NCBI GenBank assembly: GCA_032358255.1
Contig: JAULBX010021076.1
Span: forward strand, 1 to 64,000
Source of the DNA: Heterotrichella gracilis
Taxonomy: Eukaryota > Sar > Xanthophyceae > Tribonematales > Xanthonemataceae
Length of the DNA: 64,000 bases
Direction: 5' to 3'
Shown piece after piece: positions 1-64,000 of the stretch (position 1 is its first letter; every line of letters begins with the position of its first letter). The position numbers were made by a program, and so were the translations under genes. Under the pieces are notes generated by a model, which did not search any database, was not told where the DNA came from, and worked only from the letters and a program-made list of their open reading frames with translations.

Positions 1-39
1 GTGTGTTACAGCAGTTCAACAATATCCCTGCTGTTGCAG

Positions 40-88
40 CTATGCGACATGACATTGTCCCAGCTGGCATGTATTGCTAAACGCGTGT
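40..88 (+). other. Possible exon of the AAAP transporter, upstream of the recognised exons
   Basis: A 49-bp stretch sits between a good acceptor (ending TTGCAG) and a very good donor (GTAAGTTAG). One frame reads LCDMTLSQLACIAKR, which could fit an early segment of the amino-acid transporter that follows, whose N-terminal half is otherwise unseen. Another frame of the same DNA ends in a stop at about 80 and could instead be the 3' end of an upstream gene, and TGTAA signals near 329 and 352 would suit that reading. From 89 to 986 I see no coding segment that I can assign. Confidence 0.2.
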
Positions 89-986
89 AAGTTAGTCACA
101 TGCGTTCCTGCAGTTGACCTTGCTGTCATCTTTTGCATATGTTGGACGAGGCAGCTCTATCCTGATAAAATCTACTACATGTGTGTCCTCACACCGTTTA
201 TTGCATTTTTGGAATTCCGTGCACACGCAGGGCCTCCGTCGCTAGATCAGCCCATGTGGTCACAAGGCCTCCTTTTGTCCTTTAGTCTGGCACCTAATCA
301 AATAGCATGCATTTTGGCATATTAATCTTGTAAAGCTTGTTTCTAGAAGAGTTGTAAAAAAGATTGGAATTTAGTGTTTGATGCCTAACTAGCCTAGTCC
401 GGGACTGTTTGCATTATTATAATTAGTCCCTGGCGAGGGAAACAGTTGCTACAATATCTCCCTGCCCTGCAATCCTCTCCCAAGTTGGCAATTATAATTG
501 CCTTGAAGAGCGCAAAACCACCAAATTGCTAGTAATTGCAGTTGCATGCCTCCACGGTCACCGTGGGTGTGACAACAAAGTCTACTTTTGAGTGACCAGT
601 GGTGCCAGTCCGCAACGGTCTCAGACTGGGTGCCCACGCGGCGCGTACTACGCCATGCACACGCCACACAACATGCAATAGACCGCAATGGGTGCAGTCT
701 CATGATCAAGCACAACCACATGCATGGTGAACACCAAACTAAATCTTGCACTGCCTTACTCATCAATACTCTAGCAGAAGTGTTTTCCTTGGTGGTGGGC
801 CATCCATATGCCATAGCCACGCCATGTACACAGCATGCTCATATTTATCTTGACCCACAGGGGATGCATCAAATGGCGATCGCACGCCAAGCAATCCAGT
901 CCTTTAAAAGGCGCTGCAATATGGTAGCATTTCAATCCGTCGATGCGATTGGCATCAGTTCTGAAACAGCGGTGTGCGCTGTGCAG

Positions 987-3380
987 GCTGGTACAATCAT
1001 CCCACCAGGAGCCGAGCCCTCTCGCCCGGTACTTCATGCTAGGTAAGACATGCATGTGTGTGCATGGGCTGCATCAGTTTCAATGCGTGGCGGATGGATA
1101 TTGAATAATATTTATATCTAACGAAATATTGTTGACTAAAGTATGTACATGACTATGTGTACCATTACGTATATTTTTCATTCAAGTTCTTTTTAATTGC
1201 TCACAGTGTTCCTTTTGTGTGTGCCGTGCAGTCATCGCGCTGTTTGGTGCGCTGCCTATGGCGCTGTTTGTGCGCAGCCCCAACCTCCTGGCCCTAGTGT
1301 CGCAAGGCAGCGTGGGCTTCATCCTGGTGTTCACGGTCATGGTGGCCATGCTGGCGGTGGTGCCACAAACATTGCCAGGTGCTGCGCAGGTTGGGGTAGG
1401 GCTCAGGGGTTTGGAACTCAAAGCTGAAGACCTGCTGGTTGGTTTTATTGTGCGGTGATGCTGATGAAAGCACGATGAGCAGACTAAACCATAATCAACC
1501 CACAAAAGCGTGTTGTCGGCTGGCACTGTGGGCACACCACGCATGTGCTTGCACTGTGGGTCCAGGGGTTTTGCGACCTTTTGACCCGAAACCCTAAACA
1601 ACTAATGCTGCCATGCAGGCCCGGTGGTGTTTTGGCGGTGGGAGGGCATTCTGGTAGCCTTCCCGGTCATGGTGTATGGCTTCACTGCGCACCAATTCCT
1701 GTTCCAGATCTTTGCCTCGCTGCGGATGCCCACCATCAGCCGAATGAACAGCGTGGTGCAGCAGGTGTGACCATGAACAGTTTACAGATAGGGATCCTAG
1801 TGCTGGCACTCTGTATTTTCCCAAGGATCATGGTCTCGATTCCTGACGAATTTGGAACTTTTATAAACGCTACTGCAAATGCTGACTCGATGAGAGGTAT
1901 ATCTATGGTTTTCGGAATTTTCGGACTGTTCGGACGTCGTTCGTGCTGTTCGGACGTCGTTTTGAGTCATTTTGTACGTCGAATTTGGGATGATTTTGAC
2001 TGGTTTAGTTGCTGCCCTGATTTTCTGACGAAAATGTGGCCATTTTCCGCGTCCTAGACACATTTTCTGAAACATCGTACAAACCAATGACGACGCGCTG
2101 ATTCCGAACATGTGTTCAAAAAGTGTGTCTGACCACTGGAAGGGGTCCAAATCGCATGGTCCGTGCCTCCCCCAAGTTTGGCCCAGAGTGCCACCATTAG
2201 ATAGGATGCAGTTCAAGAAAATGACTTTATATGTGACAAAGGAATTTTTTATGGTTACCACCCTGTGCCCCTACCATCAATGTGGGCCATGCCACACAGG
2301 AGGAGGTGGTTTGGTGAGCCATGGCGCATGCCTGCCCTGTGTGACTACTGGTGGCCTGAAGATCGTTTTGGCTGTTGCTGTGATTGGTAACTGATCATGT
2401 GCCTGTGGCATGCAGAGCGTGTTCCTCAGTGCATGCATCTACATCAGCATTGGTACTTGTGGATACGTGGCGTTTAAGTCAAGGTGAGCTGTGGACACGG
2501 TTACTTTACTGCATCGTCATATCACTTCCACTTGAGCCTGGCTGCAGTAATGTCTGCATAACCTCATTGTTTTGCTGTCGTTTTATACTGTTGTTTTGTA
2601 GTACAATTTGCCTCATTTTGGCTGTCTGCTGGAATGCATGTAGCCAGTCATCCAAGTATTTCCCCTTGTAGGACCAATGGCGACCTGCTCCGGAACTTGG
2701 GAGGACCCAACACCTCTGGTCTGCGCCTGGCATTTGAAAGCCTGCTCAAGTTTGGGTATGGCTTCAGCGTGCTGGGCACAGTGCCCCTGGTGGTGCTCCC
2801 TCTGCACACCACCTTCCTGCCGCTGCTGGCCCCCCTGGGAGAGGAGGTGGTGGTGCAGCAGCCGGGGCAGATGCCGGTGCTGACTGCCACGCAGGAGCAG
2901 GTCATTACAGTGGGCGCAATAGGTAAGGAGCTGTGCGAAGAAGTTACAGGATTAAGGATGAAAATAAAATAGTTACTAGGAGCAGGTCATCACAGTGGGC
3001 GCAATAGGTGAGCCAGACTGCGTGAGGATCTACAGGATTGAGGATTTGAAGACAAACAATTATATATAAATGTATCCAACAATGGATGATTTTACAAGCC
3101 TAATGAGCTGGGTGGCTCCCTCATGATTATTCTCACTTTCCTTGAAATAAAAATACTGTAATTTCACAATAGCAAACAACGATTGCACACCACATATGCA
3201 ATATCTGTGCAGGCATCGCCCTGGCTGCTGCGCTGCTCATCCCCAACACTGAGTTCATCCTGGCACTGACTGGTGCCACGGCCTCAGTGCTGATCGCGTA
3301 TGTGTTCCCTGCCGCCATCTTCCTGGCAATCACCGGGCGCCAACGGGGCATGCTGGGCTATGATGTGGACATGATCAAAG
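987..3380 (+). CDS. Amino-acid/auxin permease family (AAAP, SLC38/AVT-like) transporter, partial
   Basis: Six exons join in one frame: 987–1042, 1232–1378, 1619–1764, 2416–2483, 2672–2922 and 3213–3380, all with GT–AG introns and matching phases. The product is a string of hydrophobic helices, with segments such as VIALFGALPMALF, FPVMVYGFTAHQFLFQIF (followed by an MPTISRMN-type loop) and IPNTEFILALTGATASVLIAY. This is the usual pattern of helices 4–10 of AAAP amino-acid/H+ (or Na+) transporters of the vacuole or plasma membrane. Two parts are missing. The first three or so helices must lie upstream or be lost. The final helix is not visible after 3380: reading on gives a short tail and a stop at 3416–3418, and the next recognisable coding sequence is a histone deacetylase fragment. 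The gene is either continued through exons I cannot see or broken at a rearrangement. The intron at 2923–3212 holds an echo of the exon end. Confidence 0.72.
2979..3010 (+). repeat. Exon-edge echo (transporter exon 2672–2922, donor side)
   Basis: A near copy of the last ~30 bases of the exon plus its donor lies about 85 bp downstream, ending GCAATAG|GTGAGC against GCAATAG|GTAAGG at the real edge. Similarity continues into the intron (TACAGGATTRAGGAT occurs after both). Confidence 0.8.
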
Positions 3381-3809
3381 GTGGGCTGCTGAAACAGTTG
3401 TCAAAAATTAAAGCTTGAAGAGTGCTTACATTGTCAGTGCATTGAGTGTCAATATCTATGACGCAGATGGTCTGCCTACTTCATGGCCATGGGCGGAGCA
3501 CATTGCCCAATCGCACTTCATCATGGCAGACCACCTGGTGGGTGGCGCATGGTGGCGGCTGGCGAGCACACTAGTAAACAGTCGGGGTGTGCAGTTGGCT
3601 TGCATCGTATTTTGCATCACACTGCATGCTGTTATGTGCTGGTGGCCACGTAGCATTGCCATGTGCTCATACACACACTGGGAGTCCACAAGGTTGAACA
3701 TTTCACACCGCCACATCCCTGGCAATGGTGGAAGACATGCATTTCTTGCACCATTCTGTATCCCACCATCCATTTCTTGCACCATTTCTCCCATAAATTT
3801 CCTGCACAG

Positions 3810-4431
3810 GTGAGTGCCGGGTACGACGCCCACTGGCGGGACCACTGGCAGGCCTCCAATTCCGCACCGCCACCTACCACCGGCTGGCAACCCTAATCAA
3901 GGAGCTGGCTAACAGGCTTTGCGGTGGGTACAAACCCTAAACCCTAAACTTCAAATCATAAACCCTACCCTGGTGGGTGCTGTAGCAGGGGTGCTGTGCC
4001 AGTTTCGCCACTGATAAGTGACAGCTGCTGCTTGTAAAAGCCACTTGCTTGTGGGCTTTCTCCGTGGACTGGATGGGGCAAGTTGGTGCATGTGGTGGGC
4101 ATGGGGCTCCAGGGTTTAGGGTTTAGGGTATGACCCACACTGACGCACCCACACCTATGCCCCCACCCCTGCAGGCGGCAGGGTTGTGTTCCTGCTTGAG
4201 GGTTGTTTATTTCATTTATGAATTCATTATTTCCCTGCAGGCGGCAGGGTTGTGTTCCTGCTTGAGGGCGGGTACGACCTCAAGGCCCTGGGGGAGAGCG
4301 TGGGAAACACGTTCCTGGGGCTGCTGGGGGAGCCAGGGGTGGACGCGTTCAATCCCGACCTGCTGCGGGATGAGCCGGCTGACAAGGTGGCCCAGGTGAT
4401 CAGGGAAGTGCGCGCCATACACAGCCTATAG
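3810..4431 (+). pseudogene. 3' fragment of a histone deacetylase gene with a one-base frameshift
   Basis: Two exons match the C-terminal end of an HDAC/acetoin-utilisation family domain. Exon 3810–3923 reads VSAGYDAHWRD, then LAGLQFRTATYHRLATLIKE in the next frame. Exon 4241–4431 starts at phase G|GC and reads GGRVVFLLEGGYDLKALGES up to a TAG stop at 4429–4431. VSAGYDAH and LEGGYD are family signatures near the Zn/substrate pocket. A single C is missing in GGGACCACTGG at about 3840 (the family expects Asp-Pro-Leu), so the frame breaks. No upstream HDAC exons, and so no catalytic His-His or Asp residues, are visible. I read this as a decayed gene remnant; a sequencing error would repair the frame but not supply the missing 5' part. 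TTTAGGG-type motifs fill the intron. Confidence 0.75.
4171..4203 (+). repeat. Exon-edge echo (HDAC last exon, acceptor side)
   Basis: GCAGGCGGCAGGGTTGTGTT and the next 13 bases repeat the acceptor and first ~30 bases of the HDAC exon, 67 bp upstream of the real acceptor at 4240. Confidence 0.9.
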
Positions 4432-4551
4432 CCTGCAGTATAACCTATGTACACTCGATACAGCATATGCTGTATAGTGCTGGGAAGAAGCAGACTTTTG
4501 CCGGGACATGGTGTCAGCCAATGCATGCGGCACGGTGTCAGCCATCAGTTA

Positions 4552-4680
4552 CTGGGGGCGTCAGAGCGGCGGCGACGCGTTTTTGGGGTTGCTGGGGTGG
4601 CAGGGGTGGATGCGTCTGACCCCAACCTGCTGCATGTTGAGCCTGGGGACAAGGTGGTGCGTGTGGTCAGGGAGGCAACA
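4552..4680 (+). pseudogene. Second, decayed copy of the HDAC last exon
   Basis: The DNA aligns with most of the exon at 4241–4431. In shifting frames it keeps GLLG, GVDA, DPNLL and EPGDKVVRVVRE where the first copy has GLLG, GVDA, NPDLL and EPADKVAQVIRE. Several indels break the frame and there is no clear splice acceptor. It is a tandem partial duplicate that decayed after copying. Confidence 0.65.
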
Positions 4681-4739
4681 CTGCGTTGTATGCGCATGCT
4701 GATGGCTGCTGAGCGCACCAATGACTAAAGACTGTATGT

Positions 4740-5778
4740 GGCTCAATTTTGAGCCTCACTGACATGGCATGGCGTTTACAATTCGCTTTGAAAATTATGT
4801 TGTCTGTGCCAGATATTCTACCACTGTATGGTCTCAAATGTGCTGGGACAGCCCGTTGTGTTCCTGGGCGTGCTGGTTGTATGGTGGTGGGGGCCTAATA
4901 GTACTGATGCCAGCCTAGCCGCCTAGGTGATTAGTTGGTTAGTTACATGCATTTCCAGCAATACAGCCAGATTAGCAGTCGGAATGCTAGCCGCCTAGGG
5001 CCCCAAGATATGGATCCAGCCAGAAGATTAGGGTCACATCTGCATGGGCAATCTGCAATGGCAATTTATAGGTGGATCAATCATTAATTGTGAATGGCGT
5101 GTGATGTCTGACCAAGGTTGACTGTGGGTCATCATGCAATGTGCATGTACGGTCACTCGGGACCAATGCCATTGCCATTGCCCATAGCAGCAACCAATGC
5201 CAATGCCTGATTTTGAAAGTGGCACTTCATCTGAAACATATTTGCAACAGCCGACAGCATGCATCCTTGTGTCCCTCACTGCGGAACGCGCTTGTGCGGG
5301 GTTGGCCATGCCCATGCCTACATTGGGTGGTATTGCCATCAGCATTTCCTGGCATGCATCACCATAAATATCAGGCTCCACAATCTTGAATAGCTTTTGT
5401 TTTGCCAGCTAGTGGGTGAACGCATTCTTTACTTGATGGCGATGCCAAGGGGGATGTTGCGTGATAAACATGGAAGGGGAATACTTGCATGCATGTCAAA
5501 CCAGGCATCTACAACTCTATCCCGGTAGTTGAAAAGGATGCGTTGAGTTTAAGCTTTCGGCGAGGCCTAGTAGAATAGGAACTATTGGTACTATTGAGAC
5601 TGCAGCAACTCGCACCTTCGCTGTGCCTGTGCCCAGCTGATCATGCACAAGAACGGAAATAGCGTGGTCAGCTAGGAAGGAGAGGTTCTTTCCGGTGCCC
5701 AGTACATGCTTACTGTGGATGGGGTTTAGCTAGGAATACTCTTGATCTACAAGACCACTGTGTAGAGTGGCAGCCCCC
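4740..5778. other. Non-coding stretch upstream of GNA1
   Basis: I see no conserved reading frame, RNA gene or repeat family here. The last few hundred bases should hold the GNA1 promoter and 5' UTR. Confidence 0.5.
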
Positions 5779-6748
5779 ATGGCCCTTATCACCAGGACCC
5801 TGCAAGCTGATGACTACAGCAAGGGTAGGGACGCTTGGCGAACTTGCTAGCCAGTGACAAACTAGTAGACTCGTTGAAGAACCACTGATGTGCAGGTTTC
5901 ATCCAGCTCTTGAGCCAGCTGACAGTAGTTGGGGACTATGACGAAGGCACGTTCCTAGGTAAGGGGGCAGATGGCATGCACCATGACATGCCGTGTGGCT
6001 GAGGGAAGCAGGTGGACGACACACACTGCCACTGAGACACATCTTTACGCTCACAGAAAGATACAAGGAACAAGAAAAGCTGCATCCAGATTACAGGACC
6101 ATTGTTGTTGAAGGTGCGGGTTTGTGGTTGTTTGGCATAGGGGGAGTGGCCCCACACATGACACTGGTGTGTAACCTGCTCTGCAACTGCGCAGACACAG
6201 GGACGAACAAGGTTGTTGCAACAGGCACGCTACTGGTGGAGCGAAAGTTCATACGGAACTGTGGGAAGGTACTGCACAGTGACAAAGCAGCAAAACCAAT
6301 GCAACTTTTTCCCATGTAGTGTTCACCAGAGCCCACCCACGTTTCCAGGCTGGACACATCGAGGATGTGGTTGTTGACAGCGCTTACAGAGGCCAAAAAC
6401 TTGGACAAAGGTATTCAAACACTCCGATGATGCCGGCACTGATGCTCCTAGGCTTATTTAACCACTGCCCACTGTCTAGCCCACTGTTGACTCGAGGGTC
6501 CTGTGCAGGGTGATTGAGGAACTCTTGGCTGCTGCCAAAGAACTTGGGTGCTACAAAGTGATCCTGGACTGTGCAGAAGGCAATGTTCCCTTTTACCAAA
6601 AGTGCGGCTTGGAGAACAAGGGGATAGAGATGGTAGGGAAAATTTGCACGTGTGAGTTGAAACTGGAACTCCGCTCTTGGTTTCAAGCCTGCTGATAGAC
6701 TCTGACAGAAGGTCCTGTGTTTATTGCCAACAGGCCAAGTACTTGTGA
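5779..6748 (+). CDS. GNA1: Glucosamine-6-phosphate N-acetyltransferase (GNA1, GNAT family)
   Basis: Seven exons (5779–5824, 5896–5958, 6057–6113, 6195–6268, 6349–6410, 6509–6632, 6734–6748) give 146 residues, the normal size for this single-domain enzyme. It transfers acetyl from acetyl-CoA to glucosamine-6-phosphate, a cytosolic step toward UDP-GlcNAc. The sequence shows the GNA1 pattern: GDYDEGTFLERYKE near the N-terminus, VATGTLLVERKFIRNCG, then GHIEDVVVDSAYRGQKLGQR, where RGQKLG is the acetyl-CoA pyrophosphate loop. NVPFYQKCGL supplies the Tyr of the active-site region, and the protein ends AKYL. The start is the first ATG in frame and gives the usual N-terminus. Every intron keeps phase. 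The short introns carry no exon echoes or CCCTAAA motifs, unlike most neighbours. Confidence 0.95.
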
Positions 6749-7618
6749 CAGAATGGAGGGCATGTCTGTTGCACACATCACCCCAGCCCCTGAGACGAAG
6801 CATGCCACACCATGGTTTGGCCCCTCCACTGACCCAACTGGGCTGAGTCACTTTGGCGTTAACACAGTGCTAGCAGGCAGCCTACTTGCGCGCAAGAAAT
6901 GATGTTGAGTGATTGAACATCGACGTTCTTGCAGCGCTACAGTAGTGAACAAGCAGGGCTCCTTGCCATCATCGTTTCTTTGCACCCACCAGATCACTTT
7001 GTCAAAATGGCAATGTATAGATGGCTCAGTTTACAAAGGATACTATTACCCAGTACAGAAACCCACCGACAGATTATTTATGCAGGATCCAATACCCACC
7101 TATCAGAACCACACCTACAGATTTTGAAGTACATAAAGCAAAGTCACACACGTGCTCATCACCCCGGCAATAGCGTTTTTGTAACATTCAACAACACCTG
7201 TAACTGTGGACTCGTTGCCTAGGGCCATATTGGCACAACCTGAGTACAAATATCCGCAACTGCAATGCGATACCATTCCCGGCAAACACTTTTTGACGGC
7301 AATGCACATGTACTTGGCACGCGGCGCCAAGTACAAGCAGACAACTACCCCTGGTAAACTCAGAACGGATAGGATAGATACTATAACAGCCTAGTAATAT
7401 TAGGTGCTGCAACGGATATGGGTTATGTTTCCTCTGTGGCTACAAAATACCATGGTAATCTTCTTCAGTGTGGGCGCCTCACTATAGCTCAACCCCAAAC
7501 AGGATAGCAAGAATCACATTTGCAACAAAAACCAAGATATCTCCTCCAAGTACACTCCTACCTAAGGACAAGGATCAAACCCCCGGGGCAGGGCCCCTCA
7601 CACAGCCACCAACCACCC
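6749..7618. other. Convergent 3' region between GNA1 and Fd-GOGAT
   Basis: No gene seen. TGTAA, the usual green-algal poly(A) signal, occurs on the + strand at 7180–7184 and 7199–7203 and may end the GNA1 transcript. Confidence 0.45.
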
Positions 7619-10600
7619 TCAAGCAGCGGCAGTCGCCATTTGGGAGGCCACCTTATCCTTGGCCAGAGTATCCTCCGCCAGCTTGGATGCCTCCGGTGTG
7701 TTGGCCTCGGAGGGAGGCACCAGCTGCCAGAACTTGGCCAGCGAGGCTTGCCAGTCGTCCAGGATGGCCTTGGCCTTTGCCGATGCGGTGCGGTCATAGT
7801 GACCCTGGATGAGGCCCTTGAGGTGCGCCTCGCCAGCCTGGGTCTGGATCCGCTGGGTGGCCACGATCTCCGCATTCACCTGCACATATAAAATGGCAGT
7901 CAGGCCTCCCAATCCCAATGAAAACCAGCGTTGAAAAACGGGTAAAACCAGAGGAAATAACTCCCATAGTTAATTGATGTTAAATAATTTCCATGTGGCC
8001 TACACCATTACATTACATGCGTGGCCCCCGAAGGAATGCATTCCCATACAGTAGCCAAACGCCGGGAATTCCTGTCCAACACATGGCCTACACCACAAGC
8101 CCAGAACCAAACCCCTGTTTTGCACCTTCTCAGTGAAGGTGCCATCCTCGTCGTAGAAGTAGCCCAAGCCCCCCGTCATGCCTGCACCCACGTTCCTCCC
8201 CACGGTGCCCAGCGACACCACCGCCCCCCCTGTCATGTACTCGCAGCAGTGATCGCCAGTGCCCTCCACCACAGCGTCGGCCATGGAGTTGCGCACGGCA
8301 AATCGCTCACCTGCAACGCACACACCTTCAATCAACCCCTCAATCCAAAGATATACCACTGTAACTACTATACAAACTGCACACACGTGACACCCAAAGA
8401 CAACCAGGTTGGATGCGCCCACCGCACCCAATGCACGCATGTCAGTGTGGCTGTATCCCTACATCTATCCCTATCCCATTAGCAAATTTGCCTCTTGTGA
8501 TGTTCCCATACCCTCCTCCGTTGATCCGCACCTGCCCGCCCATTGACAAACAGCTTGCCCCCGGTGGCCCCATACAGGCACGTGTTCCCCACGAGGGACG
8601 CCTCCTCCGCCTTGAAGGGCGAGCCAGGGGGTGGCACGATGGTGACGTCTCCCCCTGCCATGCCCTTGCCCACGTAGTCGTTGGCCTCCCCCACCAGCCG
8701 CACCACCATGCCGCCCACAATGAAGCAGGCAAAGGACTGGCCTGCTGAGCCCATGAGGTTGAGCTTGACCTGCGGGTGGAGGAATGGGACAGGTCAGCGC
8801 AAGCACAAGGGTGTATCCTTGTGGGTGGTGGGGTGGGGTTGATGCTGCTCCTTTAGAAACTCTGGGTGTGGTATCCCGCGCGGTGGGCCATACCACACCA
8901 CGAGCCTACCAATGCAATGCACATCTGGCATAGAAAAGCGACCGTGCACTAACAAAATCGCAGCATCCACAAGCGCCCCACCCACCCCACCCTCCCACCA
9001 CCCTCCCCAGCGCCCCACCTCTCCCTGGAAGCCCCTGTCCCCGTACAGCTTGGCGATGGCGCCGCCCAGCCGCCCCAGCGCCGCGCGGTCCACATTCACA
9101 ATGTCGTAGGTCTTCTCAACCTTGCCCTGGCTCTGGATGGCCGCCTGGATGTCGGCATCCGCCAGGACCTCATCGTCCAGCACAGGCCCGTTGCTGTGCA
9201 CCTGCATCAGGATGTACAGTTTAGGGTTTTGGGTTTTGGGCCAACCTGAATTCCATGGTTGCACCTTTTGCTTCTTATATCCGCTCTTTTGTGAACAAGG
9301 TTCGGCCAACTGCGCTTTTGTTACCCATCTTCTGTCAAGGGGACTGCTGCAGGGCACTGCAAGGGGAGGTCGATGATTGCTACTCACCTTCATGGCCAGG
9401 CGGGAGCTTGAGGGCTGCACTGGCCCTGCGAATGTGGTGAGGTAGGACAGGTCCAGGCCTCCGGTCTTGGGGAGGGCGGTCTGCAGGGGCAGGAGGGACG
9501 GGGTGAGGGGATGTCGATCGGCAAAAAGAGGTGAGTAACTTATTTCCTTTTCAAGCATGTCTTGTGAATGTACATATTGCAGAAACGGTGCAGAAAGGCC
9601 AAAAAGGGGGAGGGGGAGCCACAGGGTGGTGTGCCCCTCACTGCAGGGTTTAAAGTTAACAGAAATGTGCCTTTTAAATGAAGGGTTTAGGGTTAACGGT
9701 GGTGTGCCCTCACCTCCCTCTGCTTGAGCAGGTCCGCCCGCCCAATGAGCTCATCCAGCGAGCGGTAGCCCAGCTGCGCCAGTCCCATGCGCACCTCCTC
9801 AGCCACAAAGGCAAAGAAATTGACCAGGTCAGCGGGGGCGCCTGCGGGGAAGGGTTGGAAACCTTGTGAGATAGGGTTTAGGGCTTACGGATTTTAGATT
9901 GGATCCATTTGAGCAGAGTTTGATCCTCTGTTTGAGCAACAGATACAGGAGTGCATGCGCAACCATGCTTGCAGACTGAGTATGACTCCATAAAAATGAT
10001 ACAGAAGTAGATGTGCCACAGGTATCTAGTACATGGTATGCGCCCCACCTGGGAACCGTGCCCTCAGCTCCTCCCGCTGCGACGCCACCCCCACCGGGCA
10101 GTTGTTTGTGTGGCACACTCGCGCCATGATGCAGCCGGTGGCGATCATGGCCACCGTGCCAAACCCGTACTCGTCGGCACCCATGGCAGCCATCACCAGC
10201 ACGTCGCGCCCGGTGCGCATGCCTAAAGAGGAGAAAAGGGGGGGTGTTGATATACGGTAAGGGAGGCCAGGGTAGGAGGAGGAAGAGGTTGGTGTCATTT
10301 TCTGTTTCAAGTTCTCCTCCTCAACTTGCATTAAACGCGTAACCACAGATTCGTCCATCTTGAGGGCATTCCTGGTCAGCACCTGGTGCGCCTCAGTCAC
10401 ACCCACAAACACGCGCTCCTCTCCCAACCACCACCACCACCACCACCACCACCACCACCACAACCACCACCACCACCACCACCACCACCACGTCGCCAAC
10501 AAACCGCACCCCCTACACACTACCCCCCCTCCCCCTTCCCGCACCTCCATCTGCGCGCAGCACCACCCGCTCCCTCAGCTCGTTCCTGGTCAGCACCTGG

Positions 10601-13600
10601 TGCGCCTCGGCCACACCCATCTCCACAGGCCCGCCGCAGTGCTTGATGGAGCTCACAGGCGAGGCCCCGGTGCCCCCGTCGTGGCCCGAGATCTGGATGA
10701 TGTCTGCATTTGCCTTGGCCACCCCGCTGGCCACTGTCCCGATGCCTGCCTGGGCAACTAGCTTGACGGACACCTTGGCGTTCTTGTTGACCTGGGTTGT
10801 GAGGGGGGTGGGTGAGGGGTTACATAGGGGTATAAAGAGCGTTTACCATATGCATGTGGCAGCCGGGAAGGAGTGTTGTAGAGAGTGATAGTGGGTGGGT
10901 TGTGGTGGGTACAGTGATCATGCGGTAGCAGACAATTGTTTCGATGCCTGCTGGCGGTAGAGGCTTGACAGACATCCCTGCAGACGCCTCTGTGCGCATG
11001 CGTTCAACCTGGGCAGGTTGCAGTGAACACGATACACGAACAAATCGCGCTATGCCCCGCAATGTGTTTGCCCCCCAGCATCCATCTTTCACCTGATGGA
11101 GGTCATAGATGAGCTGCGCCAGGTCCTCGATTGAGTAGATGTCGTGGTGGGGGGGCGGGGAGATGAGGGGCACGCCGGGCTTGGAGCGGCGCAGGTCGGC
11201 GATGTAGGGGCTCACCTTCTTGCCGGGCAGCTGGCCACCCTCACCTGGAGGAAACACACAGGAAATAAGGGGATATAAAAAAATGTCTTTTTATTTATCT
11301 TGCTGGGGAGCTGGCCGCCCTCACCTGGAAGAAACACAGGGGATAAGGGGATATTAAAATGGCCGCCCTCGCCTGGAAACGTGAAGAACAGATGCGAGTG
11401 CAATTATAGTAACAACAAAACACACAAAAGAAACACGTCTACTGAGCTGGGGTGCCTTCAAACTTCCCATCCTCAATACAATTTGTAGTGCAATCTCTAT
11501 TCCCACATCCCCCTCCCACACCACAGCCACCACCGATAGCCCCACGCCCGTCCAGGATGCCGTGCAGACGCTCCCTCCCCACCCCCACCCCCCATCAAAC
11601 CATACCCTCCCCACCACCCACCTGGCTTCGCCCCCTGCGCGATCTTGATCTCCAGCTGATCGGCGTTCACCAGGAACACGGGCGTGACCCCAAACCTGCC
11701 CGAGGCCACCTGCTTGATGCGCGAGGTGGCAATGTCCCCGTTCTGCAGGCCCTTGAGGTGGGGCAGGCGGGGGGACACGCCCCCAGCCACGTCATCGAGG
11801 ATCTCCCAGCGCACGGGGTCCTCGCCTGAGAGGGGGTGGGGGGGGCGTTCAGTTCTTATCAAAACATGGTTCAGCTTCTATCTTGACACCTAATGATGTA
11901 ATAAATCCATTTTGTAGGATCGCACAGCTTCATAATGGCAGCTTATTTCCCCTTGTTTTGTTGAGCATGCGTGTTCCCATCTCACTGCGGTGACACGTCA
12001 ACCGCATCTCAAGTTCATGGCAAGTGTGCACCTTTTCATCAAAATCCCCCAATCTAAAAGGGGTATCTCCCCTCACGCACCTCCCTCTCCCGAGTTTGAC
12101 TTCCCGCCAATGCGGTTCATTGCAATGGCGATGGTCTCGTGCGTCTCCCTGCTGATGGCGCCCAGGGACATGCCACCGGTGCAGAAGCGCTTCATCACCT
12201 CGGCGGGGGACTCAACCTGGGGTTGAAGGTTTAGGGTTTAGCGTCGGGTGTAGGGTTAAGGTTTCTGGCCAAGGAAGTCTCTGCGGAAGCCAAGCTGATT
12301 GTGTTGAAGTCCGGAGGAAATCTGTTGTTATTTTGGCCCAGGACTCAAGTTCCTGACCTTGATCCCGGTGCAGATGCAATGCAAAACCAATGGGGCAGGG
12401 ACCCGAGGCATCAATACAACAGAGGCAGGAAGGCCAGAAACAGACGAGGGGCACAAATTTTATATACTAGACCCTAACCTCAACACCTACCTCCTCGATG
12501 GGGATTGGCTCCCTGTCCGATGCCAGCGTGAGGCAGTCGCGCAGCACCGATGCAGGTGAGTTCTCAAAGTGCGCCAGGTAGGCGTCATAGGCGGCCTGAG
12601 GGGAGGCGCCCTTGTTGCCCAAGCCAATGGCCTGCAGGGGTAGGGGCGTTAGGAGATTGTTCATATACCGGTTAAGGGATTTGCGGGTTGACAAGATTGG
12701 AAAAGTGCGCCTCATGATTTAGACCAATGGCCTGAACCGCAGCAAACGAATCGTTGTTTCCCTCTTCACATACAAATGCAGAGTCCAGAGCAGAAAGTTG
12801 CTGCGTTCTTAGCTGTGCAAGCCCAGATTCTGACATGCATCTTGGCCTTACTTGCTATGATAACAGAAAATATGGTGCACAACCCCCACCCACCTTGTGC
12901 AGCAGCTTGGACATCTGCTGGTTGTTCGCGTGGTACTCCCCCTTGGGCTTGGACTGGATGAAGCCATAGTCCTCCAGCTTGCTCAGCGCCTTGCTGGGGA
13001 AGCCCTTGGCCCAGAAGGACTCCTGCTCGCGCTGGACATCGGCCAGTGACATGCCCCCGATGCGGCTCACACTGCCCTTGAAGGCCGCGTTGACCACGTC
13101 GGGGCCCAGGCCGTAGATCTCAAAGATCTGCGCACAATGGGACATAACAAAAACAGTTTATAAAAGCAATATAATTGTGTTGAATTTCAATAATTTTGTA
13201 CTCGTCCTTCCCCGTCCAATTTTGTGCTGGATGTCTGTTAGTGACAATCCCCCAATTTTGGCTCACACCCCCTTGACAGTCACGTCAACCACATCAGAGT
13301 TGAGGCCATAGATCTCAAACAAAAAAATGGTACCATTAAATTTTGTGAATGCTAGTCATTACCTGCGCGCCATGGTAGCAGTTCAGCAGCGAGATGCCCA
13401 TCTTTGACAGGATCTTGAGGATGCCCTTCTCCAGCGCCTTCTTGTAGTTCTTCTGGGCATCCTCCATGGACAGATCAGGCACCTTGCCTGCAGGGGGGAG
13501 AGAGGTTTGTGAGGGGGTGGAAAAAGTGCTGATTCATTTGTGCTGCTGGAAATTCAGTGTACCTGTGACCTGGCGCCCCCACCAACAAGTCCTGCACGTG

Positions 13601-16600
13601 GATTCTCCTCACGTACTATCTTATATTAGAAACATTTCCAGTAATAATGCAATTATGACAGGAAAACGTCAAGTGTACATGCTACGCTAACTCGTCTTCA
13701 ACAGATGTACCTCCTCTGCCCAAATTCCATCCCCACCTTGCTTGATGAGCGCCTCCGTCCTTGGGCTGGTGCGCCACTGCCTGACCCTAACCCCAATCTA
13801 AATCCCAAACCCTAATCAAAACCCTAATCAAAACCCTTCCTCGCCCCTCACCTTGCTTGATGAGCGCCTCCGTCCTTGGGCTGGTGCGCCACTGCCTGCA
13901 CGTCTCCAGGGCCAGGTAGGGGCACACAGCGTGCGCGCCATAGCCCACCAGCACACACACGTGGTGGGTGGAGAAGGCCTGGGCGGTCTCGGCCACAAGG
14001 GAGGTCTCGGTGCGCAGCCCAGTCCTGCAGATGGGAGTGGTTTATATTACATGTGTGTGACTATTAGAAGTCATAAGTGAATGCGAATGGTTGTGAGGAA
14101 AAGAGGTTCGACCCTGGCAATACCCTAGGGTAACCTTGGCTAGTTTTGCACGCTGGGCTTGTCCCCTCGCACCTGATGAGGTGGTGGTGCACGGCACCCA
14201 TGGCCAGCAGCGCCGGCAGTGGGGGGCGGGAGGGGTCCATGGGCCCATCCAGCTTGTCGGAAAGCACTGCAATCTCACATCCCGCGCGCACAGCTGCCTC
14301 CACATCGGAGCAAAGCTGCTTCAGGGCGGCTTCAAGGGCGCCGTCCTGTGAGGGTTTGGGGTTTAGGGTTTAGGGGGTTTGAACCGTTGCGCGCAGGAGT
14401 AGGCGAGACAGGTGGCAGTGTCTGTGCGTGTTGCGGCGCTTGGCACAACGATTTTGTTCCGCAGCCAAGGGTTTATGTACCCCTAAGAACTTCCTTGTGA
14501 AGACGCTGCATGCAAGCTCTGAGGCAGCAGCCAGCACCTCGAGCTTATTGACTCCACACATGCAACACACAACCGCCACCGTAGCATCCACCACCACCCC
14601 CACGCCATCCAAGCAACCCCCCATTCAACCCCCGCCATTGCTGCTTGCGTACCGTGCCAGCGGTGTAGCTGAGTGGGAAGGTCTGCACACTCAGCCCTGA
14701 GTCGCTCTTGATGGCACTCAGCTCAGACTCCAGCAGCACTGGCGACTTCAGCAGGATCTGCGGGGATGGCAGATGGAGGTGGTCAGAGTCGAAAAAAAAG
14801 GCCATTGATGGCATGCCTGTGTCCATGCAGGTAGGTCGCGTGGGGAATATGGATGGCGTAACCTTAGTGCACTCTGCAACAGCCAGAAAGTGCACTACAC
14901 ATGCGGCTGCCACTAACCCCCTGTGTGTACTGCTGAAGATGTTGCTTTTGCTTCTGAACCCCTTCCGACCCCCCCTGCAAATGCGCCCTGCCCTGCCCCC
15001 CCCCCTGCCCCCCTCACCTGCTTGTACGCCCCCTCCCCTGGCTGCAGCAGGTTGCCCCTCTTGCCCAGCCTGGACTCCAGGCTCATCACCAGGCCCTCAC
15101 GCAAGGGGTCGATGGGCGGGTTGGTCACCTACACAAAGAGGACGGGGTTGATCGCTTAAGGCTTGCTTCCTAGGGTTTATACTCCAGGCTCAAAACCAGG
15201 CCCTCACGCAGGGGGTCGATGGGCGGGTTGGTCACCTGGGGAGGAAGGAATACGGGTAGCTAATTGGGTGGTGCTCAGTTTACAGCCAGAGTCGTGACCA
15301 GGTGCAAACACATCCATTTCCATGCTTGCAACCCTGACCCATACATCCTCCACCCTGCTACTCAAAACGTTGTTTTGCTGTAACGCCTGCTTGCATGCTG
15401 TTGCACACCTAGCCCCCCCCACACTCACCACGCACACTCCAACCCCATTCCACCCACCTGCGCAAAGCGCTGCTTGAAGTAGTCTGGCAGCATGTGCGCC
15501 TTGTCAGACAGCACAGGCAGGGGAGAGTCATCCCCCATGCAGTAGGTGGCCTCGTTGCCGGTCTGTGCCATGGTCTCAACCACCATAGTGGTGTCCTCGA
15601 GGCCCATGCCTGGGGGGTGGGGGGGGTGGTGGTCAGGAGAGTGTGTGTGTGGATTGTATGCAACCCCTTACGCATATGAGACAGACTAGATGTCCAGTAA
15701 GCAGAGGTATATGCCTGCATACTAGGTATGCATGCATGTGCAAATCAGCAGCGGGTTTTCCATCATTATTCTGTCCTCCAACATGGTTCAGCTGCATCCA
15801 TCAAACTCCTGTGAATGGGGTGCCATCTCCCACACCCCCCCACCCCTTTCCACACCGCCCCGCCCGCACGCACCCACAGCTGCCTGCATGCGGATGGCGT
15901 CCGCAGCCGCCATGCTGCACTCCCCCTGGAACTTGCTGGCGTTCATGTCAGACAGGAGCGAGCAGCTGGCCTTGTTCCACTCCTTGTAGGGCTGTCTGGC
16001 CGCCACCTCCTTTGCAATCTGGATGTTATCCTTGAAGGTGCCGGAGTCCATATCCACCATCACCATCTGCCCGGGGCCCAGGCGGCCCTTGGCAACCACG
16101 TTCTCTGCATTGCTCAGCACGTCGCCCAGCACACCCACCTGCGCAAAGGGGTGGGTATTGCTTAGTTGAATGTGCACACGCCTTACATGAAGTTTTAGTA
16201 GAACTGCAACCAGCTCGTGCGGCGCGTTCTGATATACCTTTGTTGTCACTAATCTTACACCACCAAAAGGAGAGCAGTGTGGGGTGCGGCAACCCCCAAA
16301 ATCATCGCCAACCGCCACAGCTAAACACTTTCGATGACTGATCATCTCCCCCACAGCACCTGCCCAAATCAACTAGCCCTGGATCCCTAGTATGGCCTGA
16401 TTCCCCGCCCTCACCTCTGACGCCACATACACGTAGTCGTCGGCTGTCTGCCAGAAGCGCGCGGGGCGCAGCCCGTTGCGGTCCAGGCGGGCGCCGATGT
16501 GGTGGCCGTTGCTGAACACAAGCAGGGCAGGGCCGTCCCAGCCCTCCTGCATGCCCTCGTAGTACTCGTAGAAGTCGGTCACCTGGGGATTTGAAGCAGG

Positions 16601-19600
16601 TATACATATTCAGGACTCTGATAACATTTTTTACAACTAACAGAGCATTTTTCCCCCGTTTTTGAAGCACTTCAAATATATGGCCAATACTACCGTAGGA
16701 CACATGATCGGTGCTGCGCTGCCCAGAGGAGTGGATGCAGACGCGATGATTGCTTTAGCACTTCCTTGGCCATCCCACCCCACAGCCATGGCCCCACCTG
16801 TGGGTACTTCTGCTCCAGCTCGGGGTGGTTCCTGAAGACCTCAACACCACCCCAGGCTCAATCTAACCACAAATTACCCCTCCCCCCCCTTCCCCCCACC
16901 GCCAGCCCACACAGCTTGGGCAACCATTCATCTCATTCAACCCCCTGACCCCAACAACCCCCACCACCCACCTGTGGGTACTTCTGCACCAGCTCGGGGT
17001 GATTCCTGAAGGCCTCGGGCACCAGCAGCATGAGCGCCTCCTCCGGCTCAAACCCGGTGCGAATGAGCAGCTCAGCAAGGTGGTCCAGGTTGGCTGAATC
17101 GGATTCGGCTGCGTTGCACAGGGGGAGGAAGGAGGCCTCCCTGCCCTCCCACACGGGGTGGCTCAGGCCCGTCTGGCGGGAGGCCACCCAGTTGAGGTTG
17201 CCCTGCAGGGTGTTGATCTCACCTGCAAGAGAGGGTATGTTTATTGAGTGATTAGATAATATCAGATTACGCAACCCGAATTTTGACATTGCCTGGAGGG
17301 AGGGTGTTGATCTCACCTGCAGGGGGCAAAACGAGTTCTGGTTATTTTCTTGATTATTGTACGTATCTAATGTTCTTTACTTGATCCACTGTTGGCTTTT
17401 AAATGCACAGCGGGTTTTCTTGTAGCCTGGTGAGGTGTGAAGCTGACAACAGTAGGCATTAATTAATTGGTTACGAGCACCGTTGTCATTGGTGCGCGGA
17501 TGAGTGACTTGGTGGGCGTGTGTTGTGTGCTTACCATTGTGCCCCAGCATGCGAAAGGGCTGCGCCAGCAGGCAAAGGATTTAGGGTTTGGAAAGCCACC
17601 GTTCAGGCTTGAGCGCTCACCGTTGTGCCCCAGCGTGCGAAAGGGCTGCGCCAGCGGCCACTTTGGCACGGTGTTGGTTGAGAAGCGGCGATGGTATACC
17701 ACAAAGGAGGTGGTGAACAGCGGGTTGGACAGGTCCTTGTAGAACTGGCCAACCACCACGGACCGGAGCATGCCCTGCACAATGTAAGGGTTTAGGGTTT
17801 TAGGTAAAGGGTTGGACAGGTCCTTGTAGAACCGGGCAACAACCACGGACCGAGCATGCCCTGCGCGAAACAACCATGCGAAATTAAATCAGAGGAAGTC
17901 TGCGTAGCATACAACCCCAGGGGCGCTGGAAACTGATGTAACCGCAAGCGCAAGGCCAAGATGGGGGGCTGGGCACTGATAACCTTCCACCATACCACAC
18001 CCCACCCCGCCACACCCAAACAGCGTGCAAATGTTTTCCCATTCCCGTCCCCACCCCTAACCCCACCAGCCCTATCCCAGACCCACCTTGTACACGATGG
18101 TCCTGTTAGACAGCGTGCATGTGTAGAAGTCGGACTCCGCCTCGCCCATGTCCCTGGCCTTGCGCTGCTCAACCAGCTTGCGCACAATGAACAGCTTGCG
18201 CTCAAGCACGTCCTCATCGGACCCTGCGTTAGGGTTTAATAACACATTAATTTGCCATAGCCGTGGCAAACTGGTGTTGCACCACCCTGTTTGTCCCCTC
18301 CAGAGCCCTAGCCAACCCATACACCGCAGCCGTTCCCAGCGCACCAGTGATGTCCTCAGGAAGCGTGGCTGGGTGTCCATGGCAAAGCGGCCCACCTTGA
18401 TTGGAACATGTGCATGGCGTATCGAACTGAGCCCTCCCCACCGCCCCGGAGCCAAACCCCCAATCCTAGACCTAAACCTTCAAACTATTCCTTACCAGCA
18501 GTGTCCTCGATGACAATCTGCCAAAAGCGCGGCTGCGTGTCCTTGGCAAAGCGCCCCACCACCTCTGGTGCTATGGGCACCTTGCGCCAGCCCACCACCT
18601 TGAACCCCTCAGCCTGCGCCACCTCCTCGTAGATGGCCTTGGACTGGGCCTCAAGGGCGTCGTCGTTGGGCAAAAACAGCATGCCCACACTGCAAGTGGG
18701 TGCAATACAAGGTCTGTGGACGGTATACCATGGTGTATATGAATCCGTGCTGTTAGTTCAGATGGTGTGAGCAGAACAGCACAGCTTGACGACACTTTGG
18801 CAGGGCTGACTGATCAACAGTTGTGCCAAAACCAGCGCCACGAAGCGCCACGAAGCGCCACCAAGACCACAGCGCACCATCGTACAGTGCGCCGTGTCAT
18901 GCACGCTGGTGTACCATAGAGACTTCTGGCTTAGCCCTGGGGACCCCAAACCCGTCCACAGGCATATTACTATAAGGGATCTGTGTCACAGTTGCACTGG
19001 TGTATCGCACGCACCCTGCCGACTTCTCGTTCAGGCCTGGGAACTCGGCCTTGAAGAGTCCCCAGGGAATCTGGGTCATGATACCCGCGCCGTCACCCGA
19101 GTCGTCGTCTGCAGAGCAGGCACCCCTGTGCTCCATGCAGCCCAGGGCAGTGAGTGCCTGCACACGCCACAGTTGCAACCCGCTCAATATCCTGCCACCC
19201 ACCCCCCATATGCACACGCCGCAGTTGCAACCCACTCAATATCCCACCTCCCCAGGTGAAACCACTACCCAGCCAAGCCATTGAGCAGCACAACTTAACA
19301 GCAATAACAACCCATTCAGTGGTCCGCCCACTCGGTGTTCCACCCTCCTACACGCCACAGTTGCAACCCGCTCAGTACCCCGCCTATCACCTTACTGAAC
19401 GCTCGGGACTAGCATACTACTCAGTACCAGCATACTTCGGGCCTCGATGCGATGCGGCCAAGCGCCAGCACAGTAACCCCGCTTAGTCCCCCACCCTCAC
19501 GTCCATATGTGCGGGGGTACATGGCTACTATGCGGGTTTGTACCGAGCGATTACTGCGGTTGAGTTGTGCTGCTTATTCCATGAGCTTGGTGGCTGCTTT

Positions 19601-20515
19601 CACCCCCCCCATCCATATGTGCCGGGTGAACGAGGCAACAAGCTCAAGGTACAGGCAGCACAACTCAACAGCAGTAATCGCTCAGTACGCCACTTACTAA
19701 CACCACCCACCCACTAGTAACACAGCTGTTACTAAACCCCCATTCAATACCCCGCCCACTCAGTGTCGCACCCCACACATCCTACATATACAAGGTACCA
19801 CCCACCCACGTAAGCTACGCAGAGAGCAGCATAAATCAGGAGCAGTAGCCGTTCAGTAACCCACCTTTTGCACGATGTCATGGGTCTTCACGTTCTTGAG
19901 GCTGGCTATGAAACCCACCTGTGGGCGAGAACACAACGAAACGGGTTAGCTTGTTCTCGTTGTAGTGCCAACTATTGACAGCGGGAGCTGAGCATTGGGC
20001 TGGAGCACTCACTCCGCATGCATCCCTCTCCTTGAGGATGGTCTCCAAGTCAGCCACCTCGTTCAAGTTGAGCAGGGCTCCGACGGTTTCTGCCTGCGCT
20101 GCCGCTGGGGCAACAGCAGCTGCGGTTTGGGTGGACGCAGCAGCATCGCGCTGGCTGTCTGAAGGCCTCAAGCCGTTGAAGTGGCGAACCTGTAAAGGAG
20201 GAACAGGCTCGAGATGCCCACCCATGATATGCATGGAGCAATCCGAACTTCAAGCCTCGTCAGCAGTCTCAGTGTCGACGGGACGCAAGGCGGATAACCC
20301 ACAGTACCATGGCATCCGGGCAATGTGGGTGCACCGAGGCCCCGAACCCTCCTTGGCTCTCAGCCCCCACCCACCTGGTTAGCCTTCTTGTTGCCATTGC
20401 GACGAGAGGAGCGCCCGGTGGGGCGAAGGGCACCAACAAGACTCGGCTCAACGACGGTACGCCTGACACCTGCGTTCAGATTGCTCCCATGGAAGGAGCT
20501 AGCTCCGCATTCCAT
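7619..20515 (-). CDS. GLSF: Ferredoxin-dependent glutamate synthase (Fd-GOGAT), plastid
   Basis: Twenty-nine exons join in frame to about 1632 residues. On the - strand they start at 20515, 20189, 19918, 19157, 18689, 18223, 17774, 17222, 16582, 16138, 15609, 15128, 14757, 14345, 14024, 13487, 13127, 12631, 12216, 11825, 11244, 10791, 10222, 9841, 9480, 9201, 8769, 8310 and 7879, and the stop is at 7621–7619. The enzyme makes two glutamates from glutamine and 2-oxoglutarate in the chloroplast. The glutaminase nucleophile is the Cys of CGVGF (about residue 105), so the preceding part is transit peptide plus propeptide. CMEHRGAC and [16 protein letters not shown] follow. The FMN synthase domain is in exons 18–23, with 3Fe-4S cysteines in [17 protein letters not shown] (CX5CX4C, about 1243–1254). 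A Gly-rich C-terminal repeat domain ([17 protein letters not shown]) ends the protein, with no NAD(P)H subunit, hence the ferredoxin type. The start is uncertain: the ATG at 20515 is the first in frame, but an upstream exon is possible. Many introns carry exon echoes and CCCTAAA motifs. Confidence 0.96.
10340..10405 (-). repeat. Exon-edge echo (GOGAT exon 22, donor side)
   Basis: On the - strand this reads [15 protein letters not shown], a copy of [15 protein letters not shown] near the end of exon 22, about 200 bp downstream of the real sequence. The following residues are scrambled. Confidence 0.85.
10428..10491 (+). repeat. (CCA)n microsatellite in a GOGAT intron
   Basis: About 21 CCA/ACC triplets with one CAA interruption near 10462. 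It lies directly beside the exon 22 echo. Confidence 0.97.
10938..11016 (-). repeat. Decayed exon-edge echo (GOGAT exon 22, acceptor side)
   Basis: GATGCCTGC...GCTTGACRGACA...TCAACCTGGG matches the start of exon 22 (10740–10795). On the - strand it translates roughly as [18 protein letters not shown] against [18 protein letters not shown]. Confidence 0.7.
11301..11378 (-). repeat. Two tandem exon-edge echoes (GOGAT exon 21, acceptor side)
   Basis: CTGGCCGCCCTCACCTGGAA plus GAAACACAGG..ATAAGGGGAT repeats the real acceptor at 11230–11275. A shorter third copy, GGCCGCCCTCGCCTGGAAAC, follows at 11361–11380. Each keeps the AG acceptor on the - strand. Confidence 0.9.
13224..13320 (-). repeat. Old exon-edge echo (GOGAT exon 17, acceptor side)
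   Basis: The - strand reads [18 protein letters not shown], a stop, then [12 protein letters not shown], against [20 protein letters not shown], then [11 protein letters not shown], in the real exon. It is clearly related but heavily substituted, with an in-frame stop. Confidence 0.9.
13736..13783 (-). repeat. Perfect exon-edge echo (GOGAT exon 15, donor side)
   Basis: Forty-eight of 48 bases match 13851–13898, an offset of 115 bp. The copy includes the donor (CAAG|GTGGGG here, CAAG|GTGAGG at the real edge). The space between the copies is made of CCCTAA-like motifs. Confidence 0.97.
14350..14373 (+). repeat. Interstitial telomere-type motif array
   Basis: GGGTTTGGGGTTTAGGGTTT and AGGG follow directly. 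It sits next to the acceptor of GOGAT exon 14, so on the transcribed strand it forms a CCCTAAA tract before the AG. Confidence 0.85.
15181..15238 (-). repeat. Exon-edge echo (GOGAT exon 12, acceptor side)
   Basis: It repeats 15074–15131 at an offset of 107 bp with only about three to five differences, including the AG acceptor and the [14 protein letters not shown] coding start. Confidence 0.95.
16796..16842 (-). repeat. Exon-edge echo (GOGAT exon 8, donor side)
   Basis: Forty-seven bases match 16970–17016 with about three differences. The reading frame ([14 protein letters not shown]) and a GTGGGG donor are kept. Confidence 0.95.
17529..17575 (-). repeat. Exon-edge echo (GOGAT exon 7, donor side)
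   Basis: GTGCCCCAGCRTGCGAAAGG and the next ~15 bases repeat the end of exon 7, offset 86 bp, with a GTAAGC donor. Confidence 0.93.
17809..17866 (-). repeat. Exon-edge echo (GOGAT exon 7, acceptor side)
   Basis: GGGTTGGACAGGTCCTTGTA through GCATGCCCTGC repeats the first ~55 bases of exon 7 and its AG, offset 87 bp. A TTTAGGG tract separates the two copies. Both ends of exon 7 therefore have an echo at nearly the same distance. Confidence 0.95.
18343..18410 (-). repeat. Exon-edge echo (GOGAT exon 5, donor side)
   Basis: The - strand reads [20 protein letters not shown] against [20 protein letters not shown] in the real exon 5. It carries small indels. Confidence 0.88.
19158..19864. repeat. 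Expanded GOGAT intron with tandem and inverted repeats
   Basis: CACACGCCRCAGTTGCAACC occurs three times (about 19160, 19212 and 19350). A GCAGCACAACTYAACAGCAR family recurs at about 19284 and 19653, with a decayed copy near 19826. One copy is inverted (19541–19597 against 19632–19687), giving a hairpin with arms of about 55 nt. No coding sequence is seen in this 707-bp intron. Confidence 0.8.
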
Positions 20516-21815
20516 TCCCACCCTCTTGTGGTAGGTTCGAGATGCACGAAGTGGGTTCTTGACAGGCACACCACCTACTGCTCCAAACAGGGAAGAGGGA
20601 TGACAGCCAACAAGCCAACAAGCCTAACTCGCGATTACAAAGGAGGGGAGTTGGCAGCCGATAGGTGAATGTGACTGCTTCTCACGTTTTTGCCAGTGTT
20701 TTTGGCTGCTGTTCACAGCTTGCCCTCTCGACAACTCACGCTGCAACTTCACGTGCTGGATTTGAGCCCCGACCAGACAACGGCCCCTTTGACCTCGCGC
20801 AAATCTGGCATGGCGGAGCAAGGGCCAAATGTGTTTTCAGCGCTGACTGGGTGTGAGGACCCTCCCTCAGCCAAAAATGCACCCACAATTTGGAAATCAG
20901 ATCTCACTCCCCTGCCTGTTTCCACTCTGCAGAGTGCTGAGCCCCATAAGTGCACACGTCACGCATGTGCCGCCAAACCGACGTGGCCACCTAGGGGATC
21001 CCAGCAGGGTTTCAAGGGAGTTTCACAAATGCTTTCACCAGCAACTTGGCCCAATGCTCCCTGCAGAGCACCCTCACCCACGACATTTTCTGTCCTGTTC
21101 GAAGGCAACCTCAAACCAGACCAGAACAAAGGTGCGGCGCAGTACAAAAATATAGACAGCGATCGGACTGCACTCCAAGCAACCAGTAAGGACTACCCAA
21201 TGCACAATGCTGCCACGATGCGTCCCGCCACCACCACCATTGCCACCCACGTCAGCCTCAAGTGCCGTAGGATGCATGCCGCTTGCCTCAATACTAGTAG
21301 CATTATCACTTGCATGATAAATTTTTCAGTCCCAGCCAGTGGCTTAAAGCTCTTCCCCAAATTGACAGTAATTGTTATTATACAACCATTGATGCAAACC
21401 CCCCGAAAAGGTGCAGGCTCCCATCCCACCCCCACACCACACCACACCGCAAACAAACAAACTTATTCCCCACAACCCTTGTTGCCACTGACCAAGTAGC
21501 CCACACCAGCCTCTGCTACATTCGCCAGGCCTGCCATACCCGCAGAACAACAATTCCCACACTCCCAAGCTGCCAGTGGACCTCACACTGGTCCGTCTGC
21601 ACGTGGACATGTGTACCCATTGAGGTCCCCCTTGCTCTAGAATCACGCCGATTACGATCCCCACCCGCTGCGCAATTGGCACGGGGCTGCTACTGCAGCA
21701 GCGCCTGAGGCGCTAGCCCCACCTCCACCCGGCTCTGCCCACGCGCATGGAATTGCGCATCCTTTTCGGCAGCCCCGTGCACATTGCCTTCCGCCCGCAT
21801 CAGGCTTGCTGCCGC
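20516..21815. other. Region between the GOGAT start and the UBX gene 3' end
   Basis: It should hold the GOGAT promoter and 5' UTR and the 3' UTR of the UBX gene. A + strand open frame of 269 codons covers 20690–21499, but it starts at TTG, has no recognisable domain and is low-complexity in places, so I do not call it a gene. Confidence 0.5.
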
Positions 21816-24800
21816 TCAATCGTCATCCGGCTGCACCAGCAGCAGCGCCTGCGGCACCAGCCCCAGATCCACCAGGCTCTGCCCCCGCGCCTCCCCATCA
21901 AACACCTTGCGGGGATAGCTGCTGGCCAGGCTGTACTTGAGGCAGGCCAGAGAGGGTAGGCTGTCCACATAGTCGTACACCAGGGAGAGGGGGTCGGTGG
22001 CAAGGAAGCGGCGCTGCGCATTGGCCCCGTCGGGGAGACGCACCCGCACCTGGGCGCTGCCTTGCGTGCCTGGGGGACGGGGGAGGGAGGTGGAAGGTAT
22101 AGCATGTGCGGGGGTGTTGAGAGTGTGGCACATCAGCAAAGCGCACATGCGCATGGGCACAAAGTACACCAATGCAATGCCAGGGCATAATCCATGTTCG
22201 GATGGGACCATGGCCACCACCCACTCCAGCAATGATGTGGGTGTATACACCACGGCAAATGTATATTTTTATCAGTACTTATCTCTTCTAAACAACATTT
22301 TCCTTTATTTATTTTGCATTAAGAGCATGTGACTGCTGAATAAAATCTCGTGAAAATCTATTTGTAAGGTGTCACACCTGCGGGAGGCTCTGGGCGCAGC
22401 GAGGCCTGCTTCTGAGCCCGGCGGCGGTCAATGGAGGCCTGAAACTCGTTCTTGGCATGCTCAATGGCATCCAGCTCAGCCCTGCAGGGGACAGGCCAGG
22501 CAAGGCGGTCAGCTGGCGCCAACAAACCCTAAACCCTACACACAGATTCCTAAAGCGCATGGCACCAGCAAGGGATGGCGCTCAGCTTCAACGCTGTCAC
22601 AGCACGCCCGTGCATACCAAGGGTCAGCATTGTGCACTTAGAATGTCCAAGAGATGTTATTTCTTGAAGGTCACGTACTGTGCCTTTGCCGCCTCGTCCT
22701 GCGCCTGTTTTTGCTCCGCCTCCCGCCGCCGCTGCTCCTCGGCACGCACGCGCTCGCGCTCCCGATCCGCCTCAAGGGACCGCTGGTACTCGGCATCCTG
22801 CTCCTCGCGCAGCTGGCGGTCCACGTCCTGCGGGGTTTGGGTTTTGAGGTGAAAGGAAAGGTGGTGTGGGTGTGGGTGTGGGTGTGGGTGTGGGTGTGGG
22901 TGTGGGTGGGTGCTCAGCATTCTGCTCCTCACACAGTTGGCGGTCAATATCTTGCGGGTGGATTGGGTTGTGTGCGGCGGTGGCGTACATGTGCATCGCT
23001 CGGGCTGTTGCCCCCCTGCACATTCCTTTAACCTGGCAATGCATGTACATGACCCTACACCATAGATCCTACATCACGCCCTCCCTTGCCGCTCCAGCTA
23101 GTGGAGCAACAATACATGCTCCTCCACCGCTCTGACCCCCAAACCCTAACCCCCAACTCTAAACCCCAAACACACCCGCTCTTGCCGCTCCAGCTGCTCC
23201 GCCAGCAGCAGCGGCGCGTGGTTCTCCACCGCCCCCTGCAGCGCGGCCAGCAGCTGGGAGGGCATGCATGTGCCCTCCACACTTGTGATGAGGCGAGTGC
23301 GGCTGCCAGAGAAGGCAAGCAGGGCGCAGTAGGGGTAGGCTGTGGCATGGATGGCGCTGCTCAGCTGCATTTGGAACAAAACAAAGTCAGTCTAATACGT
23401 GGTACGTAGTTGCTTGATTATTCCAAGACTAAGTTGCTGCAGTGACGATCCATAAACCAGTGTGTTCCATGCTGGATAATTTACCATGCATGCAGCAGGA
23501 GGTGGTGCTAGATGGTGCCTACCCTGAAAGCGTCTGTGTGGCGCGTGTCCCCTCCCCAGCTGTCAAATGTGCTGTTGATGTACTCCACCACGTCTGGGGA
23601 GGTGAGGGTATTCCGGCAGAAGGCAGCGCTGTCCTGCTGAGCACAGGGGGTTCAGCGCACAGGTCAGTCATTCTTTATTACTAGCAAAATGCAGTTTAGG
23701 AATGCAGCCAAACTAGCAGTGGGCCTTACACACGCAGCACCGAGCATGTCAACTCTAGCACTGCATACATTTATACTTGGTCTTGCATAACCTGGCTTTG
23801 CTGGGTCACGCCCAGATAGGTGCATGTCCCTTCAGCTCCAAACACCAATTGTCACCGCCTTACTTTGCCTGGCATGCGACATGGCAGCAGAAACCCTGGG
23901 TTGCAAGCCGGGGTATTGCTTCAGGCAGAAGAGTACACCAAGCGTGGGGAGGAGGCCTTGCATACCTCGTGGTTGGCGGCATGTAGGTACACAAACAGGA
24001 ACTTGTAGTGCGAGTAGGCGCGCGTGCATGCCTCCTGCCACCCGCACGCCGCAAAGGCAGGTGCTGTGTCGCCATACTGGGTTGTGAACCTTGCGATGAA
24101 CTGCTCCGCTGACTGGACGGGGTCAAGCTCCTCGTTACCCGCTGCAATCGCTCGGAGGGCTCCTATGCATGAGAGGACCAGGTATAAGCTGCTGGGGACA
24201 AGCCTGATGTGGGGATCAGGGATTTGGCATTTCTGAACCGAGCGTTTTGGGAGGATTATAGGGTTAGGAATACTACGAGTGCCAGCAAAGCTCAGAGAGC
24301 AGTGCAAGGCTTTGGGACCAGCTCTGCATGTTGCAGCATGTGGAACTGGAAAGCGCCAGGGTGGCTTATGCCAACGGAGAATAACCCACAAGTCTCCCTG
24401 TACAACAAACCCAGGGACAGCTCTCACCTCTGAGCAGGTTCTGCAGTGACGCAGGCAGCACCGCCGAGCCCACCATCTTGGCGAGGGACAGCGTGATGCG
24501 CAGGCTGCCGGTCACGACCTTCACTGCTGTTCTCAGCACCACCACTGGGAGGCCAAGCAGGGAGTGCAACAGTCCTGCCTGCCTTCGCCCAGTGGGTGCT
24601 CTGGGCCTGGGTGGGTAGTGCGCAACCGGCTCTGGTGGAGCCCTGGGCCTGGGTGGGGCTTGCTGTATCCCACTGAAATTCTCTGCACACGAAGTTTGGG
24701 TCCATATTCAGAGCTGTGGAGCTGTTCAAACCCTTTTGGAGACACACTTGAAAGAGCTGTGGTGATGGTGGGGTGCTCTACTTACCAAAGTACATTGCCA

Positions 24801-24918
24801 CTGCCCTGTCAAAGTTGCCATGCGTCGCCTCCAGGAAGAATCGTGCTTGGTCAAAGGAGCTGTTTGTCACTTGCACAAACCTGGAGACTTCCGCGTCGTT
24901 GATGTCGGGCTGAGACAT
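21816..24918 (-). CDS. UBA–UAS–UBX domain protein (FAF2/UBXD8, plant PUX10 type)
   Basis: Eight exons on the - strand (24918–24786, 24544–24428, 24162–23966, 23633–23523, 23364–23176, 22827–22679, 22481–22378, 22069–21816) give 417 residues. Family members recruit p97/CDC48 to ER membranes or lipid droplets for ubiquitin-dependent extraction. A UBA domain opens the protein (SRFVQVTNSSFDQARFFLEA, about 10–45). A hydrophobic stretch at about 45–80 is the likely hairpin membrane anchor. A UAS thioredoxin-like domain (about 90–249) contains FLFVYLHAANHE and AYPYCALLAFSGS. A charged helical segment rich in Glu, Arg and Gln runs about 250–330, and the C-terminal UBX domain includes VRVRLPDG and PRKVFDGEARGQSLVDLGL. 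The ATG at 24918 gives the expected UBA start. The gene shares a 510-bp upstream region with NFS1. The residues that contact p97 cannot be judged by eye. Confidence 0.92.
22864..22911 (+). repeat. (GTGTGG)n minisatellite
   Basis: About eight GGGTGT units lie in the UBX gene intron between the exon start at 22827 and its echo. Confidence 0.95.
22911..22965 (-). repeat. Exon-edge echo (UBX gene, exon 22679–22827, acceptor side)
   Basis: The - strand reads DIDRQLCEEQNAEH against DVDRQLREEQDAEY in the exon, with an AG acceptor before it. Confidence 0.92.
23086..23130 (-). repeat. Exon-edge echo (UBX gene, exon 23176–23364, donor side)
   Basis: TTGCCGCTCCAGCT and GCTCCTCCACCGC recur in order, copying the exon end at 23182–23235 with an internal change. 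Confidence 0.75.
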
Positions 24919-25428
24919 TTTAGTGCAACTATCCCAGACCTTATGAGCCTATCAAGGTTTGTGTCAATGCTTTGTCAAGATGCTGACGGGAACGGCAGCC
25001 TAATTACCCAGAACCCACGCACCAGACGATGGGTAGTTCTATCCCTTGTATGACACCCACCTACCGAGGCGCTGCCCCAAACGCTATATGCATGCATGTA
25101 ACATGGCACCTACTGACCCACATGCCGACGAAGAGATTGACGGTGCAGCAAGACAAAGGAACAAGGCCTTGTATCAAGAGATTGCTCGATGGTGCGGGAC
25201 GTGTGACAAGACTCTTTGTACTGAAGCCTTAAACGTTTACGGCTTTGCGAAAGTAGGCAGCAGAGTCAGTTTCATCTTTCGTAGTAGTTTGTTGTTAAAC
25301 TCCTGCTGTGGCCTTGGATACAGTCAGTTGACGTGTTGGGAAGTATTTCCGTAGACCGATATAGCATCTCGCCTTGTTAAGCGCGTCTTTTGTGCAGTTC
25401 ACCTGCTGAGTGGCAAAGAAAAAGCACC
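24919..25428. promoter_or_regulatory. Divergent promoter region, UBX gene and NFS1
   Basis: The two start codons point away from each other across 510 bp, so both promoters must be here unless 5' UTR introns extend them. An 83-codon ATG frame at 25103–25354 (+) contains a Cys cluster (WCGTCDKTLC) and a possible donor at 25250. It may be an upstream ORF, a small gene or chance; I do not recognise it. Confidence 0.5.
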
Positions 25429-28400
25429 ATGTTGGCCCTGCGCCTGGCCGGTAGGCAGGTTGCTGCACAGCTTGCACCGCCTGCAGCCGGTGTGGGAGTG
25501 CTGCGACACCTTCAGGATCTGGCAACGGACTCTGCACGATGCTTCGCAGCACAGCCAGCCCTCGTGGAAGGTGGGTTGGCAGCCACAGCATGCCATGTGA
25601 CCATCTGTTGGCCAATACAAAGGCACTGTGTACGCACACGCCCCCGTAGTTTTACAGGCCCAGTTCTTGTGGTTTAAATTTTATGGGTTCAACTCTGCCG
25701 CGGTGTCAAGATCCAGGTTGGTGGTATGGCTGTGGTTGGGCCCATGCATTCCGTTTTTTGCATGCATGCATTGTTGCCAATGGGGCAACAATGTTTGCGG
25801 TTCCAAGGGCGCCGTAGATCTCCCAATGTAAAAAACAATGGTCATCAATACTGCAGACTCTTTACCTTCTGCACCAGGAGCTGGTTATGCGCCTTTGTGT
25901 TTGCTGCAAGTGGCATCTCCTGTGGCCACCCTGTACTGTCCTACTCTATTGCTGCTTTTGGCTCACCAAGTGGCATTCACCTGGTGCCCGTTGCTTGTAT
26001 CCTGCTGTGGTGGACTGTGGCTCACCAACCCTCGCTGTGCAGACGAGGCCAGTGACAACATCGAGCGCAAGGGCATCGTGCTCAAGGGCGCCCCCCTGTA
26101 CCTGGACATGCAAGCAACCACGCCGGTGGACCCCCGCGTGATTGACGCGATGCTGCCCTTCTTCACCGAGCAGTATGGCAACCCGCACTCCCGGACGCAC
26201 CTGTATGGCTGGGAGACCGAGGAGGCGGTGGAGACAGCCAGGGCGCAGGTAGGCATCGCAGGCACAGGGCATGTAGTTCCTCCCAGGACAAAAAGACGTG
26301 TGGCGTTGCAGTTATATGCATGGTTCCTGACGGGGATGCCCCGCCCCATGTTACAAAGCCATGGCTTGGCAACCACTGGCATGCTCCTTAAACTCACCCT
26401 GTATGGCTGGGAGACGGAGGAGGCGGTTGAGACAGCTAGGGCGCAGGTAGGCATAGCAGATGGAGGGGCCTGTAGGTTATGGTATCTGTTACAGGAAACC
26501 TGTAGGTGTGTCCTCGTGGAGATGCCTCACTCCATGGTTTATTATATGGCAAGGATTGCCTCACCCCCAGGCCTAACCCCACGATGTGTTGCATACCTGT
26601 TGCTAAACTAAAGCAGGTCTTCACACTGTTCCATCTCGGCTGTGCCTTGCCAGTCCAAGCAACTTTGAAATGTAAGGATCAATGGGGTTGCGTTGTGCAC
26701 ACTCCAGGTGGCGTCCCTGATCGGTGCCGATCCCAAGGAAATCATCTTCACATCGGGTGCCACTGAGTCCAACAACATGGCCACCAAGGGGGTTGCCAAC
26801 TTCTACAAGGACAAGAAGAAGCACATCATCACCACGCAGACGGAGCACAAGTGCGTGCTGGACTCCTGCAGGTAAGTTATACAAATCGCATTATGTTTCA
26901 TGAATAAACGAGAGCAATTTGAAATGTGGGCTGGGCGTTGGAAGTATCATGGAAATGGCCGCAAATGGCCCTAATGGATTATGTATGCGTCCTGTCCTTG
27001 ACCAGGCCACTGGTAAGAATAGTGGAGCCAGAAAAGGAGAAGAGCATCCCCTGCTGCCCACTGCATTTCCTAAGCTTTTCACGCGAGGGGAACGGTTTAG
27101 TACTTCCTCCCTCTCGGCCCTCCCCTCCCACGCTGAACAGCTGCTCCCCCTGATGCCATGCAGGTACCTGCAGCAGCGGGGGTTCGACGTAACCTACCTC
27201 CCTGTGCAGCAAAATGGGTTGATCAGCATGGAGCAGCTCGAGGAGGCCATGCGGGCAGACACAGTGCTGGTGTCGGTGATGGCGGTCAACAATGAGATAG
27301 GTGGGGGGTTTAGGGTTTAAGGTTTAAGGTTTAGGGTTTAGGGTTTTGAGCAGCTCGAGCAGGCCATACGGCCAGGCACGTGCTGGTGTCGGTGATGGCG
27401 GGGAGCAATGAGATAGGTGCGCTGTGTAGGGTTCAGAGTGTAAATTGCCGCTGAATGCCGGCGACGTGCTGTAGTTTTTTATTAATTACTCTCTGAAAAG
27501 GCTGTATTAGAGAACACGAGGAAATCGAAAAGAGAACACTTTGAACAATGTTAAGGACTCGTTTGGTTTTGGGAGATGATTTATCTACAAACAATTCATA
27601 TACAAATCTGGCTCCTGGTACAGGCGTGGTGCAGCCCATAAAGGAGATCGGCGAGCTGTGCCGCTCCCACAAGGCATTCTTCCACACAGACGCCGCCCAG
27701 GCGGTGGGCAAGATCCCCGTGAATGTGGACGACATCAAGGCCGACCTCATGTCCATCAGCGGGCACAAGATCTACGGGCCCAAGGGGATTGGCGCGCTGT
27801 ACGTAAGGCGCAGGCCCAGGGTCCGCATGGAGGTAGGTCGTGACAGGCATGTTTAGGGTTTAGGGTATAATATCGAGGGATTAGATGTGAGGTCGGTTGT
27901 GAGAGGCATCTTACACAGTTGATAGGGCAACAATGGAGTTTTTGTGACTACCCTATTCACCATAGAGACAGGTAAACGCTGGCTGTGTTTCCCCAACCTG
28001 TCCCTACAGTACGCCACCACCCTTACCTTGGATGTTGTGTGTTGCCCAGGCTCAAATGTCTGGCGGGGGCCAGGAGCGCGGCCTGCGCAGCGGCACTGTG
28101 CCCACACCGCTGGTGGTAGGGCTGGGCAAGGCGTGCGAGATCGCTCAGCAGGAGATGGAGAACGACCAAAGGTAGGTTACGATGAACTAAGCGCATGCTG
28201 CCTTTGTCGGCCAGCCTTGCATTTCAAAGCCAGGTTGGCGATCGGCATTGCGGCCATTGTGGCATCAATACTCTGCACCCATTGTAAGCCATATTTCAAT
28301 AATGGATATTCTCGAGTGTGCTTCCTGGCGGTGTTTAAACGTTCAATACTGGATTGCAACCCAACTTGACTGAGTTGACACCCCCTGCCCCACAGGCATG

Positions 28401-29307
28401 TGAAGCGCCTGGCTGACCGCCTGCTGAACAGCATGACCTCCCGGCTGGAGGGCGTGGTGCTGAATGGTGATGCTGCCAGTAGGTACTGGGGCAACGTCAA
28501 CCTGTCCTTTGCCTACGTGGAGGGGGAGTCGCTCATCATGGGGCTCAAGGTGGGTGGCAGGGTGTAGGGTGCAGGGTTCAAAATAGGGTTTTAGGAGAGT
28601 TGCTTATGGCCTCAAGGTGGGTGGGTAGTAAGATTACTTTAGCGCCATATTTCTCTTCTTTTTGCTTTAGGGTTGGGAGAGGGTAATTTCTTGGGACAAG
28701 ATTAGCAATTACGACAACCTGAAGTCGTTCTTTCATAACCCTGCGCCATAAAACGTGAACACCAAGCTCTTGCAGGATGTGGCGCCCGCACCAGCCTGGA
28801 GCCTATATGCAGACCCTAAACCCTAAACCTCAATCCCAAGCCTTGACAAAACCCCTTGGCTGCAGGACGTGGCCGTCAGCAGGGCAGCGCCTGTGTAGCC
28901 TACATGCAGACCTTAAACCCTAAATGTAAAACCTAAACCATAAACACCCTTGGCTGCAGGATGTGGCTGTGAGCAGTGGCAGCGCCTGCACCAGCGCCAG
29001 CCTGGAGCCCTCCTACGTGCTGCGCGCGCTGGGCGTGGAGGAGGACATGGCGCACACCTCCATCCGTTTCGGCATTGGGCGATTCACCACCGAGGCCGAG
29101 GTGGACCGCGCAGTTGACATGACTGTGGAGCATGTGAACAAGCTGCGCGCCATGAGTCCCCTGTGGGAGATGGTGCAGGAGGGGATTGACCTCAAGTCCA
29201 TCCAGTGGTCACAGCATTGGGGGGGTTTTGGGGGCAACGCTGGGGGGGTTTGGGGTGCACGGCTGTCAAGAAATGGGCGCAAGATTGGGTTGGGGCGTGC
29301 GCAGTGA
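25429..29307 (+). CDS. NFS1: Cysteine desulfurase, mitochondrial NFS1/IscS type
   Basis: Eight exons (25429–25570, 26043–26248, 26708–26871, 27164–27300, 27624–27832, 28050–28171, 28396–28549, 28960–29307) encode 493 residues. The enzyme is PLP-dependent, takes sulfur from cysteine and feeds Fe-S cluster assembly and tRNA thiolation. The N-terminus ([15 protein letters not shown]) is basic, Ala/Leu-rich and free of acidic residues at first, as in a mitochondrial presequence. [14 protein letters not shown] starts the aminotransferase class V fold. [10 protein letters not shown] has the PLP-contacting Asp, [12 protein letters not shown] the PLP lysine (about residue 265) and [20 protein letters not shown] the catalytic cysteine (about 388). 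The usual C-terminus ([10 protein letters not shown]) is reached at about 464, but 29 more Gly/Arg-rich residues follow before the stop. Echoes flank exons 2, 4 and 8. Confidence 0.96.
26399..26460 (+). repeat. Exon-edge echo (NFS1 exon 2, donor side)
   Basis: CTGTATGGCTGGGAGACSGA through GCGCAG|GTAGGCAT copies 26201–26262 at an offset of 198 bp with about four differences. Both exon end and intron start are included. Confidence 0.97.
27303..27345 (+). repeat. Interstitial telomere-type motif array in NFS1 intron 4
   Basis: Five or six GGTTTA(A/G)GG units begin three bases after the exon 4 donor and run straight into the exon 4 echo. It is the longest heptamer run in the NFS1 gene. Confidence 0.95.
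27348..27420 (+). repeat. Exon-edge echo (NFS1 exon 4, donor side)
   Basis: GAGCAGCTCGAGSAGGCCAT through AATGAGATAG|GTGCGC repeats 27231–27305, offset 117 bp. A short deletion breaks the frame, but the donor is kept. Confidence 0.97.
28772..28920 (+). repeat. Two tandem exon-edge echoes (NFS1 exon 8, acceptor side)
   Basis: CTTGCAGGATGTGGC...CCCGCACCAGCCTGGAGCC (28771 on) and GGCTGCAGGACGTGGCCGTC (28858 on) both copy the acceptor and first bases of exon 8 at 28953. Each is followed by TGCAGACCYTAAACCCTAAA. Confidence 0.95.
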
Positions 29308-30149
29308 ATTTCCCAAGGCAGATTGGTCAGCATTGAGGTTGACTGCGTGGTTGATCAAAGGCAGAATCATGATCTGGCTTGTGAATTTGTCATCAGCTGA
29401 TGTTTAGAATTTGCTGAACCAGTTGCAGCATTCATTTTTGTTCTTTGTGTGTATGTTTCCGAGCATAGCATTCAGATTATTTACTAGGGGTGGGAGTTGG
29501 AATCTGGCAGCAGCATCAACAGAATAGCAGCAATACTGTGCCGCAGTAGTACTAGCCAATGTGCTGCGTTGTATGCCAATGGCCATAATAGGTTATCCTA
29601 TTGGGCACCATAGATGTTGGCACAACTTGTATACAACATGCTATATCAGCTATAGCAAGTTGCTTGATTCAGAAGCAAATTGCATGGGGTCCCAATAGTC
29701 ATCGCTACGTCCCCAGCGATTGTCACGTCGTCTTACATGTAGTGCTTCTTTGTACAGCATTGCTTCTATGCTGTGATATGCCATTGGTTGATGGTTGCTC
29801 AACATTGTTGACAGTACTGATGCTGCATTGGTGCAAACTGTGGCCCTCAGTGACGGGGGATAGTTCAAGTGTGTAAATGTAACATCTGGAACCTGTCAAC
29901 ATTACCTACTAATTTGCATTTGTTGATTCAGCGTGGCAAAATGTCATTCCTGCAGCCCAAGCGCTGGCAGTGATGGTTCCAACAGGCAATAGAAGCACAG
30001 AACATAAATGGAATAAGAAAAGCACATTCAGTCTGCAGCAAAGACCCATGCCCCTTGGGGGTGTGAAAGCGTTCAGCCGGAGACCAGATCATAAGAGCCC
30101 GGATCTTGAGTGGACCAGATAGCGTCATGAGGGACCATTCATTGGCATG
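29308..30149. terminator. Convergent 3' region of NFS1 and the F-box/LRR gene, with TGTAA signals
   Basis: Two TGTAA poly(A) signals lie in tandem at 29872–29876 and 29879–29883 on the + strand, about 570 bp after the NFS1 stop. Nothing else is recognised in this stretch. Confidence 0.45.
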
Positions 30150-32617
30150 TCACAGGCTGACGGAAGCATGCAAGGGCTGGCCCTGCGTCTGCGCGAACTG
30201 CACCTGCGCGTGCATCCACTGGGCCACAGCCTGCACCTCCCGCAGGGTCTGGGGATCCCCTGCGGCCACCGCCGCAAAGAATTTCCCTTCGCAGCTGAAA
30301 ATGGGCTCCCGCCACTCTGTCAGCCCCAGCGCATACTTGGCCCCAGAGGGGCTGGTCAGGTGCAGCTTGAGGGTCTCTGGCTCCACCATTTTGGGCATCT
30401 GCTGGGCCGGGGTGCGCGGGGTGAATCCCGAGTCGATGGTGGTTGTGTTCCAGCCAAGGACATGCAGGTCCTGGAGCTGGGTGATGCCCACGGGCAGCAG
30501 CTTCCAGCCTGTGCCGGCCACGTGCAACCTCCTCAGGGCCTTGAGCCTGGTCAAGCCTGCACCGGTGAGGGAGGTGAGCTACATGCGTGCCAGCCATGCA
30601 GCTAGATGAGCAGGCAGTCCTGTATGCCTTGCGCCACCCAACCCTGCACTGACACTTCTTGTATCATCTGTGCATCGCCAGTGTCAACGCAGCTAGGTAG
30701 GCCAAAGTGCAAGGTCACCTGCTCCGGTGATGTTGTTCACTGGGTTGAAATCAGGTCCCAGTTCAACCTAGCTGTCTAGGGTTTAGGGTATGGCAAGGCA
30801 AGCTCACCTGCTCCTGTGCCGTTGACTGGGTTGAAGGCCAGGTCCAGATCAACCTAGCTGTCTAGGGTTTAGGGTATGGCAACCTAGCTGTTTAGGGTTT
30901 AGGGTATCGCAAAGCAAGCTCACCTGCTCCTGTGATGTTGACCGGGTTGAATGCCAGGTCCAGGTCGATCAGCCCCGTGAGCTCAAGCAGGGCCTTTGGG
31001 AAGACCTCCAGGTTCATGTTGTACAGGGTGAGGGAGTCCAGGGACTGCAGCTCCGATATTGCGTCTAGGTCAACGCTGTTGAAGTAGGACTCCTGGCCCA
31101 GCAGGTGCAGCTTCTGCAGGCGCGGGGACACACAAATACTTAGCGGGTAAAATAAACACCGGATGATGTACATATACAGTTGAAACATTCATAGGACTAA
31201 ATGGGCATTTGAATTCCAGCTTTGAATCCAGAATAGCATGCCTGGGTACGCCGCACCCCAGCGCAAGAGCAAGGCACACACGTATACTTGGTGAACAATA
31301 AACAACCGAATGGTGGATGACCACATGCCCAGCTCCCCACCCAAGGCCAGGCTGAGCCGACATTGCCGTGGGCCCAACCCCACACCTAGCAGCAATACCT
31401 GCAGGTTTTGCAGGTAGGCCCCGATCCCTGGGGGCAGCTGGAAGCTGTTGACCAGCACCCACTCGTAGTGGATGGTGAGCGAGGTCAGCCCCGCCATGGC
31501 GCTGGACAGCAGGCCAGAAGGGAACCCTTCCTCAAACTGCTGCGTGCAGGTCACATCCAGGCACCGCAGGCTGCTGAGGCAGCTCAACACCTCCAGGCAG
31601 TGGTCTGAGGAGACCTTGGTGCGCAGGTGGGTGAGGGAGGTAAGGGCGGACACGCAGGCTGGGAGCTCGTAGGTGCTCGTGCGCCCACTGTGCTCGTTCA
31701 CCTCTAGGTTGGTCACCGCTTGGCAGGTGTCGCTGACAAAGGTGAGGGACTGGAGGTTGGTGAGGGCGCTCCAGTCGTTGAGGAACATAGACTGCTCCAG
31801 CGGGAACTCGCCGCTGGCAACGTACACCTCGAGGGTTTTCAGCGTGGTGCAGAACCCTAGCAGGCCGGCCACGGGCAGGTCAACGAAGAGCTTGAGGTTG
31901 AGGCGGTCCAGCTGGTGGCTCTTGAACTGTGGGGTGGGGTGGCAAGTCAAATCGTTTTGGGTCTGTGCAAGTGGCTGTGCGACTTATATTGTATGTATGC
32001 ATGGTATGTGTTTTATTTTGCACAGCGCAACCACCATCCCAGCATGCAGTCACTTGTTGCGCGTGCGTTCTCTGACCCAGAGCCTCCACCCCGCCCAACA
32101 CTACACGTACAAAGTGACCCACCCATGCCCTGTACCCTGCTCCACTTCCACCGGCTGCACCTCAACCCCCACCCCGCCCACCTCCAAGGGTTGTGCAGTA
32201 CAAAAAGCCTGTATCCAGATGTTGTATGTGTGTGTGTGTGCTCAACTCTACTTCCCACCCCAACCCACCCCAACCCCACCTCACCCACCCACCTACCTCC
32301 ATGAGCAGCGCCGTGCAGAACGCCTGGCTCCAGCTGTTACCCTCCAGGGTCAGCGACTTGAGCTGGCAGGACCGCTGGCACAGCCAGTTGAGCAGCTGCC
32401 ACTCAGAAGCCTTGCGCTGCTTGACTGGGAGGTCTTGATCAGACAGGTGGACCGAGCTCCATAGCTGGCCACCCGTGCGAGCAACGTGCGCCCACCGCTT
32501 GCATACAAGGCTCGCGGACCGGACCTGGTCCTTGGTATCCAGCATAGACAGGACGTGGAGCAGGACTTTGTCGGGGAGGGCGTTGCACCCCGTCTCGGGG
32601 CGCTGCTCGGGCTCCAT
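30150..32617 (-). CDS. F-box and leucine-rich-repeat protein
   Basis: Four exons on the - strand (32617–32297, 31926–31399, 31113–30924, 30556–30150) give about 481 residues. An F-box opens the protein (ALPDKVLLHVLSMLDTKDQV, followed by SASLVCKRWAHVAR, about residues 12–50). Such proteins usually bring substrates to SCF ubiquitin ligases through SKP1. The rest is a run of irregular LRRs, such as LKTLEVYV, LTNLQSLTFV, LTSLTHLRTK, LSSLRCLDVT, LTGLIDLDLAFNPVN and LKALRRLHVAGTG. The ATG at 32617 directly precedes the F-box. Exon 3 to exon 4 joins in phase, but a short exon could be missing there. Its substrate cannot be inferred. Introns carry donor-edge echoes and TTTAGGG motifs. It is divergent from the U-box gene, another E3-related factor. 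Confidence 0.88.
30700..30905 (-). repeat. Two tandem exon-edge echoes (F-box/LRR exon 3, donor side)
   Basis: CTCACCTGCTCCTGTGMYGT, TGACYGGGTTGAA and CAGGTCCAG recur at about 30806–30855 and, more decayed, at about 30714–30763, copying the exon end at 30919–30965. AACCTAGCTGTCTAGGGTTTAGGGTATGGCA-type linkers follow each copy. Confidence 0.93.
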
Positions 32618-33819
32618 CACGACCAGGTCAACGCCAGGGCAGGGTTTTGGTGGGTCAAGGTTGACGGTACAGGGCAGCGATCGTCACTGGGTTACCAGCA
32701 CTGAAGAAATTGAGCAAGACAGGGGAAAGAACGTGGCTTGGTGCGTTGTAACTACCGTAGTAAAGCTGCTCAAGAGCTGTGATATCCAAACCAGTCAGGT
32801 GGGCACTCGCTTGTTCGAGTGAAAATGCCCGGGACAGCCCGGCAGGACCCCGCGCGCCGCGGAGAGGGATACCCAATACGTTCTGGCCAAGTGCTTTTGT
32901 ATGCGCAAGTTTGAAACTTCGCCAACAAGTGCGCCTTATTTCCGGAGATGATCGTTCGATTTAAGGGCTTCCTGGAGCGCTTGGCAAAGTTGAGCGAGGT
33001 TCCCTAAAGTGGCTACCATAGTAGCAGTCTCCCAGCCCAGCGGGGACGAGTAGGTAATAACCACGCACCCTCCTGCATAGGTCCTAGGTAACGGCAACCT
33101 CCCAATCACGACCCATCCTGCCACATATGCAACGGCGGTGTGGGTTGCCTATATGTGCTCTGCGCGGAAGGTGTGATTGGACCGGTTACACTCAACAAAG
33201 GGGTTGACAACTCCGCCAACAACCGTGTGTCAGGCAGCGAGTAGTGATCTTTCATCGGATGCAAGAGCGTCAGTGGGCCGTTTATTATCCCGCTTGTGCA
33301 CTGCTTGCGTGGCCTGTGTGCTGCGAAATACTTTGGCATGCATGCATAGTCCAATTGGGGTGCATGCACCAAACAAACTACGTTCCCCTCCTGTACCTGT
33401 AACCGCTCGAGTCGCCGCTATTCAACGCAACACCGAGATACTACCCTGCTGTACCAGCGCCCTTTTGCACCCGTCACAGTCGCCACGGCCCTCTTGTTCC
33501 AGACTGCAGTCCCTCAAATCTCCCACCCACCTCCCAGCCAGCCCTGTAGCACACTCACCAGACTGGCCCACACATACAACACCCTCAGTATCCCCGCTAA
33601 ATAACCCAAAACCGATCAACTTCAAGTGTGCAATCCTCCCACCCACCGCTCTGTTGCACACTCACCAGACTGGCTTACAGGGATACACGTACTGCCACCC
33701 CGGTAGATAACCCAAACCCTTATGGGGACCCGGTGCGTTTTGCACCAAATACCCATTCACACCCCTCTTGTTGGCAATTTGCAGGCTGCACCCAAACCCC
33801 CCTACCCCCACCGCCACCC
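32618..33819. promoter_or_regulatory. Divergent region between the F-box/LRR and U-box genes
   Basis: This holds the 5' regions of both genes. CACACTCACCAGACTGGC occurs at 33550–33567 and 33657–33674, with CCCGSTARATAACCCAAA repeated at the same offset, so it is a two-copy direct repeat of period about 107 bp. On the - strand the motif reads as a splice donor (CAGTCTG|GTGAGTG), so it may mark an upstream non-coding exon of the F-box gene and its echo. No coding sequence was recognised. Confidence 0.45.
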
Positions 33820-36800
33820 ATGATGGCCACCCCTTGCTCCCCTGGACCCCCCACCACCCCCCGCCCCCTGGAACCCCCACCCGAGGGCCCCGGTGGTTCC
33901 CCCAGCAAGGCCTCGCCCAGCAAGCGCGAGGAGGATGCGGATGCCCTGTTTGACACGCCGCACGACCTTGTGTGCCCCATCACGCACGAGGTGTTCAAGG
34001 ACCCGGTCATCAATGGCGCGGGACAGGTATGGGTAGGGTTTTAGAGTATGGGTAACCACCTGCACCGTGACCCTCCACCCAAATCCACATTCCACGCAAG
34101 GGGCAATCGGGGAGGCCATCAAGCTGTACCTGTGCTTCCCCCAAGAGAGCATTAAGAAAACCCCTTACACAGCCCTCCTGCGCCATGCCAGGTGCATGAG
34201 CGCGAGGTCATTGAGCTGTACCTCCAAACTAGCAGAAGGAACCCAGTGTCTGTTGGGCAGGAAACGCTTGCATATCACCCATAAAAAAACCTACAAACCC
34301 TAATCCTCCTCTTTAGGTGTAAGAGCAGCAACCCAGTGTCACGTCAGGAGCTGACCTCCACTACGCTCCCCATTTTCGCACAACCATCAGGTGTATAAAC
34401 GCCTACGAAAACTTGACACAGGGCATCAAGTTGCACATGTGCCCCATCTCTCAAGAAAATCCCAGAAAACCCTAATCCCAATTCCGCCCAGGTGTACGAG
34501 CGGGAGGCCATCGAGCTGTACCTTCAAACCAGCAGCAGCGACCCCGTGTCCCGCCAGGAGCTGACCTCAACCGCGCTCACGCCCGTGTACCTGCTGCGGT
34601 CGAGGGCAATGGAGTACCGCGAGAAAACAGCCAGGGCCTGTATAGACAAGGCGTGCACGCCAGGCACTCGAAGACCCGTGCGCTATGTGCGCCGCGCGGC
34701 GGAGCTGTGCGCAGGTGGGGTTGTAATGATTTGGGGAATAGGGTTTAAGGTTAATGGGACATGCCACACCACATGCCTGGCGCCAATGCACGCTGTGCAA
34801 CCTGACGCCTACTACATGCCATGCACATGCTGGCTGCCTTTGCCCCAAGGAGTGAGAGGGGCATGCGTTTCCCCAGCCCCCGCGTGGACATCCGACATTC
34901 AAGCAGTATATTATGCGTCTGTAGTTGCGTGCGGCTGTAATGACCATCTGTGCATCCACGCACGCACTCTCGCCCACCCACCACCCCCCTTGCCCCGCAG
35001 GCACCCCGATCCATGTGCAGGGCCTGTCCCAGGGCTGCCTTGGCTACGTGGCCAGCCACCCCAGCAATGCTTACGACATGGTGGTGCTGCAGGTACAGAA
35101 CGCTGCCGTATTTTGAAGTTATAATTTTGAAAATTATTTGTCCTTTATATATTGTTGATCTTCAACTATCGTTGACGTTGGCATTTTGTATCAACAACTG
35201 GTGTTTTCACTAATAGAGCATTGTCAGCATCGTCTTATGCAGCACGCTGTTGGTTACCTGATCATGCCGTTCTGGTTGAAGTCACAACACCTCCTTTTAC
35301 AATACAATTACAAATTTTGAATTTGGGGTGTCGAAGGTCGGAGGTTCACAGGCCACTCATTGTACTTCCCGGCACAGGTTTTTGCCCGTGGCCTTTTTGA
35401 GGGTGGGTACCGCGACCGCGCCGCCACCATCTACTATGCGCTGCTGCAGCAGGGGGTGGACAGGAGCCAGCAGGCGCAGCTGCTCAAGGACTGCATCACG
35501 TGCTGGTCAAATGGGCAGGTGGGTATTGGGGGGTTATGGAAGGGGGAGGGGTGTGGAGTGGGGGGAAAGGGGCAGCTGTTCAAGGACTGCATCATGTGCT
35601 GGTCACGCGGAGAGGCACAGGGGGATTGAGGGCCGGTGGGTGGGTGGTCAAGGACTGCATTAAATGCTGGTAAAAATGGCAGGCAGGAGGTGATGGGTGG
35701 GTGGGTGGGTGGGATGGGGGGACAATGATAGGTGCCAGCCAGTGGCTAAAAAAGTGCAGCTAGCCTGATAATCTGTATGGACAACAAGTTGTCAAACCAC
35801 AGCCGGCCTCCTTCCTCCCCCAGGTTGAGGAGGCTGACTCGCACACCTTTGAGAAGCTGGCGCATAGTATCGCGAACCTGGTAATAATCTAAGGAAATTA
35901 GGCTATTACACGTCTAAAAACCTGTCACTCCCTTCCTTTCAGGTTGAGGAGGCTGACTCGCACACCTTTGAGAAGCTGGCGCAGTTCATCGAGACCCAGG
36001 ACACCTTCAGCTATGGCCAAATCATCGACATTGTGCAGGAGGCGGGCCTGGGGCCCAATTTCACCACGCTGCTGTGTGAGCAGCTGCTGTTCAGGGGCAG
36101 CGGGGGCGGGGCTGCAGGGGCCAACTGGCACAAGGAGAAGGAGGTGTTGATGAAGTACATCCAGGTGGGGGAACAAGGCTTATAGACCCTAATGCCTGCA
36201 CCGTATGCACTCCTAAGCCTACACCTTACCAACTGGCACAAAGAGAAGGAGGTGCTGATGAAGTACATCAAGGTGGGTGCACACTTATGATCTTAATGCC
36301 TGCGCCCTATGCATCCCAAGCCTATGCCCTGTGGACCTTTTGTAACCCTGAATAGCATGCCTACATCCTGCATGGCCTAAGTGGTACATCCTAAATGCAG
36401 TAACGTCGTTCTAATCATACTACTTTACTTGCCTGCACCCCAAGCCAAAACCTACATTCTACAAGCCATTAAGCCTGCACGCTGCAACATTTAAGAAGTG
36501 CCCCATGAATTGCTTACACCCTACACACTGCCCTAACTCCCTCCCCCTCCTCCCCCCACACAGCTGCTCTCCCACACCCTAGCCAGCCGCCAGGACTCCA
36601 GCGAGCAGCGCCTCCAAGCGCTCATCCAGTGGCGGGACCAGCACTCCCCTCCCACAGCCACAGCCGCCAAGCCCCACCCGCACCGCCACCCGCGCCTGCC
36701 TCGGTGGGTCAACCGCAGGAACGCGCTGACCTCGGCATGTGCGGTGGCCACCGTGTTTCTGCCTGGTAACCTGGCGCTGAAGGCGCTGCAGGTGGGGCCG

Positions 36801-36836
36801 CTGCTGGTGCTGCTGCGGGAGAGGGAGCGGCGGTGA
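33820..36836 (+). CDS. U-box domain protein, putative E3 ubiquitin ligase
   Basis: Six exons (33820–34026, 34492–34714, 35001–35092, 35378–35518, 35943–36164, 36564–36836) give about 385 residues. After a Pro/Ser-rich start there is a U-box (DTPHDLVCPITHEVFKDPVI, then VYEREAIELYLQ and SDPVSRQEL, about 46–100). U-boxes bind E2 enzymes and drive ubiquitin transfer without zinc. The rest is helical with no repeat I can name. A hydrophobic stretch near the C-terminus (ACAVATVFLPGNLALKAL) could be membrane-associated. A good acceptor at 33783, upstream of the ATG, means that an extra 5' exon is possible. Introns 1, 3, 4 and 5 carry exon-edge echoes. Confidence 0.88.
34097..34440 (+). repeat. Four decayed tandem echoes of the U-box exon 2 acceptor edge
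   Basis: CAGGTGCATGAGCGCGAGGT (34191), GAGGCCATCAAGCTGTACCT (34112), TAGGTGTAAGAGCAGCAACC (34315, with an internal deletion, then TCAGGAGCTGACCTCCACTA) and CAGGTGTATAAACGCCTACG (34389) all resemble the real edge CAGGTGTACGAGCGGGAGGC at 34489. They differ in length and damage, so they arose at different times. Confidence 0.88.
35573..35685 (+). repeat. Two tandem echoes of the U-box exon 4 donor edge
   Basis: CAAGGACTGCATCATGTGCT (35580) and CAAGGACTGCATTAAATGCT (35649) copy CAAGGACTGCATCACGTGCT at 35485, with neighbouring GGGTGG-rich intron sequence. Confidence 0.9.
35821..35865 (+). repeat. Perfect echo of the U-box exon 5 acceptor edge
   Basis: Forty-four of 44 bases from CAG|GTTGAGGAGG onward match 35940–35983, offset 119 bp. 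The copy has its own pyrimidine tract and AG and could in principle act as a splice acceptor. Confidence 0.97.
36222..36277 (+). repeat. Echo of the U-box exon 5 donor edge
   Basis: CCAACTGGCACAAAGAGAAG and GTGCTGATGAAGTACATCAA|GGTGGG repeat 36120–36169, offset about 105 bp, with few changes. Confidence 0.95.
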
Positions 36837-38085
36837 GGGGGGCCCTTGTCGTGAGGCAAATGGGCTCAGGTTTTGGGAATTCAAGGTGGGCATGATTAGA
36901 GGGCATGAACACTTTAATTCCGGACGGAACGGTTGATGTGCCGGCATTGGGCGTTTTTGGTAATACAGCGAGTTTTCCCCTACTTTGTCCATGCTTTTGG
37001 GTCCCCTGGGATTGGTGCTTCTCGTGATGGGAAACATGTCATTAGTGAAGGTAGTGCGCAGCTCACGTGATTGTCAGGCCAAACCAGTTCAGTGGCAGTT
37101 GGGGGCAAGTAGCAGTTGTTAGGGATTTGGATGTAGATTTAGTTTTTGGCTCCTTTATTGCCTGAAAGTTTGTTGCCATGCTGGTATGAGAACCATGCTA
37201 GGGCCATGGGGAAAGTCACTTTTCAAAGTTTTTGTGCACGCCTCTCTTTGCACCGCCGCAGTGTGGTTCATCCTTTGCGGTTCATCCCAAGAGCAGGGTG
37301 AATGATTTGTCGTTCCTCGCCGCTCAGCGGTGTTGGCTGCAGTTTCACGTTGTACCGGTATACGACGACGTTGTGGGGTTGCACATGTACACGGGCATTG
37401 CCATGCCCGTTGACCACCGCTGGCAGCTTGGCTCAGGAAATCTGCCGTTTATATATGCGTACTCGTACATCTTATTAAGTTGCAGCCATAGTAGAGCCGT
37501 TGTGACAGTTTGCAAGCCCTTTTCCCCGTCCAGTGGGCCAGGGCACCCATTATCAAAAGCTCGTGGATGCCAGACTGGTCAACAGCTGCCAGCCTACGGT
37601 AGGCCATCTATTTTTGGCGCATGTGGATGTTTTGCGTTTACCGTTAAGATCAGCTCAGTCGGACAGAAAGTGACACGTAGATAGGTATATGAAGTAGAAA
37701 TATGTTGGTGGACGCTCCAGAGCATATAAATTCGTGAATGAATGAATAGCTTCATTGTTTGTAACTGGGGCTAGTGCTATAATAGTCGCAATTCACGTAG
37801 CAAGCAGACAATGGCCTGAAGTTGAAGTTTAAGCCAGGGAAATCGCCTGCAAAATGGTAAACCATATAGGCGATATCGAGGCATTTGGGCCGAGTAAACA
37901 ATAAAATATAGCAGCGTAAATTTGGTTCACATATCGGCAGACTCAAGCACTCACATGGTGCTGAACTGCATCGATTTAGATCGGTGCGGGTTTGTTTGCT
38001 TCTCATTCCAGGACTGCGCCATCACGGGGCACAACCGGCTGCATGCCTATCTCGTCCACGCTGCATGGCGGGCCTCTCACCCATT
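36837..38085. other. Convergent stretch between the U-box and RecQ genes
   Basis: I see no gene here. A 150-codon + strand frame at 37232–37684 has no recognisable features. TGTAA occurs near 37758, which is far from the U-box stop. Confidence 0.4.
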
Positions 38086-43082
<4,997 letters not shown>

Positions 43083-44160
43083 TTTTGACCAGCTGACGAC
43101 CTATCTTTCCATCCTGGTATGCGTCGTATACGTGTAGTACCTTAGTACCATATCGGTAGACTTAACAAGGCGCATATGCATGCATAGAATACTGTCCTGG
43201 ATAGGTCCAATGACTGCACTGTCCCAATAGCTAAACAATTTGACAGAGCTGAGAGGGCTACATTATAAAGCTATGGGCAACCACAAGGCTGTCAACTTGT
43301 ATGCACGTTTGTTGATGGACCATCTTGATATATACCGACGGTCCAAAAAGGAAGTCAATTCATAAATAGATTTTTAAATAAACCTGTCAATAAAAGACTC
43401 AAAATAAAACAAATTGGTTACATATCAGTTGACAGGTTGTCGAAATGACAAAAACACTGACAAACAGGTATATGTACCCGTGATTTGAATCTGGCTGGAG
43501 GAAGACCCACTTCAGGCAGCAGCTTGCAGCGCTACAAACTGCAGTGCCAACGCTTCAGGGGAATGTGGCCATCATGATGCAGATCTACCCCCGAGTGAAA
43601 CTGAAACAAGCGGTGCGGGAGTTGCGCCACCAATCTGCTTCTCGACCATGCACACCCGCCCTCCCAGTCAGCGTTTGCAAACTGCTACGGTGGTGCCAGT
43701 ACTGGGTGTACTCGTATACCACAATCCTCGTTCTCAAAGCTTGTCACAGGCACCAGCATTCAGCGGCTGCGTGGCACTAACTGTGGGATCTGCCAACGTG
43801 TTCTGTTCAGTGCGAATTGTCCCTGCCCCCCCTGCTCCACCTGCCCCACCTGCCCCTGCCCCACCTGCCCCCCCTGCCCCACCTGCAAGCTGTTGACCAA
43901 CCAGGAGGCAGTGGTTCAGCTCAAGACACAGAAATGGCCATAGTTTACTGATGTGTGGATGAATAGCCCCCCTGCCTTCAGCGCCTCATTGAGTACCCCA
44001 CTAGTGGACCCCAAGGTGCAACAAAGGTGCACATAAAACCAGGCAACCACTGGCATATCCACCCATTGCCGTGCAGGAGACGGATCACGCAGTGCGTCCG
44101 ACTGCCATGGGCTGACCATCCAAGCTGACCAACAGCAGACCCTCGACAGGGTTCTATGCT
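43083..44160. promoter_or_regulatory. RecQ upstream region and 3' flank of the next - strand gene
   Basis: No gene recognised. It should contain the RecQ promoter. A Pro/Ala-coding frame here is only the CCCCACCTG repeat described separately. Confidence 0.4.
43827..43887 (+). repeat. (CCCCACCTG)-type minisatellite
   Basis: About seven CCCCACCTG/CCCCCCCTG units lie in the non-coding region upstream of RecQ. Confidence 0.9.
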
Positions 44161-47100
44161 CTACGTCTCAGCTGGCTTCTTGAGGACACCGTCGTGCACT
44201 GCTGTCCGGCTGCGCACTGAGATCAGCAGGCCTGTCGAGTCGTAGTCACGCTGCATCCCAATCAGCATGCCCTGCACAGCCACACAGACATGTCATGTGG
44301 CCCCATATAGCTACGCCGGGAACAATTCATGCCCAGCGCCCATGCATAATGCCTGCAGCACATGGACATGATGACTGTCGCTGATGATGTTTATATGGAT
44401 CTGATGATGTTTAAATGAGTCTGTCAATGAAGCGTGATGCCTGCAAGCCCCATTCTTCGCATGTGTACCCACCACCGACACAGGCTGAACAGAAAGAACA
44501 ATGCGCCACTGCTGCAGAAACATGAAGATAGTCATGTATGTTTGCTGGTAAATGCGGCTGGATTTGTTGTGTGGTATGGCATGAGCCGGTGATCGGCTTG
44601 GAAGCAAGTCTTTCTTGCAACCATTTCCTGCATTCCATACCTTCCTGACCATCCAGTACAGGGATATCCTCAATCCCTCTGGGCCTGTGTCGTCCAGTGC
44701 TGGCAGCCCTGAGAACTCTTCCTGTGGCTGCATCTCTCCCAGCGCCTCATCCCCAATGGATGCCTCGTCATCATCCTGAGTTGATGGCATCCCCGGGAAT
44801 GGGTGTTTGGTGAGTCCACAGCAGCAGGATGACATGAGATCAGGTAATTAACCGACATTCAGCATGTCATTAACGTCCCTCCATCCAGGCAGGGCAAGTT
44901 GGTGTTGAGCAGTGCGATGCATCCAGGACATCTTTTTTTCCTAAGAAAAGTGCGCATTTTCCCAGGTCCCATCACAGCAATGGTCGAGGTGAGCATGGTA
45001 CTAATTGGTTGTGTGCGCAATGCTCCAAAAATTGATGTGGTAAAAGATTGATCTGATAAGTGATTTATTTGAGAGAGGTGTTCCACTCCGAGCAACACCT
45101 CGGATTCCACCAACAAGATAGTTCATAACTGCATACCAGCAAATCAGATTAGCAGTACCGGTAGGGCCCTATATGAATTGCGCCAGCCACACATGACCTG
45201 GCACTGCTAATACCAACCCTGCACCGGCAATTACAACGCAGCTATATCGCTTAAGGCACCCTACCTCGTCATCATCTGGGATCATCTTGATCTCGAGCAT
45301 GACGTCCCCGGGGAGCCACAGGGCAGCCCCCCTGTCCCCTTCTGAGTCAAATGGATGCGATGACGTCCACTGCTGCAGGGTCTCCTCTGAGGAATAGGCA
45401 AAGACTTGCCGGTACTCCCCAGTGTCTGGATCGGTCTCCATAACAGGCTGAGCAATCACATCAAACACCTTCCAGTCGCCCTCCAACCGCTGAGGCGTCA
45501 ACCGATGTCTGCAAATGACAACATACGTTACACCATTTGGGGCAGCTGTGATCAGCAGTCCATGCATCTGTGCGTGGGGTCACCTGTGGAAGTGGCCAAG
45601 GCGCTCATGATGAGTACGCTGCAAATGGGGCATGTCATGTTCCAAGGACTTACTGTTTGGACATCAAAGGTTTTGTTTCCGCCACCAGGTTGACAGTTGA
45701 AGACATCTCAGTGGTCCCCTCCCAGTTCTCCTTGTATAGCACCACCCTCATGATCAGCACATCCAGCTCATCATACAGGTTGCCACCTGGACACCAGGCA
45801 AGGTGCATTGGTATGGGCCTTATTGGTTGATATCTGATCAGCATACCCTGTCAAGGGCAGTGTGCTGATCAAACTGTTTCACTGTAGGATCTAGAATTTG
45901 CCTGCCAGAGTGCACTCATCAAGCTAAAACTGCACACCAGTACAACCAATGGAAGATTTGGTTGAGGTTGGCTAAGGCTCTTTGCCAAAGCATGTTAATT
46001 CACCCTGGGTTGGCTCAGGCAGATGCAATGCATGTGGTGTTACCTGCAGACGAGATCACCAGCTTGGCTCTCAACCGCTGCTCCCCTCCCCAGGTCAGGC
46101 ACTGCTCCACCTCACTGGTGAAGCGCTCACCAGACCTGCTGCCTTCCTCCAAGGGGGGCAGGTCCAGCCCCTCCTCTACACCCTCATCATACTCCTCATA
46201 CTCCTCCTCCAGAGGCTCTGCGCTGTCAAACTCCTCCTCGCCCTCTTGCATTTCCTCCACCATCTCTCCTTCTGCCTCCTCGTCGTCGTCCTCCCCACCT
46301 TCTGCTGCAGCTTCCGCTTCCGGAGCCACCCACTCCGCAGTGAGCTCAATCTCGTTGTCGTCGCCTTCCAAAAATTCAGGTGGAGGTGTGCCTGCATCAC
46401 CCACAATTTCAATGCCGTTGCCACCAATCAACATGTATGTGCCAGACTTGTTGGTCGCGCTAGAGACCGGGGATCATCAGCGATCGGTTGTGGTAGGTTC
46501 CCAATTGACATGTGGATCCTGCTGTGTCCCAATATGTAATCCCACCTTGCCATTACAACAATGATTACCAGCTGCACATGCAAGTGCACAAATGATATGG
46601 CATTCTGTCCAAGTTCTCACATTCAGGTACATGCCTACTGCTGCCACCACTGCAGTCCACGTACACTGGGATTTAGTGTTGACGCAGTGGCTATTCCCCC
46701 ACCCCGCATTTGTTTGGGGAGTGTAAGCGACAATTAGATTCAACCAATGCTGTGATCTGAAAAGAAAAGAAAAGAAAAGAAAACAGACCCCAATGGCGTA
46801 AATAAGGCTGTGATCTCACCAATGCTCAGCTCCCCGTTGGAGTATGCTCCCCCATCAAACACCACCAGCCCCTCGGTGTTGCTGCCCAGCTCCTCCTCGT
46901 CCCACTCCTCGAGGTCTGTGTCTGGGTCAAGCACAGCGCTGCGCAGCTGGGCAGATGTGGATGCGCGCAGGATGCGCCTGAGAACCACCACCATGCGTCA
47001 GGGATCCAAGGCAGTGCATGTAAGGAACTTGCAAACACAATGAGTGACTGTACTTGTGATCCCTGACACCAGTACCCATTTTTGCATGACAGGGCCAGCA

Positions 47101-48606
47101 CCCCATTTTGTAAGAGAATCTAGACAGTCACCAAAAGTCCTGTCCGCATGGTGCCTTAAACCTAGTCCAATCACACCTCCTGGCACCCTATCAATGGTGC
47201 CACGAACCTTGCACTACCTTTCACCCTAAACCCTACTGCCAGTGGTGCTGCATACCTGATCAGTGCTTTTACCCTAAACTCTACTGCCAATGGTCCTGCG
47301 TACCTAGTCAATCCTTTCCCCTTTGAAACCCTAAACCCTGGCGCCATTGATGCCCATACCCGGTCAGGCGGTCCGCCTTTGTCCTCCATCCTAAACCCTA
47401 TACCCTAAACCCTGCTGCCAGTGGTGACCCATACCTGGTCAGGCAGTCCCCACTCTCATCTCCTTAACGTGCCTCCACCCTAAACTCTAATCCCTAAACC
47501 CTGAACCCTGCTGCCATTGATGCCCCGTACCTGATCAGGCGGTCCCCATCCTCGTCTGCCTTGCGCGTCTCCACCACATAGGTGCGCATGTCATACACAC
47601 TCTTCTTGTCCTCAGTGATGGCCAGCGGCTCAGGAATACCTGCCGCAGGGTGCACAGCAGAGGATCAGCCGTGTCATGCCCAACACACCATGCGGGTCAC
47701 ATGCGGCAGGCAAGGCGTGGTACCAACATGATTGTGGGGTTTCGTGTGGGTGCAAGTGTGGGGTGGTGGTGGACTGCTCAAGGTTATGGTGGGTGCCCGC
47801 ACCACTTGTGTCTGCTGGATACCAACAAGGTTTCACTGAATGGCTATTTAGGGTTTAGGGTCAATTTACCAACAATCCCTAAACGAAATTAATTTCAAAT
47901 ATATTCTGTGCCATCAAAAAAAGCCCCAGTGTTTTTCGGTAAAGTATGCCACCCCTGCACGTGACAGTGCGCATAGATGCGTTCCCGACTCACATGTGAA
48001 GGGCTCAAAGGCTGCTGTCTCTCCCACCCACACGCCACCGGTGGTGCCACAGAAGGAGCTCCACAGGGGGACGGCAGCACGCTCCTCCTGGGCCAGCGTG
48101 GCACGCACATCAATCTGCGGGCACAATTTACAATCGTTTACAAAATATCTCACTGGGTCACCTCAGGAGACGTGTCACAGGCCATTGCAGTGGAGCTTGG
48201 CTATCGCCAACGTGGGCTTGCAGTGTGAGTTGGGCATGGGCGCAGGCGCCGGTGCGCACCTGCAGCGGCGGTGTCGCGGCTTGCACGCCGGTGTCCTTTG
48301 ATGACTTGCCGCCCTTTTTAGCACACAGGACGACCATGCGCCGGTGGAGCCGGCTGCCAGTGGGGTGGCGTTGGCCCCTGCCTGCACACAGCCAGCCACA
48401 GGTTTGCTGCTACTGGAGCTTACATTTGGGTTGGGGCGCGCACGACAAAGCCATAGTATGCTTGTTTACGTTTTGACATCGACACTAGAGGCTGTCTATG
48501 GTTCTGAGCCACCACAGGCCAGGTTTCGTGTGCACTTACTGAGAATGTGTGTGTGCCGGCCAGTGGTGTAGTGTCCACCTGCTCCGCCCAAGCTGGTGGA
48601 ATACAT
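44161..48606 (-). CDS. Conserved plastid-targeted protein of unknown function (possibly DUF3598-like)
   Basis: Ten exons on the - strand are inferred: 48606–48579, 48381–48260, 48114–47994, 47639–47531, 46977–46820, about 46460–46044, 45786–45654, 45508–45265, 44775–44641 and 44271–44161, for about 525 residues. The N-terminus (MYSTSLGGAGRGQRHPTGSR, then LHRRMVVLCAKKGGK) looks like a chloroplast transit peptide. The mature part has motifs I associate with a plastid protein family of plants and algae: FCGTTGGVWVGETAAFEPFT, GLVVFDGGAYSNGELSIG, VEQCLTWGGEQRLR, LEGDWKVFDVIAQP, WLPGDVMLEIK and GMLIGMQRDYDSTGLL. Its biochemical role is unknown to me, and the DUF3598 label is only a guess from memory. 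A long Glu/Asp-rich insertion lies in the sixth exon. The join between the exons ending at 46820 and starting near 46460 does not fit in phase with any AG I can see, so a small exon may be missing there. Confidence 0.75.
46759..46783 (+). repeat. (AAAAG)5 microsatellite
   Basis: Five AAAAG units lie within an intron of the plastid-protein gene. Confidence 0.95.
47160..47530 (-). repeat. Tandem echo array of a splice-donor edge with telomere-type linkers
   Basis: The real donor edge of exon 47531–47639 (TACCTGATCAGGCGGTCCCC at 47528) recurs as CATACCTGGTCAGGCAGTCC (47431), CATACCCGGTCAGGCGGTCC (47354), CGTACCTAGTCAATCC (47299), CATACCTGATCAGTGC (47251) and a weak copy near 47160. The linkers are CCCTAAACCCTGCTG and CCAKTGRTG. 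Spacing is roughly 50–100 bp. It is the most regular echo array in the window. Confidence 0.93.
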
Positions 48607-49117
48607 CGTAGAAGAAGACTAGGAATGGGGTTTAAGGTGGAAACGACACCAGCCAAGCTACGTTATGACGGTAGGTTGGTGGGCATGTGCATGCATGCAT
48701 TCGTTTGCATGCAAAATGACGGTATTTCGCTACCTGTGCCTTGCTGCCACAGGCAAGTTCCAATTACACGAAGAGTAGTTGAGGATAGCAAACAAGTACA
48801 AGTACGTTTGTGTGCCTTTCCAGCAAACCTGCTTACCCTTTGCGGCGCAAGGGCGTTCAGCCACTAGAATTTGCTGCAACCCCGGGACCCACTTGTGAGG
48901 TTCGAGGCTGTTTCAGAAGAGGAGTTTGCGCTGGTTTCGTGAGTGGTCCTTTTAGTGAGCATCGGGTGTTTCTGAAACAGTTTGCTTCGATTACCATATG
49001 CGGAAAACAACTGCCTGCAACAGAGCCTGTTTGGAGACAGCCGAGAGTGATTTCCTGTTCATGCATGCATGTGCCTGTGTGGTCTGGCTTCCAGTTTCTC
49101 TAGCAGCTGAGTGAAAA
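48607..49117. promoter_or_regulatory. Divergent promoter region, plastid-protein and SOUL genes
   Basis: Start codons lie 511 bp apart in opposite directions. TGCATGCATGC-rich sequence is present around 48690 and 49062. No factor site can be named. Confidence 0.45.
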
Positions 49118-51264
49118 ATGGGGGTGTTGGCAACCTCACTGGCTGTGGTGGGAGTGGTGGCAGGTGGTTTGGTGATTGGTGGGTCGGTGTATGGCTGGTA
49201 AGTCAGTGTTGGGCCTTGTCTCGTTGTTGGAAGGCACATGACTAATATGGCTCCATAATCCAACATTGCATAGCGACGTTCTCTCGCACCAGTTGCTATA
49301 GCAACATCGCATAGACCACTTTTTGTAACCTGCAGGTTTGAAGTGGAGCGACTGGAGAAGCCCAAGTACAAGGTGTTGAAAACTATTCGTGGCGCTGGGT
49401 AGGTGCCGCCTAGGGCAGTGGCCAGTGGACAGTGCTGCTTACCAATGTGTGTGTCCTGGAGGCAAAGCCCACGTGAAAAACATGGCCTGCTGTGGGATAA
49501 ATTGCTGCTCGAAGTCTGCACAGTCAGGTGGGCAGCAAGCGGCTAGCTTGCGGCGGTGCCCAACTGTGCGACAAGACAAAGCCTGTGCACAACCTGGGAT
49601 CAGCAAACTTATTATGCGGTGGTTGCTGCTAATGCATTGGAGGCGTGCAGGAAACGCAGCAAGCTGCTAGTTGAGGTCAGGCAGTATGCTCCATACATCA
49701 TTGCCGAGGCAGTGTGCGAGGGCAAGGACATGAAGCAGGCGACCTCAAATGGCTTCCGGCAGGTATGCGGGCAATACAAAAGGCGCTATCTTCCGTACTT
49801 TGATGAGCATTGCATGTACTTTCCATTTAGTGATATTTTAGGTCTTGGACCTGCAAACTATTGTGAAATCCTGTCATTTTTCTTTGTCAGACATTGGGTG
49901 GAGGCACCTGGATGCACGCAGGGAGGCAGACAAATGTTGGTAGACCGTTTGTTGGGTGTTGGATGACAGTAGCTAGCTGGATTTTCCAGGTGGCTGGGTA
50001 CATCTTTGGAGGGAACACGGCAAAGGCAGGCGACGACATGGCTCCAGGGACCCCATGCAAGGCCAACAAGGGGGCGAGCGAGAAGATTGCCATGACCTCA
50101 CCCGTCAGGACGGAGATGGCTGGCTCTGGTGCCAGTGAGAGCATCGCCATGACGTCACCCGTCAGGACGGAAACAACCGGTGAGCATGGTTGCCTGTGCA
50201 TTGCAGAACGTATGTCTGGGTGCCGCACTGAGTGATGATTTCTGCCAATTGAAAGACAATTTCGGGCATGTACCCTGGCAGCATAAACATAAGTAGCACA
50301 GCACGAACATGATAGTGCAGCACTGCCATTCCATGGATCATGCGTCACAAATCACACACACCAATTGACCCGCCATCTGCATAGGCACTGCCACCAGCCA
50401 CGGTTGTCATCCTCAGCTCAGAGGCCTTTTCAAGCAACCCATGCTTCTAATAGAATGGCAGATGGTGGGATGCATCTGGGCATGCTATGCTCCTCCCCTT
50501 GTTCTTAACCATGCACTATGGCTGGCGCAGGTCCATCCACCTACAATATCTCCTTTGTCATGCCGTCCAAGTACACGTTGGACACCCTGCCCACCCCCAA
50601 GAACGAAAACGTGAAGTTTCGGGAGGTGCCAACCCAGATCGTTGCAGCCCTGCAGTTTTCGGGCCACATCCCTAGCAGCGCCACGGTAGGTGTGCATGCA
50701 GTGGTCATTGTCTGTGTGGATCGTGGTATACATTGAAATGGATTCAGTGCATGTGCATGAGCATTGCTGTAAGGATGCTTGTTTGCACCTGACCAGTAGT
50801 GGGACTGTTGGTATACGTGTGGCAATAAACCTGCCTACCCAGACCATGTTGGGAAATATTCCAACAACAGCCAGGGCTGGAATGTCGCCTAGTTGACCAT
50901 TGCATCAAAAATCAACCGAGTGGTTGTGCTGCTGGTCGTGCCTTCAAACCTCATCCTCAACTTCATGACGTGCTGGTTTTCAACCAGCTGATATCTGCAT
51001 GTTGTCGAGCTTGCATGAGACCCCCAGGGCTTGCATGTGGTTGGTCAGATGTCAGCTTTGGGTGTTATTTCAGTGCCTACGACCAACAGGTGGCCCATCT
51101 CGCAGGTGGACAAGAAGAAGGGTGCACTGCTGGAGGTGCTGGATGCGGAGGGTCTGGCCACGGAAGGGGATGTCATGGTGTATCAGTTTCATCCGCCTTT
51201 TTGGCCAAGCTGCTTGCGCCGCAATGAGGTGCTGTTCAAGCTGAAGGACTATGAGGCTGAGTAA
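49118..51264 (+). CDS. SOUL heme-binding family protein with N-terminal membrane anchor
   Basis: Six exons (49118–49197, 49336–49398, 49651–49762, 49990–50179, 50531–50685, 51106–51264) give 252 residues. The SOUL/HBP fold binds heme or tetrapyrroles; plant and algal members sit in the cytosol, plastid (including plastoglobules) or eyespot. The first ~26 residues (MGVLATSLAVVGVVAGGLVI) form a hydrophobic anchor or signal. The domain shows EVRQYAPYIIAEAV, SNGFRQVAGYIFGGN, SEKIAMTSPVRTEM, YNISFVMPSKYTLDTLPTP, REVPTQIVAALQFSG and RRNEVLFKL near the C-terminus, all family landmarks. The segment IAMTSPVRTE occurs twice, 22 residues apart, in exon 4. The exon 3 acceptor is chosen because it alone keeps phase. 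Introns lack echoes. Confidence 0.93.
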
Positions 51265-52116
51265 GGGACGGGAGCTTCGGTCAATGTCTTTTACGCGTGT
51301 CTGGGCCATTGCTGTGCACTGCATTGATGGCGAGTATTGCCAACGCGCTGCGAGTGGACGATTCTGTTGAGCCACCAACGCACAGCTGCTAGCTGGCTGG
51401 CCGTTATTAATTAGTAAGTTACTGGCAGTGGAGTACCATTAAGTGGTTGAAGTTGTCGTGAAGTGGGAGGCATGGGGTATGCAAAGGTGATCTGGATGGT
51501 GAGCAGGATGGCATTATACACACTGTCATAACCTGGTTCTGAAGGCTGCATCAACAGCGGTCACCGTGTGCAATATGGCATTGCCATGTGTTGTGTTTGT
51601 TTTTTGTTCATGTGTTGTGATTCAGGATTGAAATGCGTGAGCGTGAGCCTAGGCAGATATCTTGCCGAGTTGGAAGTGACGGTGCGCAAACAAACATGGC
51701 CCGGCGCTGGTAGCACTGTAACATGCATGTGTTTTTGTGCTACATTATCCTACAAAATCTACTAGTATATTGTTCGTCTCCAAGGAAATAATTGCAATGT
51801 CAAGTGCTGACGGTGTGCAATATTGCAGAATATCGACAGTAGTAGCACAACCCTATGCAAGATCATGTGCATGAACTTCATGAACAAAATAAAGAAGAAG
51901 AAAGCAGCTGAACTAAAAAAGCAATGCATGCAGAGCACCACATGTGTCTTCTGAAGGCCCAGTGGCATGGACAGCCTCCAGGCGATTGCTGCTTTCAGGC
52001 ACTCATATGGAAAATGGGCACGGCATGTCTCGCGCACACTTGTGGCAGGGCTTGTAACCTCCCGTTGGCTACAGGAGGCACTTCGATGAAAAAAACTGGT
52101 GCACTTTGGATGCAAA
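51265..52116. terminator. Convergent 3' region of SOUL and the nucleotide-sugar transporter
   Basis: TGTAA at 51717–51721 on the + strand, about 450 bp past the SOUL stop, is the best poly(A) signal. No genes are seen. Confidence 0.45.
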
Positions 52117-53163
52117 CTACCTGGGGGGCACAGATTTTGCTTTCACAAACACCACCCCAGCAATCAAGCCCACAAACACACTCCCAGCGTTCCTGATGGA
52201 CCAGTTGGTTTCAAAGAGGAACAAGCCTAGCAAAGCCACCGGTATCTTGTTGAGCGACCCTACCAGGCTGTATGTTGTTGCTGTGGTGGTGGAAAGAAAC
52301 CATAGGGAGGCAAAGCTGATGGCAAACCCTATGACACCGCTCAAGATGGCTGCTGCCTGGAACATGCTGTTTGTCAGTGCAGGCTCGTTTTTCAGCCCCG
52401 CAAACTCGCCGTACACATACATCAAGATGAGGAGCAAGGGGAGGGACAGGGCGTTGTTGTACGCCACCATAGAAAATTCATCCAGCTTCTGCTTGTTGGT
52501 TGTGTAGTTCTTGACTTTGTCCATCACCCCCCTGAGGTACAGCGAGTAGGCTGCTGTGAACACGCAGTTGAGCAGCTGCCACATATAGCCCTCAAAGTCA
52601 AAGGCCAGGTCCGTCACAGCCCCGCACACCGCCGACACGCAGATCAGCAGCAGGGCTATCCACACGCCCATGTTGTAGGTCTTGCCGTAGAAGAAGAAGT
52701 CACCAGCAATAATGAGCAGGTTGGTGAGGTTCTTCAGTACAGTGACCATGGGTACGCCTAGGCGCTGGAGCGAGTAGAAGCTGGTCCAAATCATGCCCAC
52801 AAAGATGCAGTTGACTGGGAACCAGACCCTTGCCACACGCAGCGTGAAGGGCTCTATCCGCACCACTCCCAGGAACTTGCACAGCATGACCAGCAGCAGG
52901 CTGAAGGCGCACTGGAAGAACAGCAGCGAGGTGGGCTCGTGGAAGGCAAAGGCGGAGAGCGCAAACTTGTTGAGGAGCACCATCCCCGTTGAGGCGGCGC
53001 AGTAGCTCAGGCCTGCCACCAGGCTCGCGTGCAGCCCAAGGATCAGCTTTGCTTTGGTGGTGGCACCAGTTGGCGTTGAGACAACCTCCACATCCCAGTT
53101 GGGGTCATCTTTGGACCTTGGACTCTGTAGGTTCCCGCTAGGACTGGTTGCCAGGCGTATCAT
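52117..53163 (-). CDS. Nucleotide-sugar transporter, GDP-mannose/GONST-VRG4 type
   Basis: A single uninterrupted frame of 348 residues runs from ATG 53163 to TGA 52119–52117. About ten hydrophobic helices fit the drug/metabolite transporter fold of Golgi nucleotide-sugar antiporters. The motif GSLNKIP (about 302–308) matches the GALNK nucleotide-binding motif of VRG4/GONST GDP-mannose transporters. VTVLKNLTNLLIIAGD and LSTTTATTYSLVGSLNK are also typical. The N-terminal ~35 residues are hydrophilic and cytosolic. It is the only intronless gene here, although an AG close to the ATG (TTTGCAG|CC) allows a 5' UTR intron or an extra small exon. Substrate assignment is by motif only. Confidence 0.93.
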   Translation of the reverse strand: MIRLATSPSGNLQSPRSKDDPNWDVEVVSTPTGATTKAKLILGLHASLVAGLSYCAASTGMVLLNKFALSAFAFHEPTSLLFFQCAFSLLLVMLCKFLGVVRIEPFTLRVARVWFPVNCIFVGMIWTSFYSLQRLGVPMVTVLKNLTNLLIIAGDFFFYGKTYNMGVWIALLLICVSAVCGAVTDLAFDFEGYMWQLLNCVFTAAYSLYLRGVMDKVKNYTTNKQKLDEFSMVAYNNALSLPLLLILMYVYGEFAGLKNEPALTNSMFQAAAILSGVIGFAISFASLWFLSTTTATTYSLVGSLNKIPVALLGLFLFETNWSIRNAGSVFVGLIAGVVFVKAKSVPPR

Positions 53164-55045
53164 GGCTGCAAAGACCCCCGCCCCTGCAAGAAACGTGTCA
53201 GGTGAGATACAGGCAAGGGGTCAACTGAAACCCCTACATCTAGAGGCAGATCTGGAGGCAGTACGCCAACTTGAGATCCCTGGAGATGGCAGTGTAGTCT
53301 ATGCGGAGGCATAACAGTCCTAACCCTGTAGGCATAAGGTTCAAGACCGTTTCAAAAGGTACACAGCAAATTTGGGTGGCGAAAGGTTTGAGAGCAACTG
53401 CTTCACAGCAAGTCAACTTAAGCAACTGAACTAGCTGGGCACTGGAGTGAAGGCTCCAAGATCAATGCCCATGGCACATAAGCCCACTTCCTCGATCAGG
53501 ATGGCAGGTACATATAGTTTACTGCACAACCCACGAACATACCTTGTATTTGGGGCTTGGTACAAGGCGTGAAGTTTTGAAAGGCGCAGACACCCCAAAC
53601 CACCCCAATCACTGGGGCCCAAGCACCGTGGCTTCTGAGCGCTTTGACCCAGGAGACTGAATTAGTGAAGATAAAGACCAGGAATGCACATGTCAGTTGG
53701 CTGCATTATGCTTCCGGGTTTGCCTTTAGAGGCGGCACCCAGCCATGCCTGCCAACGAGATGTGTGTGGGCGGCCTGTCGCCAAGCAGTTCTACGAAGCG
53801 CAGGTGGCTTCAAGTGCTGCAAGGGTTATGACTCAATAGTTGTCCAGGGCTGAGGAAAGCACAAAGAAAGCGTCAGTGGCATCGTTTGGCGCATCTGCTT
53901 GTCATGTAGTACTATATAGTTGGGACCAAGGGGTATCTATCACCATATCGGACGGGGAATGTTCAACAACAATGAAGTAATTTGAAATAATTGAACATTA
54001 AATGAGTATTGAGCATTCGGGTATCTTCCCAACTTGCTGGGGTTTATTGTCTTGCTGGTGGGGCTTCGATTTTTCCCATTGCAAGTAGGCTGGGTGATGC
54101 TCGTCCCCCTGGAAGTAAGCTCCGCCTGGGAGTAAGCTCTGGTTGTCGCGGCAGATTTTCACTACAGTAAGTCCTGGCTGGCCTTACCATACCTGAGATT
54201 CCAGAGTCCTTTGGAACCAGCCTCGTGCCCTTGGTTGCCCTCAACTATTTAGGAGTCATGCATGTATGTCTATCTGTTTATTCCAACTGGGCAATTACAT
54301 ACAATTGGTGCGACAGAAGATGTCTACATCCATGGATTTTTTCCTGATTTAAAAGTACCTGGTTGGGCTGCATTTTTTGTGCCTGTCATGTACGTCAAGG
54401 CCTTGCAATTGGCAGCTGGCGACCCGTGTAAGCCTGCACCAGTTTCCATCGTACCTCTGTAAAAACGGCAACGTTGGGTACACAATAATGCAGTGACAAA
54501 TGCATTTACCATTGGATGTCACTTAATATCGGCTTACCTTGGCACCAAGATGGTCCGGGACCACTTATATTGGTTGTTCACCCAGCCCCCTGTATATTCA
54601 TGTGGCAGGGGGCCTTTGGAAGCAGTTTGGAAGCAGCACAGCAAGGGTGGATGGATGGCAAATGCGGACACGAGTGCACACTCTTTGGAAATAAATAAAA
54701 AAATAAACAATATTGTCTGGAAAATGGAATGACGAATTATGATTGTGATGGCAAGGTATCGCCATTTGGGAATCCATTTAAAACTGTAGCAACATACTAC
54801 TATGTCACATATATGATCCACACACCCCACATGGTTGACATGTAGGTGCGCATGTGCAATGCAAAAATCCAATCTCGTTTGCGCACCCACATTTGGTCGC
54901 CTAAAACGAGCCATGACTATGTGGATTGCTAGTGATATGCAATTCATGAACAGTAGCCATTCGTGGCTGCGTAGGGTTGCTTCATTATAAATAATCCAAT
55001 AGCTGGAATTTGGAACTCCCCATGGCATACTGTCCCAGTGATGTA

Positions 55046-55070
55046 GGTTCAATGACGCGTACATTGAACC
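55046..55070. repeat. Short perfect hairpin
   Basis: GGTTCAATG, a 7-nt loop, then CATTGAACC. The stem of nine pairs is perfect. Confidence 0.85.
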
Positions 55071-55349
55071 AATTGCAGTTGCGTCATTAAAGTGCGTCAA
55101 TGAACTTGTGTGAATGGGTCCACTGACGTGTATATCCATGACGAACTGAATCTATAATGCTCCTGTCCCTGCATCGCGGGCGGCCCGCATGGGCAGTACG
55201 CATCATTCAATTTAAAATGTCCTGAGGTGACTCACAAAGGTGCTTGCCAAGCTCAGGTCATCTCAGCACGCTCATCCACCCTCATCCACATTGCAGCATT
55301 GAATGGTTGGCACTGGCAGTGCTCAGCGCTCAATCGCCACTGGCGTGCC

Positions 55350-55375
55350 GATTGATCGGTGCGCACCGATCAATC
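55350..55375. repeat. Perfect 26-bp palindrome
   Basis: GATTGATCGGTGC is followed at once by its reverse complement, with no spacer. It could be a dimer-binding site or a cruciform. CAATCGCC and CAATCGC also occur just outside it. Confidence 0.9.
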
Positions 55376-56512
55376 GCTAAACACTTGCAATTGCAACGGG
55401 CCACAAATTGCACTTCATCAGTGGGGTATGAACCACAGTGGGGATGATCCTGATACTATCTGGTATATCTATTAGGCCTGCACCAAATATAGGCCCAGAT
55501 TGACCCTTTAATGATTGTGTTCCTCTCTAGTGCCAGTTTTGGCATTGGCATGCATGCCCTAGACGAGGGTTTTTCATGCAGCTGCAGCCGCACCTTCCAG
55601 GCGCCAGTTGGCACTGCCCAGATGGTGCCGATGGGCCCATGTGATGAAGCGCGCGCACGATCGGAGAGCAGCACCCAACCCACCCATCGTCCGCTGCCGG
55701 GTATCGGGCGCTAAAGGGTGTTGTTCGGCAGGGCTGCTGTCACAAAGAGATACAGTAGAGCTCGTACGTGAGTGTATGCATGCCGTTTGCCCGTTGCCTA
55801 AGTTTTTGGGTGTCATGCAAGTGCCAGGTCCCATTTCCATGCGTTGTTGGAGTACGTATAATCTACTGCCAGCTTGCACTTGTACCTTGTACGGAGAACG
55901 CATATTGCCATGTCATTGACAACGGGTCATGCAGTTCTTGGCTATTTAGCATTTTATACCTATTGAACCAGCCACTGGAGCCAAGGGTGATCAGCGAGGG
56001 AGTAGTAGGGACGTAAACCCGCTTTCCTTAGCTGCCAATGTGCAAGGTGCTGACAGAACCTCCTAAACCTCCTCAGCAAGCAGGAGTGGCAGCTTGTGTG
56101 TGATACGAGGCAAAGCCTTTGATGTGGGCTCTAAGAGGCAATCCGCCTTTGTAGTGCCAAATACAGAGGGGTACCCAGCACCGTTCACATGGCACTACCA
56201 CCGGTGCCCATGGAGTGATTCCAGCTTGCCAGGTGTTGGGAACTGGTCAGCATGCAACGAAGGGCTCTTGACTCCATGCTTGTACATGAATTATTGGTGC
56301 TGCTTGGAACACCTAAGCTGAATTCAGGTACTGGGGCAGCACAGCCTTCAGGAGACACCCAACTCCTGGACTTGGCAATGCACGCAGCAGTTGCGTCACA
56401 CCACCAGGCCCTGTAGCACACTCAGTGCAAAGCAATTTCCAGTACCAGTGGCAACATCCTTGGTGAGGCAGCCACCGCTCTTCAAAACCCTACCAGGCTG
56501 AGCCTATCAGCC

Positions 56513-59500
56513 ATGCAGCTACCCAGGGCTTTTGCCAGGTCAGCAGAAGCCAGCCATGACACCAGGGCAGGTGTTCTCCACCCCTCCTTGCCCTGCATAA
56601 ACACCGCACCCAAACAACCCATTGGCTCAGATTCCGCCGGTGCTCACCAGCATGCTGTGGATGTGGATGTGCTCCCGGGGAAGCTGTCATCCCTGATGCG
56701 GGGATCCCAAAAAGGACCCAAGTCTAGGACCAGCCTCATTTTCCACCTGCTGGTTGTGGTGATGCTGGCGACAGCCATTCTGGCTACCTTGGCTTGGTCA
56801 GTGGGGAAACCCTCCTGGGGTAATTCCAGCTATGGAGAGCGCCAACAGCAGCGCTTGCGAGACACAGACACTGTGTTCCTGCAAGGTGGTCAAGAAGTAT
56901 TGATGCCACAGGCGGAACAGCCTGCGGGTGGGACGCCAGAGGATGTGCGGGAGCAATGGCAGCAATTGCTTGCAGAGGATGCTGCATTGTCACAGACATG
57001 CGCCCCCTCCTCCTTCCCCGAGCCCCAGTTCTTTGACGATCACTGCGGGAAGCACCTGGAGGTGCCAAAAGTGGCCCTGCTGTTCCTTGCAAGGTAGGCG
57101 AAACAGTGGACCCTGTTCAGGTTTGAGAATTTAGGTTGCTCTCCTGTTCCTTGCAAGGTAGACAAAACAGTGGATACTGTGTAGGGCTTAGGGTTTGGGT
57201 TTTGGGTTGGGGTCTACCTTGCCCTCCTGTTCCTTACAATGTAAGCAAAACAGTGGCCATTCCTGTCTCTCATCTTCCTAACAAATGCAGCTGTTCAAGG
57301 ACAAGCTGTGTAGGTCATTATATCGTTTATGGCTTGTAATTATTTGTTTACGTCCTTGCAGGGGTCCCATGCACCTGGAGAGGATTTGGCGGTCTTGGTT
57401 CCAATCAGCCGCGGCGTATCTACCAGTCAGGGAGGTGGTCAATGTGGGCTGCTCGCGCGGTCCCGGTTTCTTTTTCTGGACGAGGGACACCCTGTGCAAT
57501 GCCAGCAGCACCGAGGGGCCCAATCCTGTGCTCATGAACCAGCACCTGTTCTCGGTGTATATCCACTACCAGCCGGATTTTGAGGGCTACTGCAACCACA
57601 CGCTGTTCTTTGGGAGGGGGTCAGGTGCGTGCACAATGCACGGTCCCCCTTGCCAGCTGGTCGATTATGCTGCTCCTGGGCGGCCTGGTGTGCAGCAGTG
57701 TGTGTGATGCGCCATGTTGTAGATGCCTTGTGCGCTCTGCTGAAGTGCAGTGACTTTGCGCATGGGGTGTGAACCACTCGCAAGGGTTCCCAAGATTGTC
57801 ATCAGCCGCCAATGCTAGCAACGTTCACACGTGCACGCGCAAGCAACAATGTGCACACACAATCCCTAAGTCTACATGTGCGGTGCAATGAATTGCCGTG
57901 CTTCAAGCCAGTGAGACCATTCCACGCATTTGCATGTTTTATTTACACAAAACCTCTCCATTGTACCCCCTGCAGCTGACCGCATCCAGACCTACTGGGG
58001 CCACCACTCCACCACCGATGTGGCAAGAAAAATGCTCAGCCAGGCGCTGGAGGACCCCAGGAACCAGAAGTTTGTGCTCCTGTCCGAGTCCGACATCCCG
58101 CTTTACTCCCCCCTGGTGGTGTACCAGCAGCTCATTCATGAACCCTTGAGCAGGGTGAACGCCTGCAAGTAGGTCCATCATGGATTATACACCAATGATT
58201 GGGCGTGGGCCGCATGCATCAATGCTAGAGATAGGGTTGCACAAAGGTTTTGTGCAATGGCCTGCTTCATGCATCATGATCGCTTCTTCCCCTGGGGACC
58301 TGCTGGGATCTGTACCTATATGTATTCATATTGCTCTTTTACTGCAGGCTCCCTGGCTGGTACCGTGGCGACTACCGGTGGAGCCCCAACATGGCCTCAG
58401 GCAACTTCACCTTTGACCACTGGCGCAAGCACTGGCAGTGGTTTGGGCTCACAAGGGAGCATGCGCAGGTGGGGCAGGAAAGGGATAGCATGGAAGTACC
58501 CTTTTTTGCCTGAGGCAATTGCTGCCACTGGTGCCAGATTAGCAGCCACTCGTGCAGACTGGGCTGCTGTGGCAACGCCATCAATGGTAGTTTTCAGAGG
58601 TTCTGTATGACCATTGCAGCCTTGAACATCCACCATGTGCGAATTTTACTCGACTGCCCTCCTTTGGAGACATAGTGGGAAGGAGTCCCTCAGAGAAAAT
58701 GGTAAAACCTCAGTACAATGCGCAATATGTTAAACAAGTACATCCCATCTGTTTTCCACGACAATTAAACCTCCTGTGCACCCTCAGCATTGCAACCACA
58801 CTTGCATGCACATGACCCACAAGTGCGCATGCGCTCAGGTGGTGGTCGACGATGACTTCATCGTCAAGATATTCGAGGAGAACTGCACCAACGGCAGGAC
58901 CCCCGACGGGCGCTGGCGCGACTGCTTCTCCGATGAGCACTACATCTCCTCCCTGCTGGCATACAAGGGGAGGGACAGCGAGACGGACTGCAGAGGGGAG
59001 GTCACCAGTGCGGATTGGGGTGCGGGTGGGCCCCACCCCAAGACGTACGAGGAGGGGGAGGTGACTGCGGAGTATGTGTCTTTCCTGAGGCGGCCATACC
59101 TGCAGTGCGACTACAGGGCAGCCATCGAGGCTGCTGAACAGGTGAGGGTGCAAGGATCAAGGGTGGCGCAGTTTCAAAGGCAGCATCGTGCAAATGATGC
59201 TGTACGTATTGTTCAGGAATAAGGTGGCATGGCACTACAAGTTGCTCATATGGAATGCCATGGAGGGAATTGGATGAGGCGCATATTTATACGGTATTGA
59301 ACAAAGTATTGTGACCTATGAAAAGGTTTAAAATATATATATCCAAACAAACAGACAGACAGGCATTCCCAGCCGTCATCGGCTCATGGCCTTATGTGCC
59401 CCTGAAGGTGACACATGTGGGACACTAGGTCCTCAATGTCATGACTAGTTGAGTGGGTAAGCAGGTCTGGCAAGCTAGTGATGCGGAGAATATTCTCGGA

Positions 59501-60004
59501 TGCCTCTAGCTTGCAAGACTTCTGTACTCACTCCACTAGTCATGACGGGGTAGATCTAATGTTCCAATGTGTACCTTTTAGGGACACACAAAGCGCATCA
59601 AGCTGATGACAGCAGGGATCGTCTTTCCGTTTGTTTGTAGAGTGAGTAAATAAATTTGTCAAATATACTTTGTCAACTAAATCCATATATTTGATTGTGT
59701 CGCATTTCAGGGCTTTGTGCATGTTGGGCGCCTCACAGCCGACACCTGCTCTAGAAGGGACTTCCAGGGTTTTGAAGTTAGCGGGGGCAAGCTGGGCTAC
59801 GACTGCCCACTGTTTGCCCGCAAGTACTCGACTGCAGTGGCGGAGCAAACCACCCGGCTGCTGCATGACTGCCGCCAGGAGCTGCACATCTTAAATGAGG
59901 TGGTGTGCAAGCAGCCATCAGATCAGTGGCCACTGATTGGAGAGCCGTACCTGTGTGCGGGTATCGACCCAGCATCGCCAGAGAAGCCGTTCTACTGTAC
60001 CTGA
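56513..60004 (+). CDS. GT14-like (Core-2/I-branching, DUF266) glycosyltransferase, type II membrane protein
   Basis: Six exons (56513–57093, 57362–57624, 57976–58168, 58348–58468, 58839–59141, 59711–60004) give 584 residues. A cytosolic N-terminus of about 73 residues precedes one transmembrane helix (about 74–97, LIFHLLVVVMLATAILATLA), then a stem and the catalytic domain, as in Golgi type II enzymes. Family marks are VPKVALLFLARGPMHL, VYIHYQPDF, FVLLSESDIPLYSP, WRKHWQWFGLTREHA and VVVDDDFIVKIFEENC. SESDIPL is the usual core-2/GT14 segment. Several conserved cysteines (EENC, CFSDEHYISSLL) could form disulfides. The donor and acceptor sugars are not known; plant relatives act on arabinogalactan-type glycans. 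Exon 1 has donor-edge echoes, and intron 5 contains a large foldback. Confidence 0.9.
57137..57262 (+). repeat. Two tandem echoes of the GT14 exon 1 donor edge
   Basis: CCTGTTCCTTGCAAG|GTAGAC (57143) and CCTGTTCCTTACAAT|GTAAGC (57226) copy GCTGTTCCTTGCAAG|GTAGGC at 57079, each followed by AAAACAGTGG. TTTAGGG-like motifs lie between them. Confidence 0.95.
59343..59640. mobile_element. Foldback (MITE-like or long-hairpin) element in GT14 intron 5
   Basis: The left arm 59343–59477 and right arm 59506–59640 are inverted copies about 135 nt long, roughly three-quarters identical by eye. The inner 40 bp match best (GTCATGACTAGT...CAAGCTAG). The centre is the perfect palindrome GAGAATATTCTC. Arm ends are AAACAAAC and GTTTGTTT. 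There is no open reading frame and no clear target-site duplication, although the flanks are AT-rich. It could be a miniature inverted-repeat transposon or a hairpin small-RNA precursor. Confidence 0.8.
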
Positions 60005-61206
60005 GGACACGGCTCTAGCTGAGGGGTTTTCAAGCTGAGGAGGGGGGGTCAGTGGCAGCGCTGGGGCTTGGGTTGGGGGGCTTGACGGGGCTGATTGGAA
60101 ATCTTTTCAAGGCAAGTGGGGGTCATACTTCCAATGGCCATTTCTAGGGTAAATTGTCACTTTGCTATGGTACGCATATGTACCCGTTACCATACAAGCC
60201 TTGTTTTGTGCTTGAGAACTGAGGGCTGGCGGAACTGGGTGGCGAGAGGGGCGCAATGCAATCAATGGATGGGTTTGCCAGTCGCCCTGTACGTTTGGCC
60301 ACTGATATGATATCGGGCTGTGCTATGGGGGTACTGGTGCTGCTGCGGTGCGGGAATATACACATCCCTGTGGCAGCATACAATTGACATTTATTTTTTA
60401 TGCGGGGTTCGCCGGTGTTACCGTTGCACCTGCTGTTTAGTGGATGTTTCCTATGAGCAGGTATTTTGGGGAGTTGAGGCACCATGGTACCAGCGTGTAC
60501 TTACATACGGAACAGACACTGGGCCCCAGGGTATGAGCAGGTGACATGAATTCATGAACCTAGCTAGCGGCTTCTCGTGGCATAGCCTTGTAGTGCAGGG
60601 CTGTGTTGCAGTATGAACTGCTATAGTTGACAGCAGGCCTTCGCTGGATGGCGTCTTACAACGTAGCTGTAGCACGCAACACCACGGCATACAGGCATTG
60701 TGGATATATACAGACATGGCGAGTGCGTCAGATCTGCCGATCCCTAGCACGGCTATTGATCCCTTACAGATCAATAAGTACGCAGTTCCACAAATTGAGA
60801 TTGTGCCCAACAAAGGAGTGGGCTCATGCTTTAAAGTTGGGTATTCCATTTGCCCAAGAAGCTTGTCTGGTCCCAATCTTCCCAGGTATTCTTCTGGTAG
60901 ACTGCAATATGAGGGTTTTTAACCCATTTGGGTTGACTTATTAGGGTGTGCAATAAACCCTAGGGTTTTCAGGAGACTCGGCGGCCTGTGTGGTACGTCC
61001 AGGACCGTGACCAGCTGACTCAACAAGATGCCAAACGCCTGTTGTTTAGAACGCCTTGTAGTCCGGTGAGGGTTGGTTGTGCTCGCACATCTCTCTGCAC
61101 TGCTGTGTGGAAGCCTCACTGACAATCCCCCACTTCGAAGTTGAAGCAGCGCGTGCATTGTGCTGCCCTCGGTATATACCTGGGCCCTTGTTGCAAGTTT
61201 GCCGCG
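60005..61206. other. Region between GT14 and fumarase
   Basis: It should hold the GT14 3' UTR and the fumarase promoter. No gene or repeat is recognised, and no TGTAA was found close to the GT14 stop. Confidence 0.4.
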
Positions 61207-63970
61207 ATGGGCGCGATGAAGAGAGCCTGTACCACGGCAGCGCTACGGTTACGTGCATCTCATGCGCTCAGTCAATTGCAAGAAGGTATGGAAGTGACAC
61301 ACTCTTCAGAGCTTCTATGACATACAGAAGCATTTGCTCAGCTGGAAGGTCTGATGCTTTGCAGGATGTGTCCGGCCATTCTCAACCGCTGCAACTCGCA
61401 CAGAGAAGGATACCTTCGGTCCAATCGAGGTTCCAGCTGATAAGTGAGTTGGTTTCACCTGTGAACTTTTCACCCATCATGACCACATGCCGCACGCCAA
61501 CCTTGCCTTGGCGTTGCTTGGTGGAAGCGTTATGAATGTTGGCCTTTCAGAAAACCAGGTTTTCCTTTTAGAGGATTCCACCGGTTGGAGAATGCGTGCA
61601 GTTGGTTGTGACTAATGCATGCATGCATATAGGTACTGGGGGGCGCAGACGCAGCGTTCCCTCCAGAACTTCAAGATCGGTGGCCCACGGGAAAGGATGC
61701 CCGAGCCAGTCGTCAGGGCATTTGGTGTCATCAAGAGGGCAGCAGCGAAGGTGGGTGCAGCATCCTTCACCAACCACACCACATGCCATGACTGCTCCCA
61801 TATTATGACACTTTACAAATCACATGTGAGGATCTCCCGCTGAGGCTTAGAGAAGCATGGGCTACGCGCTGGGACAGGGGCGCCATCTCAGCAGCGGAGG
61901 TGTGGGCGCTGAGTGCGTTCCCCGTGGCTGCTCCCGTCTGCCCAGCATTCACCCTTCAACCCACCCACTCCTGGCCCCCCAGGTGAACATGTCCCAGGGT
62001 ATGCTCGATCCCACGGTGGGCGACGCAATCGTGAGCGCAGCCACTGAGGTCGCCGATGGCGCCCTGATGGACCATTTCCCGCTGGTGATATGGCAGACTG
62101 GCAGCGGCACGCAGAGCAACATGAACGCCAACGAGGTCATCGCCAACCGGGCGGTGGAGCTGCTGGGGGGCAAGCTGGGGGACAAGGGGTCGGTGCACCC
62201 AAATGACCATGTCAACAAGGGTCAGAGCTCCAATGACACCTTCCCAACGGTAAGTATTGTACTTTAAATGCGCATTTAATGTTTGAGCATTGCTATAAAA
62301 GCAATAACAAACTTGGGAGGTTACTTTAGACTCCCTTTATTCTAATGTAGGCTGCAGCACTTGTGCGGTGTCGGGGACACTCCATGCATGCATCATGGCG
62401 TTGACTTGTCAAAAATTGTGTCGAGGCGGCATGTGATTGCACCACCTCTGCAGCTGCGGGGTGCCAACGACACGTCATGCAGCATGGCATGGTGCCCGAC
62501 CCTGCTTAGCATGGCTGCATGCCTGTCTACCTACATATCACCTTGGCGATGGCTCATCGATGCAAATAAGTTGTCATCTGATTGATGCATGTGGCCTTCT
62601 GATCGTCATCTGATTGATGCATGTGGCCTTCTGATCGTCATCTGATTGATGCATGTGGCCTTCTGATCAATTTGCACTCATCATGCAGGTCATGCACATT
62701 GCGGCGGTGACAGAGATCCAAGAGCGGCTGCTGCCAGGCCTCCACCATCTGCTGGTGAGTATCATGCGCACACCCTGGCCAGCATTTCCGCGAAACTGAC
62801 TGTCCCCGCCTTTCATGTGGCTGGCCCCACGTGGTCGTACTCCTATGCCTGTCGCCATGTGCCTACACCAGGGGTATATATTTTCCCCCCTCTTCACTAA
62901 CATACACTATAGTAACATACTAGTATACTAAGGTACGGTAGTGCTTTCTTTGATTAGTACACCCCATGCCTGCGCGTTTGTGCCCACCTTGCCTGCCCCA
63001 GGGTAATACTAATAATACTAACTAGTTAGTATTATTAGTATACCCCTGCCTGCCCCCCATAGGCCTGCGCCCATGTGCCTAGCAAACATGTGGCTGTGCC
63101 ATGTGGCCTTGCTTACATGCTGCACCCATGACCGGCTGCCAGAAATGTGAGCTGCTGTGCTGCGCCCTGCATTGCCTGAACAACCACACAATGCACCTGG
63201 CTGTGAAATCATCACTGTGAGCGGTGACCGCACGGGTCATGTCGTGGATGCGACGTGCATGCTGCTGCTGCACAGGATGCCCTCAGCGCCAAGAGTGAGG
63301 AGTTCAATTCCATCATCAAGATTGGGCGCACACACACCATGGATGCCACGCCGCTCACACTGGGTCAGGAGTTCAGCGGATACGCCACGCAGGTGGGTGC
63401 GCATCCTTGACAACCATGTGGGTTAATTGAATCAACTCATCCATGTGGGGGCCATCGTCAGGAGATTTGGGCCCATTTTGACCCTTTTTGTGACCTATGT
63501 TGTTTGAGCACATTCTACACTTTGCCAATTTTTATTACAGATTCTGAAAGGTCACTACTTGCTCAACTTTTCTGTGGTGCCACATTTTTGCGGAAAGATG
63601 TAGGTTTAAATGGTATTTACATCCAAACCTCCAGAGTGTGGAGAGTGAAGCACGCTTGCTATACGCTGGGTGCGACCCAGAAATGTGGTCACCTTGCTGC
63701 CCAGGTCAAATACGGCATCGACCGGGTCCAAGCCACCCTCCCCCGCCTCTACTACCTGGCCCAGGGCGGCACCGCTGTGGGCACCGGGCTCAACACCAAG
63801 ATCGGATACGCAGAGGCGGTGGCTGAAAGGGTTGCCAAGGATACCGGCTACCCCTTTGTCACCGCGCCCAACAAGTTTGAGGCCCTGGCTGCACACGACG
63901 CCATGGTGGAGGCCAGCGGCGCGCTCAACACCGTGGCTGTGTCGCTCATGAAGGTGGCAAATGACATCAG
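61207..63970 (+). CDS. Fumarate hydratase class II, mitochondrial, 5' part
   Basis: Seven exons (61207–61285, 61404–61443, 61633–61750, 61983–62249, 62689–62754, 63276–63392, 63705–63970) join in phase; the gene continues past the window. It converts fumarate to malate in the TCA cycle. The N-terminus ([20 protein letters not shown]) is a classic mitochondrial presequence. [20 protein letters not shown], spread over three exons including one of only 40 bp, is the class II start. [28 protein letters not shown] and [20 protein letters not shown] are substrate-site and lyase-superfamily motifs. The GSS signature loop with the catalytic serine would lie in the next exons. The last visible donor is GACATCAG|GTACGG at 63970. 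Its introns hold a 32-bp triple repeat and a palindrome but no exon echoes. Confidence 0.95.
62575..62668 (+). repeat. Three tandem copies of a 32-bp unit in a fumarase intron
   Basis: CATCTGATTGATGCATGTGG plus CCTTCTGATCGT occurs at 62575, 62607 and 62639; the first two are identical and the third is cut short by two bases. It lies 20 bp before the acceptor of the exon at 62689. Confidence 0.97.
63001..63045. repeat. AT-rich palindrome in a fumarase intron
   Basis: ATACTAATAATACTAACT at 63006–63023 is followed immediately by its perfect reverse complement to 63041. GGGTA and TACCC extend the arms outward with one bulged A. It could be a tiny foldback insertion. Confidence 0.92.
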
Positions 63971-64000
63971 GTACGGCGCAATGGGGCATGCCACCATGGC

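What the first reader, a model, noticed from the sequence alone, without database searches (positions are those of the whole stretch)
2979..57262. Exon-edge echoes: introns repeatedly carry partial copies of the neighbouring exon boundary
At about 20 exon edges in eight genes, the intron next to an exon holds one to five copies of that exon's last or first 20–60 bases, with the splice site and some intron sequence. Copies at donor edges lie downstream and copies at acceptor edges upstream, 60–200 bp away. Preservation runs from perfect (13736–13783, 35821–35865) to barely readable (13224–13320), so the process is repeated and ongoing. This differs from whole-exon duplication, introner insertion and simple slippage. 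It would make introns grow outward from exon boundaries and leave decoy splice sites. I know of no described system with this signature.
Basis: seen in the sequence. Interest (0 to 1): 0.9.

Follow-up and report, generated by a model that had tools for sequence, protein, structure and literature searches.

The report
Exon-edge copies with telomere repeat spacers
In this unidentified green-alga-like genome, introns carry partial copies of the neighbouring exon's edge, often separated from it by telomere-like repeats, which suggests that DNA breaks repaired beside exons have been lengthening its introns.

Summary
The window has 21 exon edges in 20 of 104 predicted introns (eight gene models) with copies in the adjacent intron. 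Five dinucleotide shuffles gave none. In 324 kb of this genome there are 154 direct local repeat pairs and 4 inverted. They are tied to exon edges: at >=85% identity, 44 of 50 introns have the best pair at an edge, 16.8 expected. Exon bases within 20 bp of a junction are copied into the adjacent intron 9.3% of the time, bases 100 or more bp away about 0.7% or less. The unit is typically about 45 bp of exon plus up to 13 bp of intron. About half of the spacers (22 of 48) have none. Introns with copies are about 130 bp longer. Best explanation: staggered breaks beside exon junctions, fill-in with telomere-like filler, end joining. The parts are known; the exon-edge targeting with telomeric spacer was not found in the searches made. 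No empty site was available, so mechanism is inferred.

The parts
2978..3045 (+). Donor echo of 2893-2959 (30 bp exon + 37 bp intron, 83%)
4167..4202 (+). Acceptor echo of 4233-4268 (8 bp intron + 28 bp exon, 100%)
11298..11359 (-). Acceptor echo of 11218-11281 (86%), GOGAT gene
13226..13319 (-). Acceptor echo of 13031-13124 (73%, oldest-looking), GOGAT gene; read as exon it is an insertion relative to 1llw
13731..13783 (-). Donor echo of 13846-13898 (47 bp exon + 6 bp intron, 98%), GOGAT gene
13784..13845 (-). Spacer between that pair: degenerate TTTAGGG-type repeats, G-strand on the coding strand; found only here in the genome
15181..15237 (-). Acceptor echo of 15074-15130 (2 bp intron + 55 bp exon, 95%) with its own polypyrimidine tract, GOGAT gene; insertion relative to 1llw
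16793..16842 (-). Donor echo of 16967-17016 (45 + 5 bp, 94%), GOGAT gene; insertion relative to 1llw
17523..17569 (-). Donor echo of 17609-17655 (35 + 12 bp, 89%); spacer has AAACCCTAAA
17809..17864 (-). Acceptor echo of 17722-17778 (4 bp intron + 53 bp exon, 93%); spacer 17779-17808 has CTAAAACCCTAAACCC on the coding strand
18361..18396 (-). Copy of 18525-18560, which lies 29 bp inside the donor edge (89%)
22909..22972 (-). Acceptor echo of 22785-22846 (78%)
26398..26459 (+). Donor echo of 26200-26261 (49 + 13 bp, 94%), cysteine desulfurase gene; read as exon it is an insertion relative to 5usr
27348..27433 (+). Donor echo of 27231-27317 (70 + 17 bp, 86%), cysteine desulfurase gene, insertion relative to 5usr; spacer 27318-27347 is TTTAGGG-like
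28797..28893 (+). Acceptor echo of 28894-28988 (66 bp intron + 29 bp exon, 81%), plain tandem form
30709..30850 (-). Two further copies of donor edge 30880-30966, spaced 89-116 bp, with CCCTAAA in the unit
34188..34368 (+). Two acceptor echoes (34188-34250, 34324-34368) of exon start 34488-34578
35568..35683 (+). Two donor echoes (35568-35605, 35645-35683) of 35472-35519
35821..35864 (+). Acceptor echo of 35940-35983 (3 bp intron + 41 bp exon, 100%); each copy has its own, unrelated polypyrimidine tract; spacer 35865-35939 found only here
36229..36324 (+). Donor echo of 36121-36221 (44 + 57 bp, 85%), nearly plain tandem form
47223..47374 (-). Copies of donor edge 47402-47545 (71%), with TTTAGGG-type repeats in and between
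57135..57256 (+). Donor echoes of 57071-57109

Best explanation
The echoes are scars of DNA-break repair beside exon junctions. One strand is cut a few bases into the intron and the other about 30-60 bp inside the exon. The exon-bearing end is extended by telomerase, or otherwise receives telomere-like filler, with the G-strand running away from the exon. The overhang is filled in and the ends are joined. The result is exon edge, spacer, second copy of the exon edge, rest of the intron. Splicing keeps using the edge attached to the full exon, so spacer and copy fall into the intron, which lengthens by mostly 65-210 bp; the copy then drifts nearly neutrally. Shown: edge bias, unit shape, direct orientation, telomere-enriched and mostly oriented spacers, near-neutral copies, longer introns. 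Inferred: the staggered break, the role of telomerase, the end joining. Unknown: why breaks would fall at exon junctions.
For: 154 direct against 4 inverted pairs. Best pair at an edge in 44 of 50 introns at >=85% identity, 16.8 expected, and in 13 of 15 at >=93%, 3.1 expected; with edge pairs given a doubled detection window the simulated p is 2e-5 or less at every cut-off tried. Telomeric 7-mers in spacers (>=80% identity, 15 bp or longer): donors 41.4 per kb G-strand and 7.8 C-strand, acceptors 48.8 C and 6.3 G; ends of 278 echo-free introns 2.0-6.6. Of 48 spacers 18 follow the orientation, 4 break it, 4 are mixed, 22 have none; p = 0.004 for 18:4. Beyond donor echoes telomeric 7-mers are rare (1.2 G and 2.3 C per kb, n = 22). 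(CCCTAAA)n stands at the first bases of seven contigs. A telomerase RNA-binding domain matches in two pieces on C626. Echo acceptors with a short intron part (n = 14) have real polypyrimidine tracts (PWM 1.43; parents 2.10; other intronic AGs -2.13), yet intron flanks of such pairs are not related beyond chance (p = 0.18), as expected if the echo sits at the original acceptor. Echo introns are longer, 389 against 260.5.
Against: 22 of 48 spacers have no intact telomeric 7-mer. The telomeric spacer 13784-13845 is degenerate although the copies around it are 98% identical, so it was not freshly made perfect repeat. Orientation near acceptors could reflect selection for pyrimidines. No empty site was available. 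Across 20 stretches, echo frequency and telomere density in echo-free introns correlate only weakly (rho 0.43, p = 0.055). Beyond acceptor echoes telomeric 7-mers do occur (11.1 G and 19.4 C per kb, n = 18). In short-intron-part pairs the exon-side flanks show a weak excess similarity (p = 0.005) that filler would not predict. 124 of 253 mismatches are synonymous, somewhat more than the roughly 42% that I estimate for a neutral copy facing a fully constrained exon.
Confidence: 0.5

Rival explanations
1. Telomeric repeats already sit at intron ends and stall replication. The polymerase switches template at splice-site-like motifs, copies 30-60 bp of exon edge and switches back, so that a copy is pasted into an intron whose spacer is native.
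For: Fits short intron parts, spacers found nowhere else and a degenerate telomeric spacer between near-identical copies. Telomeric 7-mers are frequent 10-40 nt from junctions in introns generally.
Against: Does not by itself explain why echo acceptors carry full polypyrimidine tracts (n = 14) or the strand preference at donors (10 G-only to 2 C-only spacers; 27 to 21 in echo-free introns).
Confidence: 0.17
2. Ordinary random small tandem duplications, with selection sparing those at exon edges because splicing skips them.
For: Plain tandem forms exist (28797, 30709, 36121, L015+L028 8848). Copies look nearly neutral.
Against: Intron-only duplications should then be commoner, but only 10 of 77 best pairs are intron-only, 34.4 edge pairs being expected where 67 were seen. 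Units are lopsided (median exon part 45, intron part 12 at >=85%). The telomeric spacer is not explained.
Confidence: 0.13
3. Old full tandem duplications of exon edge plus intron, whose intron halves have decayed while gene conversion keeps the exon halves alike.
For: Both acceptor copies have complete splice signals. Distances cluster at 64-124 and 160-209 bp. Weak exon-side flank similarity (p = 0.005).
Against: No intron-side similarity in short-intron-part pairs (p = 0.18) even where the exon part is identical, whereas in tandem forms with 24 bp or more of aligned intron that part is still 75-94% alike.
Confidence: 0.1
4. Introner-like mobile element with long target-site duplications.
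For: Copy-spacer-copy layout resembles an insertion with a duplicated target.
Against: Three spacers searched match nothing else in 68.5 Mb (that search skips very common words). Of 499 introns, with telomeric stretches masked, only 35 pairs of introns match each other, 17 in the same and 18 in opposite orientation.
Confidence: 0.04
5. Assembly artefact.
For: Raw reads were not available.
Against: Pairs range from 67 to 100% identity with different flanks, and 8 of 18 loci taken without regard to echoes have them.
Confidence: 0.02

Closest known systems
Tandem duplication at breaks with 3' overhangs by CST and Pol alpha-primase fill-in (PMC8355091; abstract and passages seen)
   Same: Direct duplication of a stretch set by the overhang (overhangs as small as 43 bp there), at breaks repaired by end joining; CST also acts at telomeres.
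   Different: No telomeric filler and no link to exon edges in the passages seen; shown in mammalian cells with Cas9 nicks.
Telomeric repeat insertion at double-strand breaks in mammals (PMC2246262; passages and section 7 seen)
   Same: Species telomere repeat inserted at breaks, at some loci with duplicated flanks (6 of 130 in rodents, 4 of 25 in primates).
   Different: Duplication is the minority outcome there; no exon-edge bias or intron role in the parts seen.
Telo-box spreading model in plants (PMC3022908; passages and section 5 seen)
   Same: Proposes telomerase adding telomere motifs to free 3' ends at transcription-linked breaks in genes.
   Different: Telo boxes favour 5' UTRs, and in Arabidopsis the first two introns; introns as a class are not above the genome average (150.7 against 155.2 and 72 against 81.1 per Mb). 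Here predicted introns have 1469 per Mb counting both strands (strand counting in the paper not checked), and the motif lies between duplicated exon edges.
Staggered-break growth of new introns in Daphnia (PMC4202315; passages seen)
   Same: Internal direct repeats (55 of 90 new introns) taken as scars of staggered breaks that lengthen introns.
   Different: [quoted passage not shown] here mostly 27-87 bp and beside the same edge.
Direct repeats near intron borders (PMC11782384; abstract seen)
   Same: Repeats near splice sites read as break-repair traces.
   Different: Compares 5' with 3' borders; repeats 4-30 bp, mean 11.4.

Membership tests
Staggered-break tandem duplication | Direct, local duplication | tested here: met
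   154 direct, 4 inverted
Staggered-break tandem duplication | Filler between the copies, unrelated to either flank | tested here: inconclusive
   Spacers of 20-157 bp in 24 short-intron-part pairs; intron-side flanks unrelated (p = 0.18) but a weak exon-side excess (p = 0.005)
Staggered-break tandem duplication | Allele or relative with the empty site | not testable with these tools
   The genome has no relatives here; the one test query matched only its own place and its echo
Staggered-break tandem duplication | Dependence on fill-in and end joining | not testable with these tools
   Needs experiment
Telomerase-linked interstitial telomeric insertion | Insert resembles the species' telomere repeat | tested here: inconclusive
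   (CCCTAAA)n at the first bases of seven contigs; spacers enriched, but 22 of 48 have no intact 7-mer
Telomerase-linked interstitial telomeric insertion | Telomerase encoded in the genome | tested here: met
   PF12009 over cut-off in two pieces on C626
[quoted passage not shown]
   18 for, 4 against, 4 mixed; splicing selection may contribute
Introner element | Dispersed family of similar introns | tested here: not met
   (three spacers and 499 sampled introns)
Intron gain by duplication of a splice-site-bearing segment | Copies span donor and acceptor of the same intron | tested here: not met
   Only 3 of 77 introns (class S)
Whole-exon tandem duplication | Complete exon copied | tested here: not met
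   Coverage falls from 9.3% at the edge to 0.7% at 100-120 bp in exons of 150 bp or more

The most novel reading that the evidence does not exclude
In this lineage exon-intron junctions are preferred sites of DNA breakage, and telomerase-assisted repair of these breaks is a standing engine of intron growth, stamping each event as exon edge, oriented telomere repeat, duplicated exon edge. Telomeric repeats survive there because the G-strand suits a donor context and the C-strand (CTAAACCC) can supply branch point and pyrimidine tract to the acceptor.
Probability: 0.35. Interest if true: 0.88.

Novelty: new variant of a known kind. Interest (0 to 1): 0.72.

Why it matters
How introns lengthen, and why some genomes fill with telomere-like motifs, are open questions. 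Here both appear together as one oriented scar at exon borders, in 20 of 104 introns of the window and 25 of 285 in loci taken without regard to it. That would make break placement relative to exons, telomerase action away from chromosome ends, and tolerance of decoy splice sites testable from sequence in related algae.

Tried and rejected
Random tandem duplication plus selection was rejected as sufficient: edge pairs exceed a null that slides each pair within its own intron, even with edge pairs weighted twofold or threefold for slower decay (largest simulated p 6e-4).

Introner or transposon: three spacers searched genome-wide were found only at their own places. A small dispersed element occurs in some introns; I did not test every spacer against it.

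Functional (coding) echoes: the gene finder reads some as mini-exons, but six of them in two genes are insertions relative to solved homologues, 129 of 253 mismatches are nonsynonymous, and distances between copies show no preference for multiples of three (16 of 56).

Fragile telomeric repeats already in place: not excluded, kept as a rival. Spacers of intron-only pairs have a telomeric 7-mer in 6 of 23, against 26 of 48 for edge pairs.

Rows dropped before counts: loci L003 and L014 (GC 0.354, 0.371) from the statistics on (and one search also leave out low-GC loci); L001, L002, L023-L025, L034, L035 not used. Pairs with fewer than 24 matched bases outside telomeric or simple repeats were dropped. 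The sliding test uses one best pair per intron; 'other', 'E' and intergenic or gene-end pairs (15, 12, 11 of 154) are outside it. Predicted mini-exons that looked like echoes of a larger exon were removed from the models before classing. At least one junction looks mis-modelled (L009 6119). Stretches fetched were partly chosen next to echo-rich loci or the window, so densities should be read; the edge test without the richest locus gives 30 of 35, 11.1 expected, at >=85%.

Led nowhere: species identity (the SSU rRNA search did not complete; 5S gave matches, of no use for naming); a viral-contig search with one GOGAT exon gave one 14-residue match; Rfam on the window, no match at gathering scores; literature searches on telomeric repeats and algal introns and partial exon copies listed no description of this pattern. 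Vaughn and Bennetzen 2014 was not held and is known to me only from a reference list and recall.


Full report
WHAT THE WINDOW IS. The window is part of contig C211 of a 68.5-Mb, 903-contig assembly. It carries intron-rich nuclear genes. A gene finder trained on the sequence itself gave donors like CAG|GTGNGNG and acceptors like TGCAG|G. Its models include a ferredoxin-type glutamate synthase (GOGAT, minus strand, about 7.6-20.5 kb; best solved relative 1llw), a mitochondrial-type cysteine desulfurase (NFS1-like, 25.4-29.3 kb; best relative 5usr) and a GDP-mannose-transporter-like gene. Other gene names used here (fumarase, UBX, SOUL) and the source organisms of 1llw and 5usr are recalled from the sequence or entry and come from no call. 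Splice signals and GOGAT type suggest a green alga (inference); the species is not identified. Two of the 20 first-fetched loci have a very different GC content, so the assembly may be mixed.

THE OBSERVATION. Self-comparison of the window gives 36 direct local pairs at E <= 0.01, and in another run 36 direct and 1 inverted. With a 40-bit cut-off and distances under 1 kb there are 35 direct and 0 inverted, and none in five dinucleotide shuffles. Twenty-one exon edges in 20 of 104 introns have a copy in the adjacent intron. In 324 kb (20 stretches, some joined) there are 154 direct and 4 inverted pairs after masking: 50 donor, 40 acceptor, 3 spanning both, 23 intron-only, 12 exon-exon, 15 other, 11 intergenic or at gene ends. 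In the 18 loci taken without regard to echoes 25 of 285 introns have an edge echo, in 8 of 18 loci. One region (L020 and its neighbours, C300) is a hot spot with 23 of 47 introns.

IT IS REALLY ABOUT EDGES. I slid each intron's best pair over every position in the same intron that leaves the coding sequence intact. Edge pairs were 67 of 77, 34.4 expected; at >=85% identity 44 of 50, 16.8 expected; at >=93%, 13 of 15, 3.1 expected. Copies wholly inside introns decay on both sides, so I also weighted edge pairs twofold and threefold. The excess stayed: at >=93% with weight 2, p = 2e-5; the weakest result was 6e-4 at >=90% with weight 3. In 276 exons of 150 bp or more, the share of exon bases copied into the adjacent intron falls with distance from that junction: 9.3, 8.2, 4.4, 2.1, 0.9, 0.7, 0.7, 0.3, 0.06 and 0% in successive 20-bp bins.

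THE UNIT. At >=88% identity the exon part has median 45 bp and the intron part 8 bp; 22 of 27 units have 13 bp or less of intron. A few stop short of the junction (5 of 42 at >=85%). Averaged identity falls quickly beyond the splice signal on the intron side and slowly on the exon side; a minority of pairs do extend tens of bases into the intron. Units of the 24 short-intron-part pairs at >=85% are 27-87 bp (one of 115) and their spacers 20-157 bp. Start-to-start distances of best pairs cluster at 64-124 and 160-209 bp. A plainer form is a tandem repeat with little or no spacer and a long intron part (28797, 30709, 36121).

COPIES LOOK NEARLY DEAD, EXONS ALIVE. Across 56 pairs at >=80%, mismatches fall 133, 63 and 57 on the third, second and first codon positions; 124 of 253 are synonymous where random change gives 26%. 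A neutral copy facing a fully constrained exon would give roughly 42% (own estimate), so the copies look near-neutral with a small unexplained excess. Distances between copies are not biased to multiples of three. Read as exons, echoes appear as insertions relative to 5usr at two places and to 1llw at four places in the printed part.

BOTH ACCEPTORS ARE WELL FORMED. In 14 acceptor pairs with 0-13 bp of intron, the 20 nt upstream of the echo site (-24 to -5) are 69% pyrimidine, like the parents (67%) and unlike other intronic AGs (47%); PWM scores are 1.43, 2.10 and -2.13. Intron-side flanks of short-intron-part pairs are not related beyond chance (p = 0.18), though exon-side flanks show a weak excess (p = 0.005). 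The simplest reading is that the echo sits at the original acceptor and that spacer plus second copy were added between it and the exon. Donors gave no comparable discrimination (G content, echo against other intronic GT, p = 0.05).

THE TELOMERE LINK. The telomere repeat is TTTAGGG: perfect (CCCTAAA)n stands at the first bases of seven contigs (C70, C140, C526, C609, C717, C770, C824). Telomere-type 7-mers occur at 10.8 per kb of intron, 0.8 in exons (0.85 expected by chance) and 3.4 between genes in the sample held, and crowd 10-40 nt from junctions. The plant telo box AAACCCTA stands at 1469 per Mb of intron, 128 of exon and 434 elsewhere, both strands, with a control word at 14-51 (the sample includes stretches chosen for echoes). 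Spacers are richer still: donor spacers 41.4 G-strand and 7.8 C-strand per kb (27 spacers, 14 with any), acceptor spacers 48.8 C and 6.3 G (21 spacers, 12 with any), against 2.0-6.6 at the ends of 278 echo-free introns; p = 5e-4 and 3e-6 for presence. Beyond donor echoes, on the far side, they are rare (1.2 and 2.3 per kb); beyond acceptor echoes moderate (11.1 and 19.4). Orientation: in 18 spacers the G-strand runs away from the intact exon, in 4 the reverse, in 4 both, and 22 have none. Spacers of intron-only pairs have a 7-mer in 6 of 23. Across stretches, echo frequency and telomere density of echo-free introns correlate weakly (rho 0.43, p = 0.055). A telomerase RNA-binding domain is encoded on C626.

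MECHANISM. A staggered break with one cut just outside the junction and the other about 45 bp inside the exon, extension of the exon-bearing 3' end by telomerase or telomere-like filler, fill-in and end joining predicts copy, G-strand spacer, copy at donors, and its mirror image at acceptors. It fits the direct orientation, spacers found nowhere else and longer introns (389 against 260.5, p = 3e-11). Shown: structure, bias, composition, orientation, near-neutrality. Inferred: the break, the enzymes, the joining. Why breaks should lie at junctions is open; donor and acceptor sides behave alike, so something that marks the exon as a block (chromatin, base composition) seems likelier than a transcription-strand effect, but I did not test this.

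AGAINST. 22 of 48 spacers have no intact telomeric 7-mer. The spacer at 13784-13845 is degenerate although its flanking copies are 98% identical, which fits copying of an older telomeric stretch, sloppy synthesis, or a spacer older than the copy, better than fresh perfect telomerase product. Selection for pyrimidines can explain part of the acceptor orientation. No empty site was seen. Junctions are predictions, checked against homologues only for the cysteine desulfurase and part of GOGAT.

KNOWN RELATIVES. Tandem duplication at breaks with 3' overhangs through CST and Pol alpha-primase (PMC8355091, abstract and passages), telomeric insertion at breaks with occasional flank duplication (PMC2246262, passages and one section), the telomerase model for telo-box spreading in plant genes (PMC3022908, passages and one section), staggered-break growth of introns in Daphnia (PMC4202315, passages) and direct repeats near intron borders (PMC11782384, abstract) each describe a part. 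None, in the parts seen, describes duplicated exon edges around oriented telomere repeats, and ten literature searches listed no such report; the library lacks most subscription journals. I therefore call it a new variant of a known kind.

Noticed in passing
50071-50114 and 50128-50171: In-frame duplication (84%, period 57 bp) inside one exon; the predicted protein looks like a SOUL-type heme-binding protein (name recalled, no call).
   Followed up: no
62573-62668: Perfect three-copy 32-bp tandem repeat in an intron of a fumarase-like gene (name recalled), unrelated to an exon.
   Followed up: no
4288-4406 and 4552-4673: Two predicted neighbouring exons of the first gene model are 74% alike.
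   Followed up: no
L020, L027, L031 (C300:20001-50000): Hot region: 23 of 47 introns have edge echoes and intron telomeric 7-mers reach 28.5 per kb.
   Followed up: partly
L003 (C1:40001-50000) and L014 (C100:40001-50000): GC content 0.35-0.37 against 0.50-0.58 in the other first-fetched loci: perhaps another organism or compartment in the assembly.
   Followed up: no
introns of L006 (536), L020+L027+L031 (12796), L021+L032 (10706) and others: A short element of about 60-100 bp recurs in several introns in both orientations.
   Followed up: no
346 introns of 120 nt or more in the 324-kb sample: Telomere motifs crowd 10-40 nt from both splice sites: both strands near donors, mainly the C-strand near acceptors; 154 of these introns have at least one 7-mer.
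   Followed up: partly
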